Shown: positions 1 to 64,000 of the stretch, one piece after another | Layout: every line of letters begins with the position of its first letter | Numbering within the stretch: position 1 is the stretch's first letter | Assembly (NCBI GenBank): GCA_947476645.1 | Contig: CANJRM010000003.1 | Span: 1-64,000, forward strand | DNA length: 64,000 nt | Direction: 5' to 3' | From: Bacteroidota bacterium | Lineage (GTDB): Bacteria; Bacteroidota; Bacteroidia; Chitinophagales; LD1 | Notes under the pieces: model-generated | What the model was told of the DNA's origin: nothing | Seen by the model: only the letters and a program-made list of their open reading frames with translations | Databases searched by the model: none | Position numbers and translations under genes: made by a program

Positions 1-390
1 GAATCAATTGATAAGAAAACCCCTACCGAAGAAAGTTACTGCGGTATTTGTTACGGTCTTTGCTGTAATTATGACGAAGGCAACTGGGCAAAACTGAAAC
101 ATGTGGTGAAATCAAAGAATTATTTGAACAATGCAGTGGAGCGCGACCCCAAAAATCCTGAACTCCGCTTCATGCGCTTCATGCTCGAACATTTTCTTCC
201 TTCATTCCTCGGCTTCAATAAACACATTCCTGATGATTTAAAAGTGGTGTTCTCCAATCCAACATTTATTGATGAAAATCCGCGAATGAAAAAACTGGCA
301 ATTGACTTTTTACTCTGGACAAAACGCTGCACTCCCGAGCAAACCAAACAACTCGAATCGCAGTTGGCTACGCTCAATAAAAAAATGTAG
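1..390 (+). CDS. Hypothetical protein, 3' part of a gene entering from the left edge
   Basis: Frame 1 is open from base 1 (ESIDKKTPTEESYCGICYGLCCNYDEGNWAKLKHVVKSKNYLNNAVERDPKNPELRF...) to the stop at 388-390; TPR-like flavour only. Confidence 0.6.
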   Translation, partial: ESIDKKTPTEESYCGICYGLCCNYDEGNWAKLKHVVKSKNYLNNAVERDPKNPELRFMRFMLEHFLPSFLGFNKHIPDDLKVVFSNPTFIDENPRMKKLAIDFLLWTKRCTPEQTKQLESQLATLNKKM

Positions 391-417
391 ACTTTATTGG
401 TTTTTGCATTTGGTATT

Positions 418-452
418 GTCTATTGTCTGATGTCTTGTGTCTTGCGTCTAAT
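418..452 (+). repeat. Heptamer tandem repeat, 5 units: gtctatt gtctgat gtcttgt gtcttgc gtctaat
   Basis: Read directly; same 7-bp unit recurs at 32967, 42350 (opposite strand), 52382. Confidence 0.85.
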
Positions 453-480
453 CCTATATTCGACCAAAATTTTTTGAGAC

Positions 481-2448
481 ATGAATAAACGTTCACTTTT
501 TATTCTGTGGGCAATACTTATTGCTGCGGTTTTCTTTGGTTATAAGAATCACTTCGAAAATCCTTTTGAGTTTGACGATGACCACACCATTGTTTCTAAT
601 TCTTACATCCGCGACATCAAAAACATTCCGTTGTTTTTCACCGATGCCACCACCACAAGTTCGCTTCCCGCTAATCAGGCGTATCGTCCGGGCTTAACTA
701 TCCTGAATACGATTGATTATTGGTTGGCTGGCAAGCCCGAACCAATGCCGTTTGTTTACCACGTGCACATTTTCATTTCGTTTTTAGTATTGGGTCTGCT
801 CATTTATTTCTTTTCGCTGAAGATTTTTGACACTGCGCTCAACAATCCATTCAATCCTTACATAGCTTTTCTCACATCCGCGGTATTTTTATTGCACACC
901 GCCAATGCCGAAACCATTAACTACATTATTTCGCGCTCCGATGGCTCCAGCACTTTATGGATTCTGATATCGCTTTGCGTTTTTATTTTCTTAAAAGACC
1001 TGCGCAAGTATCAACTCTATCTTATTCCTATGGCTTGCGCGTTTTTTGTAAAAGAAACAGGCGTGTTGGTCGCGCCTTTTGTGTTTCTCTACGTTTTCTT
1101 TTTTGAAGAAAACAATTCATTACAAAATGTATCGAAGCCAAATACGTGGGTGAAGATTTTGATTTCTGTTCTGCCTGCATTTTTCCTCGCTGCATTTCTG
1201 TTTTGGTTTGCCAAACACATGACACCACCCACCTGGACCTCTGGCGGTTTCAATAAGTTCGAGTATCTCCTCACCGAAACCTTTGTGTATGTGCACTACG
1301 TCAAAAATTATTTTCTGCCTTTCGATTTATCTGCCGATACCGACTGGGGATTGATTAAGAATTGGTATGACGACCGTGTGTTTATCGGTTTGGCATTTAT
1401 TACCGTTACACTTTTCATTGCCTATCGTGCATCGCTGCAAATGAAAACACGACCGATTGCTTTTGGTATCCTTTGGTTTTATCTTGCGCTGCTTCCTACT
1501 TCCAGTATTTTCCCTTTTGCCGAAGTGCTCAACGACCACCGCGTGTTCTTTCCTTACATCGGTTTAACCATTGCCTGCGTTTGGGCTTTGTATCTGTTGT
1601 ATTTGAAGTATGAAGAAACATTGGAGCGAATTCCATTTTCAAAAGTCGGAATCAGTTTGACGATTGCTTTATTTTTTGCCGCACATGTGTATGGTTTACG
1701 TACGCGCTGCGAAGTTTGGAGTAGTGGCGAAAAGCTTTGGTATGATGTAACCATCAAATCTCCAAAGAATGGTCGTGGCTTAATGAACTACGGAAACGTG
1801 TTGATGGGTAAAGGCGATTACAAAGGGGCAGAAGAATATTTTTTAAAGGCAAAACAGGAATGGCCTTACTACTCTTATATCTACATTAACCTTGGTGTGC
1901 TTTATAATGCGCAGGGAAAAACTGCCGAAGCAGAAAACAATTTCAAATACGGTATGCAGTTGAATGCTTACAACCCGAATGCGTATTTCTATTACTCGAA
2001 TATGCTCAAAATGAACGGGCGCATCAGCGAAGCACTTGCAATGGTTGACCAGGGATTGAAATTAAGTCCTAAGCATCCTGCGTTGGTTAATCTTCATGCT
2101 GAATTAACTACAAACCCTGCTTACAACGCAAGCATTAAAAACAAAACAGAGTTGCTGGAGAATTTATGCAAAACAAATCCTACTCCCGAAAACTATCTGA
2201 ACCTCAGTTTAGAATATTACAATCAGGCAAAGTATCTCGATTGTGTTCACGCAGCCGAAGAAGCATTAAAACTTCGCCCGGGTTACGATTTGGCTTACAA
2301 CAATATTTGCAGTGCTTACAACAATTTGCACGAATGGGATAAAGCCATTGAAGCGGGAAAGAAAGCGGTGGAAGCAAACCCGCAAAATCAATTAGCTAAA
2401 AACAATTTGCAGGCAGCCATTGATGCAAAGAAGAGTGAAGGAAAGTAA
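481..2448 (+). CDS. Polytopic membrane protein with C-terminal TPR repeats (TMTC/O-mannosyltransferase-like architecture)
   Basis: Many hydrophobic segments in the N-terminal half; C-terminal TPR motifs (GDYKGAEEYFLKAKQEWP, EWDKAIEAGKKAVEANPQNQLAKNN). Confidence 0.75.
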   Translation: MNKRSLFILWAILIAAVFFGYKNHFENPFEFDDDHTIVSNSYIRDIKNIPLFFTDATTTSSLPANQAYRPGLTILNTIDYWLAGKPEPMPFVYHVHIFISFLVLGLLIYFFSLKIFDTALNNPFNPYIAFLTSAVFLLHTANAETINYIISRSDGSSTLWILISLCVFIFLKDLRKYQLYLIPMACAFFVKETGVLVAPFVFLYVFFFEENNSLQNVSKPNTWVKILISVLPAFFLAAFLFWFAKHMTPPTWTSGGFNKFEYLLTETFVYVHYVKNYFLPFDLSADTDWGLIKNWYDDRVFIGLAFITVTLFIAYRASLQMKTRPIAFGILWFYLALLPTSSIFPFAEVLNDHRVFFPYIGLTIACVWALYLLYLKYEETLERIPFSKVGISLTIALFFAAHVYGLRTRCEVWSSGEKLWYDVTIKSPKNGRGLMNYGNVLMGKGDYKGAEEYFLKAKQEWPYYSYIYINLGVLYNAQGKTAEAENNFKYGMQLNAYNPNAYFYYSNMLKMNGRISEALAMVDQGLKLSPKHPALVNLHAELTTNPAYNASIKNKTELLENLCKTNPTPENYLNLSLEYYNQAKYLDCVHAAEEALKLRPGYDLAYNNICSAYNNLHEWDKAIEAGKKAVEANPQNQLAKNNLQAAIDAKKSEGK

Positions 2449-2468
2449 TAAGCAAAAACAAAACACGT

Positions 2469-4226
2469 ATGATAATTCTCGGTTTCAATTGTTACGGACA
2501 CGACTCGGCAGCGAGTTTGGTAATTGATGGCAAAGTTGTTTTTGCAGTAGAAGAGGAGCGCTTGAACCGCAAAAAGCATTATGGCGGCATTCCGCAAAAA
2601 GCTATTCAGGCCTGTTTCGATTTTGCCAAAATTGATTTAGCCGATGTTGACCACGTTACTTTTTTTTGGAAACCATCTATCTCTTATTCAAAAGTTCCTG
2701 TTTTCCTTTTTAAGTTTTGGGATAAAATTCCTACGCTGCTTCGCGAGCAACGCAGTTTTACCGTTGAAGAAAACCTCGGCATGTTGAACTATCTCAAAGA
2801 CATGAACCGTTTGGATAAAACACTGAAAGAAATTTTTCCAACCACTCGCCCAACAAAATTTAAGTTCCATCAAATGGAACATCACTTGTGCCATGCAGCA
2901 AGTGCGTTCTATCCTTCGCCATTTGAAGAGAGCGCTATTCTCACTATTGATGGTGCAGGTGAATGGACAACTTCACTAACCGGTTACGGAAAAGGAACAC
3001 AGATAAAGAAGTTGATGGAAGTGGTAACTCCACATTCGCTTGGTGCTTTCTATCAGGCAATTTCGCGCCATCTCGGTTTCAAGTTGATTGAAGGTCCCGG
3101 AAAATTAATGGGACTTGCTTCTTATGGCAAGCATAACAGCGAAGAATACATCAAGATGAAACCACTTGTAAAACTAACCGATGAAGGCGGCTTTGAAATT
3201 GACATGAGCTACTTCTGTTATCACTACACGCGTAAGACTCCTGTCACCAAAAAATTTACTGACTTATTCGGAGCATCAAAAACAGAAGGCAAAGACTGGA
3301 CAGAAAAAGAATTGAATGTTGCGGCAGCCGCGCAACAAATTGTAGAAGATGTAATTCTGCACATGTGCCGTAAACTGAAAGAAAAAACCAAGAGCGAAAA
3401 TATTTGCATTGCGGGCGGTGTTGGCTTGAACAGCGTTGCCAATGGCTTAATAGCGAAGCACGAAATTTTTAAAAACATTTTCATTCAGCCTGCTGCGGGA
3501 GATTCAGGAACAGCGTTGGGAAGTGCTTTGTTGTATCAACATCAGGTGTTGAATCAGCCGCGCAACTTTGTAATGGAAACCGCTTTTCTTGGTAATGGTT
3601 ATGAAGAAGCAGATTACGAAGCCGCTCTCAAGCAATTCGATTTGCCTTATGTGCAAACTAAAAAGAACTACGCAAAATTTGCTGCAAAGAAATTAGCCGA
3701 GGGAAAAATACTCGGATGGTTTCAGGGCAGAATGGAGTTTGGTCCGCGCGCACTTGGCAACAGAAGCATCATCGGTTCACCATTGGTAAAGGACATGAAA
3801 GAAGTGTTGAACGCGCGTGTAAAATTCCGTGAAGGTTTTCGTCCGTTTGCAGCTATTGTATTGGAAGAAGACTGCGGAAAATATTTCGATTGTGCCTATC
3901 CCAATCCTTATATGCTTTTGGTTTACAACGTGCTTCCCGAATATCTCGGTAAACTTCCTGCCATTACACACGTTGATAATTCGGTGCGCATCCAAACGGT
4001 AAACGAAACTGAAAATCCTCAACTGCGCGAATTGCTTTCCGCTTTTAAAGATGAAACAGAATATTCTGTTCTCGTAAATACATCGTTCAACATTAGAGGA
4101 GAACCTATTGTTTGTTCTCCTTACGATGCTGTGCGCAGTTTCTCATTGGCAGATATAGATTATCTGGTAATGGGGAATTTTGTAGTGGCGAAAAAAGGGG
4201 ATGAGAAAAGTTTGGAAGGATTGTAA
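2469..4226 (+). CDS. Carbamoyltransferase (NodU/CmcH family)
   Basis: MIILGFNCYGHDSAASLVIDGKVVFAVEEERLNRKKH; HHLCHAASAFYPSPFEESAILTIDGAGEW; GRMEFGPRALGNRSI; VNTSFNIRGEPIVCSP. Confidence 0.95.
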   Translation: MIILGFNCYGHDSAASLVIDGKVVFAVEEERLNRKKHYGGIPQKAIQACFDFAKIDLADVDHVTFFWKPSISYSKVPVFLFKFWDKIPTLLREQRSFTVEENLGMLNYLKDMNRLDKTLKEIFPTTRPTKFKFHQMEHHLCHAASAFYPSPFEESAILTIDGAGEWTTSLTGYGKGTQIKKLMEVVTPHSLGAFYQAISRHLGFKLIEGPGKLMGLASYGKHNSEEYIKMKPLVKLTDEGGFEIDMSYFCYHYTRKTPVTKKFTDLFGASKTEGKDWTEKELNVAAAAQQIVEDVILHMCRKLKEKTKSENICIAGGVGLNSVANGLIAKHEIFKNIFIQPAAGDSGTALGSALLYQHQVLNQPRNFVMETAFLGNGYEEADYEAALKQFDLPYVQTKKNYAKFAAKKLAEGKILGWFQGRMEFGPRALGNRSIIGSPLVKDMKEVLNARVKFREGFRPFAAIVLEEDCGKYFDCAYPNPYMLLVYNVLPEYLGKLPAITHVDNSVRIQTVNETENPQLRELLSAFKDETEYSVLVNTSFNIRGEPIVCSPYDAVRSFSLADIDYLVMGNFVVAKKGDEKSLEGL

Positions 4227-4228
4227 TT

Positions 4229-5497
4229 CTATATGCCTGACGGCAAAAAGCCGACTAACATCAGCAGGTAACCAATAACACCGCTAACCAAAATCCAGGC
4301 AATCATATTTGCATTGAACTTCTTCATGGCTATTGCAGAAATTGCAATCCAGATAAGCGGAAATAAATCGGCATGGCTCAGTGAATCTTCTGTCATTGGG
4401 AAATAAATTGACCCAAGTGTAAACAGAAAAAGATTTGCCACTACTCCAACCACTGCAGCAGTAACGAATCCTAAAACTTGCTTTATGGTTTTGTTTTCCA
4501 GAGTCATTTCAACCACAGGTGCACCAATTAAAATAAACGCAAACGAAGGAAGAAAAGTGAAGTAGGTAGTAATAAGTAAACCCACTGCGCCTGCAAAAAT
4601 ATTCTGATGAAATTCGTTGTATGCCCCTATGAAGCCAACATAACTCAACACCATAATCAATGGTCCCGGAGTTGTTTCGCCAAGTGCCAACCCATCTACC
4701 ATTTGCGATTGAGTAAGCCAGTGTAATTTCTCTACCGCATGTTGCGATACATAAACCAACACTGAATACGCTCCGCCAAAAGTTACTAATGCCGACTGCG
4801 TAAAGAACAAACTCATTTTGCTGAAGAAAGCAGAAACATAACTAACCCCCGCAAATGGAATCAACCAAAGCAAAAAGAAAAGGATTGTGTAAATGATTGT
4901 TCGCGTCCTCAGTTTCTTGTCGAACGAAATAGCAGAGGAGGATTCACTTTCGTTTTTGTTTTTGAAAAAATGCTGATAGAAAATTCCAAACAAAATCACG
5001 ACAAGAATTAATAACGGATAAGGAATTTTTAGAAAGAGCAAAGCGCAAAGCGAGAGAACAGCAACAGCATAATCAACTTTTGTTTTCAATGCTTTTTGCC
5101 CAATTTTTATTACTGCTAATAAAACAATCGCTACTACCGCTGGTTTTATTCCGTAGAAAATTGCCTGAGCAAAATGGGTGTTGCCGTATGTTACATAGAC
5201 TATGCTTAAACCAAGCAGAATGAAAACCGAAGGAAGAATGAAAAGCATTCCGGCAATTACACCGCCCCATACTCCGTGCATCAACCAGCCCATGTAAGTT
5301 GCCAATTGTTGGGCTTCGGGTCCGGGTAACAACATGCAGTAATTCAGCGCGTGAAGAAATTTCGATTCAGTTATCCATTTCTTTTTCTCCACTAAGTATT
5401 CGTGCATAATGGCAATTTGCCCTGCCGGTCCGCCAAAACTTATGAAGCCCAGTTTCAACCAAAACAGAAATGCTTGTTTGAAAGAAACTTTATTCAT
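4229..5497 (-). CDS. chrA: Chromate transporter (CHR family, two-domain)
   Basis: FGGPAGQIAIMHEYLVEKKKWI, LLPGPEAQQLATYMGW, second half FGGAYSVLVYV...LGETTPGPLIMV. Confidence 0.9.
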   Translation of the reverse strand: MNKVSFKQAFLFWLKLGFISFGGPAGQIAIMHEYLVEKKKWITESKFLHALNYCMLLPGPEAQQLATYMGWLMHGVWGGVIAGMLFILPSVFILLGLSIVYVTYGNTHFAQAIFYGIKPAVVAIVLLAVIKIGQKALKTKVDYAVAVLSLCALLFLKIPYPLLILVVILFGIFYQHFFKNKNESESSSAISFDKKLRTRTIIYTILFFLLWLIPFAGVSYVSAFFSKMSLFFTQSALVTFGGAYSVLVYVSQHAVEKLHWLTQSQMVDGLALGETTPGPLIMVLSYVGFIGAYNEFHQNIFAGAVGLLITTYFTFLPSFAFILIGAPVVEMTLENKTIKQVLGFVTAAVVGVVANLFLFTLGSIYFPMTEDSLSHADLFPLIWIAISAIAMKKFNANMIAWILVSGVIGYLLMLVGFLPSGI

Positions 5498-5838
5498 GCA
5501 GCATCAAATTTTTTAAACGCAAAAAACACAGCACATAAAACAAAGAAGAAACTCACGATATAGTTCCATTTAATTTCTTCTTTCAAATAGAAAGTGGCAA
5601 ACACCACAAATACGCAAAGTGTAACAACTTCCTGAATTATTTTTAATTGGTAAGCCGTGAACGTGCCGCTTAAATATCCGCCACGGTTGGCAGGCACCAT
5701 CAAACAATACTCGAAAAATGCGATGCCCCAACTGATAAGAATGGCTTTCCATAAGGGCAGATCTTTTATTTTTAAATTACCATACCAGGCAACAGTCATA
5801 AACACATTTGAAGCTATAAGCAGAAGAATAGTTTGCAT
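5494..5838 (-). CDS. DMT-family small membrane protein (DUF486)
   Basis: TVAWYGNLKIKDLPLWKAILISWGIAFFEYCLMVPANRGGY; overlaps chrA start (ATGA-type). Confidence 0.85.
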   Translation of the reverse strand: MQTILLLIASNVFMTVAWYGNLKIKDLPLWKAILISWGIAFFEYCLMVPANRGGYLSGTFTAYQLKIIQEVVTLCVFVVFATFYLKEEIKWNYIVSFFFVLCAVFFAFKKFDAA

Positions 5839-5892
5839 AAAATTATTTTCAGCGAAGTTGAAAAACTTAGCTGAAAATAATTGTGGTTGTTA

Positions 5893-7266
5893 CTATGCGT
5901 GAGCATTTGCCTGCGAAATTATTTGTATTGCCACTTGCTCTGCCTGTGTTCTTATTTCACGAATAGCAGTGCTTTCCCATTCCATGGCTTTGCGCAATGG
6001 ACCTACGGCAAAAATATTTTCCAGAACATTTCCATTCTGTTGAATTAGTTCTCCGGCTGCACCTGTTACAATTCCTATATTATGCTTGTCCTTTTTTATC
6101 CAACCTTTCGATAGGAGATTTTTGAAAAGTGGATTGTCGCATTTTTCGTAATCGCCCGAAGGACCCGTGCAATTGATAATACGATTTACTATTACCGAGT
6201 TTGAATCTGAAGCATCTTTATAAGAAACCAGAAAACCGTTTTCGGTTTTCAATACATCTGTAATTGTTCCTTTTAGTATTTCAAATTTGTTTTCTGAAAT
6301 CAGTTCACTGATTTCGTTATGCGAAGCAGGCGGCATACGATGGCGGTGAATGTCCCAGTATATGCGATACTTATTTAGAAAAGCGCTTTTTGATTCATCA
6401 CTCAGTGCTTGCCAAATTTTTGTGGTTACAGGTCTCAGCGCTTCGATAACTGAACGCCAATCGAGATTTTGTGATTTTGCTTTTTCAACTTCTTCTAAAA
6501 TATTGGCATCGAGTTGCTCAATACTTTCATTTGAAATTTCTCTTTCAATTTTATAAGCAGGTGAATGTTTATGTGGTCGCGGTAGCAAACCATTACGCGA
6601 TAACGCAAAAACTTTAGCCGTGTGATTTTTCTTTTTCAAACTTACCACATGGTCAACCATTGTTAATCCGGTTCCAATTAAAAGCACCGATTCTTCAGCA
6701 GAAATATTTTCTAACGGATTTTTGTTCCATGGATTTGAAACATAACTTTCTCCAAGAACCTGAATTGCTTCTTTTGAAATTACATCAGCCGGTTTTTCAT
6801 TTCCTGTAGCAAGAATTACTACATCCGCAGTTATTTCCCTTCCATCTTCTTGTTTTAATAGATAGTTTCCTTCTGGTGTTTTTGCAATATTTTCAGTTGC
6901 TGTTGAAACTGTTTCACATAAAACACCGTTCTGTTTTTTCACAACGGCATCCTTAATACTTGTTTCCAAATATTCACCATACCATCTGCGCGAAACAAAA
7001 CTCTCGTGAGTAATTTCTTCACAGCTCTTTTTGTTTTCCAAAATCCAATTGTAAAAATCGTCATCATTATCATTGTATAAGCTCATTCTGCCGGCATATA
7101 CATTCAAGGGTTCATAATCTAGCTGACTTGAATAGGCTGCTCCACGATAGAGTCCTTCATTTCTTTTTTCAATCAAAAAAATACTCGCAGGCTGCTGTAA
7201 TTTCTTCAGCAAATTGATGGCGGTTATAGTTCCGCTGGCTCCTGCGCCTATAATGGCAATACGCAT
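5893..7266 (-). CDS. FAD/NAD(P)-binding oxidoreductase
   Basis: MRIAIIGAGASGTITAINLL Rossmann motif at N-terminus; ATG at 7266 preferred over the longer ORF start at 7335. Confidence 0.85.
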   Translation of the reverse strand: MRIAIIGAGASGTITAINLLKKLQQPASIFLIEKRNEGLYRGAAYSSQLDYEPLNVYAGRMSLYNDNDDDFYNWILENKKSCEEITHESFVSRRWYGEYLETSIKDAVVKKQNGVLCETVSTATENIAKTPEGNYLLKQEDGREITADVVILATGNEKPADVISKEAIQVLGESYVSNPWNKNPLENISAEESVLLIGTGLTMVDHVVSLKKKNHTAKVFALSRNGLLPRPHKHSPAYKIEREISNESIEQLDANILEEVEKAKSQNLDWRSVIEALRPVTTKIWQALSDESKSAFLNKYRIYWDIHRHRMPPASHNEISELISENKFEILKGTITDVLKTENGFLVSYKDASDSNSVIVNRIINCTGPSGDYEKCDNPLFKNLLSKGWIKKDKHNIGIVTGAAGELIQQNGNVLENIFAVGPLRKAMEWESTAIREIRTQAEQVAIQIISQANAHA

Positions 7267-7279
7267 TTTTAGAAGTTTT

Positions 7280-8149
7280 TTAGTGTAACGATTTGTAGAT
7301 ATTAAAAAGACTGGTAAGAGTAACCAATGAACCAACCATAATGGTCATAGTTTTCACAGGAATGTATTTAATAATAACAGCACCCAGTGGCGCAGCTACT
7401 ACACCACCAACAATTAATCCAAGTATTGCCTGCCAGTATTGTATAGGGGTAAAGAACAGAAAAACCCCCGTGCTGAAAAACGTAACAAAAAATTCTGCGG
7501 TGTTCACTGTACCAATAGCCGTTTGAGGAGTATGCTGTCCTCGGTTAATGAGATTTGAAGTTACAATCGGCCCCCAACCGCCACCGCCAATGGCATCCAT
7601 AAATCCCCCCGCAAAACCAAGCGCAGGAACATATTTTACCTCTGTAGTATCTTTCTTCTTCTTAAATGCTTTGAATAAAATTACAATGCCCAACACGAGC
7701 AAATAAGCAGAAACATATGGCTTGATAATTTTTCCATCAAATACTTTTGAAATTAAAAACGCACCAAGCACTGCACCTAACACACCGGTTATAACTAAGC
7801 GCAGAAAAAGTCTTTTATCAATATTTCCCAAGGCGATGTGCGATAACCCTGAAACGCCTGTTGTAAAAACTTCAGAAGTATGTGTGCTTGCAGATGCAGC
7901 CACAGGCGATAAACCGAGACCCATCAAGAGAGAGCTACAACTTACCCCGTAGGCCATCCCTAATGCTCCATCAATTATCTGTGCCACAAATCCGGCTAAG
8001 ACAAAAAAGAGAAATTGTGTATCGAAATTTACGGAAAAACCATCGGTAGCGTAATTGAGGGAGACCTTGTAAGCGATAAATGCCACCAAAAGGATTTTCA
8101 ACGAAATGATGGCCGCACCTATAAAACGAAGACGAAGAACTTTTTCCAT
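7280..8149 (-). CDS. Sulfite/organosulfonate exporter TauE/SafE family
   Basis: AGFVAQIIDGALGMAYGVSCSSLLMGLGLSPVAASASTHTSEVF, GGFMDAIGGGGWGPIVTSNLI. Confidence 0.92.
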   Translation of the reverse strand: MEKVLRLRFIGAAIISLKILLVAFIAYKVSLNYATDGFSVNFDTQFLFFVLAGFVAQIIDGALGMAYGVSCSSLLMGLGLSPVAASASTHTSEVFTTGVSGLSHIALGNIDKRLFLRLVITGVLGAVLGAFLISKVFDGKIIKPYVSAYLLVLGIVILFKAFKKKKDTTEVKYVPALGFAGGFMDAIGGGGWGPIVTSNLINRGQHTPQTAIGTVNTAEFFVTFFSTGVFLFFTPIQYWQAILGLIVGGVVAAPLGAVIIKYIPVKTMTIMVGSLVTLTSLFNIYKSLH

Positions 8150-8153
8150 GATT

Positions 8154-8903
8154 CTAGTTTTTGTGTTTCAAAAATATTTTGGTGTGAATGCTGAAGCGGA
8201 AAACATGTCGGCTATAAAAATCGGAGCCGGTACTTCGTTGCTGAAAGATGTGCAGGTAGCCCGCTTCAAATCCAAGCCATTTCAATGGCTCGTAACCCAA
8301 GGCAGCATAAATTCTATTTTGGTCAAACACATTATAAACGATGGTCTTTCCCATTTGAAACATCAATTCATCGGAGAGAATAATTTTTACGCTACTGTAA
8401 TTTTTCTTCCACAATAAAAAATCTGCTTGTAAGCGATACCTGTAGCGGAACGTGTAGGTATATCCCGATTTTAATTCCGTAGATGAGGCATTGTGTATGA
8501 AACGGTTTTCAAAAACATTCCGGTGATACAGAGTAATCTTTTTAAACGATTGCCGAAAAGTTACATCCACCGTTGGACGAAGTTCCGGTATCATTAAGTT
8601 AGATTTGGAATTGGGGTCGTTGGGAAAGTTAAAAAGGCTGACATATCCTCCTCCTATAGTAATGCCTGGTTTGAATCCATAACGAACCATCAGACGCAAC
8701 ACAGCTTGATTTTCTTTTGCCGGACTATCAAATATTCGATTATCAGCTTCGGTGTAAATAGACCAATGCGAATCTATTTGAAGCGTGTTAGTGAGGCGCG
8801 TCCAAGTCAATGCTTGTGTAGTAACCTGTCGGGTTGTTACTGCAGCGTTGGTTAACTGAACTAGTGATAAAAAGAGAAGAACAAGTCGTAAATTTTGTCT
8901 CAT
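8154..8903 (-). CDS. DUF2490 family outer-membrane-like protein
   Basis: Signal peptide; TRLTNTLQIDSHWSIYTEADNRIF..., C-terminal beta-barrel-like pattern. Confidence 0.7.
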   Translation of the reverse strand: MRQNLRLVLLFLSLVQLTNAAVTTRQVTTQALTWTRLTNTLQIDSHWSIYTEADNRIFDSPAKENQAVLRLMVRYGFKPGITIGGGYVSLFNFPNDPNSKSNLMIPELRPTVDVTFRQSFKKITLYHRNVFENRFIHNASSTELKSGYTYTFRYRYRLQADFLLWKKNYSSVKIILSDELMFQMGKTIVYNVFDQNRIYAALGYEPLKWLGFEAGYLHIFQQRSTGSDFYSRHVFRFSIHTKIFLKHKN

Positions 8904-8935
8904 GTTTCATCCATTTATTGTTGTAAAAATATAAA

Positions 8936-8954
8936 CTCTACCGATTTGGTAGAG
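8936..8954. promoter_or_regulatory. Operator-like palindrome CTCTACC-GATTT-GGTAGAG in the divergent intergenic region
   Basis: Perfect 7-bp arms, 5-bp spacer, between DUF2490 (-) and the Rrf2 regulator (+). Confidence 0.75.
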
Positions 8955-8987
8955 AAATAATGCAAAAATATTTTCCATCTTCATTTT

Positions 8988-9428
8988 ATGATTACCAAGA
9001 AATCGAAGTACGCTATTAAGGCGCTTATCTATTTAGCTAAGCAGGAGAAATCGAAACCCGTTTTGATTGAAGAAATTTCTACGGAAGAAAAAATTCCAAA
9101 AAAGTTTCTCGAAGCTATTTTGCTTGAATTGCGCAAAGCAGGAATTCTCGGCAGTAAGAAGGGCAAAGGCGGTGGCTATTATTTACTGAAACCTGCGAGC
9201 GATATAAGCATGGCTGATGTAATGCGGTTGTTTGACGGAGCTATTGCGCTGGTGCCTTGTGTGGCACATAAATATTATGAGCCCTGTGAAGAATGTATTG
9301 ATGAAATCACTTGCCCAATCCGCGAAGTGTTTCGGGTAATAAGAGAGCAAACAGTTGCTACACTCAAAGACAATACTTTTGCTGAACTCTTGCTGAAAGA
9401 AAAAAAACTGAAGCGATACAGGAAATAA
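8988..9428 (+). CDS. Rrf2 family transcriptional regulator
   Basis: MITKKSKYAIKALIYLAKQ...IPKKFLEAILLELRKAGILGSKKGKGGGYYLLKP; cysteines CVAHKYYEPCEECIDEITC. Confidence 0.93.
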   Translation: MITKKSKYAIKALIYLAKQEKSKPVLIEEISTEEKIPKKFLEAILLELRKAGILGSKKGKGGGYYLLKPASDISMADVMRLFDGAIALVPCVAHKYYEPCEECIDEITCPIREVFRVIREQTVATLKDNTFAELLLKEKKLKRYRK

Positions 9429-9535
9429 TTTCTGTTTGACTAACCTGTTTTAACTCAACACTTTTTCGTTTCGTAAAAATTCTGATTTTCGCCCCGCTTA
9501 TTTTTACAACTAACTTATAACCAACAATCATTTTT

Positions 9536-10507
9536 ATGGCAAGTCCAATCCGCGATTTTATTACGCATCATTATCGACACTTTAATTCGGCTGCATTGGT
9601 TGATGCCGCTAAAGGATATGAAACACATTTAGCAGAAGGAGGAAAGATGATGATTACTCTGGCAGGTGCTATGAGTACGGCAGAACTCGGAATTTCATTA
9701 GCTGAAATGATTCGTCAGGATAAGGTGCAGATAATTTCGTGCACAGGTGCAAACCTGGAAGAAGATTTGATGAACCTGGTTGCGCATTCGCATTACAAAC
9801 GTGTTCCAAATTATCGTGACCTTTCGCCACAGGAAGAATGGGAATTATTAGAAGGAGGATTCAATCGTGTTACGGATACTTGTATTCCTGAAGAAGAAGC
9901 TTTTCGCAGATTGCAGAAACACATTTATGAATTATGGAAAGATGCAGACACTAAAGGTGAGCGTTATTTGCCTCATGAGTTTATGTATAAAATGATTTTG
10001 AGCGGAGTGCTGCAACAGTATTATGAAATTGACCCGAAGAATAGCTGGATGATTGCAGCCGCAGAAAAAAACCTTCCTATTATTTGTCCGGGTTGGGAAG
10101 ATTCTACGATGGGAAATATTTTTGCTTCTTATTGCATTAAAGGTGAATTAAAAGCAACTACTGTTCGTGGTGGAATTGAATACATGGTTTGGTTGAGCGA
10201 TTGGTATAGAAAAAACAGCGGAGGAAAAGGAGTTGGTTTCTTTCAAATAGGCGGAGGTATTGCGGGTGATTTTCCTATTTGTGTGGTGCCTATGATGTAT
10301 CAGGATTTAGGATGGACTGATGTTCCTTTCTGGAGTTATTTCTGTCAGATTTCTGATTCCACAACTTCTTACGGCTCTTATTCAGGAGCGGTGCCGAATG
10401 AGAAAATTACCTGGGGCAAGTTGGATATCAATACTCCTAAATTTATTGTAGAAAGCGATGCAACGATTGTAGCTCCGCTTATCTTTGCTTACCTTTTGAA
10501 GTGGTAA
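9536..10507 (+). CDS. Deoxyhypusine synthase family protein (bacterial DHS-like)
   Basis: GGKMMITLAGAMSTAELGISLAEMIR..., PIICPGWEDSTMGNIF, FFQIGGGIAGDFPI..., SGAVPNEKITWGKL. Confidence 0.88.
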   Translation: MASPIRDFITHHYRHFNSAALVDAAKGYETHLAEGGKMMITLAGAMSTAELGISLAEMIRQDKVQIISCTGANLEEDLMNLVAHSHYKRVPNYRDLSPQEEWELLEGGFNRVTDTCIPEEEAFRRLQKHIYELWKDADTKGERYLPHEFMYKMILSGVLQQYYEIDPKNSWMIAAAEKNLPIICPGWEDSTMGNIFASYCIKGELKATTVRGGIEYMVWLSDWYRKNSGGKGVGFFQIGGGIAGDFPICVVPMMYQDLGWTDVPFWSYFCQISDSTTSYGSYSGAVPNEKITWGKLDINTPKFIVESDATIVAPLIFAYLLKW

Positions 10508-10514
10508 ATGGTAT

Positions 10515-10600
10515 GTCATCCTGATGCTTCGACGGGCTCAGCATGACAAGTACAGTTTGTCACCTTGAGCTTGTAGAAAGGTCGACAACCTCAGCGTGAC
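10515..10600. repeat. Two REP-like dispersed palindromic elements (GTCAT...ATGAC 10515-10547; GTCAC...CGTGAC 10559-10600)
   Basis: Share the core ctgagcttgtcgaag-type sequence with 32511-32535; bounded by GTCA/TGAC inverted ends. Confidence 0.65.
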
Positions 10601-10610
10601 ATAAGTTTAT

Positions 10611-10655
10611 AAAAACAAAAAAGGCTAATCGAAACGATTAGCCTTTTTTGTTTTT
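10611..10655. terminator. Bidirectional rho-independent terminator
   Basis: AAAAACAAAAAAGGCTAATCG-AAA-CGATTAGCCTTTTTTGTTTTT between convergent genes. Confidence 0.92.
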
Positions 10656-10668
10656 GGAGTAAGCTGAA

Positions 10669-11352
10669 TTACTGCGCGCTTACTCTTGCAATGTATTTTT
10701 CAATTTCGCGTCCTTCATCGCTGTTAGGATATTTGTCGCGAACTTTTTCGTAGCATTTTTTTGCATCGGCAGGTTTCTTTGCTTTTTCATAAGCTAAACC
10801 TGTTTTGAAAAGGAAATAGGGAGTGAATGTTTCGTTATCAGAATAAGAAGCCGCTTTTTCATAAGCACTTATTCCGTCTTCTGTTTTGCCGAGTTCCATA
10901 GAAGCATCGCCTGTTGCATTTAATTTCAACGCACCAAGAACCTGGTCGCTTGTGCTGAATTTGTTGAGATACTTAACAGCATCATCATACTTTTTCAAAT
11001 TCAAACAACAGATACCTGCATAGTAGTTAGCCAGCTTTCCGGTTTTTGTCCAGCCGAAATCATTTGCTACCGCTGCAAATCCTTTGTATGGATTACCACC
11101 TGTAGTGCGACCGTTCAATGCGAGTTCAAAAGAATCTTTTGCGAAAGCAAATTCAGCCATGTAAACAGCTTTTTGCGCTTTCAGATTTTGAGCCGGCAAG
11201 TATTGAACAAAGAGATATACCACAGCCACGACTACTACGGCAATAGCTCCTGCACCGATGTAAACTTTCTGTTTATTCTCTTCGAAAAAACGCTCCGCTT
11301 TCCCCAAACCTTCCTGAATGTTTTCCCCTAAATTTTCTTTTGCGTCTGCCAT
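10669..11352 (-). CDS. Membrane-anchored TPR protein
   Basis: One TM helix (VYIGAGAIAVVVVAVVYLFVQYL) then TPRs. Confidence 0.75.
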   Translation of the reverse strand: MADAKENLGENIQEGLGKAERFFEENKQKVYIGAGAIAVVVVAVVYLFVQYLPAQNLKAQKAVYMAEFAFAKDSFELALNGRTTGGNPYKGFAAVANDFGWTKTGKLANYYAGICCLNLKKYDDAVKYLNKFSTSDQVLGALKLNATGDASMELGKTEDGISAYEKAASYSDNETFTPYFLFKTGLAYEKAKKPADAKKCYEKVRDKYPNSDEGREIEKYIARVSAQ

Positions 11353-11392
11353 ATTATTTTTTAAAAATGAAGTGCGAATATAATCGCTTTGT

Positions 11393-12382
11393 TTATTCAG
11401 TCAAGAAGGGGTAATCTTCCTGCACATAAATGTCTTTGTAAAGTTCGTTAGCGTCAGGATAAGGAGAGTTTTCGGCAAAGGTTACGCAGTCGTCAATTTC
11501 TTTTTCGATGCGCGCTATAATTTCATCTACCTCTTTTTGTGTGGCGTATTTCTTTTTCAGAATAACATCTAATGTGGTTTCAATAGGGTCGAGTTTTTTG
11601 TAAGCTTCTACTTCTTCTTTGGTGCGATACTTTTGCGGGTCGCTCATCGAATGCCCTTTATAACGATAGGTGCACATTTCCAAGAACGTTGGTCCTTCGC
11701 CTTTGCGCGCGCGTTCAGCTGCGCGTTCCACTGCTTCGTGAACGGTTTCGCATTTCATAGCATCTACGCTTTCGCTTGGCATATCATAAGCTTCACCAAG
11801 TGTAGAAATTTTTGTGACGTTTGAAGTTCTTCCTACCGAAGTTCCCATAGCGTAACCATTGTTTTCGCAAACAAAAATCACGGGAAGTTTCCAGGTCATT
11901 GCCATGTTGAATGTTTCGTGCAAAATACCCTGACGGGCTGCACCATCACCGAAATAGCAAATGGTAATATTATCTTTTCCGTTGTATTGGTCGGCAAAGG
12001 CAATGCCTGCACCCAAACCAATTTGTGCGCCTACAATTCCGTGACCGCCAAAGAAACTATGTTCTTTAGAAAAGAAGTGCATAGAGCCGCCTTTGCCTTT
12101 TGTGCAACCTGTAGCTTTACCAAAAAGTTCAGCCATAGCTTCGTTGCAGGTAATTCCTTTTGCAATGCCCAGACCGTGGTCGCGGTAAGCGGTAATCATG
12201 CGGTCGTCTGCGCGCAAAGCACTCATGGTTCCGGCAGCCACCGCTTCCTGACCAATATATAAATGACAGAAGCCGCGAATCTTTTGTTCACCGTATAACA
12301 TGCCCGCGCGTTCTTCGAATCTGCGCAGTTTGAGCATTAGTTCATACCAATATAAATAGGTCTGTTTGGTTATTTTCGCCAT
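11393..12382 (-). CDS. pdhA: Pyruvate dehydrogenase E1 component subunit alpha
   Basis: RRFEERAGMLYGEQKIRGFCHLYIGQEAVAAG, GKGGSMHFF, GDGAARQGILHETFNMA, TYRYKGHSMSDPQKYR. Confidence 0.95.
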   Translation of the reverse strand: MAKITKQTYLYWYELMLKLRRFEERAGMLYGEQKIRGFCHLYIGQEAVAAGTMSALRADDRMITAYRDHGLGIAKGITCNEAMAELFGKATGCTKGKGGSMHFFSKEHSFFGGHGIVGAQIGLGAGIAFADQYNGKDNITICYFGDGAARQGILHETFNMAMTWKLPVIFVCENNGYAMGTSVGRTSNVTKISTLGEAYDMPSESVDAMKCETVHEAVERAAERARKGEGPTFLEMCTYRYKGHSMSDPQKYRTKEEVEAYKKLDPIETTLDVILKKKYATQKEVDEIIARIEKEIDDCVTFAENSPYPDANELYKDIYVQEDYPFLTE

Positions 12383-12415
12383 TCCTTTTTCCTGATTAAT
12401 CTTTCACAATAGTAA

Positions 12416-13513
12416 ATGTTTCTCACCAAAATCACAGTTCTTAATTTCAAAAATCACGAAGAGCTTTCGCTTGATTTTTCGAAGAAGATAAATTGTTTTA
12501 TAGGCAAGAATGGTGTAGGCAAAACCAATATTGTAGATGCCGTTTATTATTTGTGTTTAACTAAAAGCTATTTCAATTCGGTTGACCAGCAGAACATTTT
12601 ATTCGGTAAAGATTTTTTCAGACTGGAAGGAAGATTCAGGTGGCAGAACGAAGCTTTTGAAGTGGTTTACAAATTACCTTCAAACAAACGCAAAGAACTT
12701 TCGGTAAACGGAGTGGTGGTGCCCAAGCTCAGCGACCACATCGGAAATTTCCCCTGTATTATTATTTCGCCTGACGACAGTCAATTGATTTTAGGCAGCA
12801 GCGAAGAGCGCAGGAAATTTTTAGATGGAACTATTTCGCAAATCAATCATGAGTATTTAGAGTGGCTGATTACTTACAACAAAGTATTGGCGCAGCGCAA
12901 TGCTGCGTTAAAACGTTTCGCAGAAACGCGACATACCGATAAGCATCTTTTAGAAACATACGACAGTCAGTTGATTCCGCTTGGCACAAAAATTTATGAA
13001 GCACGCAAAGTGGTCATGCAGAAACTGCAACCGGTGTTTCAGAAGTTTTATAAAGAGATAAGTTTAGAAAGAGAGTTGGTGAGTTTTAGTTATTACTCGC
13101 AATTGAACGACAAACCTTTTAGTGAACTGCTCGAAGGCAGTTTGCACAGAGATGTATTGTTACAGCGCACTGATGTAGGCATTCATAAAGATGATATGGA
13201 GTTCTTTCTCGGCAGTTATAAAATGAAGAAATTCGGTTCGCAGGGGCAGCAAAAGAGTTTTATTATTTCGATGAAGTTTGCGCAGTATGAAATGATTAAG
13301 AACGGAGTTGCTGGTAATAATACAAACACCAAACCTGTTTTGCTCATTGACGACATTTTCGACAAACTCGATAACGACCGCAGTCAGAAACTGATTGAAT
13401 TAATTGCTTCGAATGAATTTGGTCAGGTGTTTTTGACCGATACCGATGATGCACACATCCGCGAAACGCTGAAAGGGAGGGAGGATTTGTTTGAGGTGAT
13501 TAAGGTGGGCTAG
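12416..13513 (+). CDS. recF: DNA replication/repair protein RecF
   Basis: MFLTKITVLNFKNHEELSLDFSKKINCFIGKNGVGKTNIVDAVYYLC; DGTISQINHEYL; FGSQGQQKSFIISMKFAQ; LLIDDIFDKLD. Confidence 0.96.
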   Translation: MFLTKITVLNFKNHEELSLDFSKKINCFIGKNGVGKTNIVDAVYYLCLTKSYFNSVDQQNILFGKDFFRLEGRFRWQNEAFEVVYKLPSNKRKELSVNGVVVPKLSDHIGNFPCIIISPDDSQLILGSSEERRKFLDGTISQINHEYLEWLITYNKVLAQRNAALKRFAETRHTDKHLLETYDSQLIPLGTKIYEARKVVMQKLQPVFQKFYKEISLERELVSFSYYSQLNDKPFSELLEGSLHRDVLLQRTDVGIHKDDMEFFLGSYKMKKFGSQGQQKSFIISMKFAQYEMIKNGVAGNNTNTKPVLLIDDIFDKLDNDRSQKLIELIASNEFGQVFLTDTDDAHIRETLKGREDLFEVIKVG

Positions 13514-13563
13514 GGAAATACAACAGTCAAGGGAAATGATATTTTCGTGCTCTTCAAATTTTT

Positions 13564-14073
13564 ATGAAAACATTCAAGTATACCACGTATCAGCGCAGAG
13601 CCTGGCGCAAAAAGAAAAAGCTTGCTTCGTTTTTGCGCAAGGTAGGTAAGTCAACCACTAAAGGAATTTTGAAACAGGTAGCCGAAGCCGATAAAGCCGC
13701 ATGGAAAGAAGTTTCGTGCCTCGACTGCGCTAACTGCTGCAAGAAGATGACGCCTACTTACACGCGCAAAGACATCAACCGCATAGCGAAGCATTTGAAG
13801 ATGACTTACAAGCAATACTTTGATAAGTATTTGCACATTGATGATAACAAGGACATTGTAAATACTTCTACGCCTTGTCAGTTTTTAGGCAAGGATCATA
13901 AATGCACTATCTACGCTATTCGCCCCGATGACTGCTCGGGCTTTCCGCATTTTGTGCGCAACGATTTTAGATATCAGGCGCGTGAAAAAACTTACGTAAA
14001 CAATCTGGCGCTTTGCCCTGCTACTTTGGTTTTTGTAGAGAAGCTTCAGGAAATAGTGGAGAGAGATAATTAG
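13564..14073 (+). CDS. YkgJ family cysteine-cluster (zinc/iron-chelating) protein
   Basis: CLDCANCCKKMTPTYTRKDI...CQFLGKDHKCTIYAIRPDDCSGFPH. Confidence 0.85.
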   Translation: MKTFKYTTYQRRAWRKKKKLASFLRKVGKSTTKGILKQVAEADKAAWKEVSCLDCANCCKKMTPTYTRKDINRIAKHLKMTYKQYFDKYLHIDDNKDIVNTSTPCQFLGKDHKCTIYAIRPDDCSGFPHFVRNDFRYQAREKTYVNNLALCPATLVFVEKLQEIVERDN

Positions 14074-14131
14074 ACAAACCAATACGCCCCCTGAGTTTCG
14101 TGGGCTTTTTTTGCTACATGCTGTTAAGCAG

Positions 14132-14446
14132 AACTGAACACTTCCAATAATTAACTGAAAACTTCAAATCGAGTACTGGATTTTATAAATTAAGAACTAA
14201 ACACTTCGAATTTAGTACTAACTTTTATAAATCTTAGACTAAACACTTGGAATCGAGTACTGAATTTTATAAATCCAGTACTGAATTCTTTGTATTCAGT
14301 ACTAAACGCTTCGAATCGAGAACTGAATTTTATAAATTAAGAACTAAACACTTGGAATTCAGTAATAACTTTTATAACTTTTAGACTAAACACTTGGAAT
14401 CGAGTCCTTAATTCTTCGTATCGAGTAATGAACACTTCGTATCTTG
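14132..14446. repeat. Array 1: 15 consecutive imperfect 21-bp units, noncoding
   Basis: Hand-registered: units begin at 14132, 14153, 14174 ... 14426 without indels; e.g. aactaaacacttcgaatttag, tactgaattttataaatccag, tactgaattctttgtattcag. Confidence 0.93.
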
Positions 14447-14666
14447 TTTATTCCTGAATAAAACGAGTGGTTTTGTGGCAGTTTTGTCAGTAAACATCAG
14501 TCATAATATCATTCTGTGTTCTATAACTTGATTTTACACGTTTGCTCTGTGCTTTCAAGAATTCATTCGTTGCCATTAAGCGTTTGTTAGTCTTATCTCC
14601 AATAACATAGAATTCCGCTCATTTCTCTATGGTTTCATAACCGCTTTCATATTCTCTCCATTCTTC

Positions 14667-14674
14667 TATATTTG
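14667..14674 (+). promoter_or_regulatory. Bacteroidetes-type -7 element TATATTTG upstream of secDF
   Basis: Matches TAnnTTTG; 53 bp before ATG 14728. Confidence 0.5.
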
Positions 14675-14727
14675 CGCGCTCTTGCCAAAAAGCAGGGCTT
14701 ATTTTTTAGTAAAAAAACAAATTTCAC

Positions 14728-17700
14728 ATGCAGAATTTAAGAGGCGTAATTAAGGCACTTACTATCATTTTGGTAATTGTTTGTATTTACCAATTGTCGT
14801 ACACCGCGCTTTCGGGTATGGTAGAAAGAAAAGCAGATGCTTATGCTGCGGGAATGGTTACAACCACAGTGCCGTCAGGTTTAACACCAGCACAGGAAGT
14901 GGCTTACCGCGATTCGCTTGATTTGGTAGCGAAACAATACCGCAGAAATTATCTCGATTCAGTTTCTGGTATTCCAGTGGTGAATGTGCCTGGCTTGAAA
15001 GATTTTTTCACTTACAAATTTTGCCGCGACCACTCGCTTTCGCTGGGTCTTGACTTGAAAGGCGGTATGAGTTTGATTATGGAAATTTCGGAAGATGATG
15101 TGCTTCGCAGATTGTCTTACAACAGTCACAATGCGCAATTCAATAAGGCATTGGAAAACGCAAAAGAAAAACAGAAAGATGACCAACGCGATTTCTTAAC
15201 CATTTTCAAAGAAGAATTTGAAAAGCTGAATAAGGATGCGAAACTGGCGGCTGTGTTTGCTTCAATTGAATCTTACCAAGGCAAAATCAATATCAATTCA
15301 TCGAACGATGAAGTGGTTACTGTGTTGCGCAAAGATTTTGATGGTGCTATTCACAATACGTTCAACGTATTGAAAACACGTATTGACCAGTTTGGTGTGG
15401 CTTCGCCAAATATTTCGTTGCAGGAAAACACCGGACGTATTATGTTGGAATTGCCGGGTGTAGATGACCCTGCACGTGTGCGCAAACTTTTGCAACAAAC
15501 TGCGCAGTTAGAGTTTTGGGATACTTACGAAACCAAAGAAGTGTTGAACTACTTAGGCGATGCTAACACTGCGTTACGCGATGCATTAGCTGCTCAAAAA
15601 GAGTTGAAAGATTCTTCTTCAACTACTGCAACTGTTGACTCTTCGGCTAATGAATCAGTTTTGTTTGGCGATTCATCGCTTACATCGGCTAAAGATTCGA
15701 GCGGCAAAACAACAGCTAAAAAAGATACTTCAAACAAAAACTCAAATCCTCTTTGGGAACTCTTGTATCCTAATTTAACGCAGGACGGAAAAGATGCAGG
15801 TGACGGACCAATGGTTGGTCGCGCATTGGGAAAAGACACCGCAAAAATCAATCGCTTGTTAGCGAAGGATATTGTTCGCTCAGTATTGCCACGTAATTTG
15901 AAATTACTTTGGAGTGCTCACTCATTAGTAAAAGACGGAAACGTTTATGGTTTGTATGCTATTCAGCAAAATCCATCAACTCCCGAAGCTCCGCTAGGTG
16001 GTGATGTAATTACGGATGCTTATCAATCGTTTGACCAGTTTGGAACACCAGAAGCAGACATTGCAATGAATGCATTGGGCGCAGCTAAATGGGAGAAGAT
16101 GACAGAAGCCGCAGTAAACGGAAACGTTGGTGGAAAGGTAGTGAAGAAATGTATTGCTATCGTTTTGGATAACCGCGTTTTCTCGGCACCACGTGTGCAA
16201 CAAAAAATTGCCGGTGGTCACTCACAAATTACAGGAATTGAAAACCTCGAAGAGGCGGTTGACTTAGCCAACATTTTAAAGAGCGGTAAACTCGAAGCTA
16301 AAACTGTAGTTATCGAAGAGCAGGTGATAGGACCTTCATTAGGTAAAGAATCTATCCGCGCGGGTTTAATTTCTCTCTTGCTTGGATTCTTATTGGTGTT
16401 CTTGTTCATGGTAATGTATTACAGCAGTTCGGGATTCATTGCAAACATTGCCATGTTCCTCAACTTATTCTTCTTGGTTAGTTATATGGTGGCACATGGT
16501 GCATCGTTCACACTTCCTGCTATGGCTGGTATACTTCTAACGCTAGCAATGGCGGTAGATGCCAACGTAATCATCAATGAGCGTGTGCGCGAAGAGGTGG
16601 CACGTGGTAAAGGTTTGCGCTTGGCGGTTGACGAAGGGTTCAGCCATTCATACAGTGCCATTATTGACGGTAACTTAACTACCATGATTATTGGTATTGC
16701 CTTAACCATTTTCGGAATTGGTGCGGTGCAGGGCTTTGGTTATGTATTGGTTTGGGGATTGATTACTTCCATGTTTACTGCGGTGTTGGTATCGAGAGTA
16801 TTCTTCGATTCTGCTTTTAGCCGCAATTGGAATGTAACTTTCGGAAACAAGTTCACAAACAATTTATTCAAGAACACGAACTTCGATTTCATTGGAAAAC
16901 GGAAACTGACTTACTCTATTTCTACTATCATCTTCCTCGTAAGTTTTGCTTCTATCATTTTCTACGGATTTGACTTAGGAGTAGATTTTAAAGGTGGAAG
17001 AAGTTATGTAATTCAGTTTGATAAAGATGTAACTACCGAAGGCGTTTCTAAATCATTGGAAGCAACATTAGGAACTTCACCGCAAGTGAAAACTTACGGA
17101 AGCAACAATCAGGTTTCGGTTACTACAGCTTTCATGATTGATTCTGCAGGTCCTGTTACTGACAGTATTGTTGAAGCAAGAATTTACGAAGGTGTAAAAC
17201 CTTTGTTTGCCGAGTCACCAACACTCGAAGTTTTCAGAGTGAAGAATGTGAAGAGCTCGGTTAAGATTGAAGCAACTATTGCCGATGATATTCGCAAGAG
17301 TGCGTTGTGGGCAATCTTGTTTAGTTTGGGTGGTGTGTTCTTATACATCTTTGTTCGTTTCAGAAAATGGGAGTATGCAACAGGCGCTATTGTGGCGTTG
17401 ATTCACGATCCGGTTTTGGTGTTGGGTGTGTTCTCGTTGTTCCGCCACATTCTACCGTTCTCTTTAGAAATTGACCAGAACATAGTTGCCGCTGTGCTCA
17501 CCTTGATTGGTTATTCGGTGAATGATACGGTAGTGGTGTTTGACCGTATTCGTGAGTCGGTTGGATTACACCCTACACGCACTTTGACTCAAAACGTAAA
17601 TGATTCTATCAACCAAACATTGAGCAGAACAATTATGACGGTGGTTACGGTGTTCTTAGTAGCACTTATCCTGTTCTTATTTGGAGGAAGCCCAATCAAA

Positions 17701-17808
17701 GGATTTGCCTTTGCGTTGATTATCGGCTTGCTGATAGGAACATACTCTTCTATTTTTGTGGCATCGCCTATTATGGTTGATTTGAGCAACAGAAAGAAGA
17801 AAGCCTAG
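14728..17808 (+). CDS. secDF: Fused protein translocase subunits SecD-SecF
   Basis: LGLDLKGGMSLIMEI; AMAVDANVIINERVREE; second half LGVDFKGGRSYVIQF ... GYSVNDTVVVFDRIRE. Confidence 0.97.
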   Translation: MQNLRGVIKALTIILVIVCIYQLSYTALSGMVERKADAYAAGMVTTTVPSGLTPAQEVAYRDSLDLVAKQYRRNYLDSVSGIPVVNVPGLKDFFTYKFCRDHSLSLGLDLKGGMSLIMEISEDDVLRRLSYNSHNAQFNKALENAKEKQKDDQRDFLTIFKEEFEKLNKDAKLAAVFASIESYQGKININSSNDEVVTVLRKDFDGAIHNTFNVLKTRIDQFGVASPNISLQENTGRIMLELPGVDDPARVRKLLQQTAQLEFWDTYETKEVLNYLGDANTALRDALAAQKELKDSSSTTATVDSSANESVLFGDSSLTSAKDSSGKTTAKKDTSNKNSNPLWELLYPNLTQDGKDAGDGPMVGRALGKDTAKINRLLAKDIVRSVLPRNLKLLWSAHSLVKDGNVYGLYAIQQNPSTPEAPLGGDVITDAYQSFDQFGTPEADIAMNALGAAKWEKMTEAAVNGNVGGKVVKKCIAIVLDNRVFSAPRVQQKIAGGHSQITGIENLEEAVDLANILKSGKLEAKTVVIEEQVIGPSLGKESIRAGLISLLLGFLLVFLFMVMYYSSSGFIANIAMFLNLFFLVSYMVAHGASFTLPAMAGILLTLAMAVDANVIINERVREEVARGKGLRLAVDEGFSHSYSAIIDGNLTTMIIGIALTIFGIGAVQGFGYVLVWGLITSMFTAVLVSRVFFDSAFSRNWNVTFGNKFTNNLFKNTNFDFIGKRKLTYSISTIIFLVSFASIIFYGFDLGVDFKGGRSYVIQFDKDVTTEGVSKSLEATLGTSPQVKTYGSNNQVSVTTAFMIDSAGPVTDSIVEARIYEGVKPLFAESPTLEVFRVKNVKSSVKIEATIADDIRKSALWAILFSLGGVFLYIFVRFRKWEYATGAIVALIHDPVLVLGVFSLFRHILPFSLEIDQNIVAAVLTLIGYSVNDTVVVFDRIRESVGLHPTRTLTQNVNDSINQTLSRTIMTVVTVFLVALILFLFGGSPIKGFAFALIIGLLIGTYSSIFVASPIMVDLSNRKKKA

Positions 17809-17810
17809 TT

Positions 17811-17845
17811 AGATAAAAGACGATAGGTTATAGACAATAGAAAAG
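17811..17845 (-). repeat. Degenerate heptamer block (agataaa agacgat aggttat agacaat agaaaag; reverse complement of the GTCT-type unit)
   Basis: 5 x 7 bp register, weaker match. Confidence 0.45.
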
Positions 17846-17875
17846 CGTCCCGCAACTTTTGCGGGACGCTTTTTC
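17841..17875. terminator. Rho-independent terminator
   Basis: AAAAGCGTCCCGCAA-CTT-TTGCGGGACGCTTTTT downstream of secDF. Confidence 0.92.
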
Positions 17876-17936
17876 TTTGTGACATAAGTCAGTGATCTTA
17901 CTAAACTGTGTCATAACTTACCAGGAAGCGACCAGC

Positions 17937-17944
17937 TACATTTG
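17937..17944 (+). promoter_or_regulatory. -7 element TACATTTG
   Basis: Matches TAnnTTTG, 20 bp before CBS-protein ATG. Confidence 0.5.
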
Positions 17945-17964
17945 CGTTACAAAAACAAAATACT

Positions 17965-18381
17965 ATGTCAAAGAAAATTTCTGTTTCTCGCCAAATGACA
18001 CGCAATGTAATTGTTGCTAATACTGCCAATAAATTCAATCAGGTTATGGAGTTCTTTACTGATTTTAATATTCAGCATTTACCTATAGTGGAAAACGACC
18101 GATTAATTGGAATCTTAAGCATCAATGATGTTATGAAATATATCGGTAAGAAACTCCGAGCCGGTAGCGCGTTTAATCTGGCATCGCTGGATGCTGTGTT
18201 TGATATAAAAGAGGTGATGACTGCAAATCCTGTTTGTGTAAGCCCTGATGATGATTTTTCGAAGGTGGTGGAAATATTGTCGGCAGGTAAATTCCAATCG
18301 GTTCCTGTGGTTGAGGAAGGAGTTATTGTGGGAATAATCACTAACAAGGATGTGGTTAGAGTTTATCAAGAGACTAACTAA
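17965..18381 (+). CDS. CBS-domain pair protein
   Basis: VMEFFTDFNIQHLPIVENDRLIGILSINDVMKY ... SVPVVEEGVIVGIITNKDVVR. Confidence 0.9.
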   Translation: MSKKISVSRQMTRNVIVANTANKFNQVMEFFTDFNIQHLPIVENDRLIGILSINDVMKYIGKKLRAGSAFNLASLDAVFDIKEVMTANPVCVSPDDDFSKVVEILSAGKFQSVPVVEEGVIVGIITNKDVVRVYQETN

Positions 18382-18429
18382 ACTTTAGTGAATGGCTGGA
18401 AGTTGTAATTTTTCTGCTTTAGCATAAAA

Positions 18430-19425
18430 TTAGCTCAACAACTCCTGCACTTTTTTCAATTGCTCTTTTGAGCCCATAACTATTACACGGTTGCCGGGGC
18501 GAACCACGGTTTTTGAAATCGGGTTAAGATGGAATTCACCTTCAGAAGTTTTTAAACCAAGTAATGTAGCGCCAGTTTGTTTCCAGCAGTTGAGTTCTTC
18601 TAATGAAATAGTAATGGCCGATTCAATTTCTTCAACGCTGAAGTGTTCATTATGCTGGGTGGCGAGGAGGTCAACAAATTCTTTAACATCGGGGCTGGTG
18701 ATAAGGGTAGCCATGTGTGCACCACCAATTTTATCGGGCATAATTACATTGTTTGCACCAGCGGTTTTCAATTTTTTAACCGAAGAATCATTCGATGCAC
18801 GGCTGATGATTTTGAGATTAGGATTCAGCTCGCGTGCGGTAAGTACTACAAAAACATTATCGGCATCATCGGGCAATGTACTGATAAGCGCAGCGGCATG
18901 TTCAATACCTGCTTCAATCAAAGTTTCATCGCGCGTGGCATCATCTTCGAGGTAGTAATCAATTTCAAAGGGCAAATCATCTCTGCGGCTTTCTTTTTTT
19001 TCAATGACCACATAGTTATGGCGGCTGTTGTGAAAAATGCCGGCTGCCTCGCGACCATTGCGACCAAAACCGCAAATAATAATATGTCCTTTCAGTTCTT
19101 TAATGGAGTTTTTCATTTTGAAAAGTTTATACGTTCTTGAAAATTCGCCTTCGAAAACATAACTCGAAAGTTGCGCAATAAAATAGGTAGCCACCGCCAG
19201 GTTTACGGTTATTAGAAAAATAGTGAACACTCTGCCCGCATCGCTCAGCGGCTTTACTTCGGTAAAACCCACCGTGGAAAGTGTAATTACGGTCATGTAA
19301 AGCGATTCGATGGGCGTATAATCTTCAATGCCCATAAAGCCCGCCATACCTATTACCACTATGCAAAAGAAGGCACCCAGCGATATATAAATTTTAAAGA
19401 AAGGCGAATTGCGAAACGAGTTCAT
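18430..19425 (-). CDS. Potassium channel with RCK/TrkA-N and TrkA-C domains
   Basis: SLYMTVITLSTVGFTEVKPLS pore loop; HIIICGFGRNGREAAGIF; C-terminal PGNRVIVMGSKEQLKKVQELL. Confidence 0.93.
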   Translation of the reverse strand: MNSFRNSPFFKIYISLGAFFCIVVIGMAGFMGIEDYTPIESLYMTVITLSTVGFTEVKPLSDAGRVFTIFLITVNLAVATYFIAQLSSYVFEGEFSRTYKLFKMKNSIKELKGHIIICGFGRNGREAAGIFHNSRHNYVVIEKKESRRDDLPFEIDYYLEDDATRDETLIEAGIEHAAALISTLPDDADNVFVVLTARELNPNLKIISRASNDSSVKKLKTAGANNVIMPDKIGGAHMATLITSPDVKEFVDLLATQHNEHFSVEEIESAITISLEELNCWKQTGATLLGLKTSEGEFHLNPISKTVVRPGNRVIVMGSKEQLKKVQELLS

Positions 19426-19557
19426 GATTTATTTGAGCGAATGAAAATAAAATTAGTGGTGGAATAAAGTTTGTGCAATAAAACTAAACGAAGCAGCGAG
19501 GTTCATTTCTATTTCGGTGTTTTCGATTTTATGATGAAAAAAATTTTCGGTTTGCAC

Positions 19558-19872
19558 AAGTTAACCGTTAATCAGCCCAAATTATCGGTTAAACAGCCCA
19601 AGTTAACCATTAAACAAACCCGATTATCGACTAAACAGACTAGATTATCCAATATTTTATCGAAGAGAGCGATAGTTTTGATTAAAGCAACGATAGGTTT
19701 GATTAAAGTAGCGATAGTTTTGATTAAAGCAGCCATAGTTTTGATTAAAGTAGCGATTGTTTTGATTAAGAAATCCATTATTCTGCTCCTTTTATTGATT
19801 AATCTGTTCCCTTTTCTGATAATTCTGTTCCCTTTTTCGATTATTCTGTTACTATTTTTCAAAGTAACAATG
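19558..19872. repeat. Array 2: about 14-15 imperfect 21-bp units in three sequence sub-families
   Basis: Units start 19558, 19579, 19600 ... 19831 with no indels; e.g. aaattatcggttaaacagccc -> aaagtagcgatagttttgatt -> ccttttctgataattctgttc; the last unit (19852) is weak. Confidence 0.92.
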
Positions 19873-20033
19873 CAGTTTTATGGTGTTTTGATGTGTTTTT
19901 GGCTTGTTCAATCAGCTTTAAAGGTAAAACAGGTAGTTTGTTCTATTTCGAAGAACACAGAATTGCTCTTTGGCGGCAAGCGCTGCCCAACCAGGGTTAA
20001 GCCCCTGGTGTTTTTGCCTAAAAAAGTCAATTC

Positions 20034-22472
20034 TTATTTCAACTGGGCTTCAATAATCTTTCTTTCCCAGTCTTTCCATTTGGTGAGTTCAAAAATTGCT
20101 TTCGCCATTTCTGAATTAGAAGGGGTTTTTACCAAACTCTTCAGGCATTTTGAAGCCGGATTGGCCAGGCGGCTGTTGGTATAAGTGCAGGCGTTGAAAA
20201 GGTTTTTGATTACCTCTTCATTGCAATACTCTAATCGTTCAATGGCTTCGAAAGCACGGGTGCGGGTTCTGAATTCAAAATGATTCGAAGCATAGGTGGT
20301 CAGTTCTTTTCTCGCTTCTTCAACATTTGCGGTGCCGTATTTGATTTTCATTTCGAGCCATGCCATGCGCACATTATCGTTTAGGCCATACAGGTTTTTT
20401 GTTTGCGCTAAATAGGTTTGGGCTTTAGCAGAAAACTGTTTACACAGTTTGCGCAACGCTGTTTCAATATTGATGTAAGAAGTATCGCTGAGTATTTTTT
20501 CTACATCGGGCACAATAGCCGCAGGAAAAGTATCGAGGTAGTCCAAAACACTTCTGCGTACCATCATATCTTTATCATGTAAAGCAGTTTGAAACAGTTG
20601 ATAGCTTGCCGCTGTGGTATCTTTAGAAAGCTGATGAACAATTTCAGCTTTCAGCGTTTGAAAATTATTTTCCTTGAAAGTTTTCACCAGCAAATCTCGC
20701 TTTCTTTCAATCGATGTATCGAGCAAAGCGCGCAAAGCATCATATCTATCCATGAAATGTTTTGCCTTCAATAACTGCGAACTCAGCTCATCGAAACTCT
20801 TTTTGAATTCAACGCTCTTAATAATGTTAGAACCCGGGTCAAAGAGCACATAATCAATTTCGGCACCGGGTGTTGCATTTAAATAAACGGTATCAGCGGC
20901 ACGACTCAACCATTCTTTTGAACTTGAAGAAGAACCATCTTTGAAATGAGCTTCAAACACAATCGGCATTTTGAAGTAGCCGGTTAACTCATCTACTTTT
21001 TGTTTTTGATTTACAAAAACAGCCACACGTTCTTTTTGTTTTTCGTAGCTCACAACATATTCCGGAAAGCCCGCACGATTAATCCACTCATCAAAAAACC
21101 AATCGAGGTTAACTCCCGCGGTTTCCATAAACGTCATTTTAAAATCGCTGGTAAGAACGTTTGAATAAGCGTGTTTCTTTAAATAATTTGTCACACTTCT
21201 TTTGTAAACCGAATCACCAACAACGTATCGAATCATATCAATCACCGCACTTCCTTTAGGATAATGCCTGTTACTACCGCCCATGGTGTGCGCCACCGGA
21301 TAACGATTGATTTTATCGGCATTCATAGCGTTGTTCTGCTCCATTCGTCTGTCCCATTCGTAGCGGTCTTCACCCAAAACATGATGAATGAATTGTTTGG
21401 CGTAATAAGTGGCAAAACTTTCGTGTAACCAATGGTGAGTACCGCTGTATTCGGTAATATAATCTCCAAACCATTGATGGGTTAGTTCATGGGTATTGGT
21501 AGAAACATAAGGGCGTTCTAAAACGGTGCGCTTATCGTTCAAATAAAAATCTCCGTAAACAGTTGCCGTAGTATTTTCCATAGCGCCATACATAAAATCC
21601 TGCACGGGCACATTGCAATACGTTTCCCACGGATAGCGCACTCCGGTTTGTTCGCAAAGCCAATCCATCATCTCAGCACTGTATTCATAAGTAGGGTTTG
21701 CGGTTTCAGGATGGTCGGCATAATAGTACTGGCGGCTTACCATTCCGTTCCTGCTCTTGAAATCTTTGTAAGCATATTTATCAATGCCTATCATAATTAG
21801 GTAAGGAACCATCGGTTTGCTCATCGCATAATCCCAGGTAGCGGTCCCATCTGCATTTTTCTTTTTCTCTTTCAGCACACCGTTTGAAACAACCGTGTAT
21901 GCCGAATCAAAAGTGATAGTCGTCTCGGTAATCAATTTATCATTCACATCATCGTAACATGGAATCCAATGACGGTTGTCAATGCCCTGTCCTTGTGTCC
22001 ATATTTGTTTGCGCGTGAAATATCTGTCGTTGGTTGTATTCTTCGCATCCACATTCCATCCGATGAAATAGAGTCCTTTTCTTGGTGTGGCTTCGTAACT
22101 TATTTCAAGTTTGTATTGCTTATTCCAATCAAGCGGGGGAAGAAAACGAACAATCAAACCAAAACTATCGGTAACGAATTTAGTTTCCTTTCCGTTTAGC
22201 GAAACAGATTTGATATCAATGCCGGGAGCATTCAAAAACAAAGTATCTGTTACATACTGAATGGGACGAAAATCATACTTCACTTTGCCAATTACTTTGC
22301 CTTCCTGTGTGTTGAACTTTACATCCAGATTCATTTTCAAAAAGTCAACATTATGTTCTCTTATTCTGCCGTTGTCATCGCGCAGATAACAGATGGAAGT
22401 ATCTTGAGCAAGCGAAAAGTGAAAAGTAAAAAGCGAAAAGTAAAGGGTAAGAACAGTGAAGAGAAATTTCAT
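20034..22472 (-). CDS. M1 family metallopeptidase (aminopeptidase N-like)
   Basis: Signal peptide; GAMENTTATVYGDF; THELTHQWFGDYIT...HHWLHESFATYYA. Confidence 0.95.
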   Translation of the reverse strand: MKFLFTVLTLYFSLFTFHFSLAQDTSICYLRDDNGRIREHNVDFLKMNLDVKFNTQEGKVIGKVKYDFRPIQYVTDTLFLNAPGIDIKSVSLNGKETKFVTDSFGLIVRFLPPLDWNKQYKLEISYEATPRKGLYFIGWNVDAKNTTNDRYFTRKQIWTQGQGIDNRHWIPCYDDVNDKLITETTITFDSAYTVVSNGVLKEKKKNADGTATWDYAMSKPMVPYLIMIGIDKYAYKDFKSRNGMVSRQYYYADHPETANPTYEYSAEMMDWLCEQTGVRYPWETYCNVPVQDFMYGAMENTTATVYGDFYLNDKRTVLERPYVSTNTHELTHQWFGDYITEYSGTHHWLHESFATYYAKQFIHHVLGEDRYEWDRRMEQNNAMNADKINRYPVAHTMGGSNRHYPKGSAVIDMIRYVVGDSVYKRSVTNYLKKHAYSNVLTSDFKMTFMETAGVNLDWFFDEWINRAGFPEYVVSYEKQKERVAVFVNQKQKVDELTGYFKMPIVFEAHFKDGSSSSSKEWLSRAADTVYLNATPGAEIDYVLFDPGSNIIKSVEFKKSFDELSSQLLKAKHFMDRYDALRALLDTSIERKRDLLVKTFKENNFQTLKAEIVHQLSKDTTAASYQLFQTALHDKDMMVRRSVLDYLDTFPAAIVPDVEKILSDTSYINIETALRKLCKQFSAKAQTYLAQTKNLYGLNDNVRMAWLEMKIKYGTANVEEARKELTTYASNHFEFRTRTRAFEAIERLEYCNEEVIKNLFNACTYTNSRLANPASKCLKSLVKTPSNSEMAKAIFELTKWKDWERKIIEAQLK

Positions 22473-22480
22473 TGGTGATT

Positions 22481-23029
22481 TTACTTTATCAGTTTGCTGA
22501 TGGCCTTGAATTCATCGGTGCCGGCTTTATCTAAAAGCATAAACAGAATCATTTCGGTAGAAACTATAAAGGCGCCTGCCTGTCGCATTCTTTCTAAAGC
22601 CAGTTGTTTGTTTTCCGGTGTGCGCGATGAAACTGCATCGGCTACAACATGCACTTCGTAACCCGCTTTAATCGCATCTAAGGTTGTTTTCAAAACACAA
22701 ATGTGTGATTCAGCCCCGCAAATAATCAACGACTTTACATTCGTCAACTTTAATTGCTCACTCACGGGCTCGCTCAGCATACAACTGAAACAAACTTTCT
22801 CAATAATGTTTGCCTTCTTCGGCAGTTGAACTTCTTTACAGGTATTGCCTAATCCCTTAGGATATTGTTCGGTGATAATAGTTTCGAGATTGAGTATTTC
22901 CGCCCCTCGCAAAAGTTTATTCACGTTACTAAAAACTTTTTCCTGTTCAAAAATCACAGGCATCAATCTTTCCTGAACATCTATAACTAAAAGTGCAGTG
23001 TGTTCGCGTTGAGGTATTCCTAAATTCAT
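22481..23029 (-). CDS. Isochorismatase-family hydrolase
   Basis: TALLVIDVQERLMPVI; ICGAESHICVLKTTLDAIKAGYEVHVVADAVSSR. Confidence 0.92.
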   Translation of the reverse strand: MNLGIPQREHTALLVIDVQERLMPVIFEQEKVFSNVNKLLRGAEILNLETIITEQYPKGLGNTCKEVQLPKKANIIEKVCFSCMLSEPVSEQLKLTNVKSLIICGAESHICVLKTTLDAIKAGYEVHVVADAVSSRTPENKQLALERMRQAGAFIVSTEMILFMLLDKAGTDEFKAISKLIK

Positions 23030-23050
23030 GTTTGTAGTTTAAAGTTTATG

Positions 23051-24781
23051 TTACATCGAAATTGAACCCTTTCTGAAATCCGTCTTCCCGATAATCGCAT
23101 TAATGATATAAGGCGTTCCTTTGCGTGAAAGTGTTTTAGCTTCCACCACAGCAGCGTTAAACTGGTCGAGGTTTTCTACGCGCACTCCTTCTGCACCAAA
23201 CGCTTTACCTATGTTTTGATAATCGCTAAGCGCAAGATTCATCGCGCAATCGCTTTGCAGAAACTCCACCTGGTCACGCGCAATCTGACTCCAACAAGCA
23301 TCGTTACCAATCACAGAAATAACCGGAAGATTATGTCGAACAAAGGTGTCGTATTCCATTAAACTGTATCCTGCACTACCATCACCGTAAATAATCCAAA
23401 CATCTTTTTCAGGGAAAACCAATTTAGCACCAAGCGCAAATCCTGCGCCTACTCCAAGCGTTCCAAACACTCCCGGGTCGAGCCAGCTCAATGGTTTCCG
23501 CGGACGAAGTGTATAAGCAGAAGTAGCTACAAAATCCCCACCATCGGCAATAAGTATTGTGTTCTCATCTAACTCCGGTTCCAAATTGCGGAAGAGTTTT
23601 ATTGGATTGATTCCGCGATTAACTTCTGCATTTGCCTGCTCATTAATATTGGCTTCGCGTTTTGCATCACGAGCACGAAGTGATTCTAACCATGAAGAAT
23701 AATTGCCCTGATATTTTTCTGAAAGCGCAATCAAAAAATCCTGCGGGTCGGCATGAATCGCGAGTGTAGGAGTTTTGTTCTTCGTTAAATCCTCTTTACT
23801 ACGGTTGATGGAAATAAATTTTCTTCCGCCAATATGATTGCCGTAATCCAAACGGAAATCATTCGGCACACCTGCCAGAATAATTAAGTCAGATTCCTTG
23901 ATGCAATCTTTACGATGATGGCGCATCTGCAAATCGTTTTCCTTGCCAAGCAATCCTCTTCCCATTCCGCTTAAGTAAACCGGAATGCCAAGTTTGCTCA
24001 CTGCTTCGGCTAACGCATTTGCTTTTTGCGGATTCATCATCGCTCCGCTTCCAATCAGCATCACGGGTTTCGATGCCGCTTTAATCCTCGAAATCGCTTT
24101 ATCAATTTGCGAAGCAGAATGCTTCGGATAAGTGACCTTTATAGCCGGTGCGTTGAAGTCAACGCTTTCTTTTCCGGCAAATAAATTCTTCGCGTGGTTA
24201 TTGATATACCACTGCACAATGCGTTCCTGAAAATTCTTTGGCGGCTCTTCTTTGCTCTTGGCTCCATACCAACTACGCACTAACTCTTCTCCATACAAAG
24301 TATCAATAGGGCATTCTACATAAACAGGACCGGGAACACCTTCTTGCGCAATAGCAAATGCTTTTTCAATCGTTGGCACAATCTCTTTCACTTTTGAAAT
24401 GGTAGTGCTGTATTTACACACTGCTTTCATAATCGAGAGTTGGTCAATATCTTGCAAACTTCCTCTGCCTTTCAGAATTGTTGCTGCACCACCTCCTAAA
24501 AGAATTAATGGCGATTGTGCGAGTGCTGCATTTTTTACCGCAGTAATAGTATTGGTTAAACCTGGACCTGCCGTAACCACTGCCACACCCGGAATACCCG
24601 TTAAGCGCGAAACTGCATCTGCTGCAAAAACAGAATTCACTTCATGGCGAGTGTCAATTACTCTTATGCCAAGTTTCTGTGCTGAAACAAAAATGGGCGA
24701 CACATGCCCGCCACAAAGCGTGAACAAAAATTTTACACCTTGTTTCTGTAATACTTTCGCAATTATTTCGCCTCCGTTCAT
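23051..24781 (-). CDS. Thiamine-pyrophosphate-binding enzyme, acetolactate synthase-like
   Basis: FTLCGGHVSPIFV; DTRHEVNSVFAADAVSRLTGIPGVAVVTAGPGLTNT; YGDGSAGYSLMEYDTFVRHNLPVISVIGNDACW. Confidence 0.93.
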   Translation of the reverse strand: MNGGEIIAKVLQKQGVKFLFTLCGGHVSPIFVSAQKLGIRVIDTRHEVNSVFAADAVSRLTGIPGVAVVTAGPGLTNTITAVKNAALAQSPLILLGGGAATILKGRGSLQDIDQLSIMKAVCKYSTTISKVKEIVPTIEKAFAIAQEGVPGPVYVECPIDTLYGEELVRSWYGAKSKEEPPKNFQERIVQWYINNHAKNLFAGKESVDFNAPAIKVTYPKHSASQIDKAISRIKAASKPVMLIGSGAMMNPQKANALAEAVSKLGIPVYLSGMGRGLLGKENDLQMRHHRKDCIKESDLIILAGVPNDFRLDYGNHIGGRKFISINRSKEDLTKNKTPTLAIHADPQDFLIALSEKYQGNYSSWLESLRARDAKREANINEQANAEVNRGINPIKLFRNLEPELDENTILIADGGDFVATSAYTLRPRKPLSWLDPGVFGTLGVGAGFALGAKLVFPEKDVWIIYGDGSAGYSLMEYDTFVRHNLPVISVIGNDACWSQIARDQVEFLQSDCAMNLALSDYQNIGKAFGAEGVRVENLDQFNAAVVEAKTLSRKGTPYIINAIIGKTDFRKGSISM

Positions 24782-24941
24782 GGTTTGTGTTTATAGTGTG
24801 AGAAAGAGGTGGTGAAAATAAGAAGCACGGGTAACTTTCAAAGTTTATAGAAAATAGGAGAGAAGTCCGTTCAATAAAAATTCAAAAAACCTGCGTAGTA
24901 AAGTTCATCCCTTTATCTTCGCACGAAATTTTATTGAGCAA

Positions 24942-25499
24942 ATGAAAAACACTATCACCATTTTTTTGCTGGCGCTTTTAGTAGTAGTTGTTTCTTTTTT
25001 GGTTTATCAGAATTACAATCTGAATAAAAAAGTGGAAGAGCTTTCTAGTAATAAAACTGAAACAAAAGCATCTCCTGTAAAAACCGAAACACAAAATTCA
25101 GAACCAAGTCCGTTCGACAGACCGAATAACGACCCTGCTATGTTGAATCAACCAGCCGAGCCGCCTGCGAATCCTGATTTAACTTCCATTCATTTCGGAA
25201 GATTGGTGCACGAATTTGGGAAGATTAAGCAAGGCGAATTCGTAAGCACGAATTTTAAATTTGTAAACACCGGCAAGAAACCACTCTTTGTTATTAAAGC
25301 AGAAGGTTCTTGCGGTTGCACTGTTCCTCGCTGGACGCGCGAAGCAATTTTGCCCGGTAATGAAGGAAGTATTTTTGTTCAGTTCGATAGCCACAACAAA
25401 AAAGGAGAAGTAGAAAAAACGGTAACCGTTACTACGAATACTGAACCAAGAAACACGGTGCTTACTGTTAAGTCAACGGTAGTTCCCGAAGATAAATAA
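24942..25499 (+). CDS. DUF1573 domain protein
   Basis: FGRLVHEFGKIKQGEFVSTNFKFVNTGKKPLFVIKAEGSCGCTVPRWTREAILPGNEGSI. Confidence 0.92.
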   Translation: MKNTITIFLLALLVVVVSFLVYQNYNLNKKVEELSSNKTETKASPVKTETQNSEPSPFDRPNNDPAMLNQPAEPPANPDLTSIHFGRLVHEFGKIKQGEFVSTNFKFVNTGKKPLFVIKAEGSCGCTVPRWTREAILPGNEGSIFVQFDSHNKKGEVEKTVTVTTNTEPRNTVLTVKSTVVPEDK

Positions 25500-25502
25500 A
25501 CC

Positions 25503-25919
25503 ATGAGCAGAGTTTTAGCTTTCGATTTTGGATTGAGAAGAGTGGGTGTTGCTGTAACTGACCCTTTGCAGATTATTGCCAACACGCTCGAAACAATACC
25601 AACGAAAGAAATTTTTGCTTTCGTTAAAGCGTATTGCACAAAAGAAGAAGTGGAAGCTTTTGTAGTGGGTTATCCGTTTGCACACGGCCATACTGAAAAT
25701 GAAATTGTAAAACACATTGACACGTTTATTGCGAAGCTCAACGAAATTTATCCCGATAAAAAAGTTCACAAGGTTGATGAAAGTTTTACTTCTAAAATTG
25801 CCAAACAAACGCTTTTGCTTAGTGGAGTGAATAAAAAGGAGAGGAGAAACAAAGGAAATGTAGACGCTATCAGTGCAAACATTATTCTTCAATCGTATCT
25901 CGAGATGAAAACAAAATGA
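25503..25919 (+). CDS. ruvX: Holliday junction resolvase RuvX (YqgF)
   Basis: MSRVLAFDFGLRRVGVAVTDPLQIIANTLETI; VDESFTSKIA; NKGNVDAISANIILQSYLE. Confidence 0.93.
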   Translation: MSRVLAFDFGLRRVGVAVTDPLQIIANTLETIPTKEIFAFVKAYCTKEEVEAFVVGYPFAHGHTENEIVKHIDTFIAKLNEIYPDKKVHKVDESFTSKIAKQTLLLSGVNKKERRNKGNVDAISANIILQSYLEMKTK

Positions 25920-25950
25920 TTTGTTTTAATTCGCAACTCAAAATTTAAAA

Positions 25951-26508
25951 ATGGTTCTTCCTATTGTAGCTTATGGCGACCCTGTTTTACGCAAAGTAGG
26001 TGTGGAGATAACGAAAGATTATCCGCATCTCGAAAAATTGCTTGACGATATGTTTGAAACGATGGAAAAGAGCAAAGGTGTTGGTTTGGCTGCTCCGCAG
26101 GTGAACAGAGCTATACGTTTGTTTGTAATCGACAGCAGACGTATGTATGACGAAGGCGAAAAGAACGAAGGCATTCGCGAAGTTTTTATCAATGCAAAAA
26201 TGTTGGAAGAAACAGGTGATGACTGGGCGTATGAAGAAGGATGTTTGAGTATTCCCAATATTCGCGAAGAGGTTTATAGAGAAGAAAAAATCCGCATTCA
26301 GTATTTGGATCGCGATTTTAAAAAGCACGAAAAAACATTTACGGGTTTAACCGCTCGTGTAATTCAACACGAATACGACCATATAGAAGGTAAGCTTTTC
26401 ATTGACCACCTCCAACCCCTTAAGAGAACTTTACTCAAAGGTCGTCTCGAAAAAATTTCGAAAGGAAAGGTAGATGTAGAATACAAAATGAAGTTTCCGA
26501 AACTCTAA
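25951..26508 (+). CDS. def: Peptide deformylase
   Basis: GVGLAAPQVNRAIRLFVID; EEGCLSIPNIREEVYR; VIQHEYDHIEGKLFIDHL. Confidence 0.97.
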   Translation: MVLPIVAYGDPVLRKVGVEITKDYPHLEKLLDDMFETMEKSKGVGLAAPQVNRAIRLFVIDSRRMYDEGEKNEGIREVFINAKMLEETGDDWAYEEGCLSIPNIREEVYREEKIRIQYLDRDFKKHEKTFTGLTARVIQHEYDHIEGKLFIDHLQPLKRTLLKGRLEKISKGKVDVEYKMKFPKL

Positions 26509-27516
26509 TTAGAAACTTCCTTTCTCTACATCCTTAAAATAAGCTAGCAGATATTTGAAATAATTCTCCTGGTCGTCCCACATGGAAAGGTGACTGCCGT
26601 TTTCGCAAACGTGCATGCGACTGTTTGGAATCAGCGACTTCATTTTTTCAATATCTGCAACGCGCATACTGTCGTATCTGCCTACAAGCAGCAAAGTTTT
26701 GTTTGCAATTTTATGCAGGTCGTTCCAGCGGTCCCAGTCTTTAAAAGTTCCGGTAACCACAAATTCATTATTGCCCTGCATGGTGTTGTAAACGGGAGCC
26801 GCTAAGTGCTTAAACATTCGCGTAACCGGCTCGGGCCATGGAACGATGCGACAAATGTGTTTGTTGTAAAGTTCATTGATGAGCAAGTCCTGATATTCTT
26901 TTGCATCCCATTGTTCTTTCGCTTCATATTGCTCCATCATCTTTACGGTTGCAGCAGGAAATTTATCACGCAACTCGTTCACATATTTCAGATAAGAAGG
27001 AATGCTTGCCGTCATGTTCGAAATAATTAAGCCCTTCAGGTTCTTTCCATACTTCAATGCATATTCAATGCTGAGCATTCCGCCCCAGCTTTGTCCGTAG
27101 AGATAAAAGTCTTCTAACCCTAAACCTTTGCGCACTTGTTCAACCTCTTCGGTAAAGCGTTCAATGTTCCAAAGTTTTTTGTTGTCGGGTTTGTCGGAAT
27201 ACTCTGAGCCAAGCTGGTCGTAGTAATAAAACTCAATGCCTTCCTGCGGCAAAAAATCTTCAAAGCATTCAAAGTATTCGTGTGTGCATCCGGGTCCGCC
27301 ATGTAAAGTGAGCACTTTTATTTTTCCGTTGCCCACTTTTTTCGTCCACACTTTGTAGCCGCCATCAATCTCAATCATTTTTACGCCACCTGTTTTAACT
27401 TCTCCGGGTTGATATTGCCAACTCACCGATGGTTTGGAAAATAAATTAGCAAGAGGAAGCGATGATAAAGCCAAAGCGAAGTTGGCTTTCAGATAATCTT
27501 TACGTGTTAGTGGCAT
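26509..27516 (-). CDS. Proline iminopeptidase-family alpha/beta hydrolase
   Basis: LTLHGGPGCTHEYF; YDQLGSEYSDKP; LYGQSWGGMLSIEYAL; start chosen at MPLTRKDYL. Confidence 0.88.
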   Translation of the reverse strand: MPLTRKDYLKANFALALSSLPLANLFSKPSVSWQYQPGEVKTGGVKMIEIDGGYKVWTKKVGNGKIKVLTLHGGPGCTHEYFECFEDFLPQEGIEFYYYDQLGSEYSDKPDNKKLWNIERFTEEVEQVRKGLGLEDFYLYGQSWGGMLSIEYALKYGKNLKGLIISNMTASIPSYLKYVNELRDKFPAATVKMMEQYEAKEQWDAKEYQDLLINELYNKHICRIVPWPEPVTRMFKHLAAPVYNTMQGNNEFVVTGTFKDWDRWNDLHKIANKTLLLVGRYDSMRVADIEKMKSLIPNSRMHVCENGSHLSMWDDQENYFKYLLAYFKDVEKGSF

Positions 27517-27629
27517 ACAATAGAATTTGTTCGAAGATGAGAAATAGAAATTGCTTTTTTCAATAGACACCAAAACATTTCTGTGGAAATTCGTCACATG
27601 CGTTTACTCTATTGCGGTATATCAATAAA

Positions 27630-27637
27630 TAACTTTG
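27630..27637 (+). promoter_or_regulatory. -7 element TAACTTTG
   Basis: Matches TAnnTTTG, 24 bp before start of the TPR protein. Confidence 0.45.
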
Positions 27638-27661
27638 ACGCGTTAATTAAGAAACACTAAA

Positions 27662-30600
27662 GTGCTTAAGCGTATTTTTTGTCTGGCTATTTGTTATATC
27701 TCTATTTTTGCCGCGCATGCGCAGCAAACGCAAATCTATGCCGATGCCGAAGCAGCATTAAAGAAAGGCATAGAACTTTTTGATGAAAAAAATTACCTGA
27801 GTGCGCGCGAGAAGTTTGAAGAAATTTATAAGCAACCCAAAACTGCTGTATCTCATACCAACGAGGTGATGATGCAGAATCTCGAATACTACATAGCCGT
27901 TTGCGCTACTGAAGTAAATGATAAAGATGCAGAGCAACTTTTGCTCGGTTATTTCAAGAAGTATCACGAAACCGATAAACGCAGGCTGATTTATTTCTAC
28001 CTCGGTAAATACTACTACCGCAACAATAACTACACCGATGCCATTACCTACTTTACCAAGATAAACATTGACGATTTAAACAACGACCAGATTTACGATT
28101 ACAAATTTCAACTGGCATATTCTTATTTTACGAAGAAGAAGTTTGCTGAAGCCAAACCGCTTTTCTCCTCTGTAAAAGATATTAAGGACAAATATTTTTA
28201 TCCAGCCACTTACTACTACGCTTTCATTTGTTTCTACACCAAAGACTATAACGAAGCCCTCAAAAGTTTCAGCCTGATTGAAGATTCGAAAATGTATGCG
28301 TCTGTAATTCCTTATTACATCGCACAGATTTATTACATCAGGAAGGACTTTGATAAAGTGATTTCCTATGTAACTAAGAGTTTGGAAAACCCAACCGTGC
28401 TGTATAAAGAGGAGATGCGCTTTATGTTGGGGCAGGTTTATTTTCAGCGAAGTGATTATGTAAAAGCGCTTCCGCTGATTGAGAATTATGTTACGCGCGC
28501 TCCTAAAATGCGCAAAGAAGATATTTACATGCTGGCTTACTGTCAGTATCAAACCGGGGCATACGTTAAAGCAATTGAAAATTTTAAGCAGTTGAATTTG
28601 TTGCAGGAAACCCTCGGACAAAATGCGACTTACTCATTAGCAGATTGCTATTTGAAAACAAACCAAAAAGAAAAAGCGCGTGCTGCTTATCAAAGCGCTG
28701 CTACCATGAATTTTGATGAAACCATTCAGCAGAATGCGTTGTTCAATTATGGCAAGCTTTCGTTTGAACTTGGTTTCAGCACAGAAGCCATTCAGAGTTT
28801 TGAAAATTATTTAGAGAAAAATCCTGCTGGACTTTATACTGATGAAGCGAATGAATTATTAGCGGCTGTATTAGTGCAAACCAAAAACTATGAGCGCGCT
28901 TATAAAATAATGGAGAGCCTGAAAAGCGAAAGTGCTTTGCTCAAAGAAGCGTATCAAAAGGTAACTTACTTCCGCGCGGTAGAATTGTTTAATGATAAGA
29001 AGTGGAGTGATGCACTTGAGCTTTGTAACAAATCGTTGAAGTATTCTTTCAATTCGGCACTGCATGCTTTAGCGCTTTATTTAAAAGCAGAAATAATTTA
29101 CACCAATGGAAATTATGAGGAAGCCGCTCCGCTCTATTTGCAGTTTATACAGTTAGCTGATAATGCCGTGGAGAAAAAAGGAGAGGCAACAAAGTTCCGC
29201 GCGTATTACAACACGGGCTACTGTTCGTTCAAGCAAAAGAAGTATGATGATGCTTCGCTTTATTTTGGCAATGCAATTGATGAATCTAAAACCACGATTG
29301 ATTCAAAAGGCAAAACTTCTCTGTTGCCCGATTTATATCTGCGCTTTGCCGATTGCGCTTTCATAACAAAGAACTACAACAAAGCCATTTCCGCTTATGA
29401 AAAAATTGTAGACATGCGCTGGAGCAGTGCGGAGTATGCGCAGTTTCAAAAGGGAATCATTCTTGGTTTACAGGGAAAAGACGAAGAGAAGATTGCGGCT
29501 ATGAAAATGCTTACGGCTAATTATCCTTCTTCGAATTATGCCGAGCAGGCATTTTTTGAAATTGGCGAAACAGAGTTAGAGCAGGGAAACTTTGCGGCAT
29601 CGCGCGCGGCATTTCAAAACATCATCAACAAAAACAGCAGCAGTGCGCTACTGCCTAAGTGTTATTTGAAAATTGCGGTGATTGACTACAACAGCGGAAA
29701 GAAGACCGAAGCCGTGGAAGACTATAAAGCCGTTGCCATTAAATTTCCGAAATCGCAGGAAGCTATTCAGGCATTGGATGCGCTTAAAGACCTGTGCGTT
29801 GAATTGGGAAGAGCCGATGAGTATTTCGATTTTGTAAAGAACAATTCGAACATCACCATTTCTTCTACCGAGCAGGATTCGCTTTTATTTCAAAGTGCAG
29901 ATAACGTTTACAATGCCAACGATTGCACACGCGCCATCACACTCTTCGGAAATTACCTGAGCAAATTCCCGAATGGTTTCTTCGCCAGCGAAGTGCATTG
30001 GAAAAAATCGGAATGCCATACCAAGGCAAAAGATTTTCTTTCTGCCCTTACCGATTACGAAGCCATTGTTCAAAACAGATACAGCAAATATTTTGAGCGC
30101 GCTTTGCTCAAAGCTTCGGGCATTGCTTACTACGAGTTGAGCAATTACGAAAAGGCAAATGCTTTCTACAAACAACTATACACGGTAAGCACATCGGCAC
30201 AAAATACTTACACGGCTATGATGGGCTCTATGCATTGCGCGGTGAAGTTGAACCACACCGATGAGGTAATTGAGTATGCCGACCAATTGATTAACTCGGG
30301 CAGCGCAAAAGATGCCGACTGGCAGGAAGCGTTTTACGAAAAGGGAAGAGCCTATTATTCCAAGAATGATAAGGACTTTGCACTCTCTGCTTTTAACCGC
30401 GTAACCGAAATGCCGGTGAGCGAAAAAGCGGTGGAAGCAAAATACATGGTCGCAAAGATTCTTTTCGAGCAACAGAAATACAAACAGTCGCTTGATACCT
30501 GTTTCAAGGTCAAGAACCGCTACTCGAGTTACGAGTATTGGGTGGCGAAGGCGTTTATTCTGATTGCCGACAACTACAATGCGCAGGGCAATTCGTTTCA

Positions 30601-30778
30601 GGCAAAAGCCACACTCGAAAGTATTGTAGAAAACTACGAAGGCGATGCAGCGGTTTTGCAGGAAGCAAAAGATAAACTTGAAAAGATTAGAAGCGAAGAG
30701 TTAAACAAGTCGAAGATTATGCAGACCCTGCCGAGCGATACCTTGATTATGGAACAGGATTCAATTTTAAACAAGTAG
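27662..30778 (+). CDS. Large periplasmic/secreted TPR protein
   Basis: Signal peptide then many TPR motifs (e.g. AKPLFSSVKDIKDKYFYPATYYYAFICFYTKDYNEALKSFSLIE); GTG start. Confidence 0.85.
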   Translation: MLKRIFCLAICYISIFAAHAQQTQIYADAEAALKKGIELFDEKNYLSAREKFEEIYKQPKTAVSHTNEVMMQNLEYYIAVCATEVNDKDAEQLLLGYFKKYHETDKRRLIYFYLGKYYYRNNNYTDAITYFTKINIDDLNNDQIYDYKFQLAYSYFTKKKFAEAKPLFSSVKDIKDKYFYPATYYYAFICFYTKDYNEALKSFSLIEDSKMYASVIPYYIAQIYYIRKDFDKVISYVTKSLENPTVLYKEEMRFMLGQVYFQRSDYVKALPLIENYVTRAPKMRKEDIYMLAYCQYQTGAYVKAIENFKQLNLLQETLGQNATYSLADCYLKTNQKEKARAAYQSAATMNFDETIQQNALFNYGKLSFELGFSTEAIQSFENYLEKNPAGLYTDEANELLAAVLVQTKNYERAYKIMESLKSESALLKEAYQKVTYFRAVELFNDKKWSDALELCNKSLKYSFNSALHALALYLKAEIIYTNGNYEEAAPLYLQFIQLADNAVEKKGEATKFRAYYNTGYCSFKQKKYDDASLYFGNAIDESKTTIDSKGKTSLLPDLYLRFADCAFITKNYNKAISAYEKIVDMRWSSAEYAQFQKGIILGLQGKDEEKIAAMKMLTANYPSSNYAEQAFFEIGETELEQGNFAASRAAFQNIINKNSSSALLPKCYLKIAVIDYNSGKKTEAVEDYKAVAIKFPKSQEAIQALDALKDLCVELGRADEYFDFVKNNSNITISSTEQDSLLFQSADNVYNANDCTRAITLFGNYLSKFPNGFFASEVHWKKSECHTKAKDFLSALTDYEAIVQNRYSKYFERALLKASGIAYYELSNYEKANAFYKQLYTVSTSAQNTYTAMMGSMHCAVKLNHTDEVIEYADQLINSGSAKDADWQEAFYEKGRAYYSKNDKDFALSAFNRVTEMPVSEKAVEAKYMVAKILFEQQKYKQSLDTCFKVKNRYSSYEYWVAKAFILIADNYNAQGNSFQAKATLESIVENYEGDAAVLQEAKDKLEKIRSEELNKSKIMQTLPSDTLIMEQDSILNK

Positions 30779-30779
30779 T

Positions 30780-32387
30780 ATGAAGAGCTTGCTGAAAAAT
30801 TTTTTTATCACCACGACAATTGCATTTTGTTGCCAATACACCTTTGCGCAGGTAAGCAACGAAGAAGTTATTGTAGTGAAAGAATACGAAGCCACCATAC
30901 AGGATGCGCAGAAGGTGAACATTCAACCGAATATTCCTGAAGTGGAAGAAACAAAACCCGTGCTTACTTACAGCGTTCCGGCTAAAGATTACAAAGACAT
31001 TCCCTTCGAAGCCAATCCGCTCAAGCCGCTATCCATGAGCAAAGAGAAGCTGGAGAAATACAACACTTCGTTTATCAAAATTGGTTTTGGCAGTCAGTTG
31101 ATGCCGCTGGCGCAACTGGCTTACAACGACAACAAAACAAAAAATCTCCAATTCGGAATTTTCTATAATCACCTTTCGGCACGCGGTTATAAAATAAAGA
31201 ACCAGCACTTTAGTGACGATGAAGCGGGCGTGTATCTCAAATATTATCCCAAAACATTTGAAGTAGGAACCAACTTCACCTTCCGCAATTACCGCACACA
31301 TTTTTATGGTACCGATAGTTCGTTCGAAGAAAAAAAAGTGCGCGAGGTTTACAGAACTTACGATGCCGATGTGCATTTTAAAAACGCGCAACGCAACAAA
31401 GCCGAAGTAGATGTGAGCCAAAACATTCACTTCAATTATTTGCAAGAAGTTTTCGGCAAAGCCAATGAATGGTATGTGGGCGGCACTACCGATTTTAAAA
31501 AATCATTTAAGAAATTTCACTCTGCCGGTTTCCGGTTCTTCTTCGATGCTTCTAAATTGAAAAACGATTCGCTGAGCTTGCAGCGCACCATTTTTACACC
31601 TACGATTGGCTATGCATTCAACAACGATGACTGGAAAGCCAGCGGCTATTTCGGCATTGCCGTGGATGGAAAAAATCCGGTGTTCGCCTGCGAACTGCAC
31701 GTAGAAAAACGCCTGTATGAGCATTCCATTATTGCTTATCTCGACTATAACCACAACGTTCAAAAGAACTCGCTGCTCAGTTATTCGCTCGTTAATCCTT
31801 TCATTCAAAACTCGGTGACCATAAAAAATTCTACCGTTGGCGATTTTGGAACGGGCTTTAAAGGCACGGCACAAAACTTTTCTTACAACGTGGCTTTTCA
31901 TTTAAACCACATTACGAACCTGCCGCTGTTTGTAAACGACACTGCCGACACCAAACGCTTCCGCATTATTTACGAAGCCAAAGCCCTCGTGTATAATGTG
32001 CATTTCGAAGGTGGCTATAATGTAAAAGAGTGGCTGCGCCTTTCGCTGAGTGCTGACTACAACCTTTATGCGCTCAATACTGAAAAGCGCGCCTGGCACC
32101 AGCCCGCGTTTAAAACCACGCTGCGCGTTAACTATATCTGGAAAAACAAAATCTCGCTTAACCTCGATGTGTATGGCATTACTGCTGCTTACGCAAAACT
32201 TACAGATGGCAAAGAGAAACAACTCAACGGCACTGCCGACATCAACCTAAGTGCCGAGTATATCATGAACAAACACATTTCGTTCTTCGGCTCGCTAAAC
32301 AATATTGCCAATTTCAAATACCAGCCCTGGAACCATTACCCGGGCTATGGCATCAGCGGAATGGTGGGGGCTAAGTTTTCTTTTTAA
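30780..32387 (+). CDS. TonB-dependent-receptor-like outer-membrane beta-barrel protein (no plug domain)
   Basis: Signal peptide (FAQVSNEE), alternating beta strands, C-terminal aromatic GYGISGMVGAKFSF. Confidence 0.7.
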   Translation: MKSLLKNFFITTTIAFCCQYTFAQVSNEEVIVVKEYEATIQDAQKVNIQPNIPEVEETKPVLTYSVPAKDYKDIPFEANPLKPLSMSKEKLEKYNTSFIKIGFGSQLMPLAQLAYNDNKTKNLQFGIFYNHLSARGYKIKNQHFSDDEAGVYLKYYPKTFEVGTNFTFRNYRTHFYGTDSSFEEKKVREVYRTYDADVHFKNAQRNKAEVDVSQNIHFNYLQEVFGKANEWYVGGTTDFKKSFKKFHSAGFRFFFDASKLKNDSLSLQRTIFTPTIGYAFNNDDWKASGYFGIAVDGKNPVFACELHVEKRLYEHSIIAYLDYNHNVQKNSLLSYSLVNPFIQNSVTIKNSTVGDFGTGFKGTAQNFSYNVAFHLNHITNLPLFVNDTADTKRFRIIYEAKALVYNVHFEGGYNVKEWLRLSLSADYNLYALNTEKRAWHQPAFKTTLRVNYIWKNKISLNLDVYGITAAYAKLTDGKEKQLNGTADINLSAEYIMNKHISFFGSLNNIANFKYQPWNHYPGYGISGMVGAKFSF

Positions 32388-32436
32388 AATTTTTATGGCT
32401 TGCCTGCCGAAGTGCTTTGACGAAGGCATGGCGCAT

Positions 32437-32474
32437 CCCTGCGCCTGCCTGCCTACCGGCAGGCAGGCGCAGGG
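32437..32474. repeat. Perfect 17-bp-arm palindrome CCCTGCGCCTGCCTGCC-TACC-GGCAGGCAGGCGCAGGG
   Basis: Read directly; REP-like dispersed palindrome, downstream of the 30780-32387 barrel gene. Confidence 0.92.
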
Positions 32475-32497
32475 TCGGGCTTTCACTTCAAGTCCTC

Positions 32498-32547
32498 ACA
32501 TTTTTTTGTTTGTCATGCTGAGCTTGTCGAAGCACAAACAAAAAAAT
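32498..32547. terminator. Hairpin CATTTTTTTGTTTGT...ACAAACAAAAAAATG containing a GTCATGCTGAGCTTGTCGAAGC element; probable bidirectional terminator
   Basis: 15-bp perfect arms, A/T-rich flanks, convergent gene junction. Confidence 0.7.
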
Positions 32548-32588
32548 GTTGCGGGCTTTCCGTTCTATCCCTTGCGCAAATACAAACA

Positions 32589-32902
32589 GCCAATACAAAC
32601 TAGACTTGCAGGAACTCCGGCTACACATCTAGGAGGAGCTGCTAGACGTGTAGGAACTTCGGCTAGACGTGTAGGATGACTCACTACACATGTAGAATGT
32701 CGAACTGGAGTTGCCCCGCATCTCCGTCCATGTGCCCCGTGACTCCGTCCATGTGCCCCGTGACTCCGTCCACGTGCCCCGCGGCTTAGTCCATGTGTCC
32801 CGCGGCTCCGTCCATGTGTCCTGCGGCTCCGTCCATGTGTCCCGCGGCTCCATCCATGTGCCCCGCGATTCCGTTCACGTGCCCCACGGCTCGGGGCAAC
32901 CG
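32589..32902. repeat. Array 3: about 15 GC-rich 21-bp units in two sub-blocks
   Basis: aggaacttcggctagacgtgt-type (32589-32693), one 20-bp transitional unit (32694-32713), then ccccgtgactccgtccatgtg-type units from 32714 in strict 21-bp register. Confidence 0.93.
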
Positions 32903-32966
32903 ACTAAAACAATAAAAATGATGCTTTTTGCCTGATTTCACACCAAAACCGACCATTCCGGCTATT

Positions 32967-33001
32967 GTCTTGTGTCTCGTGTCTTGTGTCTAAAGTCTGT
33001 T
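32967..33001 (+). repeat. Heptamer tandem repeat, 5 units: gtcttgt gtctcgt gtcttgt gtctaaa gtctgtt
   Basis: Read directly. Confidence 0.88.
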
Positions 33002-34471
33002 CTACTCTTTTATAACCTTCCCGCTTTGCACCACTTGGTTAGGGGCGGTGTAGCGCCAAAGGTAAATGCCGTTGGGGAACTGGCTTATATCTACCTTGGT
33101 TTGGCGGTTGAAGTTATTGGCGGTGCTGCTCAGCTTTTTGCCGTCTATATTATATAGGTCTAAACTGCCGCCTTGCAGCAAAGGGTTTTCGATGTCGAGG
33201 GAGAAAGAGGAAGTGGCGGGGTTGGGGAAGATTGCGAATTGCGGATTCTCAATTGCGGATTGTGAAATGCCGGTAAGGCAGTTTTCTATTTCGCAGCCGT
33301 TGCTGTCTAATTTTAGGAACCAGCCTACTTGGGGTGGTGCCCCACTTTGCTGGCATTGCCCAACAGCTATTAACGACATGTCAGGCAACTCGTCTATATC
33401 AGTTAAATAATTCTTGCTCCCTGCTGTGGTTATACCTACATATTTTCTTTCCCAAATTATATGACCTGCTGTATCAAGTTTTACTATCCATCCCTGAGCA
33501 TTATTATAATTACCACAAGCAATGTAGTTACCATCATATAAAATATGTATGTCCGTAAACCCTGTTACATCCCCTTTATATCCTCCTGAAAATGTCCACT
33601 GCTTGTTAAATGCACTATCCATTTTTACAATGGTAGCGGTAAAAAAAACCTGATTAACTGATTGCTCACACTTTTTCTGCGCTCCATAAATAAATCCACC
33701 ATCGCTTGTTTGTGTTAAACCCTCTGCCACATAAGTGCTGTCGTTAGGGTCGAACCATTGCCTTACAAGAGTACCTGCGGTGTCAACTTCGAGAAGCCAA
33801 GTGTGGGCGCGCGCGTGGGTTTGGTTTAAATCGTCTGCTGCCGCTCCTAACATTAGATTACCGTTCGATAGCTTGATAATGCTGTGGGCTTCATCTCTTA
33901 CTGTTTGGTGATAATATTTTTCCCATAACCTGTTTCCTGCTGAATCAATTTTCATCAGAAAAACATCTCCATTATATCCTAAGCCATCTAATCGAACACC
34001 CGTTATAAAATAGTCAGAGCCATCCTGGAGCAAGCTACAACCGTAGTAAGTATGAGTATTCGGTGTGTAATACTTAAAAACGACAGCCGAGTCAAGATTA
34101 AGTTTAGCTATACAGAAAAGTAAATAGGCAAGCGAATCATCAGCACCACCTGTAAAGGCAATTCTGCCATCTTTTGTTTTTATTAAGGCATTCGAGTAAG
34201 ATGTATATGAGGTAGTTTGAGAATCTACCTGCAATTTATACTGTGTTAACTCGCCATAGAGATTAATGTTACCTACAATTGACTTTACTACAAGGTTAGA
34301 GCCATAAGCCGAGCCTGTAAAAATGTAAGAGGTATCAATAAATAATACGCTGCCAAACAGCATGGCGGGCCTGTTGTCAATATAAGTCTTATTCCAAACC
34401 GTTTGCGCCTTTACACAAACACCCAAGCCGCAAAGCAGCAAGAGGAGGATGGTTTTTGGGGAGGGGAGCAT
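33002..34471 (-). CDS. Secreted T9SS type A sorting-domain protein
   Basis: Signal peptide; C-terminal FAIFPNPATSSFSLDIE...DLYNIDGKKL...FPNGIYLWRYTAPNQVVQSGKVIKE. Confidence 0.88.
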   Translation of the reverse strand: MLPSPKTILLLLLCGLGVCVKAQTVWNKTYIDNRPAMLFGSVLFIDTSYIFTGSAYGSNLVVKSIVGNINLYGELTQYKLQVDSQTTSYTSYSNALIKTKDGRIAFTGGADDSLAYLLFCIAKLNLDSAVVFKYYTPNTHTYYGCSLLQDGSDYFITGVRLDGLGYNGDVFLMKIDSAGNRLWEKYYHQTVRDEAHSIIKLSNGNLMLGAAADDLNQTHARAHTWLLEVDTAGTLVRQWFDPNDSTYVAEGLTQTSDGGFIYGAQKKCEQSVNQVFFTATIVKMDSAFNKQWTFSGGYKGDVTGFTDIHILYDGNYIACGNYNNAQGWIVKLDTAGHIIWERKYVGITTAGSKNYLTDIDELPDMSLIAVGQCQQSGAPPQVGWFLKLDSNGCEIENCLTGISQSAIENPQFAIFPNPATSSFSLDIENPLLQGGSLDLYNIDGKKLSSTANNFNRQTKVDISQFPNGIYLWRYTAPNQVVQSGKVIKE

Positions 34472-34486
34472 GGGGGAGGCGGTGGT

Positions 34487-34837
34487 TTATTCAATGCCTA
34501 ACTGAAACGAAAGTGCCGAGATAATTTCCTGTTGCACTGTTTCATCATCTAAGTCACCATACTTCTTTACTAGGCGTTTCTTATCGAGCGTTCTTATTTG
34601 ATAGCAAAGCACTATAGATTCTTTTTTCAAGCCCGATAATTTGGAAGGAAGCAGGGCTTCATTAGGATAAACACTGCGGTTCTTTTTTCTTGAAGTTATG
34701 GGAAGAACATTGACTACAGAAAGCACTTCATTGATTTGATTTTCGCTGATAACCATTACCGGACGGGTTTTTCCCTGTTCTGAACCTATAACAGGGTCTA
34801 AGTTTGCCAGCCATATAGTCCATCGCCCAAACTTCAT
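34487..34837 (-). CDS. MazF/PemK-family toxin
   Basis: RWTIWLANLDPVIGSEQGKTRPVMVISENQINEVLSVVNVLPIT. Confidence 0.92.
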   Translation of the reverse strand: MKFGRWTIWLANLDPVIGSEQGKTRPVMVISENQINEVLSVVNVLPITSRKKNRSVYPNEALLPSKLSGLKKESIVLCYQIRTLDKKRLVKKYGDLDDETVQQEIISALSFQLGIE

Positions 34838-35061
34838 AACCCCTCGTTGTTGATGCTGTCAAAATCGCTGTTTACTTCCTTCATGTCCTGTACATAAAGC
34901 GGGTCAACAGCCGCGTGTTTCATCAACTTCATTTTTTCCTTTTTGGAAAGCGACATTTCTTCCACCGTAACCATTACTTTCTTTTTTGAAGGAAAGGTTT
35001 GTGGAAGGTTGATGGTGAGCTGATGGTTCTTAGGCACATCATATATTTCTTTGAACGACAT
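34834..35061 (-). CDS. Cognate antitoxin (small ORF overlapping the toxin start by 4 bp)
   Basis: 75 aa, MSFKEIYDVPKNHQLTINLP...; ATGA overlap with toxin. Confidence 0.75.
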   Translation of the reverse strand: MSFKEIYDVPKNHQLTINLPQTFPSKKKVMVTVEEMSLSKKEKMKLMKHAAVDPLYVQDMKEVNSDFDSINNEGL

Positions 35062-35104
35062 AGTCTGAATTTTAAACGAAGTTACTTAAAATTGATTTGA
35101 TGTT

Positions 35105-38100
35105 CTACCTCACCAAAATTACATCCTTCACTACCGTATTGGTTTTACCCGGGCTAAGTGGGTTGGTATACGAAACCTGCAAAACAAAATTGCCCGCCTG
35201 CTGCACACTGCCTTTGTAACTGCCGTTCCAGGCGGCATTGCCTTTGGCAGAAAACACCACTTCGCCCCAGCGGTTGTAAATTTTTATATCCTCAATGGTT
35301 GACGAAAGCGGGAAGATGATAAACTCATCGTTTACCCCATCGCCATTCGGTGAAAACGCATCGGGTATTTTAATATCGGGCAAAAGGATTTCAATTTTGT
35401 AACAAGCCGTGGCGGTGCAGCCGTAGTGGTCGGTAGCGGTAACGCAATAAGTAGTGGTAGTTAGTGGTGTGGCTTTCGGGTTTTGAATACCCGCATTATC
35501 TAAACCCGCAGCAGGCGACCACGCGTAAGCAGTGCCGCTATCGCCACTGGCACTCAACTGCACGGTTTGCCCCAACGAAATATTGGTATCGGGCGAAGCC
35601 GTAACCGTAGTTTGCGGAATAGAAATATCTGCCTGCACGGTACGGGTGCCGCTGCAACCCGCAGCATTGGTGGCGGTAACCGTAAAGGTTTGCGGTGCGG
35701 TAATAACCTCGGTAACCACAGCCGTGTTTTCGCCACTGCTCCAAACATAATTCATCACACTAAGCGAAGAAGCCGCAAACACAGCCGCGTTGCCATCGCA
35801 CACCACCGTATCGCAACAAACCGAAAAATCAACCGCGCTGTTGTTCAAAGTAGCACTCGCGCTTCCTGTTCCTGTGCAGCCGTTTTGGTCGCTTACAGTT
35901 ACCGTAAAAGTTTGCGCAGCAGAAATTTGTTGGGTAATAGAAACAGTCTGCTCACCGCTGCTCCAGTTATAATTGAATTGCGAAGTGCCCGAAGAAATGA
36001 CCGCAAAGGTTGCGTTGCCACTCGGGCAAATAACTGTATCGCAACAAACCGAAAAAGCAGGAGGCGTGTTTTGAATCAACACATCTATAAAGTCTTCGGC
36101 AGTACAGCCGTTGGCATCCGTCACCGTTACAAAAATAGATTGGGAAGAAGAAATAGTTTGAGATATAGAAGCCGTGGTTTGTCCGCTGCTCCAGTTATAA
36201 CTAAGCGGGTTAGCAGAACTTACCGCTGCAAGCACCGTTCCCGAAATGCAGAAACTTGTATCGCAACACAAGGTAAACGCAGGCGGAATATTATTGATGG
36301 TGGCGTTTACACTTTGTGTAGCCGTGCAGCCGTTGGCATCAGTGCCGGTAACGGTAAATGTTTCTGTAATAAAAACCTGTTGGGTAATTGCAGCAGTATT
36401 TTGCCCGCTGCTCCAGTTATAAGTCAACACACTATCTGCTGTGGCATTCGCAAGAAGCGTTCCACCGGGGCAAAACGTAGTATCGCAACAAACCGAAAAC
36501 AACGGAGTCACATTATTTACAAGTGCATTTACACTTGCAGTGGCTGAGCATCCGCTGGTGTTAGAAACAGTAACGGTAAATGTTTGCGAAGAAGAAACCT
36601 GCTGCGTAATACTTGCGGTGTTTTGTCCACTGCTCCAGGTATAACTCACAGGCGATGCCGTGGTGCTTGCCACAAATGTAAGTGGCGAAGCAGCGCATAA
36701 AACAGTATCGCAGCAAACATTAAAGTTCGGAAACGTATTGCCCACGGTTACATCGGCACTCTGCTGAATGGTACAACCGTTAGGGTCGGTAGCGGTAACA
36801 AAAAAGGTTTGTGAAGTAAAAACAGTGGGAGTGATGGAAGTGGTGGTTGCCCCTGTGCTCCACATATAAGTTAACGGAGGAACTGAAGGAGCGCTTACAT
36901 TCAACCCAACCGTGCCACCCGAACAAACGGTAGTATCGCAACAGGTAACCATGCCCACAATATTATTGTAAACCGTAGCCGTGTGCGATTGAATAATCTG
37001 ACAGTTGCGGTGGTCACTTACTGTAACCGTATAGACAGTAGTAGCCGAAACATTTTCTGTAAAACTGTGTGCAAAAGTACCATTGCTCCACAAAACTGTT
37101 GCGGGGTAAGTTGAAGTATCCTGCTCCGTCATTCTGATTGGTTGATTCGGACAAACGATAGTATCGCAACAAGAAGTAGCGCTGAGTTTTACAAAAGGAA
37201 CATCGGCAATTACAATATTAAGGTTGGTTAAACTTCCGCCATCATCTCCTCTGCCAGCACCGTTGGTAGTTCCAAAAGGGCAAGCCGCAGGACCCAAAAC
37301 ATATGTATCATATCCGTTCACACCTCCCGAATCTCTGTAAACAATATTGGCAGGAACAGAATTTGTTTTCACCCAAAGCATTCCACCACTTCCACCGCCA
37401 CCGGGCCCCATGCAAAAAGTCTGGCTTCCTCCATTATCTAAATTTCCACCTCTGCCGCCATTCGCATTTACATAAACATTACCAACGTAGTTATCTACAT
37501 AAAGCAAAACTGTGCCTGCTGCACCGCCACCCCCGGCACCATCGCTGCGTGCTAAAAAAGTTTGAGGATTACCGTTTACGTTAATGCGCTTATTGTTTCC
37601 TACCAACTTGTTCGCCATAAAAATCACAATGCCACCACCGTTTACACCATCGGTTCCTTCGTTGTTATTTTCATCGCCTGCACCACCACCACCGCCCATG
37701 TAAATTTTGTTGAGCGCGTTGCTGTAAGTAAGTGCCCCACCGCCAATGCCCGCAGCGGGACCGGGGCAACTGTTATTGGCTACATTACTACGTATACCGC
37801 CAACGCCACCGTTTCCAAAATTTCCACCACCGCCACCGCCAGTGTTATGGTCATCGCCACCACCGCCACCGTTTCCGTTTTTGCCTCTGCCGTAATTATA
37901 AATAGTGGCACCTATGCCTTCTCCCTTTGGAGCACCGCAGTTAAGCGTGGAGCAGTAGTAATCTGTAGCTCCGCCAAAGCCATTATTGTAGCAAGGCTGT
38001 GCGCTGACATCATTCTCTCTCACCGCACCTCTGAAACCAATACCTCGCGCCTTTACCGAATCGTTGAGAATAATGGTGTCGGCTTTCAGTGCAATCACAC

Positions 38101-38551
38101 CACCTTTCGTTCCGTCCCAATCCAGTGCTTTTAAAACAGAATCAACCGATGCAATCTGATACTCAGGAAGAGAAACCATTTGAACTGCACCCGCGGCATC
38201 GTAATTACGCACCACTGCAAACTCAAATTCAATTACACCCCCGGTAATGGTTTTTATTTTTTCCACTTCATAATTTCCGCAATTGTTGTAGTTGGTTATA
38301 TCTCCAAACGTAGCCGCGTTAGCACCATCAATAGCTGCACCACGCATTTGCATGAGCAATACTTTTTGCCCTGCCGAAAACTGTGAAGAATTGTCTACGG
38401 TAACTTTGTTATTACAGAAATCGGTAGCTGTAACCGCAGCGTATTTGTTGATTATACCGCTAAGGTGAGTTACCTGAGCAAACGGTTGAATAGCCGTTAT
38501 ACAGATAAGTAAAAACAGAAAAATTTTCTTGAACGTAATTTGGTTCATCAT
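35105..38551 (-). CDS. Secreted gliding-motility-associated C-terminal-domain (T9SS type B) protein with Gly-rich region and seven CCDT-repeat modules
   Basis: IKIPDAFSPNGDGVNDEFIIFPLSSTIEDIKIYNRWGEVVFSAKGNAAWNGSYKG...; repeated FSVCCDTxxC. Confidence 0.92.
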   Translation of the reverse strand: MMNQITFKKIFLFLLICITAIQPFAQVTHLSGIINKYAAVTATDFCNNKVTVDNSSQFSAGQKVLLMQMRGAAIDGANAATFGDITNYNNCGNYEVEKIKTITGGVIEFEFAVVRNYDAAGAVQMVSLPEYQIASVDSVLKALDWDGTKGGVIALKADTIILNDSVKARGIGFRGAVRENDVSAQPCYNNGFGGATDYYCSTLNCGAPKGEGIGATIYNYGRGKNGNGGGGGDDHNTGGGGGGNFGNGGVGGIRSNVANNSCPGPAAGIGGGALTYSNALNKIYMGGGGGAGDENNNEGTDGVNGGGIVIFMANKLVGNNKRINVNGNPQTFLARSDGAGGGGAAGTVLLYVDNYVGNVYVNANGGRGGNLDNGGSQTFCMGPGGGGSGGMLWVKTNSVPANIVYRDSGGVNGYDTYVLGPAACPFGTTNGAGRGDDGGSLTNLNIVIADVPFVKLSATSCCDTIVCPNQPIRMTEQDTSTYPATVLWSNGTFAHSFTENVSATTVYTVTVSDHRNCQIIQSHTATVYNNIVGMVTCCDTTVCSGGTVGLNVSAPSVPPLTYMWSTGATTTSITPTVFTSQTFFVTATDPNGCTIQQSADVTVGNTFPNFNVCCDTVLCAASPLTFVASTTASPVSYTWSSGQNTASITQQVSSSQTFTVTVSNTSGCSATASVNALVNNVTPLFSVCCDTTFCPGGTLLANATADSVLTYNWSSGQNTAAITQQVFITETFTVTGTDANGCTATQSVNATINNIPPAFTLCCDTSFCISGTVLAAVSSANPLSYNWSSGQTTASISQTISSSQSIFVTVTDANGCTAEDFIDVLIQNTPPAFSVCCDTVICPSGNATFAVISSGTSQFNYNWSSGEQTVSITQQISAAQTFTVTVSDQNGCTGTGSASATLNNSAVDFSVCCDTVVCDGNAAVFAASSLSVMNYVWSSGENTAVVTEVITAPQTFTVTATNAAGCSGTRTVQADISIPQTTVTASPDTNISLGQTVQLSASGDSGTAYAWSPAAGLDNAGIQNPKATPLTTTTYCVTATDHYGCTATACYKIEILLPDIKIPDAFSPNGDGVNDEFIIFPLSSTIEDIKIYNRWGEVVFSAKGNAAWNGSYKGSVQQAGNFVLQVSYTNPLSPGKTNTVVKDVILVR

Positions 38552-38620
38552 ATTCTAGACGTAAGACTATGCAATAAAGTTGAGTTAAGTTGAGAAAGCA
38601 AACAACGCATGAAATTTATA

Positions 38621-39418
38621 TCAAACCTCCTTATCTGTTGTGTGGGCAGGAAAATTGAACACAAGAGAGCTAAGCACTGGTAAAAAGAAGATAACGACCG
38701 TAGATAAAGAGAAATACAAATTGGTTCGTTCGTCATTCAACAGTTCACATATTTCACTTCCATGGAAATAAACACAGGCAAAATCTAAACACAAGCGCAA
38801 ACCGAGAAGAGCAATAACGAGGAAGGCAACAGTATCGAGAAAAGGAAACCGAGTCATTAATTTCACAAAGTAACCTGCTACAATACGCATGGTGATAATG
38901 CCAATAAAAACTCCGAGACAAACGAGATAGATATTTGAAGTAAAAGCGACCGCAGCAAAAACATTGTCGAGGGAAAAAGTCATGTCCATTACTTCAACCA
39001 TCAGCACAGTGCTCCAGAAGTGACTAAGCCCGAGAAACTTCTTCGGATGTTTTACTTCTTCACCTAATTTCTCCGATTCAATTTCAATAACAGTTTCATG
39101 CTTGAAAATCTTTTTGTAGAAGAAATCGAGAGCGAGATAAAGCAGATAACCACCGCCCGCTAATTTGAGCCAGCTTATTTTCATCAAATAACTTGCAGAG
39201 ATAAGCGCCACTCCTCTGAAAATATAAGCGAACACGATTCCAATTCGCAAAGCACGCTTGCGTTGTTCGTTAGGTAAATCCATTACCATAGTCGCTAACA
39301 CAGCTGCATTGTCAACAGACAGAAGACTCTCAATTAGAATTAGATTCAGCACTACTAGCAACGCAGTACGCGGGTCTGGTTGAAGAAAATGTGAAAAGAA
39401 TTGCGCAACAGATTCCAA
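38621..39418 (-). CDS. TerC family integral membrane protein
   Basis: LNLILIESLLSVDNAAVLATMV; LMVEVMDMTFSLDNVFAAVAFT; probable TTG start at 39418, since the longer ORF N-terminus is unrelated. Confidence 0.85.
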   Translation of the reverse strand: MESVAQFFSHFLQPDPRTALLVVLNLILIESLLSVDNAAVLATMVMDLPNEQRKRALRIGIVFAYIFRGVALISASYLMKISWLKLAGGGYLLYLALDFFYKKIFKHETVIEIESEKLGEEVKHPKKFLGLSHFWSTVLMVEVMDMTFSLDNVFAAVAFTSNIYLVCLGVFIGIITMRIVAGYFVKLMTRFPFLDTVAFLVIALLGLRLCLDFACVYFHGSEICELLNDERTNLYFSLSTVVIFFLPVLSSLVFNFPAHTTDKEV

Positions 39419-39457
39419 CGGAGATATTTTATTCGTGCAAAAATAAGTACGAAACCG

Positions 39458-40108
39458 ATGCCCGAAAATATTGAAGCAGTAATTTACGACATGGATGGGT
39501 TGATAATAGACAGTGAGCCCATTTGGCGCAAAACCGAAATAAAAGTTTTCGCTTCGGTGGGTTTGCAGTTGACCGATGCCGATTGTGCCATGCTCACCGG
39601 TTTTCGGTTTGATGAGGTGATAGATTACTGGTTTCACAAACAACCTTGGGCAGGCAAAAGCAAACAGGAAATTCACGATGAAGTGTTGGATGAAATGGAA
39701 AATGCAATTACGCATCATGCACATCCTATGAAAGGAGTTCACGCTTCGCTCGATTTCTTTAAGCAGAAGAATTTGAAAATGGCAGTCGCATCTTCGTCCG
39801 CCATGCGACTGATTAAAGCCACGGTAAAGAAACTTAAGATTGAAAGCTACTTCGATATTCTGGTTTCGGCAGAGCACGAAACGTATGGCAAGCCAAACCC
39901 CGCAGTTTTTTTGCGCACCGCAGAGATGCTGCAAGTGCGTCCTGAGAATTGTTTAGTGCTTGAAGATTCTTTCAACGGGCTCTTGGCAGCAAAATCAGCG
40001 AGAATGAAATGTGTGGTAGTTCCTTATCCCGAAGATTTTGATAACCCGAAACTGGTTATTGCAGACAGGAAAATAAAATCGCTGGAAGAAATTGGTTTAG
40101 TTCAATAG
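39458..40108 (+). CDS. HAD family hydrolase (beta-phosphoglucomutase/2-deoxyglucose-6-phosphatase-like)
   Basis: EAVIYDMDGLIIDSEPIWR; MAVASSSAMRLI; KPNPAVFLRTAEML; VLEDSFNGLLAAKSA. Confidence 0.93.
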   Translation: MPENIEAVIYDMDGLIIDSEPIWRKTEIKVFASVGLQLTDADCAMLTGFRFDEVIDYWFHKQPWAGKSKQEIHDEVLDEMENAITHHAHPMKGVHASLDFFKQKNLKMAVASSSAMRLIKATVKKLKIESYFDILVSAEHETYGKPNPAVFLRTAEMLQVRPENCLVLEDSFNGLLAAKSARMKCVVVPYPEDFDNPKLVIADRKIKSLEEIGLVQ

Positions 40109-40588
40109 CCGTAAGTAGCGAATCAAATCGGTAGAAGGAACATTAGTAATTCCAAGTGTTCGCATTATAGTTACTAATTGCCCGCGATGGAAAGTGCCGT
40201 GGTTGACCACGTGATAAATAATTCCTTCCACGCTTTCAGAAAACGCATCACCGTTCAGGGTTTTAAAATCAATTTTGCTTTCGAAATACGCTTTGTCTTT
40301 TGTTTCCATGAAGTCTGCAAACTTTTTAGTGTGCTCCAGAAAACCATTCAGACATTCTTCTTTGTTGCCATTGAAATGCTTGCTCGGAAACTCACTCAGC
40401 GAAAGACCTTCAATTCTTTTGAGCCAGATGAATTCAGCATCCCATATATGCAATATGGTTTTGCGCAGCGAAGGAAAACTGCTGATGACTTCCTGCTCAA
40501 AAATATTTTCGTCAACGGTCTTGAGAATTTCTACAAATTTGCCGTTAGCCCACAGATTGAAAGAGAGATGTTGTTGAAGGGTATACAT
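40097..40588 (-). CDS. DinB family protein
   Basis: MYTLQQHLSFNLWANGKFVEIL...HIWDAEFIWLKRI...IIYHVVNHGTFHRGQLVTIMR. Confidence 0.9.
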   Translation of the reverse strand: MYTLQQHLSFNLWANGKFVEILKTVDENIFEQEVISSFPSLRKTILHIWDAEFIWLKRIEGLSLSEFPSKHFNGNKEECLNGFLEHTKKFADFMETKDKAYFESKIDFKTLNGDAFSESVEGIIYHVVNHGTFHRGQLVTIMRTLGITNVPSTDLIRYLRLLN

Positions 40589-40618
40589 AGAGTTGATATT
40601 TAAATGCAAACTTGAAAA

Positions 40619-41827
40619 ATGAAATTGAAACACAAAACGAAAGACGGATTCGCCACCATTACTTCGCAGGATAAGTTTGATGCCGAGATAAAAATCAATC
40701 CGCACGCTTCACCCATTTTTACTTCTTCTACTTATGTATATGAAAGCGCGGAGAAAGCAAAGGCAGTTTTTCAGGGAAAAGAAGAAGCCTTTATTTATTC
40801 GAGATGGAGCCATCCGAATGCCGAATTAGTAGAGAAGAAATTAGAGCAGCTCGAAACTTATGGTTTGAACATAAAAGCAAAAGCACTTGCTTTTTCATCG
40901 GGCATGGGAGCTATCTCTGCCTTGTTTCAAAGTATTTTAAAACCCGGTGATGCTATTTTAGCACAGGGAAATATCTATGGCACTTCGGTTGATTACTTCA
41001 ATCATTACGGTCAGGCATTCGATATTGAAATCATCTATACCGACTTCGGCAAACTGAATGAACTGGAAACTATTTTGAGGAAGAAGAAAAACATAAAACT
41101 GATTTATGCCGAAACGCCTTCGAACCCGACTTTGAATTGCTATGACTTAAAAGCATTAAGTGCATTGGCAAAAAAGTATAAAGCAAAAAGTGCTGTTGAC
41201 AATACTTTCGCTTCACCTTACTTACAACAACCTTTCAAAAGCGGAATTGATTTTGTTGTTCATTCCGGAACAAAATATCTGAACGGTCACGGAACGGGGC
41301 TCAGCGGATTCCTTGTAGGAACCGATGTTGCCTTCATGAAAAAGGAAATCTGGAAAATCAGAAAGTTCAACGGCACAATCTGCGCTCCGTTTGATGCGTG
41401 GTTATTGAACATTGGAATGAAAACACTTTCGTTGCGTATGGAACAGCATTGCAAAAATGCGATGGAAGTTGCAAAATTCTTAGAACAACATCCTGCTGTT
41501 TCTAAAGTGAATTATCTCGGCTTAAAAAATCACCCCAACCATCAACTCGCTAAAAAGCAAATGAAGAATTATGGAGGTGTGCTCTCGTTTGAATTGAAGA
41601 ACGGCTACAAAGCTGGTGAGAAACTGATGAAGAAAATCAAACTCTGTCAACTCACTGCATCTCTTGGAACCATAGATACGCTTATTCAGCATCCGGCAAG
41701 TATGAGTCACTCTTTTGTTCCAAAAGCACAGCGCGAGAAATATGGAATCACCGATGGCTTAGTTCGGTTGAGTGTAGGCATTGAAGATGTGAACGATGTA
41801 ATCAGAGATTTGGAACAGGCTCTATAA
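40619..41827 (+). CDS. PLP-dependent trans-sulfuration enzyme (cystathionine gamma-synthase/methionine gamma-lyase family)
   Basis: SSGMGAISALFQSILKPGDAILA; YAETPSNPTL; SAVDNTFASPYLQQP; VHSGTKYLNGHG. Confidence 0.93.
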   Translation: MKLKHKTKDGFATITSQDKFDAEIKINPHASPIFTSSTYVYESAEKAKAVFQGKEEAFIYSRWSHPNAELVEKKLEQLETYGLNIKAKALAFSSGMGAISALFQSILKPGDAILAQGNIYGTSVDYFNHYGQAFDIEIIYTDFGKLNELETILRKKKNIKLIYAETPSNPTLNCYDLKALSALAKKYKAKSAVDNTFASPYLQQPFKSGIDFVVHSGTKYLNGHGTGLSGFLVGTDVAFMKKEIWKIRKFNGTICAPFDAWLLNIGMKTLSLRMEQHCKNAMEVAKFLEQHPAVSKVNYLGLKNHPNHQLAKKQMKNYGGVLSFELKNGYKAGEKLMKKIKLCQLTASLGTIDTLIQHPASMSHSFVPKAQREKYGITDGLVRLSVGIEDVNDVIRDLEQAL

Positions 41828-41847
41828 AAATTACTAAACCCCAACGA

Positions 41848-42816
41848 ATGAATTTTGGAATTGCTATACACGGAGGAGCGGGAACCATTCTTCGCTCATC
41901 CATGACCCCCGAAAAAGAAAAATTGTTCACTGATGCTTTGCGAACTGCTCTGCAACAGGGCTATGCTGTTTTAGAAAAAGGGGGAAGCGCCCTCGATGCC
42001 GTAGAAACTGCTGTACGCAGTTTAGAAGATTGTCCGCTGTTTAATGCGGGTAAAGGTGCTGTGTTCAACAACGCAGGAACACACGAAATGGATGCGAGCA
42101 TCATGAGTGGAAAAGATTTAAGTGCCGGTGCGGTGAGTTTGATTAAGCATGTCAAGAATCCTGTTTCATTAGCGCGCGCTGTAATGGAAAAAAACGAACA
42201 CGTTTTTCTTTGCGGTGATGGTGCCGAAGATTTTGCGAAACAAATGAACCTTGAATTTGCCGGTGATGAATATTTTTATGATGCGTTTCGGTTTGAGCAA
42301 TGGAAGAAAGCGCAGGAAACGGAAGGAAGTTTTTTAGACCACAATATAGAGACACAAGACACAAGACACAAGACACAAGACAATCCAAACGACAAGAAGT
42401 TTGGGACAGTAGGGGCGGTGGCTTTAGATAAGGATGGTAATCTTGCTGCCGCTACTTCAACAGGTGGAATGACGAATAAAAAATTCGGACGTGTTGGCGA
42501 CTCACCTATTATTGGTGCGGGCACTTATGCCAATAACAACACCTGCGCTATCTCCTGCACGGGTCACGGAGAACTATTTATTCGTTCAGTCGTGGCTTAC
42601 GATATTTCTGCTTTAATGGAATACAAAAATCTTTCGCTGCGCGAAGCGTGTGAAGAAGTGGTGATGAAAAAACTCGTAAAGATTGGTGGCGAAGGTGGCT
42701 TAATTGCCATTGACAAACACGGCAATATCGAATTGCCTTTTAACTCAGAAGGAATGTACCGCGCTATGAAAAGCAGTGGTGGCACAGAGAAGGTAGAGAT
42801 TTATAAGAGCATTTAA
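41848..42816 (+). CDS. Isoaspartyl peptidase/L-asparaginase (Ntn-hydrolase)
   Basis: FGIAIHGGAGTI; FNAGKGAVFN...MDASIMSG; autoproteolysis site KKFGTVGAVALD; STGGMTNKKFGRVGDSPIIGAGTYA. Confidence 0.95.
   Translation: MNFGIAIHGGAGTILRSSMTPEKEKLFTDALRTALQQGYAVLEKGGSALDAVETAVRSLEDCPLFNAGKGAVFNNAGTHEMDASIMSGKDLSAGAVSLIKHVKNPVSLARAVMEKNEHVFLCGDGAEDFAKQMNLEFAGDEYFYDAFRFEQWKKAQETEGSFLDHNIETQDTRHKTQDNPNDKKFGTVGAVALDKDGNLAAATSTGGMTNKKFGRVGDSPIIGAGTYANNNTCAISCTGHGELFIRSVVAYDISALMEYKNLSLREACEEVVMKKLVKIGGEGGLIAIDKHGNIELPFNSEGMYRAMKSSGGTEKVEIYKSI
42350..42383 (-). repeat. Heptamer repeat (AGACACA x4 + partial) inside the asparaginase reading frame
   Basis: agacacaagacacaagacacaagacacaagacaa; reverse complement of GTCTTGT unit. 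Confidence 0.92.
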
Positions 42817-42828
42817 AAAAAATGCTCT

Positions 42829-45800
42829 CTACCGCACTATCACCATCTTCCCAAAACCCTTCTTGAAGTATTTATCGAAACTTTGGCTCATGTGGTCCAT
42901 TTCTTTATCGTCCATGCGAATGGAAACGGTGTAGAAATATACCCCGTTGGCAAGCTGGTCGCCATACTGGTCTCGACCGTCCCAGGAGTATTCGGTAATG
43001 TTAGTGCCTATGTGCAGTTGCCCGAGCTCTTCTTTAAAAATTTCCTTTACCACAATGCCGCGGATGGTCATTATCTGAATTTTCATAAAGTCGGGAACCT
43101 CGGTGCCTGTGAGTGTAAACACAAATTTGGTGGATGTGGTAAACGGATTAGGATAGTTGAGGATGTTCGTAATCATCGGTTTGTTGATGATTTCGAAATC
43201 AATTTTGTAGTCGTAGAACACGTTGCCTTCGTAGCGGTTAACCGTGGTGCTACTGTTGTTTCCGCTGCGGTCGCGGTCTTTTACCATCAGTTCATAAACA
43301 CCGTCACTCAGAGCAGAAATAAAACCGGGCTTGAGTTCAATTTGCGCTTTGTTGCCGTGGTTGAGGTGGGTAGAATCTGCCGGATAGAATTTCATAATCA
43401 CATCATCGAAACTCATTCTGCGCGGGGTGGTTTCATTCGGATATTTTAGATACACGTTCACCAGCAATGTATCGTTCAAAGCGAGAAATTTGTTTTCGTC
43501 CTTCAGTATAATGAGAATGTTTGGTTTGGCAGAAACAATATCGCCATTGAGAATATGCTGGTTATCGAAGGTAACATCGAGCAGCGGATTTATTTTATCG
43601 GAAACGCTGGTGAAGTTAATCTCGGCAATGTTGTTGAAATGGTATTGTTCAATCTGGTCGTTATCGGGGTTGGCTTCAATAATCAGTTTGTCGAGCCCGT
43701 TGAAATTAGCTCCGCTTACGGGTTTATCAAAAACCAGAATCATAGTATCTAATCCGCCAAGTGTATCTTGCCTGATAGAGAAATTCTGATTATTGAACTG
43801 CGCATCGCGCAAAACATATTTGGTAAGCATGCTGTCCATACGCACATCGGTTACATTTTCCAAAGCAATTTCCACATGAAGGTTCTGCCCGAGGTTTACG
43901 GGACTGTTTATAGCAAAATGTGCAGCAGGATTAATGGCGGCTTCAGGTGGCTTTTTGTAGAGCACTCGCCAGTAAGTTAACTGTGCAGGTGTGCGTAGAG
44001 CATCATCAGTAGTATGCAATCGAAGTTTTAAATAAGGAAACTGCGAAGCGAGAATGGTATCGGCACCGAAGAAATAAAGGTTGGAATCGGCAGTGGTTCG
44101 CAGAATGGTATCGAAGCCGCTGGTGTTTATGCCAATAATATCAAGCGAGTCTTTATCTGTTGCCTGATTTTGGAACGAGGTGCGTTTCCAATGCACACTT
44201 CCCCAACTTACCGCAGGACCAATTTTAGGCGTGCTGAAGAAACCGGTGTTCCAGTTGCCTACGAAGTTGATGGAAGTATCAAGCGGTGTTGAGTATCCGT
44301 TTTTATAAGCTGTAAGACTCGGATATGCCAGATTACCTTTTTGTGTAAAGAAAACAAGCGGACCGTTCAATGAAGTATCGGCAAAATTTTGTGCCTGCAC
44401 AAAACCGAGCGATTGCAACGAAGTAACAAGCGTAGCATCCCAACTGGTGTAAGGAACCTGATTAACCGAATAAATAAGCACGTAGAAATTATTGGGAATA
44501 GCATCTATGAAACGCTTAATGGTGGTTGACCACGGCTCGTTGAAATGCCCGGGGTTTGTTCCCTTAGTTAAGAAATCGAAACCCGCCTGACGGTAATACT
44601 GACCCGAACAATGAATGTTGTAGAAGTTATCGCCAAAATTATCGCCATTGTTATTGTAGCTGTAAAGCGGTACTCCCGTTACGTTATCAATTACCGCAAA
44701 AGTTAAACCTGCTGTGTAACCAATGCTTCCGCAATTTCCCATGCGCCAACGGTATTCGTTGTAGTTGTTGTAATCCCAACCCAGGCTTTCAAAATTCGGA
44801 TTGTTCGCAAAGCCATTTCCGGTTTTTACATGAATGTTGTTTACGCTTGGCGGATATTTGAACACACGATCGGTATCTAATTTTAGATTGGTGTAATCAT
44901 CTTTCTTCCACTGAAAATAATGCGATTGATTCCAACCGGGAAACTCATCTTTCAAATAAATGAACGAACTGTAATGCCATGCCGCACCGGCAGAATCTTT
45001 CTGCACGCGCCAGTAATAAACGGTGCTGTCTTTAAGTGTAATCGTTGTTGGAAAATGAACTACTCCCCCACCCTGAAACACGCTTCCTGTTTGAAGCGGT
45101 GCGGCAAAGAGTTCAGAAGTATCCATTTCAAATTTATAGTTGCGGGCTATAGCAAACGGATTAACCGTTGATGCTTTCAGTATTACTCCTTGCTTAGGCA
45201 CAATCGCAAATTCATAAGGGTAAATAGGAATGATATCATCGTTTTGAATGTAGATAGAAACAGGTGCAAGCAAACCGTTGTTGCCTTCTGCCATTTCATC
45301 AATCTTAAAATCGGCTTCTACATAAGGTTCAAAAAGATTTTGCCCGTAACCCAGCGTTGAAATATTTACAGGAAGTTTAAACGCAACCGTATCTATGTAA
45401 TAAGGTGCCTTTACCATGATGCGATAGTTATATGAAACGGGGCTTCCGTTGCCATCAAACAAAGTGCGTTTCAAGGTAACGGCAATAGAATCTTTAATCG
45501 CCTTGCCAAGATTGGTAATAATCAGATTCACCTCAAATGAATCGGTGCCGGGTTGAATAGTGCCTGGAGTAAAGAAAACCGATGAGCCGTCAATAGCGTA
45601 ATCGGGTTTAGGATATTGATTCACTTTCAAACCCGGGTCGCCATGCAAAGTCATTTCATACGCCACCATCATATCGTTATCGCTGTTGTAATTAATAGAG
45701 TTGGTATACAAATACGTGAGCGCGTTTTGGACTGCTTTACCAAGCGGCATAGTGTAAGATGAATCGCAAACTTTTTGATAAACCTGTGCTGAGAAATTAT

Positions 45801-47943
45801 ACAAGCCACTGGAAGTGGAAAGACTGGAAGTAGCCATAAATGCAATAGCCCCTTTCTCGCTTCCTAAAACGAAACGCTCACTATAACCTTGCCCTGCATC
45901 ATGAATAAAACCTGAGAAACATCCGTTGGAAAGTATCACAGGATATTTACCCTGATTAGTATAATTCTCGGGCTCATCAATACTGAAATCAAACGCGCCT
46001 GTAGCCGAGTGACCAAAGAATGTAATCCACGAAACGCCTTCATTTATTTTGTTGCGAATGATTTGCGATTGCGACAAATCAATCGGGTCGGTTGAGTTTT
46101 TAGAGAAGGCAGTAATATGCGCACCCCATTGCGTATCTACAGCAATAGTTGCGTAGTTCAGTAAGTAATTTCTGAAATTAGTTTGTTCAACGTTCGATGT
46201 TCCTCCGCTGAAATGCAGAATTTGTTTCTGCCATATTTTAGGAGCAATGGCTTGTGCAAAATCATAACTGTTTTGTTCAGCTTCGTATTCTCTAATCTTA
46301 TCGAGGTAGTTTTTTACATCGGTTGCATTTTGTGCAGCTAGCCTTCCAATAGCCAGTTTAGGAAAATCACTTTGACGCGCAGCTGCCAACATATTATCGG
46401 AACCGGGGAAACCGAAAGTAGGAACTAAACATTGGTTACGTGCAGCTGCGTTAGTGCGAACAAATTTTGATTCGCGCCCTTTGCCTATAATGAAAGTATA
46501 CTTTGGTTTAAGCACCCAAGTGCTCGTAGCATAGTTTATAAAATTACGAATCGCCAATGGCGATTTGCGAATACCGTAACCAAACTGGTCGTAGAGCAAA
46601 TCAATATCTACGATTCGCGGTTGCTGATACTTCGCTTCGCGATATGCACGGTAATCTTCCACGTAATTGTGACCCGTGCCATCGTTCAATAAAGAACTGC
46701 TCGTGATAATTACATACTCACTTTGATTAGTGGTGTTTGAATAGTCAACAAACGTTACGGGCGTAATTTGTGTAACGGTGTTGTATGCCGAGGCATCTCC
46801 CGAGCGCAAATACATTTCGCGGTCAACTGTTGATTGAAGCAAATGAAACTTCATAGGCGCACTGCCCGCAGGTTGCGCAGATTTATAAACGTAACCATTG
46901 GTTAAATCGTAAAGAACAGGTTGAGTGCCGTTATCGTTGTAGTTGTTTACTTCTACATAGCTTGAAGCGCCTGCTGCGGCTGAAAAAGAAAAAGTGTTTC
47001 CTGCATCGGCATCAAAATCGCGCGGGTAATCAATTTCGAGATAGCCCACAATATTTTGTTTCTGACTAACCGAAGCATCGGTAGCTACGTAAGTGGCAGT
47101 ATTGTTTCCGTTGTTGAGCTGCGAAACAGGAATGCTGACGCTCAGTTTATTCAACTGAAAACCATTGTGAAACTGGTTCGACACAATCGGATTTCCGTTC
47201 CACGAAATATTTACGTTGTGATTTTCGAAGTTTGAATTGTTGGCGTAGTTTGTTTTGAAAACTGCCGTGGGTCCGCTGGTGTATACATGCGGAGTAGCTA
47301 CAGCAAAATCCTGATTGTTGTGATTGAAATAAGCAGAGAACGCATAGCCCTCTCCTGTTTCATAGAGAGATTTGTAAACCTCTTCACTAATTCCGCCCGA
47401 TGTTACCGTGTAATATTTGCCATCGTAATAACTGCCCGTTGGGTAATTGACAATTTGCTTTTTGATGAAGTAGTTCTCTTTTGACGGCAGTGGCAGCAAC
47501 AAACTATTCGGCACATCAGTGAAGCGCGGATTGTTTCCACCGGGATTGATAGACAGAAAATAAATCGAAGTATCGGTAAACAAGCTTGTGTTCTGATTAA
47601 TTTGGTCATCGGCTGTGCGATAGAGCAAACTGTCTATGTAACCTTTGTTTCTTTCGCCATAAAATTCAATGTAGTCAGTACTACTAAGCGGACTTACTCC
47701 TGATGAAACATAAATAGGAATAGTTTGTCCGTTGTGATGAATCACAAAACTTGAACCTGTAACAGAACCAAGGTTTGGAATTACAGAAGAAAGATACGAA
47801 CCATTGAGGCGGTAAAGCCCGTCTTGCGTAACTTTTATTTTGTAGTAAACATGAGCCGTGTTTATCCATTCATTACCAAACGGCTGCGCCCGAAGCGCAA
47901 AACCAAAAACAGTAAAAGAAAAGAAGAGTAGAAGTTTCTTCAT
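42829..47943 (-). CDS. C25-family cysteine peptidase, putative T9SS sortase PorU2-like
   Basis: WITFFGHSATGAFDFS ... PVILSNGCFSG (His/Cys of C25); C-terminal FlgD-like NYPNPFTTSTKFVFTL. Confidence 0.85.
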   Translation of the reverse strand: MKKLLLFFSFTVFGFALRAQPFGNEWINTAHVYYKIKVTQDGLYRLNGSYLSSVIPNLGSVTGSSFVIHHNGQTIPIYVSSGVSPLSSTDYIEFYGERNKGYIDSLLYRTADDQINQNTSLFTDTSIYFLSINPGGNNPRFTDVPNSLLLPLPSKENYFIKKQIVNYPTGSYYDGKYYTVTSGGISEEVYKSLYETGEGYAFSAYFNHNNQDFAVATPHVYTSGPTAVFKTNYANNSNFENHNVNISWNGNPIVSNQFHNGFQLNKLSVSIPVSQLNNGNNTATYVATDASVSQKQNIVGYLEIDYPRDFDADAGNTFSFSAAAGASSYVEVNNYNDNGTQPVLYDLTNGYVYKSAQPAGSAPMKFHLLQSTVDREMYLRSGDASAYNTVTQITPVTFVDYSNTTNQSEYVIITSSSLLNDGTGHNYVEDYRAYREAKYQQPRIVDIDLLYDQFGYGIRKSPLAIRNFINYATSTWVLKPKYTFIIGKGRESKFVRTNAAARNQCLVPTFGFPGSDNMLAAARQSDFPKLAIGRLAAQNATDVKNYLDKIREYEAEQNSYDFAQAIAPKIWQKQILHFSGGTSNVEQTNFRNYLLNYATIAVDTQWGAHITAFSKNSTDPIDLSQSQIIRNKINEGVSWITFFGHSATGAFDFSIDEPENYTNQGKYPVILSNGCFSGFIHDAGQGYSERFVLGSEKGAIAFMATSSLSTSSGLYNFSAQVYQKVCDSSYTMPLGKAVQNALTYLYTNSINYNSDNDMMVAYEMTLHGDPGLKVNQYPKPDYAIDGSSVFFTPGTIQPGTDSFEVNLIITNLGKAIKDSIAVTLKRTLFDGNGSPVSYNYRIMVKAPYYIDTVAFKLPVNISTLGYGQNLFEPYVEADFKIDEMAEGNNGLLAPVSIYIQNDDIIPIYPYEFAIVPKQGVILKASTVNPFAIARNYKFEMDTSELFAAPLQTGSVFQGGGVVHFPTTITLKDSTVYYWRVQKDSAGAAWHYSSFIYLKDEFPGWNQSHYFQWKKDDYTNLKLDTDRVFKYPPSVNNIHVKTGNGFANNPNFESLGWDYNNYNEYRWRMGNCGSIGYTAGLTFAVIDNVTGVPLYSYNNNGDNFGDNFYNIHCSGQYYRQAGFDFLTKGTNPGHFNEPWSTTIKRFIDAIPNNFYVLIYSVNQVPYTSWDATLVTSLQSLGFVQAQNFADTSLNGPLVFFTQKGNLAYPSLTAYKNGYSTPLDTSINFVGNWNTGFFSTPKIGPAVSWGSVHWKRTSFQNQATDKDSLDIIGINTSGFDTILRTTADSNLYFFGADTILASQFPYLKLRLHTTDDALRTPAQLTYWRVLYKKPPEAAINPAAHFAINSPVNLGQNLHVEIALENVTDVRMDSMLTKYVLRDAQFNNQNFSIRQDTLGGLDTMILVFDKPVSGANFNGLDKLIIEANPDNDQIEQYHFNNIAEINFTSVSDKINPLLDVTFDNQHILNGDIVSAKPNILIILKDENKFLALNDTLLVNVYLKYPNETTPRRMSFDDVIMKFYPADSTHLNHGNKAQIELKPGFISALSDGVYELMVKDRDRSGNNSSTTVNRYEGNVFYDYKIDFEIINKPMITNILNYPNPFTTSTKFVFTLTGTEVPDFMKIQIMTIRGIVVKEIFKEELGQLHIGTNITEYSWDGRDQYGDQLANGVYFYTVSIRMDDKEMDHMSQSFDKYFKKGFGKMVIVR

Positions 47944-47946
47944 GCA

Positions 47947-49056
47947 CTAATCCTTTATCTTTTTGTTGATGTCGAGGCGAAGGGAGATAACGTGCGAATA
48001 CAAACCGGCACCGCCATCTTTATCTTTAATGGTAGTAAGGTTCGTTAAGGCATAATCCAACGAAATGATTTTGATATGCACGCCTGCTCCAATATTTGGC
48101 GAAACCGTAAAACGTTTTTTGCCTACTTCATCGGTGGCGCGTTGAAGGTTGCCAACTCCCGTGCGAATGCATACATCAATATTTTTTGCAGGAACATATT
48201 TAAGTTCTAAGCCCACGGTCATGTCCACGCTTATCGGTTTGCCCGCTATCAAAACATTTCGTTTGCCATCGGTAGTCAATCCAAAATTGATTTCAGGGGT
48301 AATGAAAAACTTGTCTTTGATATTGCCTTCGTAAGCAGCACCAATCAAAAACATAGGCGTAGTAATTTCCAAACTGTTTTTAGGAAGTTCATTGTTGGTT
48401 TGCAACAACACTTGCTTTTCAGCATCGGTGAAAGTGATGTTCCATGAGCAGAAAGTAGAAGTGATATCGCGTGCCATAAAACCAATGCGCCAGTTTTTGA
48501 TGCGATACTGCAATCCTAAATCAATTCCGAAACCAAAAGCCTTGGCAAACTTTCCGATCTGACGATAGAGAACTTTTGCTGTTCCGCCAATGCTCAAACC
48601 TTTTACCGGGAGTTGTTGTGCGTAATGCAATTGAAAAGCATAATCAGCCGCGCTGAACGAAGTGATTTTTGTATAGTCAACACTTCCATCGGGTTGAACA
48701 AGGAATAAAGTGTTTGGAATATCATCAATACCGAAACGCGTAAACGAAAAACCAATCACGCGTTTGTGGTCCTGGAAAGGAACAGCGAATGCCACATAAT
48801 CGTATTTGGCAATGCCTGCAAAATATTCCGAGTGCATAATACCAGCCTGAAACGTGTTGGAGATTTGCACCAAGCCTGCCGGATTATAGTAACTGGAGTA
48901 AACATCGGAGGTAGTGGCTACCTGAGCATTTGCCATAGCCAAACCGCGCCCGCCAACACCTATCTGCAAAAACTCGTTGCTGTATTTACGAACGGTTTGC
49001 CCAAACAAACAATTAGCTGTAACAATAATGAAAGCGAGGATGGTGGTTCTCTTCAT
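47947..49056 (-). CDS. PorV/PorQ family outer-membrane protein
   Basis: SNEFLQIGVGGRGLAMANAQVATTSDVYSSYYNPAGL; adjacent to the PorU2-like gene. Confidence 0.85.
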   Translation of the reverse strand: MKRTTILAFIIVTANCLFGQTVRKYSNEFLQIGVGGRGLAMANAQVATTSDVYSSYYNPAGLVQISNTFQAGIMHSEYFAGIAKYDYVAFAVPFQDHKRVIGFSFTRFGIDDIPNTLFLVQPDGSVDYTKITSFSAADYAFQLHYAQQLPVKGLSIGGTAKVLYRQIGKFAKAFGFGIDLGLQYRIKNWRIGFMARDITSTFCSWNITFTDAEKQVLLQTNNELPKNSLEITTPMFLIGAAYEGNIKDKFFITPEINFGLTTDGKRNVLIAGKPISVDMTVGLELKYVPAKNIDVCIRTGVGNLQRATDEVGKKRFTVSPNIGAGVHIKIISLDYALTNLTTIKDKDGGAGLYSHVISLRLDINKKIKD

Positions 49057-49715
49057 AATTTATTATTCAAAATTTCCTGCCAGCTATAACGCAAACGGGA
49101 ATCTATATTGTGCAAAGCAAGGACAAATTTCCTTTTTTCTTCTTCGGTGAATTCTGTTTTTGTGGCTGAAGCATAAATGCGGCTCAGACCGGTTACAATA
49201 TTTTCCAATTCGTTAAACAAGAACAAAAATCGCTTCTGCCTGAAAAACTGAAATTTAGAGAAAAAACTTTGTCCCGCAACCTCCAATGAATGAAGTGCGA
49301 AGTATTGCTCAATAATTTTCTCATCAACTGCGTTGATGCAGTCATAATATTTCAAACAAACTTCTTCGTTCTGCAAAACGATTTGGCGATCAATCATCAA
49401 TTCAACAGCCAGATGCGCAATAACAGACAAACGAAGTTTTTCCCGGTTCAGATTTTCTTTCAAAAAACAATCTACTGCCGCTGATACCTGTTCTGCAAAC
49501 AAAGGCGATGCATGAAACCATTTATCACCGGCATAATGTTGAACGATGCCTCTGTGAATCTGTTGCAGGTTTTCATTTTGTGGCCAAGAGGAATGCTTTA
49601 ATTGCGAATTGTAAATGCGGGTGAAGCCGGTGGCAAAATCGGGAATGGAGAGTGCTGCTACAAAGAGCGGGTTTTCATTGGGTAATTCAGCGTAAAAATG
49701 AGAGAGAAAGTGCAT
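49053..49715 (-). CDS. Hypothetical protein, ACP-phosphodiesterase-like N-terminus
   Basis: MHFLSHFYAELPNENPLFVAALSIPDF; IHRGIVQHYAGDKWFHAS. Confidence 0.6.
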   Translation of the reverse strand: MHFLSHFYAELPNENPLFVAALSIPDFATGFTRIYNSQLKHSSWPQNENLQQIHRGIVQHYAGDKWFHASPLFAEQVSAAVDCFLKENLNREKLRLSVIAHLAVELMIDRQIVLQNEEVCLKYYDCINAVDEKIIEQYFALHSLEVAGQSFFSKFQFFRQKRFLFLFNELENIVTGLSRIYASATKTEFTEEEKRKFVLALHNIDSRLRYSWQEILNNKL

Positions 49716-49855
49716 GAAATATTTTCGGTTTCTATAAGCGAGAATACAAAATGTGGGAATGTTTAGCGGTAAAATAAAAGGAAAAGGTTGTGAAAATATT
49801 CCTTCGTACCTTACAAAACTTACTTCTCGGTTCGGCTTTTTTATTTTCGCTCCAC

Positions 49856-51682
49856 ATGTGCGGCATTGCAGGATTTATTGACCTCCAACTTTCTACCGAT
49901 TCAAAACGCGATTTGAATTTTAAAATGCTGAACAAAATTCTGCATCGCGGTCCCGAAGCATCGAATGTTTTTGTGGAAGATGTTGTTTCACTTGGTCACA
50001 ACCGCTTAAAAATCATTGACCTTTCTGACGAAGCCAATCAGCCTTTTGAATACGCTGATGTGGTGATTGCTTTCAATGGCGAGGTTTACAATTACATTGA
50101 AGTAAGAGCCGAATTGGAAAAGAACGGTTTTCGCTTTCGCACCGCGGGTGATACCGAAGTTATTTGCGCGGCTTATAAATTGTGGGGGGAAGATTGTGTG
50201 AATCAGTTTATGGGTATGTGGGCTTTTGCTTTGTGGGATAAAACAAAAAAGAAACTCTTTTGTTCGCGCGACCGATTTGGTATAAAACCGTTTTACTACA
50301 TAGTTGAAGGACAGAATTTCTATTTCGCTTCGGAGTATAAAGCGCTTAAAGAACTTCCGATTTTTAAAAACGATTTGAACGTTGAGCAGTTGAACCGTGG
50401 CTTACAACTGGGCTGGAGCCATTACCGCAACGAAACTTTCTACACGCAATTACAATCGCTTTTGCCTGCGCATAATATTGTTTGGCAAAATGGACAAACC
50501 AATATTTCGCGTTACTGGGATATTGATTTTTCGAAAAGCAAATCGGGTTTAAGCTGGAAGGAGAAGAAAGAGAAATTCTATTCTCTGTTTACCGATTCGG
50601 TGCGCATGCACTCGCGCAGCGATGTCCAGAATGGAACCTGCCTAAGTGGTGGATTGGATTCGAGTTCTATTTCTTCCGTTTACTCTACTCTCATGCCCGA
50701 CACGCCCATTAAATCGTTTTCGGTTTTTTATGAAGATGATGTGGATGAGCGCCCTTTTGTGTATGAGGTGGTGAAGAAGTATAAGAACATTGAGCCGTAT
50801 TATTTTTCGCCATCGAATACAGAGATAGCCGACAGCTTTCACAAGATTGCTTACCATGCAGATGTGCCCGTGCTGGGCTCTTCGTATATCTCGCAATATT
50901 TTTTGATGCAGTTAGCCAAGAGCAAAGGCGTGACCGTTGCCATTGACGGACAAGGCAGCGATGAATATTTAGGCGGCTATCTGCATTCGTTTTACCGCGT
51001 AATTGGCGAAATGATTTCGAAAGGAAAAGTTTTTGATGCTATGGCTTTGCTCAATCAACTAAGCGCGCGCGAAAATTTCAGCAGTCAGAAGAAAAGAAGT
51101 TATGCATTGAAAAGTTTAGCGGCTGCTTTCAGCAATGAGAACCGACTTTACAATTTTGAGCTCTCTGCTTTGAATAAATATTTGAAGGAGGATAGCGAGG
51201 ATATGTTTTATGAAAACAAAACCGGCAACCGCTTCGAAAATTTTCTCTACCATATTTTAATGAACACCACGTTGCCAACACTGCTGCATTTTGAAGACCG
51301 CAACTCGATGGCGTTTTCATTAGAAAGTCGTGTGCCGTTTCTCGACCACCGCTTAGTGGAATTTGCGTTTACGCTTAACCGCGAAGACAAAATAAACGAC
51401 AAGGCAGAAACAAAATCTATTCTACGCGAAGCCATGAAACCTGTGTTGCCGCAGGCGGTGTATGAGCGCAAAGACAAAAAAGGATTTGTGACCCCCGGTG
51501 AAGTAAAATGGCTCAACGGTCCGCTCAAGTTTTTGCTCGATATTGATTACTCGCTTTTTTACTGGACGAAAAAAGAAAAGCTGAAAGCTGTAGTAGACGC
51601 TTACAAAAACGGTGACACAAGTAAAGCCGCGTTTGTATGGCGCATAGCAGCTACTAATTACTGGCTAAAGAATTTCAAATAA
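49856..51682 (+). CDS. asnB: Asparagine synthase (glutamine-hydrolyzing)
   Basis: MCGIAGFIDLQ with Cys2 after processing; NGEVYNYIE; CLSGGLDSSSISS; GQGSDEYLGGY. Confidence 0.95.
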   Translation: MCGIAGFIDLQLSTDSKRDLNFKMLNKILHRGPEASNVFVEDVVSLGHNRLKIIDLSDEANQPFEYADVVIAFNGEVYNYIEVRAELEKNGFRFRTAGDTEVICAAYKLWGEDCVNQFMGMWAFALWDKTKKKLFCSRDRFGIKPFYYIVEGQNFYFASEYKALKELPIFKNDLNVEQLNRGLQLGWSHYRNETFYTQLQSLLPAHNIVWQNGQTNISRYWDIDFSKSKSGLSWKEKKEKFYSLFTDSVRMHSRSDVQNGTCLSGGLDSSSISSVYSTLMPDTPIKSFSVFYEDDVDERPFVYEVVKKYKNIEPYYFSPSNTEIADSFHKIAYHADVPVLGSSYISQYFLMQLAKSKGVTVAIDGQGSDEYLGGYLHSFYRVIGEMISKGKVFDAMALLNQLSARENFSSQKKRSYALKSLAAAFSNENRLYNFELSALNKYLKEDSEDMFYENKTGNRFENFLYHILMNTTLPTLLHFEDRNSMAFSLESRVPFLDHRLVEFAFTLNREDKINDKAETKSILREAMKPVLPQAVYERKDKKGFVTPGEVKWLNGPLKFLLDIDYSLFYWTKKEKLKAVVDAYKNGDTSKAAFVWRIAATNYWLKNFK

Positions 51683-51691
51683 CTTTACCTT

Positions 51692-52213
51692 ATGAACTTC
51701 GACCCTACGCAAATTTTTTTCATATCGATTAAGAGCATTATCATTTATGTGTTTATTGTTTTTGCCATTCGCCTGTTTGGTAAAAAGGAGCTAGCGCAGT
51801 TGAGTGTGGTTGATTTGGTTTTTATTTTGCTCATCAGCAACTCGGTGCAAAATGCTATGGTGGGTCCTGATACTTCGCTGGCGGGCGGCATGGCTGCTGC
51901 TACGGGTTTGTTTGTTATCAATTATATTTTCAAATGGCTACTCAAAAAGTTTCCCGGCTTTAGCCATGTGGTGCAGGGCGAGGCGTTGCTCTTAGTATAT
52001 CAGGGCAAGGTGAATGAGAAAAACTTAAAGTCGAGTATGCTTAGTATGGAAGAACTGAAAGCCGCTGTGCGCGAACACGGGGTGGAGGAAGTTAGTGAAG
52101 TTGATTTGGCAATTCTGGAAGTGGACGGAAACATTAGTGTAATGACAAAAGATTTTCAGCATAAAACGGTGCGCAAAAGAAAAGGACACAGAGGGGTGCA
52201 GCAGCAGATGTGA
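51692..52213 (+). CDS. DUF421 (YetF-like) membrane protein
   Basis: FAIRLFGKKELAQLSVVDLVFILLISNSVQNAMVGPDTSLAGG. Confidence 0.9.
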   Translation: MNFDPTQIFFISIKSIIIYVFIVFAIRLFGKKELAQLSVVDLVFILLISNSVQNAMVGPDTSLAGGMAAATGLFVINYIFKWLLKKFPGFSHVVQGEALLLVYQGKVNEKNLKSSMLSMEELKAAVREHGVEEVSEVDLAILEVDGNISVMTKDFQHKTVRKRKGHRGVQQQM

Positions 52214-52381
52214 GAGTTCTGAATAAAGATAGTTACAAACTCCAGTTCCTGCAAAATTTTCAGCCACATCTCCATCCAAACCTCCGTTCTGTCATTGATT
52301 CATCTCATTCCTCTGCCAAATTGTAATCATCTCAATCGTGGACTCACATTTGCCACCTTGCACCCGCTTGCATTTTGCATT

Positions 52382-52416
52382 GTCTAATGTCTTGTGTCTA
52401 ACGTCTAAAGTCTATT
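52382..52416 (+). repeat. Heptamer tandem repeat, 5 units: gtctaat gtcttgt gtctaac gtctaaa gtctatt
   Basis: Read directly; ends 4 bp before the clpB start codon. Confidence 0.9.
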
Positions 52417-52420
52417 AAAT

Positions 52421-55018
52421 ATGAACGCTAACAATTTCACTACCAAGGCCCTCGAAGCACTCAGCAGCGCACAGCAGGAGGCCTTTAACAACGGAAACCC
52501 GCAGATGGAAATCATTCACCTGCTCAAGGGTATGCTGCTTGCCGATGAAGATGCTTTGCCTTTTGTGCTCGAAAAAGCGGGTGTCAACAAAAACATTTTG
52601 CTGGGCAAAGTGGAGGAGAAAATAAAAGCCCTGCCGAAGGTTTCGGGCGGCAATGCCGATGTGGTGCCCTCGCCCAATTTCGGCAAATTGCTTTTGCAGG
52701 CAAACAAAGTGATGAAAGATTTTGAAGATACCTTTGTGGGTGTCGACATTCTTTTGCTCGCCATGCTTGCCGTAAATGACGATGCTTCGAAGGTGCTCAA
52801 AGATGCAGGCCTCGAAGAAAAGAAACTGCGCGCGGCAATTATTGAACTGCGCAAAGGAACCAAGGTGACCGAGCAGGGAGCCGATGCCAAATACAATTCG
52901 CTCGATAAATACGCTATCAACTTAAACGCGAGTGCTAAAGCCGGAAAGCTTGACCCTGTTATTGGTCGCGATGAAGAAATACGCAGAGTGATGCATATTC
53001 TTAGTCGCAAGACGAAGAACAATCCGCTGCTCGTGGGCGAACCGGGAGTTGGAAAGACCGCGATTGCCGAAGGCATTGCACACCGCATTGTAAAAGGCGA
53101 TGTGCCCGAAAATTTAAAGAGCAAAGTGATTTACGCGCTCGACATGGGCGCGCTGATGGCGGGTGCTAAATACCGTGGCGATTTTGAAGAGCGGTTGAAA
53201 GCCGTGGTGAAAGAAGTGAAGGATAGCGCGGGCAAAATTATTTTGTTCATTGACGAAATTCACACGCTGATTGGTGCCGGTGCCACTGAAGGCGCAATGG
53301 ATGCCGCCAACATTATCAAGCCCGAATTAGCGCGTGGCGAACTGCGCGCGGTGGGTGCAACTACGCTGAACGAATACCAAAAATATTTCGAGAAAGACAA
53401 AGCACTCGAAAGACGTTTCCAGAAAGTAATGGTAGACGAGCCGAGTGTGGAAGATGCTATTTCTATTCTGCGCGGTTTAAAGGAGCGCTACGAAAATCAC
53501 CACAAGGTGCGTATTAAAGACGATGCTATTATCAGCGCGGTGATGTTGAGCAGTCGATACATTACCGAGCGTTTTCTCCCCGACAAGGCGATTGATTTAA
53601 TTGATGAAGCGGGAGCTAAACTTCGCCTCGAAATGGATTCGATGCCCGAAGAGCTCGATGAAATTGAAAGACGCATCATGCAGATTGAAATTGAGATTGA
53701 AGCCATCAAGCGCGAGAACGATAAAAAGAAATTAGGCACGCTGAACGAAGAACTTTCTAACCTCAAAGAACAGCGCACCGAGTTTAAAGCGAAGTGGCAA
53801 AGCGAAAAAGAAATTGTAGATAAAATTACTGCGCGCAAACGCGAAATAGAAAACTTCAAACTCGAAGCCGAACGTTTTGAACGCGAAGGCGACTACGGCA
53901 AAGTAGCAGAGCTTCGTTACGGAAAAATTAAAGCTACCGAAGATGCTATCAAGAAACTCGAAGGCGACCTCAATAAAATTTCTGCCGATAAAAGAATTTT
54001 ACAGGAAGAAGTAACCAGCGAAGACATTGCAGCCATCGTAGCGAAGTGGACAGGCATTCCGGTAACAAGAATGTTGGAGGGCGAAAAGGAAAAACTGCTT
54101 CACCTCGAAGACAGATTGCGCGAGCGCGTGAAAGGACAGGACGAAGGAATCACTGTAGTGGCAGACGCTATTCGCAGAAGCCGCGCGGGCTTGCAGGATG
54201 AGCGCAAACCAATTGGTTCATTCTTATTTCTCGGCACCACAGGCGTTGGTAAAACCGAATTGAGCAAAGCGCTGAGCTTCGTTCTCTTCAACGATGAACA
54301 TGCGATGATTCGCATTGACATGAGCGAGTATCAGGAGAAACATTCCGTGAGCCGCTTGGTTGGTTCGCCTCCGGGTTATGTAGGTTACGATGAAGGCGGT
54401 CAGCTCACCGAAGCCGTGCGCAGAAGACCTTACAGCGTTATTCTGTTCGATGAAATTGAAAAAGCGCATCCTGATGTTTTCAATATTCTGTTGCAGGTAT
54501 TGGATGACGGAAGATTGACCGACAACAAAGGTCGCACCGTCAATTTCAAAAACACCCTCATCATCATGACCTCGAATATCGGCTCCGATATTATTCAGGC
54601 GGCATTCGAAAACCTGAAGGAGAAAGATGTAGAAGCTGCTTCTGAAAAAGCAAAGGTGGAAGTAATGGAAAGGCTTAAGCAATCAGTGCGCCCCGAGTTT
54701 CTGAATCGCATTGATGAGATAGTAATGTTCCATCCTTTAATGAAGAAACAGATTCGCCAGATTGTTGATTTGCAACTAAACGATTTGAAGAAGCTCTTGC
54801 ATCAAAAGGAAATCACTTTAGAAATTACTCCCGATGCGCTCGACTACTTAGGCGAACAAGGCTTCGACCCGCAGTATGGCGCGCGTCCGCTTAAGCGTGT
54901 TATTCAAAAAGAGTTGGTCAACGAGCTTTCTAAAAAGATTCTATCCGGTGAAGTAGAGAAGGGCAAAAAAATAATTGTAGATGCTTTTGAAAGCGGATTG
55001 GTGTTTAGAACAGAATAA
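52421..55018 (+). CDS. clpB: ATP-dependent chaperone ClpB
   Basis: [59 protein letters not shown]. Confidence 0.97.
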
Positions 55019-55053
55019 ATTGAAGTTCTCTCCTTTAGTTAGTGTGTCAATGG

Positions 55054-55087
55054 AGTCCGGGTCGCTCGACCCGGGCTTCTGTTTTTT
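55054..55087 (+). terminator. Rho-independent terminator of clpB
   Basis: CCGGGTCG-CT-CGACCCGG followed by gcttctgtttttt. Confidence 0.85.
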
Positions 55088-55090
55088 AGA

Positions 55091-56497
55091 TTAATTCACG
55101 TTGTGCTTAATCTCATTCACTAACTCCTGCAACACCGTTTTGGCATCACCAAACAGCATAGAAGTTTTCGGCTGGTAAAACAAACCATTACTAACGCCTG
55201 CATAACCCGCGCTCATCGATCGTTTGTTCACAATTACATTCTTAGCAGTTTCAACTTCAAGTATCGGCATACCGTAAATAGGAGAACTCTTATCGTTCTT
55301 TGCCGCAGGATTCACTACATCATTCGCTCCGAGAATCATTACCACATCGGTAGTGGAGAACTGCGTGTTAGCATCATCCATTTCCAGCAGCTTCGAATAA
55401 TCTACATCGGCTTCAGCCAGCAACACGTTCATGTGTCCCGGCATTCTTCCTGCCACAGGATGAATAGCATATCTCACTTCCACACCTTTTTCTTCCAGTG
55501 TCTTTTCCAAATCGTGGCAACTGTGTTGCGCTTGCGCAACCGCCAAACCATAACCAGGAACTATCATCACCTTCTTGGCGTAAGTCATCATCACCGCCAC
55601 ATCATTCATCGAAACTTCTTTGTAATGCTCATCAGGATTATTGGGTGATGAAGTATTAGCCGAAGAGTTGGAAGAGAATGAACCAATCAACACATTGGTG
55701 AGTGAACGGTTCATGGCTTTGCACATAAGTATAGTAAGAATAGTTCCTGCTGAGCCCACTAAGATTCCGCCTGTAAGCATGGCTTTGTTATCATAAAGAA
55801 AACCACCGCAGGCAGCCGCTACTCCGGTAAAAGAGTTGAGCAACGAAATAACCACGGGCATATCGGCACCACCAATCGGCAGCACAAATAAAATTCCGTA
55901 CAGGATGCAAAGATTTAATTCAATGTAAAGCACCGAAGGATGAACATTAGGACTGAAAATAATAACAGCACCCAAGGCAAGAATCACCAGCATCATTCCA
56001 ATATTAATGTATTGCTGAAATGGAAAAGTTTTGTCTTTGAATCTGCCGTTTAGCTTTCCCCAAGCCACCATCGAACCGCTGAAAGAAATAGTACCGATAA
56101 TAAGACCGGCAGTAATTGCCACTAAGCGCGAAGTTTCTCCGCTTTGCACGTGGTGAATTTCAATCATGCCTATCAAAGCAGCACAAGCACCGCCCATACC
56201 GTTGAAGATAGAAACCATCTCAGGCATTTGAGTCATCTGTACCACTTTGGCTGCGCGAGTGCCAACGATAGTTCCGAGAAGAAGAGCAACAAAAATCAGA
56301 AGTTTATTAGAAAGAAAAGTTCCGTTTTCGCTATAAAGAAAAATAGTTCCTAAGATGACAATACCCATACCCACTGCCGCAATGGTGTTTCCTCTTCGCG
56401 CGCTATCGGGATGACTCAGCATCTTCAAACCCAATATGAACGTAACCGAACCTATCAGGTAAAGCAGTGAAAGAATTTCGAACGAGGAGATATTCAT
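55091..56497 (-). CDS. pntB: NAD(P)(+) transhydrogenase subunit beta
   Basis: MPEMVSIFNGMGGACAALIG; MIVPGYGLAVAQAQH; HPVAGRMPGHMNVLLAEA; GANDVVNPAA. Confidence 0.96.
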   Translation of the reverse strand: MNISSFEILSLLYLIGSVTFILGLKMLSHPDSARRGNTIAAVGMGIVILGTIFLYSENGTFLSNKLLIFVALLLGTIVGTRAAKVVQMTQMPEMVSIFNGMGGACAALIGMIEIHHVQSGETSRLVAITAGLIIGTISFSGSMVAWGKLNGRFKDKTFPFQQYINIGMMLVILALGAVIIFSPNVHPSVLYIELNLCILYGILFVLPIGGADMPVVISLLNSFTGVAAACGGFLYDNKAMLTGGILVGSAGTILTILMCKAMNRSLTNVLIGSFSSNSSANTSSPNNPDEHYKEVSMNDVAVMMTYAKKVMIVPGYGLAVAQAQHSCHDLEKTLEEKGVEVRYAIHPVAGRMPGHMNVLLAEADVDYSKLLEMDDANTQFSTTDVVMILGANDVVNPAAKNDKSSPIYGMPILEVETAKNVIVNKRSMSAGYAGVSNGLFYQPKTSMLFGDAKTVLQELVNEIKHNVN

Positions 56498-56506
56498 ACA
56501 GTCAGT

Positions 56507-56824
56507 TTATTTAGTTCGTTTCTTAAACATTTCGAGCATACGGTCAGTAACTACAAAACCGCCTACCACATTCAGTGTGCCGAGAAACACTGCGAGAAAA
56601 CCAAAAACAAGAGCGGCATAATTAGTCGGTTCCGCTTTACCTAACACAATAATTGCTCCAACAACTATTACTCCGTGAATGGCGTTTGCTCCGCTCATCA
56701 ATGGCGTATGCAAAATAGAAGGCACGTTTGAGATAACTTCTATTCCCAAAAAAATCATCAGCACGACCACATACACCGTTTGAATGGTGATGGCATGTGT
56801 AAGCATTTTGATAGTATCTTCCAT
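56507..56824 (-). CDS. pntAB: NAD(P) transhydrogenase subunit alpha, membrane part
   Basis: SNVPSILHTPLMSGANAIHGVIVVGAI. Confidence 0.92.
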   Translation of the reverse strand: MEDTIKMLTHAITIQTVYVVVLMIFLGIEVISNVPSILHTPLMSGANAIHGVIVVGAIIVLGKAEPTNYAALVFGFLAVFLGTLNVVGGFVVTDRMLEMFKKRTK

Positions 56825-56863
56825 AACAGTCTTTGTTTAATATTAAACGAAAAACGGCTGTAC

Positions 56864-58006
56864 TTAGTTCGTAGCAGCCGTTTTATTTACAATTTCATTT
56901 ACTCGGTCGTTCACAATTTTCTTGGCGTGTGTAATACAAGCACCCTTCACTAAATCATCTTCAAAGTTCAGATTCAACTTTCCTTCGGCATCAATAATCA
57001 GCTTCAGAAAATTGAAGACATTCTTTCCATATAACTTGCTGGCATCTGCCGGCATGGTAGATGGTAAATTCGAATTACCTATGATACTTACGCCATGATG
57101 AACTACTGTTTCGTTATTCTTGGTCACTTCGCAGTTGCCGCCTGTGGCAGCAGCTAAGTCAACAATTATGGAACCCTTTCTCATTTCTTCCACCATTGTT
57201 TTGGTAATCAGCAGCGGAGCTTTCTTTCCCGGAATTTGCGCGGTGGTAATTACAATATCTGCTTTCACAATGGCTTCGTGAATGCGTTGTTTCTGTTTCA
57301 ACTTATATTCTTCGGTTTGCTCTACTGCATAGCCACCTGCTTTCGATGCATCGGCTGCGCCTTCCACTTCTACAAACTTGGCTCCCAAACTCATTACCTC
57401 TTCTTTCGAAGCCGCACGTGTGTCAAACACTTCCACCACAGCGCCTAATCTTTTGGCAGTAGCAATAGCTTGCAATCCTGCCACCCCTGCGCCTATCACT
57501 AAAACTTTTGCGGGAGAAATACTTCCTGCAGCAGTCATCAACATCGGAAAATATTTTGGAAAAACAGAAGCCGCTACAAGTACCGCTTTATAGCCCGCTA
57601 TGTTAGCTTGTGAACTCAATACATCCATTGCCTGTGCGCGTGTAGTACGCGGCAGCATATCAAGCGAAAAGGTGGTCATACCTTTTTCCGCCCAATGTGT
57701 CATGCTAATAAAATTGAACAGCGGCTGATAAACGCCTACGACAACTGCGGTAGGTTTTACAGCAACTAAATCAGTAGATGAAAGCGGATGAATTGAAAGC
57801 AGCACATCGGCACCTGAAAGAATCTCGCTACGCGATTTTAGAAACGCTCCTGCCGCCACGTAATCGTTGTTGGTTTGAAACGCATTCAAACCTGCATCTG
57901 CTTCAAACCAAACTTCGGCTTTCAGTTTTAGCAAGTTACCCGCCACATCGGGTAAAATAGATACGCGTTTTTCTGTTTCTGTTTCTTTAAGTAAACCTAT
58001 AATCAT
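56864..58006 (-). CDS. pntAA: NAD(P) transhydrogenase subunit alpha, soluble part
   Basis: MIIGLLKETETEKRVSILPDVAGNLLKL; AKVLVIGAGVAGLQAIATAKRLGAVVEVFDTR. Confidence 0.95.
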   Translation of the reverse strand: MIIGLLKETETEKRVSILPDVAGNLLKLKAEVWFEADAGLNAFQTNNDYVAAGAFLKSRSEILSGADVLLSIHPLSSTDLVAVKPTAVVVGVYQPLFNFISMTHWAEKGMTTFSLDMLPRTTRAQAMDVLSSQANIAGYKAVLVAASVFPKYFPMLMTAAGSISPAKVLVIGAGVAGLQAIATAKRLGAVVEVFDTRAASKEEVMSLGAKFVEVEGAADASKAGGYAVEQTEEYKLKQKQRIHEAIVKADIVITTAQIPGKKAPLLITKTMVEEMRKGSIIVDLAAATGGNCEVTKNNETVVHHGVSIIGNSNLPSTMPADASKLYGKNVFNFLKLIIDAEGKLNLNFEDDLVKGACITHAKKIVNDRVNEIVNKTAATN

Positions 58007-58128
58007 GTAAGGGTGTAAAATTGGGAATGCGAGTTTATACAAATACTTTGTAATTCCATGCTATGGCGGGTTAAAGAATGGTAAAGGTTTAATGGCTGTA
58101 ATAAGGTGGAAACATCTGCGGATTTTTC

Positions 58129-58170
58129 AAAATAAAAAAGCAACCTCGTTTGAGGTTGCTTTTTTATTTT
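58129..58170. terminator. Rho-independent terminator
   Basis: AAAATAAAAAAGCAACCTC-GTTT-GAGGTTGCTTTTTTATTTT. Confidence 0.93.
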
Positions 58171-58188
58171 ATCGACTGTTTCTTAATC

Positions 58189-60300
58189 TTATTTCTCCAC
58201 TACAAATCTTCCAAGCATTCTTCTTGCTCCTGTTGCATCAACAAGGTTTGCGAGGTAAACCCCGTTGGTGAGTTCTGCAACAGAAATGTTTACTGTTTTG
58301 CTTCTTTCGTTTACAGATTTTGCTTTTTCTCCAAGTGCATTATAAATTTCAATAGCTGAATAATTGCGAACCGCTTCATCGTTGTTATTGCGCATATCGA
58401 TGGTGAGTAGATTGGTTGCAGGGTTTGGATAAAATTGAATACCGGAAAGAGATATTTCGTGCAAGCTTTCGCAATCAATCTGAACAGTGTCACACATTGT
58501 TGAACTTCCAAATTGATTATAAGCAGTTAAACAAACCTGTTCAGTCGCAAATTGATAGAATAAGTTAACTGTATCTTGGTTGTATAAGGTAGTGTCAGGA
58601 TAAATTTGACCGCCCGGTAATGAATGGAAGTGCCAAATTATACTATCTGCACCCGAGGAATTATTTACTACATAAAAGTTGGTACAAAAATAAATTTGCA
58701 AATCTGTAATTCCTGCAACTGGTACTAACGCTGGATTATAAACTGAATTTACCACAAACATTCCCGTATCACAAAGCGCGGGGCTGCCGCCATCGCAAAT
58801 AACATAGTAGCAGGTATCGCTGCCCACAAAAGTTGAATCGGGTGTGTAAAGTATGCTCGTGCAATTTCCTGTAGGAGCTATTGAAAAAGCTGAAGAACCA
58901 TAAACAAGTGTGAGGCAAAAATTATCTCCATCGGGTTCAACATCGTTAGTGCCTACGTTTAGTGTAAGTCCATCCGGTTGCTGCACACTGGCTGTATCAT
59001 CTACTGCCACAGGTGCATTGTTAACGGCAGAGATATTAGTAACGTGAACACTGTCGCAAAACGTATTGCTTCCGGCAGCATTGGTGGCAGTTAAGCAAAC
59101 GTAGTAAGCACCGTTAGCTGTATATACATGCGAAGGACTTTGAGAACTTGAATTTCCTCCATCACCAAAAGTCCATGCCCATGAAGTAGGTGTATTGGTT
59201 GACTGGTCGATAAAATTTACTAAGCCACCACTTGGGTTAGCCCAGGTAAAAGATGCTACCGGTTGAACGGCTGCATTGCTTACTACAACCTGCTTACAAA
59301 CCTGAACGCTGCTGCCCCCAGCATTGGTGGCAATCAAACAAACATTGTAAGTGCCGTTAGTGGCATAAACGTGTGTTGGATTTTGAGAAGTAGAAGTTCC
59401 TGCATCACCAAATGTCCAGGCCCATGAAGTTGGATAGAAGTCAGACAAATCAGTAAATGCAACAGAGCCTCCCGCACCAAGTACAAAACTGAAATCTGCC
59501 ACTGGTGCCATAGGAGGAATGAGAGAGTATGTAGCTGAAGTTACATTGTTCACAGAATCGTATTCGAAACTCATAACTGACCCCTTTGTTTCCTTAGCCG
59601 GATAGGTATAGCGAACGGTGGTTGCTGTTTTATTAGAAACAGTGGTCCACACAGGAAGAAACTGACTTACCTGTGCTTCTATAAGCGTAGTATTGGTATC
59701 TTTTCTTTTTACACGTAAACACTTATATGATCCTATTGGTGTAGAAACCTTACCCCATGCATCAACAGTATCTGTATAGTTTCCGGTAATGGTTAGCCTA
59801 ACCTGATATACACCTGGCTGCCCTACCTGGCTGCCGGGAACTGTTTTTGTTAACGAATACGTTCCACTGAAATTTCCTCCAAATTGAGTCGGGAAATGAA
59901 ATACATCGGGTGCTGTTTGATAAGCTGCAGACAAAATGGACCCTGCAATGGCTCCCTGAAAACCCATAAGTGTTTGTTTGAGCAAAGTTGTTTTAGTGAA
60001 AAGAAAATTAGTACCATCCGGTGTTATCGCAAGGTCAGTACCTGGAACATTAGATAGCTGATTAGCCGTAGGAGTAAGATAATCAAGCGTATCTTGTACC
60101 GCCCAAACCAAATTACTAAAATCAAATACCTGGTTTGCTCCCTTATTTCCAAAGTTAATAACGGGAAGTGGCAGGGTATCTTTTCTGGTTATCTGGGTCC
60201 AACCAGCAGAAGCAATATCTGTACTAGTAAAAGTAATTGGAGTTTGTGCCTGTGTAAAGGCAATGGTAAGTACAAAAGTCAGGAGTAATATTCTTTTCAT
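58189..60300 (-). CDS. Secreted PKD-domain protein with T9SS type A sorting signal
   Basis: PTSWAWTFGDAGTSTSQNPTHVYATNGTYNVCL (PKD); C-term GIQFYPNPATNLLTIDM. Confidence 0.9.
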   Translation of the reverse strand: MKRILLLTFVLTIAFTQAQTPITFTSTDIASAGWTQITRKDTLPLPVINFGNKGANQVFDFSNLVWAVQDTLDYLTPTANQLSNVPGTDLAITPDGTNFLFTKTTLLKQTLMGFQGAIAGSILSAAYQTAPDVFHFPTQFGGNFSGTYSLTKTVPGSQVGQPGVYQVRLTITGNYTDTVDAWGKVSTPIGSYKCLRVKRKDTNTTLIEAQVSQFLPVWTTVSNKTATTVRYTYPAKETKGSVMSFEYDSVNNVTSATYSLIPPMAPVADFSFVLGAGGSVAFTDLSDFYPTSWAWTFGDAGTSTSQNPTHVYATNGTYNVCLIATNAGGSSVQVCKQVVVSNAAVQPVASFTWANPSGGLVNFIDQSTNTPTSWAWTFGDGGNSSSQSPSHVYTANGAYYVCLTATNAAGSNTFCDSVHVTNISAVNNAPVAVDDTASVQQPDGLTLNVGTNDVEPDGDNFCLTLVYGSSAFSIAPTGNCTSILYTPDSTFVGSDTCYYVICDGGSPALCDTGMFVVNSVYNPALVPVAGITDLQIYFCTNFYVVNNSSGADSIIWHFHSLPGGQIYPDTTLYNQDTVNLFYQFATEQVCLTAYNQFGSSTMCDTVQIDCESLHEISLSGIQFYPNPATNLLTIDMRNNNDEAVRNYSAIEIYNALGEKAKSVNERSKTVNISVAELTNGVYLANLVDATGARRMLGRFVVEK

Positions 60301-60400
60301 TGATGATTTTTTTTTGCGGGCTAAAACTAAAAACTTATCGGCACGCGGCAATTGAAATTTCAGCTGCTGTTACTGGCTGAATGAGTTCATGGAGCATAAT

Positions 60401-61860
60401 CTATTTCTTAATCAACAATACTCCGGCATTATCGGGAAAATCTAAAGCCACGGTATAGTTATTCAATTGCGATGCTTCATCGTGCACTGCGTAGTAAAAT
60501 AAAGTTTGTGATGTGGTGTCGGTTTCTTTATGATACTCCGTAAGATTCAGCCACGGGGTTTTTCCGGTAATGCAATAGAAGCCAAATGAAGGATTGAACA
60601 ACCAATGCGTATTTAAGTCGATAGTTTTTACTTCTGGATGTTCCTTCATATAGCTTTGCAGATAAGCATGCACTTTGTAAGTATTACAATCGAACCGCCA
60701 CTCATGTACGCTTTGTAAATTTACAGAGTGCAAAAAATGAGCAACGAAAAACAGCATTATAAAAGACGTTATACCATAGCCAATCCATCGTAAATTTTCA
60801 ACGATAGTGAGCAACACAAAGAATAATACAAACATGAAAAGCACATAATAACTCAAGGCGGTTCTGCCGTTTAAAAACGGAGTTCCTAAAATGATTGCCT
60901 GCATCATGTTTACAAACCATACCAGCACAATCAGTAAAACTACAATCACTAAAGGATTTGAAAGCGCAGCTTTTTTGCGCGTAATAATTTTGAATAGCGA
61001 AAACGAAAAAGCAGTTATGAGAACACCAATTGCAAAGGATGTTAACGCTTTTACCAGCTTCGGATAATAACTTGCTCCATAAAAAAGCAGTCGATTACAC
61101 TTTGAAACGTATCGTGATAGAAACTTTCTTTAGCCCAGTAAACAAACTGATTGGTGGTTGACATTTTATAAAGCGGCTCGTAACTCAAGGCTAAAAATGC
61201 AGCAGCAAGTAACGCGGTGCAGAAAAGATGCAGCACTACTTTTGATATCTTTTCTTTTTTTGAATAGGCATTCACCATATAAATGAATGCCAATAAAATT
61301 TGCACTGCTGCCCAGTAAATAAGTAAAGTGAAGTTTGCATAGGCAGCGAGCATTGCAAACACAATAGAGAGGTAATACCACTTTTGTTTTAGCGAAGAAG
61401 AAAACAGCAACAGCGAATAAACCGAACAGGCAAGGAACGCATTCGACATACCATAGCCCCGCGCCAGTCCATAAAAATCAACTAAGAAAGGATTGCAAAA
61501 CAAGATGAACGGTAAGCAAAACAATAAACCATGTTTCGAGAAATACCGAACAGCTACTAAGTAAAGAACCGTTAAAAACAGAAACATCGAAATTACGTTG
61601 GGTAATCGAACGCTCCAGGGTTCAATACCCCATAAGTTTTCGCAAACTTTAATCAGCAAACTGTTGAGGATATGATTGCTGGGCCAGCAATCTGATTTTA
61701 TAATTCCTGCAAAATCCCAGGTGGCATAGTAAACGGTAGCAGATTTTTCATCGTGCGTAATAGGAAGGTGGATAGCCTTATAGGCTACTACATAAATCAG
61801 GAACGAACAAAAAAACGCTACTATAATTTTTGCGGACAAATTGTTTTTCAAGTCAAGCAT
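60401..61860 (-). pseudogene. Polytopic membrane glycosyltransferase-like protein split into two ORFs (61051-61860 and 60401-60949) by an apparent -1 frameshift at a T6 tract
   Basis: Reading through: ...SVIDCFF | YGASYYPKLVKALTSFAIGVLITAFSFSLFKIITRKKAALSNPLVIVVLLIVLVW...; A6 on + strand at 61081-61086. Confidence 0.8.
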
Positions 61861-61887
61861 GTTTTTTATTGGGCGCCAAAATAGTTT

Positions 61888-62631
61888 TCAATTAGCAGAA
61901 ATGTTCAACAAATTTTCTGCCGCCCGCTCTATGTATTCCTCTATAGCGGGTAAACTGTTATACAGTTGTTCGAACGATTCAATAACGAAATATTTATTCT
62001 GAATTCTGTCTTTGAAAAAATGTGAAGCAAAAATTTCGGCTACATCATAAGGAAGAAATACAGGCGCATGGCTCATAGAATATTCTGTTTCGCCTGACGA
62101 TGAAATAATTCCTGCACCGTAAATTTTGCGCTGATTGTTTTCGAACTTTAAACCAAACTCAATCGTGAACCAGTAAATGCGACTCATGAGTTCAATGATT
62201 TGCGCATTATCAATATGTGCCAAAGCAATTTTGCTCAAGCCGCTTAGAAATTCACAGTAGTGTAAATCGGTAAGCAGTGGTATATGCCCAAACACATCGT
62301 GAAACATATCGGGCTCTTCAATATAATTCAACTGGCTCATTTGCCGCAACCAACACGTGGCGGGAAATTTCTTTTGGCTCAGCAACACAAAAAAATCTTT
62401 ATCGGGAATTATTCCCGGCACTGCCTGTATATGCCAGCCCGTTAGTTTTTCGAGCAACGCGTTTGTTTCTTTAAAATCAGGGATACGGTCGGCATGGAAG
62501 TTTATCTTTTGCAACCCATCAATGTATTTTATGGTTACAGTGGTTTCCAGATTTTTCATTTGCCGCTCAAAGAGAATCTTCCAGACTTCAAAATGCTCGG
62601 GGGTGTAGGTGTCGTACTGTTGTTGTATCAT
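61888..62631 (-). CDS. phhA: Phenylalanine 4-monooxygenase (aromatic amino acid hydroxylase)
   Basis: FPATCWLRQMSQLNYIEEPDMFHDVFGHIPLLTD; YWFTIEFGL; GAGIISSSGETEYS. Confidence 0.93.
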   Translation of the reverse strand: MIQQQYDTYTPEHFEVWKILFERQMKNLETTVTIKYIDGLQKINFHADRIPDFKETNALLEKLTGWHIQAVPGIIPDKDFFVLLSQKKFPATCWLRQMSQLNYIEEPDMFHDVFGHIPLLTDLHYCEFLSGLSKIALAHIDNAQIIELMSRIYWFTIEFGLKFENNQRKIYGAGIISSSGETEYSMSHAPVFLPYDVAEIFASHFFKDRIQNKYFVIESFEQLYNSLPAIEEYIERAAENLLNISAN

Positions 62632-62673
62632 ATTCTTTCTGTGGTCAAAGTAATTAAACCACAGCTATATCTT

Positions 62674-62922
62674 AAACTACGTGCTATATAAATAAGTCAA
62701 GACGATGCTGGATTACTTCATAACGTAAACATGGGTCAGCCGTTAACGAAGTAAAGTAACAAACCGTTACCAGGTGCCCCTTGGTAACGGTTTAAACTAA
62801 CACTACGTTAGCATGGGTCAAATGTTTACGGTTTAAAGCTTCATATCGTAAGCGTGTGTCTCACTATTACGAAGTGTTGTTGTATTACGTTGCCTTGTGT
62901 CTTATGCTAACGTAGTGAATCT
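62674..62922. repeat. Array 4: six ~41-bp units each with two inverted half-sites (ACGTTA ... TAACG)
   Basis: acg/ccg/tcg cores at 62723, 62764, 62805, 62846, 62887 (41-bp steps) and at 62746, 62787, 62828, 62869, 62910 (41-bp steps). Confidence 0.9.
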
Positions 62923-63015
62923 ATCAATTGCTTCCGTGGCTTTAGCGGAAGTAAAAGATAGTAAGGAATTGCGTGCGTGGTTTCCACGGAAGAGTAGGAG
63001 AGAAGTAAACTGCTA

Positions 63016-63393
63016 TCAGGATTTTCGTTTTCTAAAGGCATCTAACTCCATTGATTTGGCAAAAACCTCATCGCCAATCACCCACCCGTCAAGCTTGCCG
63101 ATAATGATAGCACGCAAATACGGGTAGCTGCGAATGCCTTTGCCGCGGCACCAGGTAGTAACGCAGCTAAGTTCTTTGTGCGAAATATGCACGCCACCGC
63201 CTACGGGTTTTTTGCTGGCGTGGATATAACTACGGGGTGGGTTGCTTGTTTTATTAATAGCGAGGTAGCCATCTACTTTTATAGCCCTTAAAGCTTTTGC
63301 TTTAATGCGGTCCATAATAGCGCGCCTTGTTTTGCCGCAGAGTTTAGCATACTCTTCTACCGAAAGGTATTCTTCTAATACATGAATTGCCAT
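63016..63393 (-). CDS. Small protein with excisionase-like HTH (HTH_17-like) N-terminus
   Basis: YLSVEEYAKLCGKTRRAIMDRIKAKALRAIKVDGYLAIN. Confidence 0.6.
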   Translation of the reverse strand: MAIHVLEEYLSVEEYAKLCGKTRRAIMDRIKAKALRAIKVDGYLAINKTSNPPRSYIHASKKPVGGGVHISHKELSCVTTWCRGKGIRSYPYLRAIIIGKLDGWVIGDEVFAKSMELDAFRKRKS

Positions 63394-63493
63394 AAGTTAT
63401 TCATTTAGTAAAATGAAATTAGGGAAAAGGGCTGGAATTATTGTGCGGGAGGAAGTGAAAGAGTGTTAGAGCGGAGGTGAGAAAAGGTGCGAT

Positions 63494-63979
63494 TCAATCC
63501 AACCCGATGTAGTAATAATATGAAAGTTCAATAGCATCCATCGCATCAAATACTTGAAAGTAGTCTGAAATATGAAAGTAAGGATAGTAGTTACTGTCAT
63601 CAACAATCTTTATGCTACTCAGAAAAGAATAGTCGCCTTTCCATAAACTCACTTTTATTTTTTCATGTTGAGGAAAGAATGAAACGAAGTTGCCTAAATC
63701 ATTTTTATGGACTTTGCCATTTTCTATTCTGTAGTTTGTATATTTTTTTCCACCACTATTTTCTACAAGCCTCCCACAAGGGTCTAATGACCTGATATGG
63801 TCAACAAGTTTGCTGCCAATTTCTTTTAGACTTACATCGAGAGATGAAATTAAATTTGAATCTCCGACTCTTAACTTCTTTTCTTCTTCGCTACCTTTGT
63901 CAATTTGAGAAGCATTTGTAACATTAATTTTACCGTCTTTATCGATTTCAATTTCCAACTCATATTGATTGTTGCCCAT
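63494..63979 (-). CDS. Hypothetical protein, possibly continuing past the right edge
   Basis: MGNNQYELEIEIDKDGKINVTN...; frame remains open upstream of the ATG to base 64000. Confidence 0.5.
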   Translation of the reverse strand: MGNNQYELEIEIDKDGKINVTNASQIDKGSEEEKKLRVGDSNLISSLDVSLKEIGSKLVDHIRSLDPCGRLVENSGGKKYTNYRIENGKVHKNDLGNFVSFFPQHEKIKVSLWKGDYSFLSSIKIVDDSNYYPYFHISDYFQVFDAMDAIELSYYYYIGLD

Positions 63980-64000
63980 AAATTCAAATACATCTTCCGG

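Follow-up and report, generated by a model that had tools for sequence, protein, structure and literature searches.

Intergenic arrays with a common ~21-bp spacing and dyad symmetry but mostly unrelated sequences in a Bacteroidota genome

Intergenic Arrays and Flanking Genes in the Window

The window analysed here is a stretch of 64,000 nucleotides from a Bacteroidota genome (G000), available as a 3.56-Mb MAG in 201 contigs. It harbours four intergenic arrays, listed below with their neighbouring genes.

13564-14073, + strand: CxxCxxCC-domain gene, left neighbour of array 1
14132-14446, no strand: array 1, 15 units of 21 bp, of two alternating types (42-bp period), AT-rich
14728-17808, + strand: SecDF gene, right neighbour of array 1
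18430-19425, - strand: TrkA-type ion channel gene, with array 2 on its 5' side
19433-20049, no strand: lineage-specific stretch of 617 bp carrying array 2
19557-19868, no strand: array 2, 15 units of 21 bp, three successive sequence blocks in one common register
20034-22472, - strand: M1 peptidase gene, with array 2 on its 3' side
30780-32387, + strand: gene for a 535-aa protein without a Pfam match, left neighbour of array 3
32600-32709, no strand: array 3, block a, 21-bp units with dyads CTAGACGTGTAG / CTACACATGTAG
32710-32900, no strand: array 3, block b, 21-bp units, GC-rich (TGCCCCGCGGCTCCGTCCATG)
33002-34471, - strand: gene for a type IX secretion protein (Por_Secre_tail), convergent neighbour on the right of array 3
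61888-62631, - strand: biopterin-dependent hydroxylase gene, with array 4 on its 5' side
62690-62922, no strand: array 4, 41-bp period split ~18/23
63016-63393, - strand: gene for a 125-aa protein whose sole match, HTH_17, is sub-threshold, with array 4 on its 3' side

An earlier note on this DNA had described four arrays of 315, 315, 314 and 249 bp at these places. They are present with those lengths, and the phenomenon proved larger than the window alone shows. Compared with Markov shuffles, identity at lags 21 and 42 was 0.57 and 0.67 in array 1 (z 9.8 and 12.7), 0.68 and 0.63 in array 2 (z 13.8 and 11.7), and 0.70 and 0.67 in array 3 (z 16.3 and 14.4). The single 20-bp unit attributed to array 3 was not seen, the 21-bp register being kept in every window of this array. 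Array 4 follows the 41-bp period split 18/23 that had been described, with an identity of 0.51 at lag 41 (z 7.9), secondary lags of 18 and 23, and no 21-bp signal.

The dyads of array 1 are AGTACT and TTCGAA. This array matches its own reverse complement at 69%, and no second copy was found elsewhere in the genome. Block b of array 3 is bordered by GTTGCCCCG (32710-32718) and the inverse CGGGGCAAC (32892-32900), which form 9-bp inverted ends, while the half units of array 4 are of the TTACGTTAGCATGGGTC type, with inverted copies.

Period, Length and Sequence Across the Genome

The sample of the source genome comprised 1,625,000 bases (46%); the ORF calls were mechanical, and the genomes are MAGs. 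It contained 33 noncoding periodic arrays, in 31 of which the strongest period was 21/42/63/84/105, 41/82 or 44/88 bp. The two exceptions were a 77-bp CRISPR-like array (L056) and a 51-bp array that has an open frame. In coding arrays from this DNA, the periods spread across multiples of three. The earlier note had named a lack of excess over shuffled controls as the outcome that would speak against its proposal; two Markov shuffles of the entire sample yielded no arrays, and the scan of 1.63 Mb placed the noncoding arrays in the clusters given above.

Mean identity in 54 arrays from four genomes (G000, G009, G004 and G008) was 0.457 at lag 21, 0.528 at lag 42 and 0.447 at lag 63, with 0.33 at lag 41 and about 0.26 elsewhere. 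When a shorter window was used, the fundamental period of 43 noncoding arrays from G000 and G009 was 21/42/63 bp in 35, 41 bp in 6 and 22/44 bp in 2. About 21 bp corresponds to two helical turns of B-DNA, and this relation, already pointed out for the window, is supported genome-wide. Period is thus a conserved property, as had been claimed; array length, claimed alongside it, is a tendency only (median 280 bp, range 111-501 bp in 51 arrays), with 10 to 20 unit copies per array.

Sequence similarity is not detectable between most pairs among the 55 arrays compared. At E 1e-3, eleven pairs can be aligned, of which four are clearly related and lie at different loci: L031/L033 (78%), L107/L250 (79%), L239/L249 (77%) and L020/L057 (64%). 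The similarity between L107 and L250 extends about 120 bp past the main array on one side, and exactly 42 bp are missing from one copy. These four pairs indicate that arrays are sometimes copied to new loci, so that the earlier statement that the arrays differ in sequence holds for most of them, a minority being recognisable copies.

Register and Dyad Symmetry

Departures from register are rare: among 340 windows in which a lag of 36-48 bp was clear, only 4 depart from 42. Simulated substitution:indel ratios of 20:1 and 100:1 put 23% and 5%, respectively, out of the 42-bp register; the indel counts have to be read with the caveat that detection through periodicity is biased towards indel-free arrays. 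The excess identity at lags 21L ± 1 shows no increase with L up to 12 units, and the identity between units drops along the array, from 0.569 at 2 units to 0.386 at 12.

The units are also symmetric. Best-phase Watson-Crick symmetry averaged 0.530 in 54 arrays, compared with 0.463 for mirror symmetry; two further pairings gave 0.437 and 0.440. These three comparisons control for the choice of the best phase, the chance level of the mirror control being equal to or above that of Watson-Crick pairing, and the dyad excess was significant in each of them (p ~6e-7 or less). Dyad symmetry was above mirror symmetry in 43 of the 54 arrays, with about one fifth showing no dyad excess. The dyad phase was exactly kept in 79 of 87 within-array window pairs of 30-45% identity, while that of the mirror control was not. 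The result was mixed for fully unrelated blocks within one array, which had the exact dyad phase in common in only one of four arrays. Covariation between arms was modest, as 54% of double changes preserved pairing vs 42-45% in controls. The succession of sequences can be followed at L028:11640-12350, where TTCTAATGCATTAGAA units are followed by CTCAGGTGCACC-type and later by CTTGCGTGCACGCAAG-type units in a single 21-bp register. A histogram of perfect-hairpin spacing was uninformative, its criterion being too strict.

Spacing and symmetry stay constant and the letters are mostly private to each array, pointing to a DNA shape, rather than a DNA word, that the cell uses or must build.

Double-Stranded DNA as the Level of the Signal

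A structured RNA was among the options listed in the earlier note and would consist of hairpin arrays transcribed in 5' or 3' untranslated regions. The arrays do out-fold their shuffles, with a mean z of about -3, but both strands fold equally (sense -2.75, antisense -2.78, p 0.67). When dyad-paired positions were oriented by the adjoining gene, 107 G·U pairs were observed for 156 expected and 105 A·C pairs for 142 expected, so that G·U was not preferred over A·C. This equal depletion, together with the like folding of both strands, argues against RNA. The orientation of flanking genes also equals background, and no Rfam family matches the window at the gathering threshold. We consider a structured RNA very unlikely.

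Decayed or hidden coding repeats of seven residues are hardly credible. They would be in keeping with a period equal to seven codons, with the rarity of indels and with the one open frame found in each of arrays 2 and 3. Against this, all six frames are stopped in 29 of the 33 noncoding arrays of the source genome, the 41- and 44-bp arrays change frame at every unit, and dyad symmetry is a property of DNA. The stops and the 41- and 44-bp periods argue against coding and support the noncoding nature proposed before. Array 1 is indeed rich in stops, which occur in 6/6 frames; array 3, said to be open on both strands, has just one of its six frames open.

Presence and Absence Across Genomes

The arrays are lineage-specific. 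At the array 2 locus, the matching flanks lie just 10-12 bp apart in two relatives (G014 and G015), vs the 617-bp stretch found here; in G014, 5 bp separate the M1 peptidase stop from the channel start, with no array 2. The locus of L028 holds unrelated, non-periodic DNA in three relatives. Array density reaches 31 in 1.63 Mb of G000 and about 20 in 0.37 Mb of G009, the loci of the latter having been partly chosen through matches, and no arrays of this kind were found in 326 kb of G014 and G015. The existence of close relatives without arrays implies that any role of the arrays is dispensable. Synteny is poor in the genus, and the positions of arrays 1 and 3 at synteny breaks were for this reason not counted as evidence.

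Among 80 named Bacteroidota loci, 22-bp arrays were found in Prevotellaceae, Prevotella and Hoylesella. The three tested (two in L189, one in L198) are dyad-symmetric, with values of 0.62-0.75 vs 0.44-0.55 in controls. Dyad symmetry was absent in the 21-bp arrays of L145 and L215 and in the 22-bp array of L163.

Neighbouring Genes

A distance of 80 bp or less separates 38 of 51 arrays from a gene, and 23 of those 38 face its 5' end. A genome-wide search for array-associated gene families gave none that was significant. Several small orphan families (F1-F7) have an array alongside in both G000 and G009. One F5 member has CarboxypepD_reg repeats; apart from these, no Pfam family exceeded the threshold in F1-F7, and the members run against NCBIfam matched no family.

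The two genomes yielded 157 reciprocal best hits, which are best hits within samples rather than proven orthologs, with G009 loci partly selected through matches. Six of these pairs are array-adjacent in both genomes: members of F1, F2, F3, F5 and F6, and a 528-aa protein. The array lies on the same side in 6/6, at 10-72 bp, and the proteins, mostly fast-evolving orphans, are 29-43% identical. Co-adjacency was significant (Fisher p 0.002), both overall and among pairs below 45% identity; conserved pairs (at least 45% identity) gave 0 concordant and 12 discordant cases. When the arrays of five of the six pairs, and those of the F7 pair, were compared directly, no significant similarity was detected (best E 0.014).

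F4 is divergent from F2, F6 or F5, with the array between, in 3/3 loci (L024, L247 and L248); in L024 the F4 gene is at 10280-10762. This family was found in only G000, G009 and G001 among 31 genomes. Both F4 and F6 occur in G000 and G009, which are rich in arrays; neither was found in G014, G015, G006 or G018; in G004, arrays are present and both families are missing. F6 combines a helical part with an fn3-like sandwich and matches generic fn3-type domains only. A structural model of F4 was too poor (mean pLDDT 49) to assign it as DNA-binding. An HTH_3 protein adjoins the L037 array.

Dyad symmetry, near-zero indels, lineage-specific presence, fast-evolving orphan neighbours and the copying of some arrays go beyond what had been noted for the window.

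A Phased Platform and Its Alternatives

The best fit among the options raised at the outset is a phased protein-binding platform, RNA being disfavoured and local amplification a live rival. We tentatively propose that the arrays may be helically phased double-stranded platforms for a symmetric DNA-binding protein. Their spacing is fixed, their dyads are symmetric at the double-strand level, indels are few, and both sequence and presence turn over; the period is held to about two or four helical turns despite mostly unrelated sequences, which speaks for the proposal. The same-side arrays of homologous genes in two species and the short distances to genes also favour it, while the modest covariation of the arms, the fifth of arrays with no dyad excess, the mixed phase of unrelated blocks, the dispensability, the background-like orientation of flanking genes and the lack of an array-associated gene family count against it. 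A symmetric unit in every 21 bp places a dyad axis on the same helix face each 10.5 bp, and a 42-bp array each 21 bp. A symmetric, cooperatively assembling DNA-binding protein would read this geometry and tolerate the letters, with selection maintaining spacing and symmetry as the sequence drifts. Slippage or unequal exchange would make arrays grow and homogenise, and they would occasionally be copied to new loci. Since many arrays lie directly at start codons, in some cases those of accessory orphan genes, the likely effect would be on transcription or silencing of the neighbour. Neither the neighbouring gene families nor the F4 model identified a candidate for the binding protein. A wider version is possible, though doubtful: a class of Bacteroidota chromosomal element defined by geometry alone, about 300 bp long and free in sequence, with helically phased dyads at ~10.5- or 21-bp steps, which might be read by a structure-reading, filament-forming protein and repeatedly remade beside accessory genes, as a shape-encoded chromatin or silencing element.

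The local amplification rival would make the arrays neutral or selfish minisatellites without selected function, in which replication or repair duplicates hairpin-prone DNA in ~21-bp steps and template switching at palindromes keeps the dyads. The decay of unit identity with distance is what local duplication predicts, and a clean 42-bp deletion separating two paralogous arrays of G009 as well as the gain and loss of arrays between species point the same way. However, such a mutational ruler must measure 21 bp exactly in many arrays, with almost no indels at ~44% divergence, and it leaves the consistent side of, and closeness to, homologous genes unexplained, so we hold it to be somewhat unlikely. 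Inheritance of the period from a single 21-bp palindromic, MITE-like ancestor, in one fast-evolving mobile family, seems improbable. The four cross-locus copies, the similarity of L107 and L250 beyond the main array and the lack of array 2 in two relatives would fit it, with BrickBuilt in Porphyromonas gingivalis as a precedent (PMC4596501); yet most pairs have no detectable sequence in common, common terminal repeats were not found, and inheritance alone would not purge indels at such divergence. Private operators, each bound by its own dimeric regulator encoded nearby so that sequences differ because specificities differ, are quite improbable. The divergent arrangement and narrow distribution of F4 and the HTH_3 protein beside L037 agree with them, but a recognisable DNA-binding neighbour is missing at most arrays, and the F4 model was poor. 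The phased platform is accordingly the reading that we retain, with the reserve expressed above.

Comparison with Known Systems

Plasmid iterons are direct repeats, of one sequence per replicon, bound by one Rep protein. Like them, the present arrays repeat in tandem at about two helical turns, so that sites face one side of the helix; unlike them, they do not form a single Rep-bound sequence at an origin, since tens of mostly unrelated, dyad-symmetric arrays are scattered in the chromosome over many contigs, beside ordinary or orphan genes. REP/BIME elements form one sequence family, scattered singly or clustered, and resemble the arrays as small intergenic palindromes in many copies; the arrays are mostly private in sequence and strictly periodic, in contrast with a high-copy single family. 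CRISPR arrays are likewise periodic and intergenic with partial dyad symmetry, whereas the units described here are diverged and have neither a constant repeat nor unique spacers. In ordinary bacterial minisatellites or VNTRs, tandem units also diverge and duplicate locally, but unit length is specific to each locus, while here it is nearly fixed across unrelated arrays.

No published description of such arrays was found in the open-access literature, the nearest being BrickBuilt of P. gingivalis, an intergenic minisatellite-MITE whose 23-nt tandem repeats occupy ~19 loci per genome, have dyad symmetry and are predicted to form stem-loops (PMC4596501). Intergenic palindromic minisatellites as such are therefore already known, and both systems are dyad-symmetric intergenic tandem repeats in Bacteroidota. 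BrickBuilt, however, has one repeat sequence at every locus, with a leader, a tail and terminal inverted repeats (PMC4596501), while the sequences of the present arrays are mostly unrelated, with no single repeat present at all loci. Their ends are inverted over 9 bp in block b of array 3 and show just an AT-rich AAATAA similarity in array 2, and no common ends were seen in related array pairs.

For each of BrickBuilt, REP, CRISPR, iterons, RNA and coding repeats, at least one defining feature does not fit the arrays. Should the geometry be read by a protein, the arrays would be a DNA signal encoded in shape, in a phylum that is large and poorly studied; if a mutational process makes exact 21-bp steps, it would be an undescribed DNA ruler. 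Each possibility is testable, and each would be new. Repeat families are normally recognised by their sequence; tens of arrays in this one genome have spacing and symmetry in common and mostly not sequence, so that homology searches miss them.

Arrays in Prevotellaceae and in other genomes

Arrays with a 22-bp period were found at four sampled loci of Prevotellaceae:

L189:4612-4879, 22-bp array
L189:6948-7245, 22-bp array
L198:13040-13317, 22-bp array
L199:4065-4175, 22-bp array
L200:8996-9146, 22-bp array

Their sequences differ from one another, and dyad symmetry was detected in all three of the arrays tested (both in L189, and that in L198). They apparently represent the same phenomenon as the ~21-bp arrays, with a different lattice constant.

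Array density in the second array-rich species, G009 (loci L103, L106, L107, L121, L126, L127 and L238-L250), is about threefold that of the window's genome, G000; no arrays of this kind were seen in 326 kb of the close relatives G014 and G015 together.

Orphan family F4

Members of this small protein family are encoded at three loci:

L024:10280-10762, F4 gene
L247:15103-15630, F4 gene
L248:15473-15964, F4 gene

At each (3/3), the gene is divergent and adjoins an array, across which lies a different orphan gene. F4 is a candidate array-binding protein.

Array 3 and other repeats

In array 3, block b has GTTGCCCCG (window 32710-32718) at one end and its exact inverse, CGGGGCAAC (32892-32900), at the other. 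Nearby, 26 bp including TGTCATGCTGAGCTTGTCGAAGCA (32509-32534) have an identical copy in G014 and G015, elsewhere in the neighbourhood and on the opposite strand. A ~65-bp stretch (L057:9051-9126) has numerous dispersed copies in these two genomes (81-91% identity) and may represent a conserved element, either a promoter or a repeat. The window also carries heptamer microsatellites of the TGTCTTG, AGACACA and TGTCTAA types:

414-449, heptamer microsatellite
32966-32998, heptamer microsatellite
42350-42382, heptamer microsatellite
52381-52414, heptamer microsatellite

Finally, G000 harbours a 3.4-kb array (L056:5135-8534; contig C17, second 20 kb), whose 77-bp period would fit, in size, a type II-C CRISPR.
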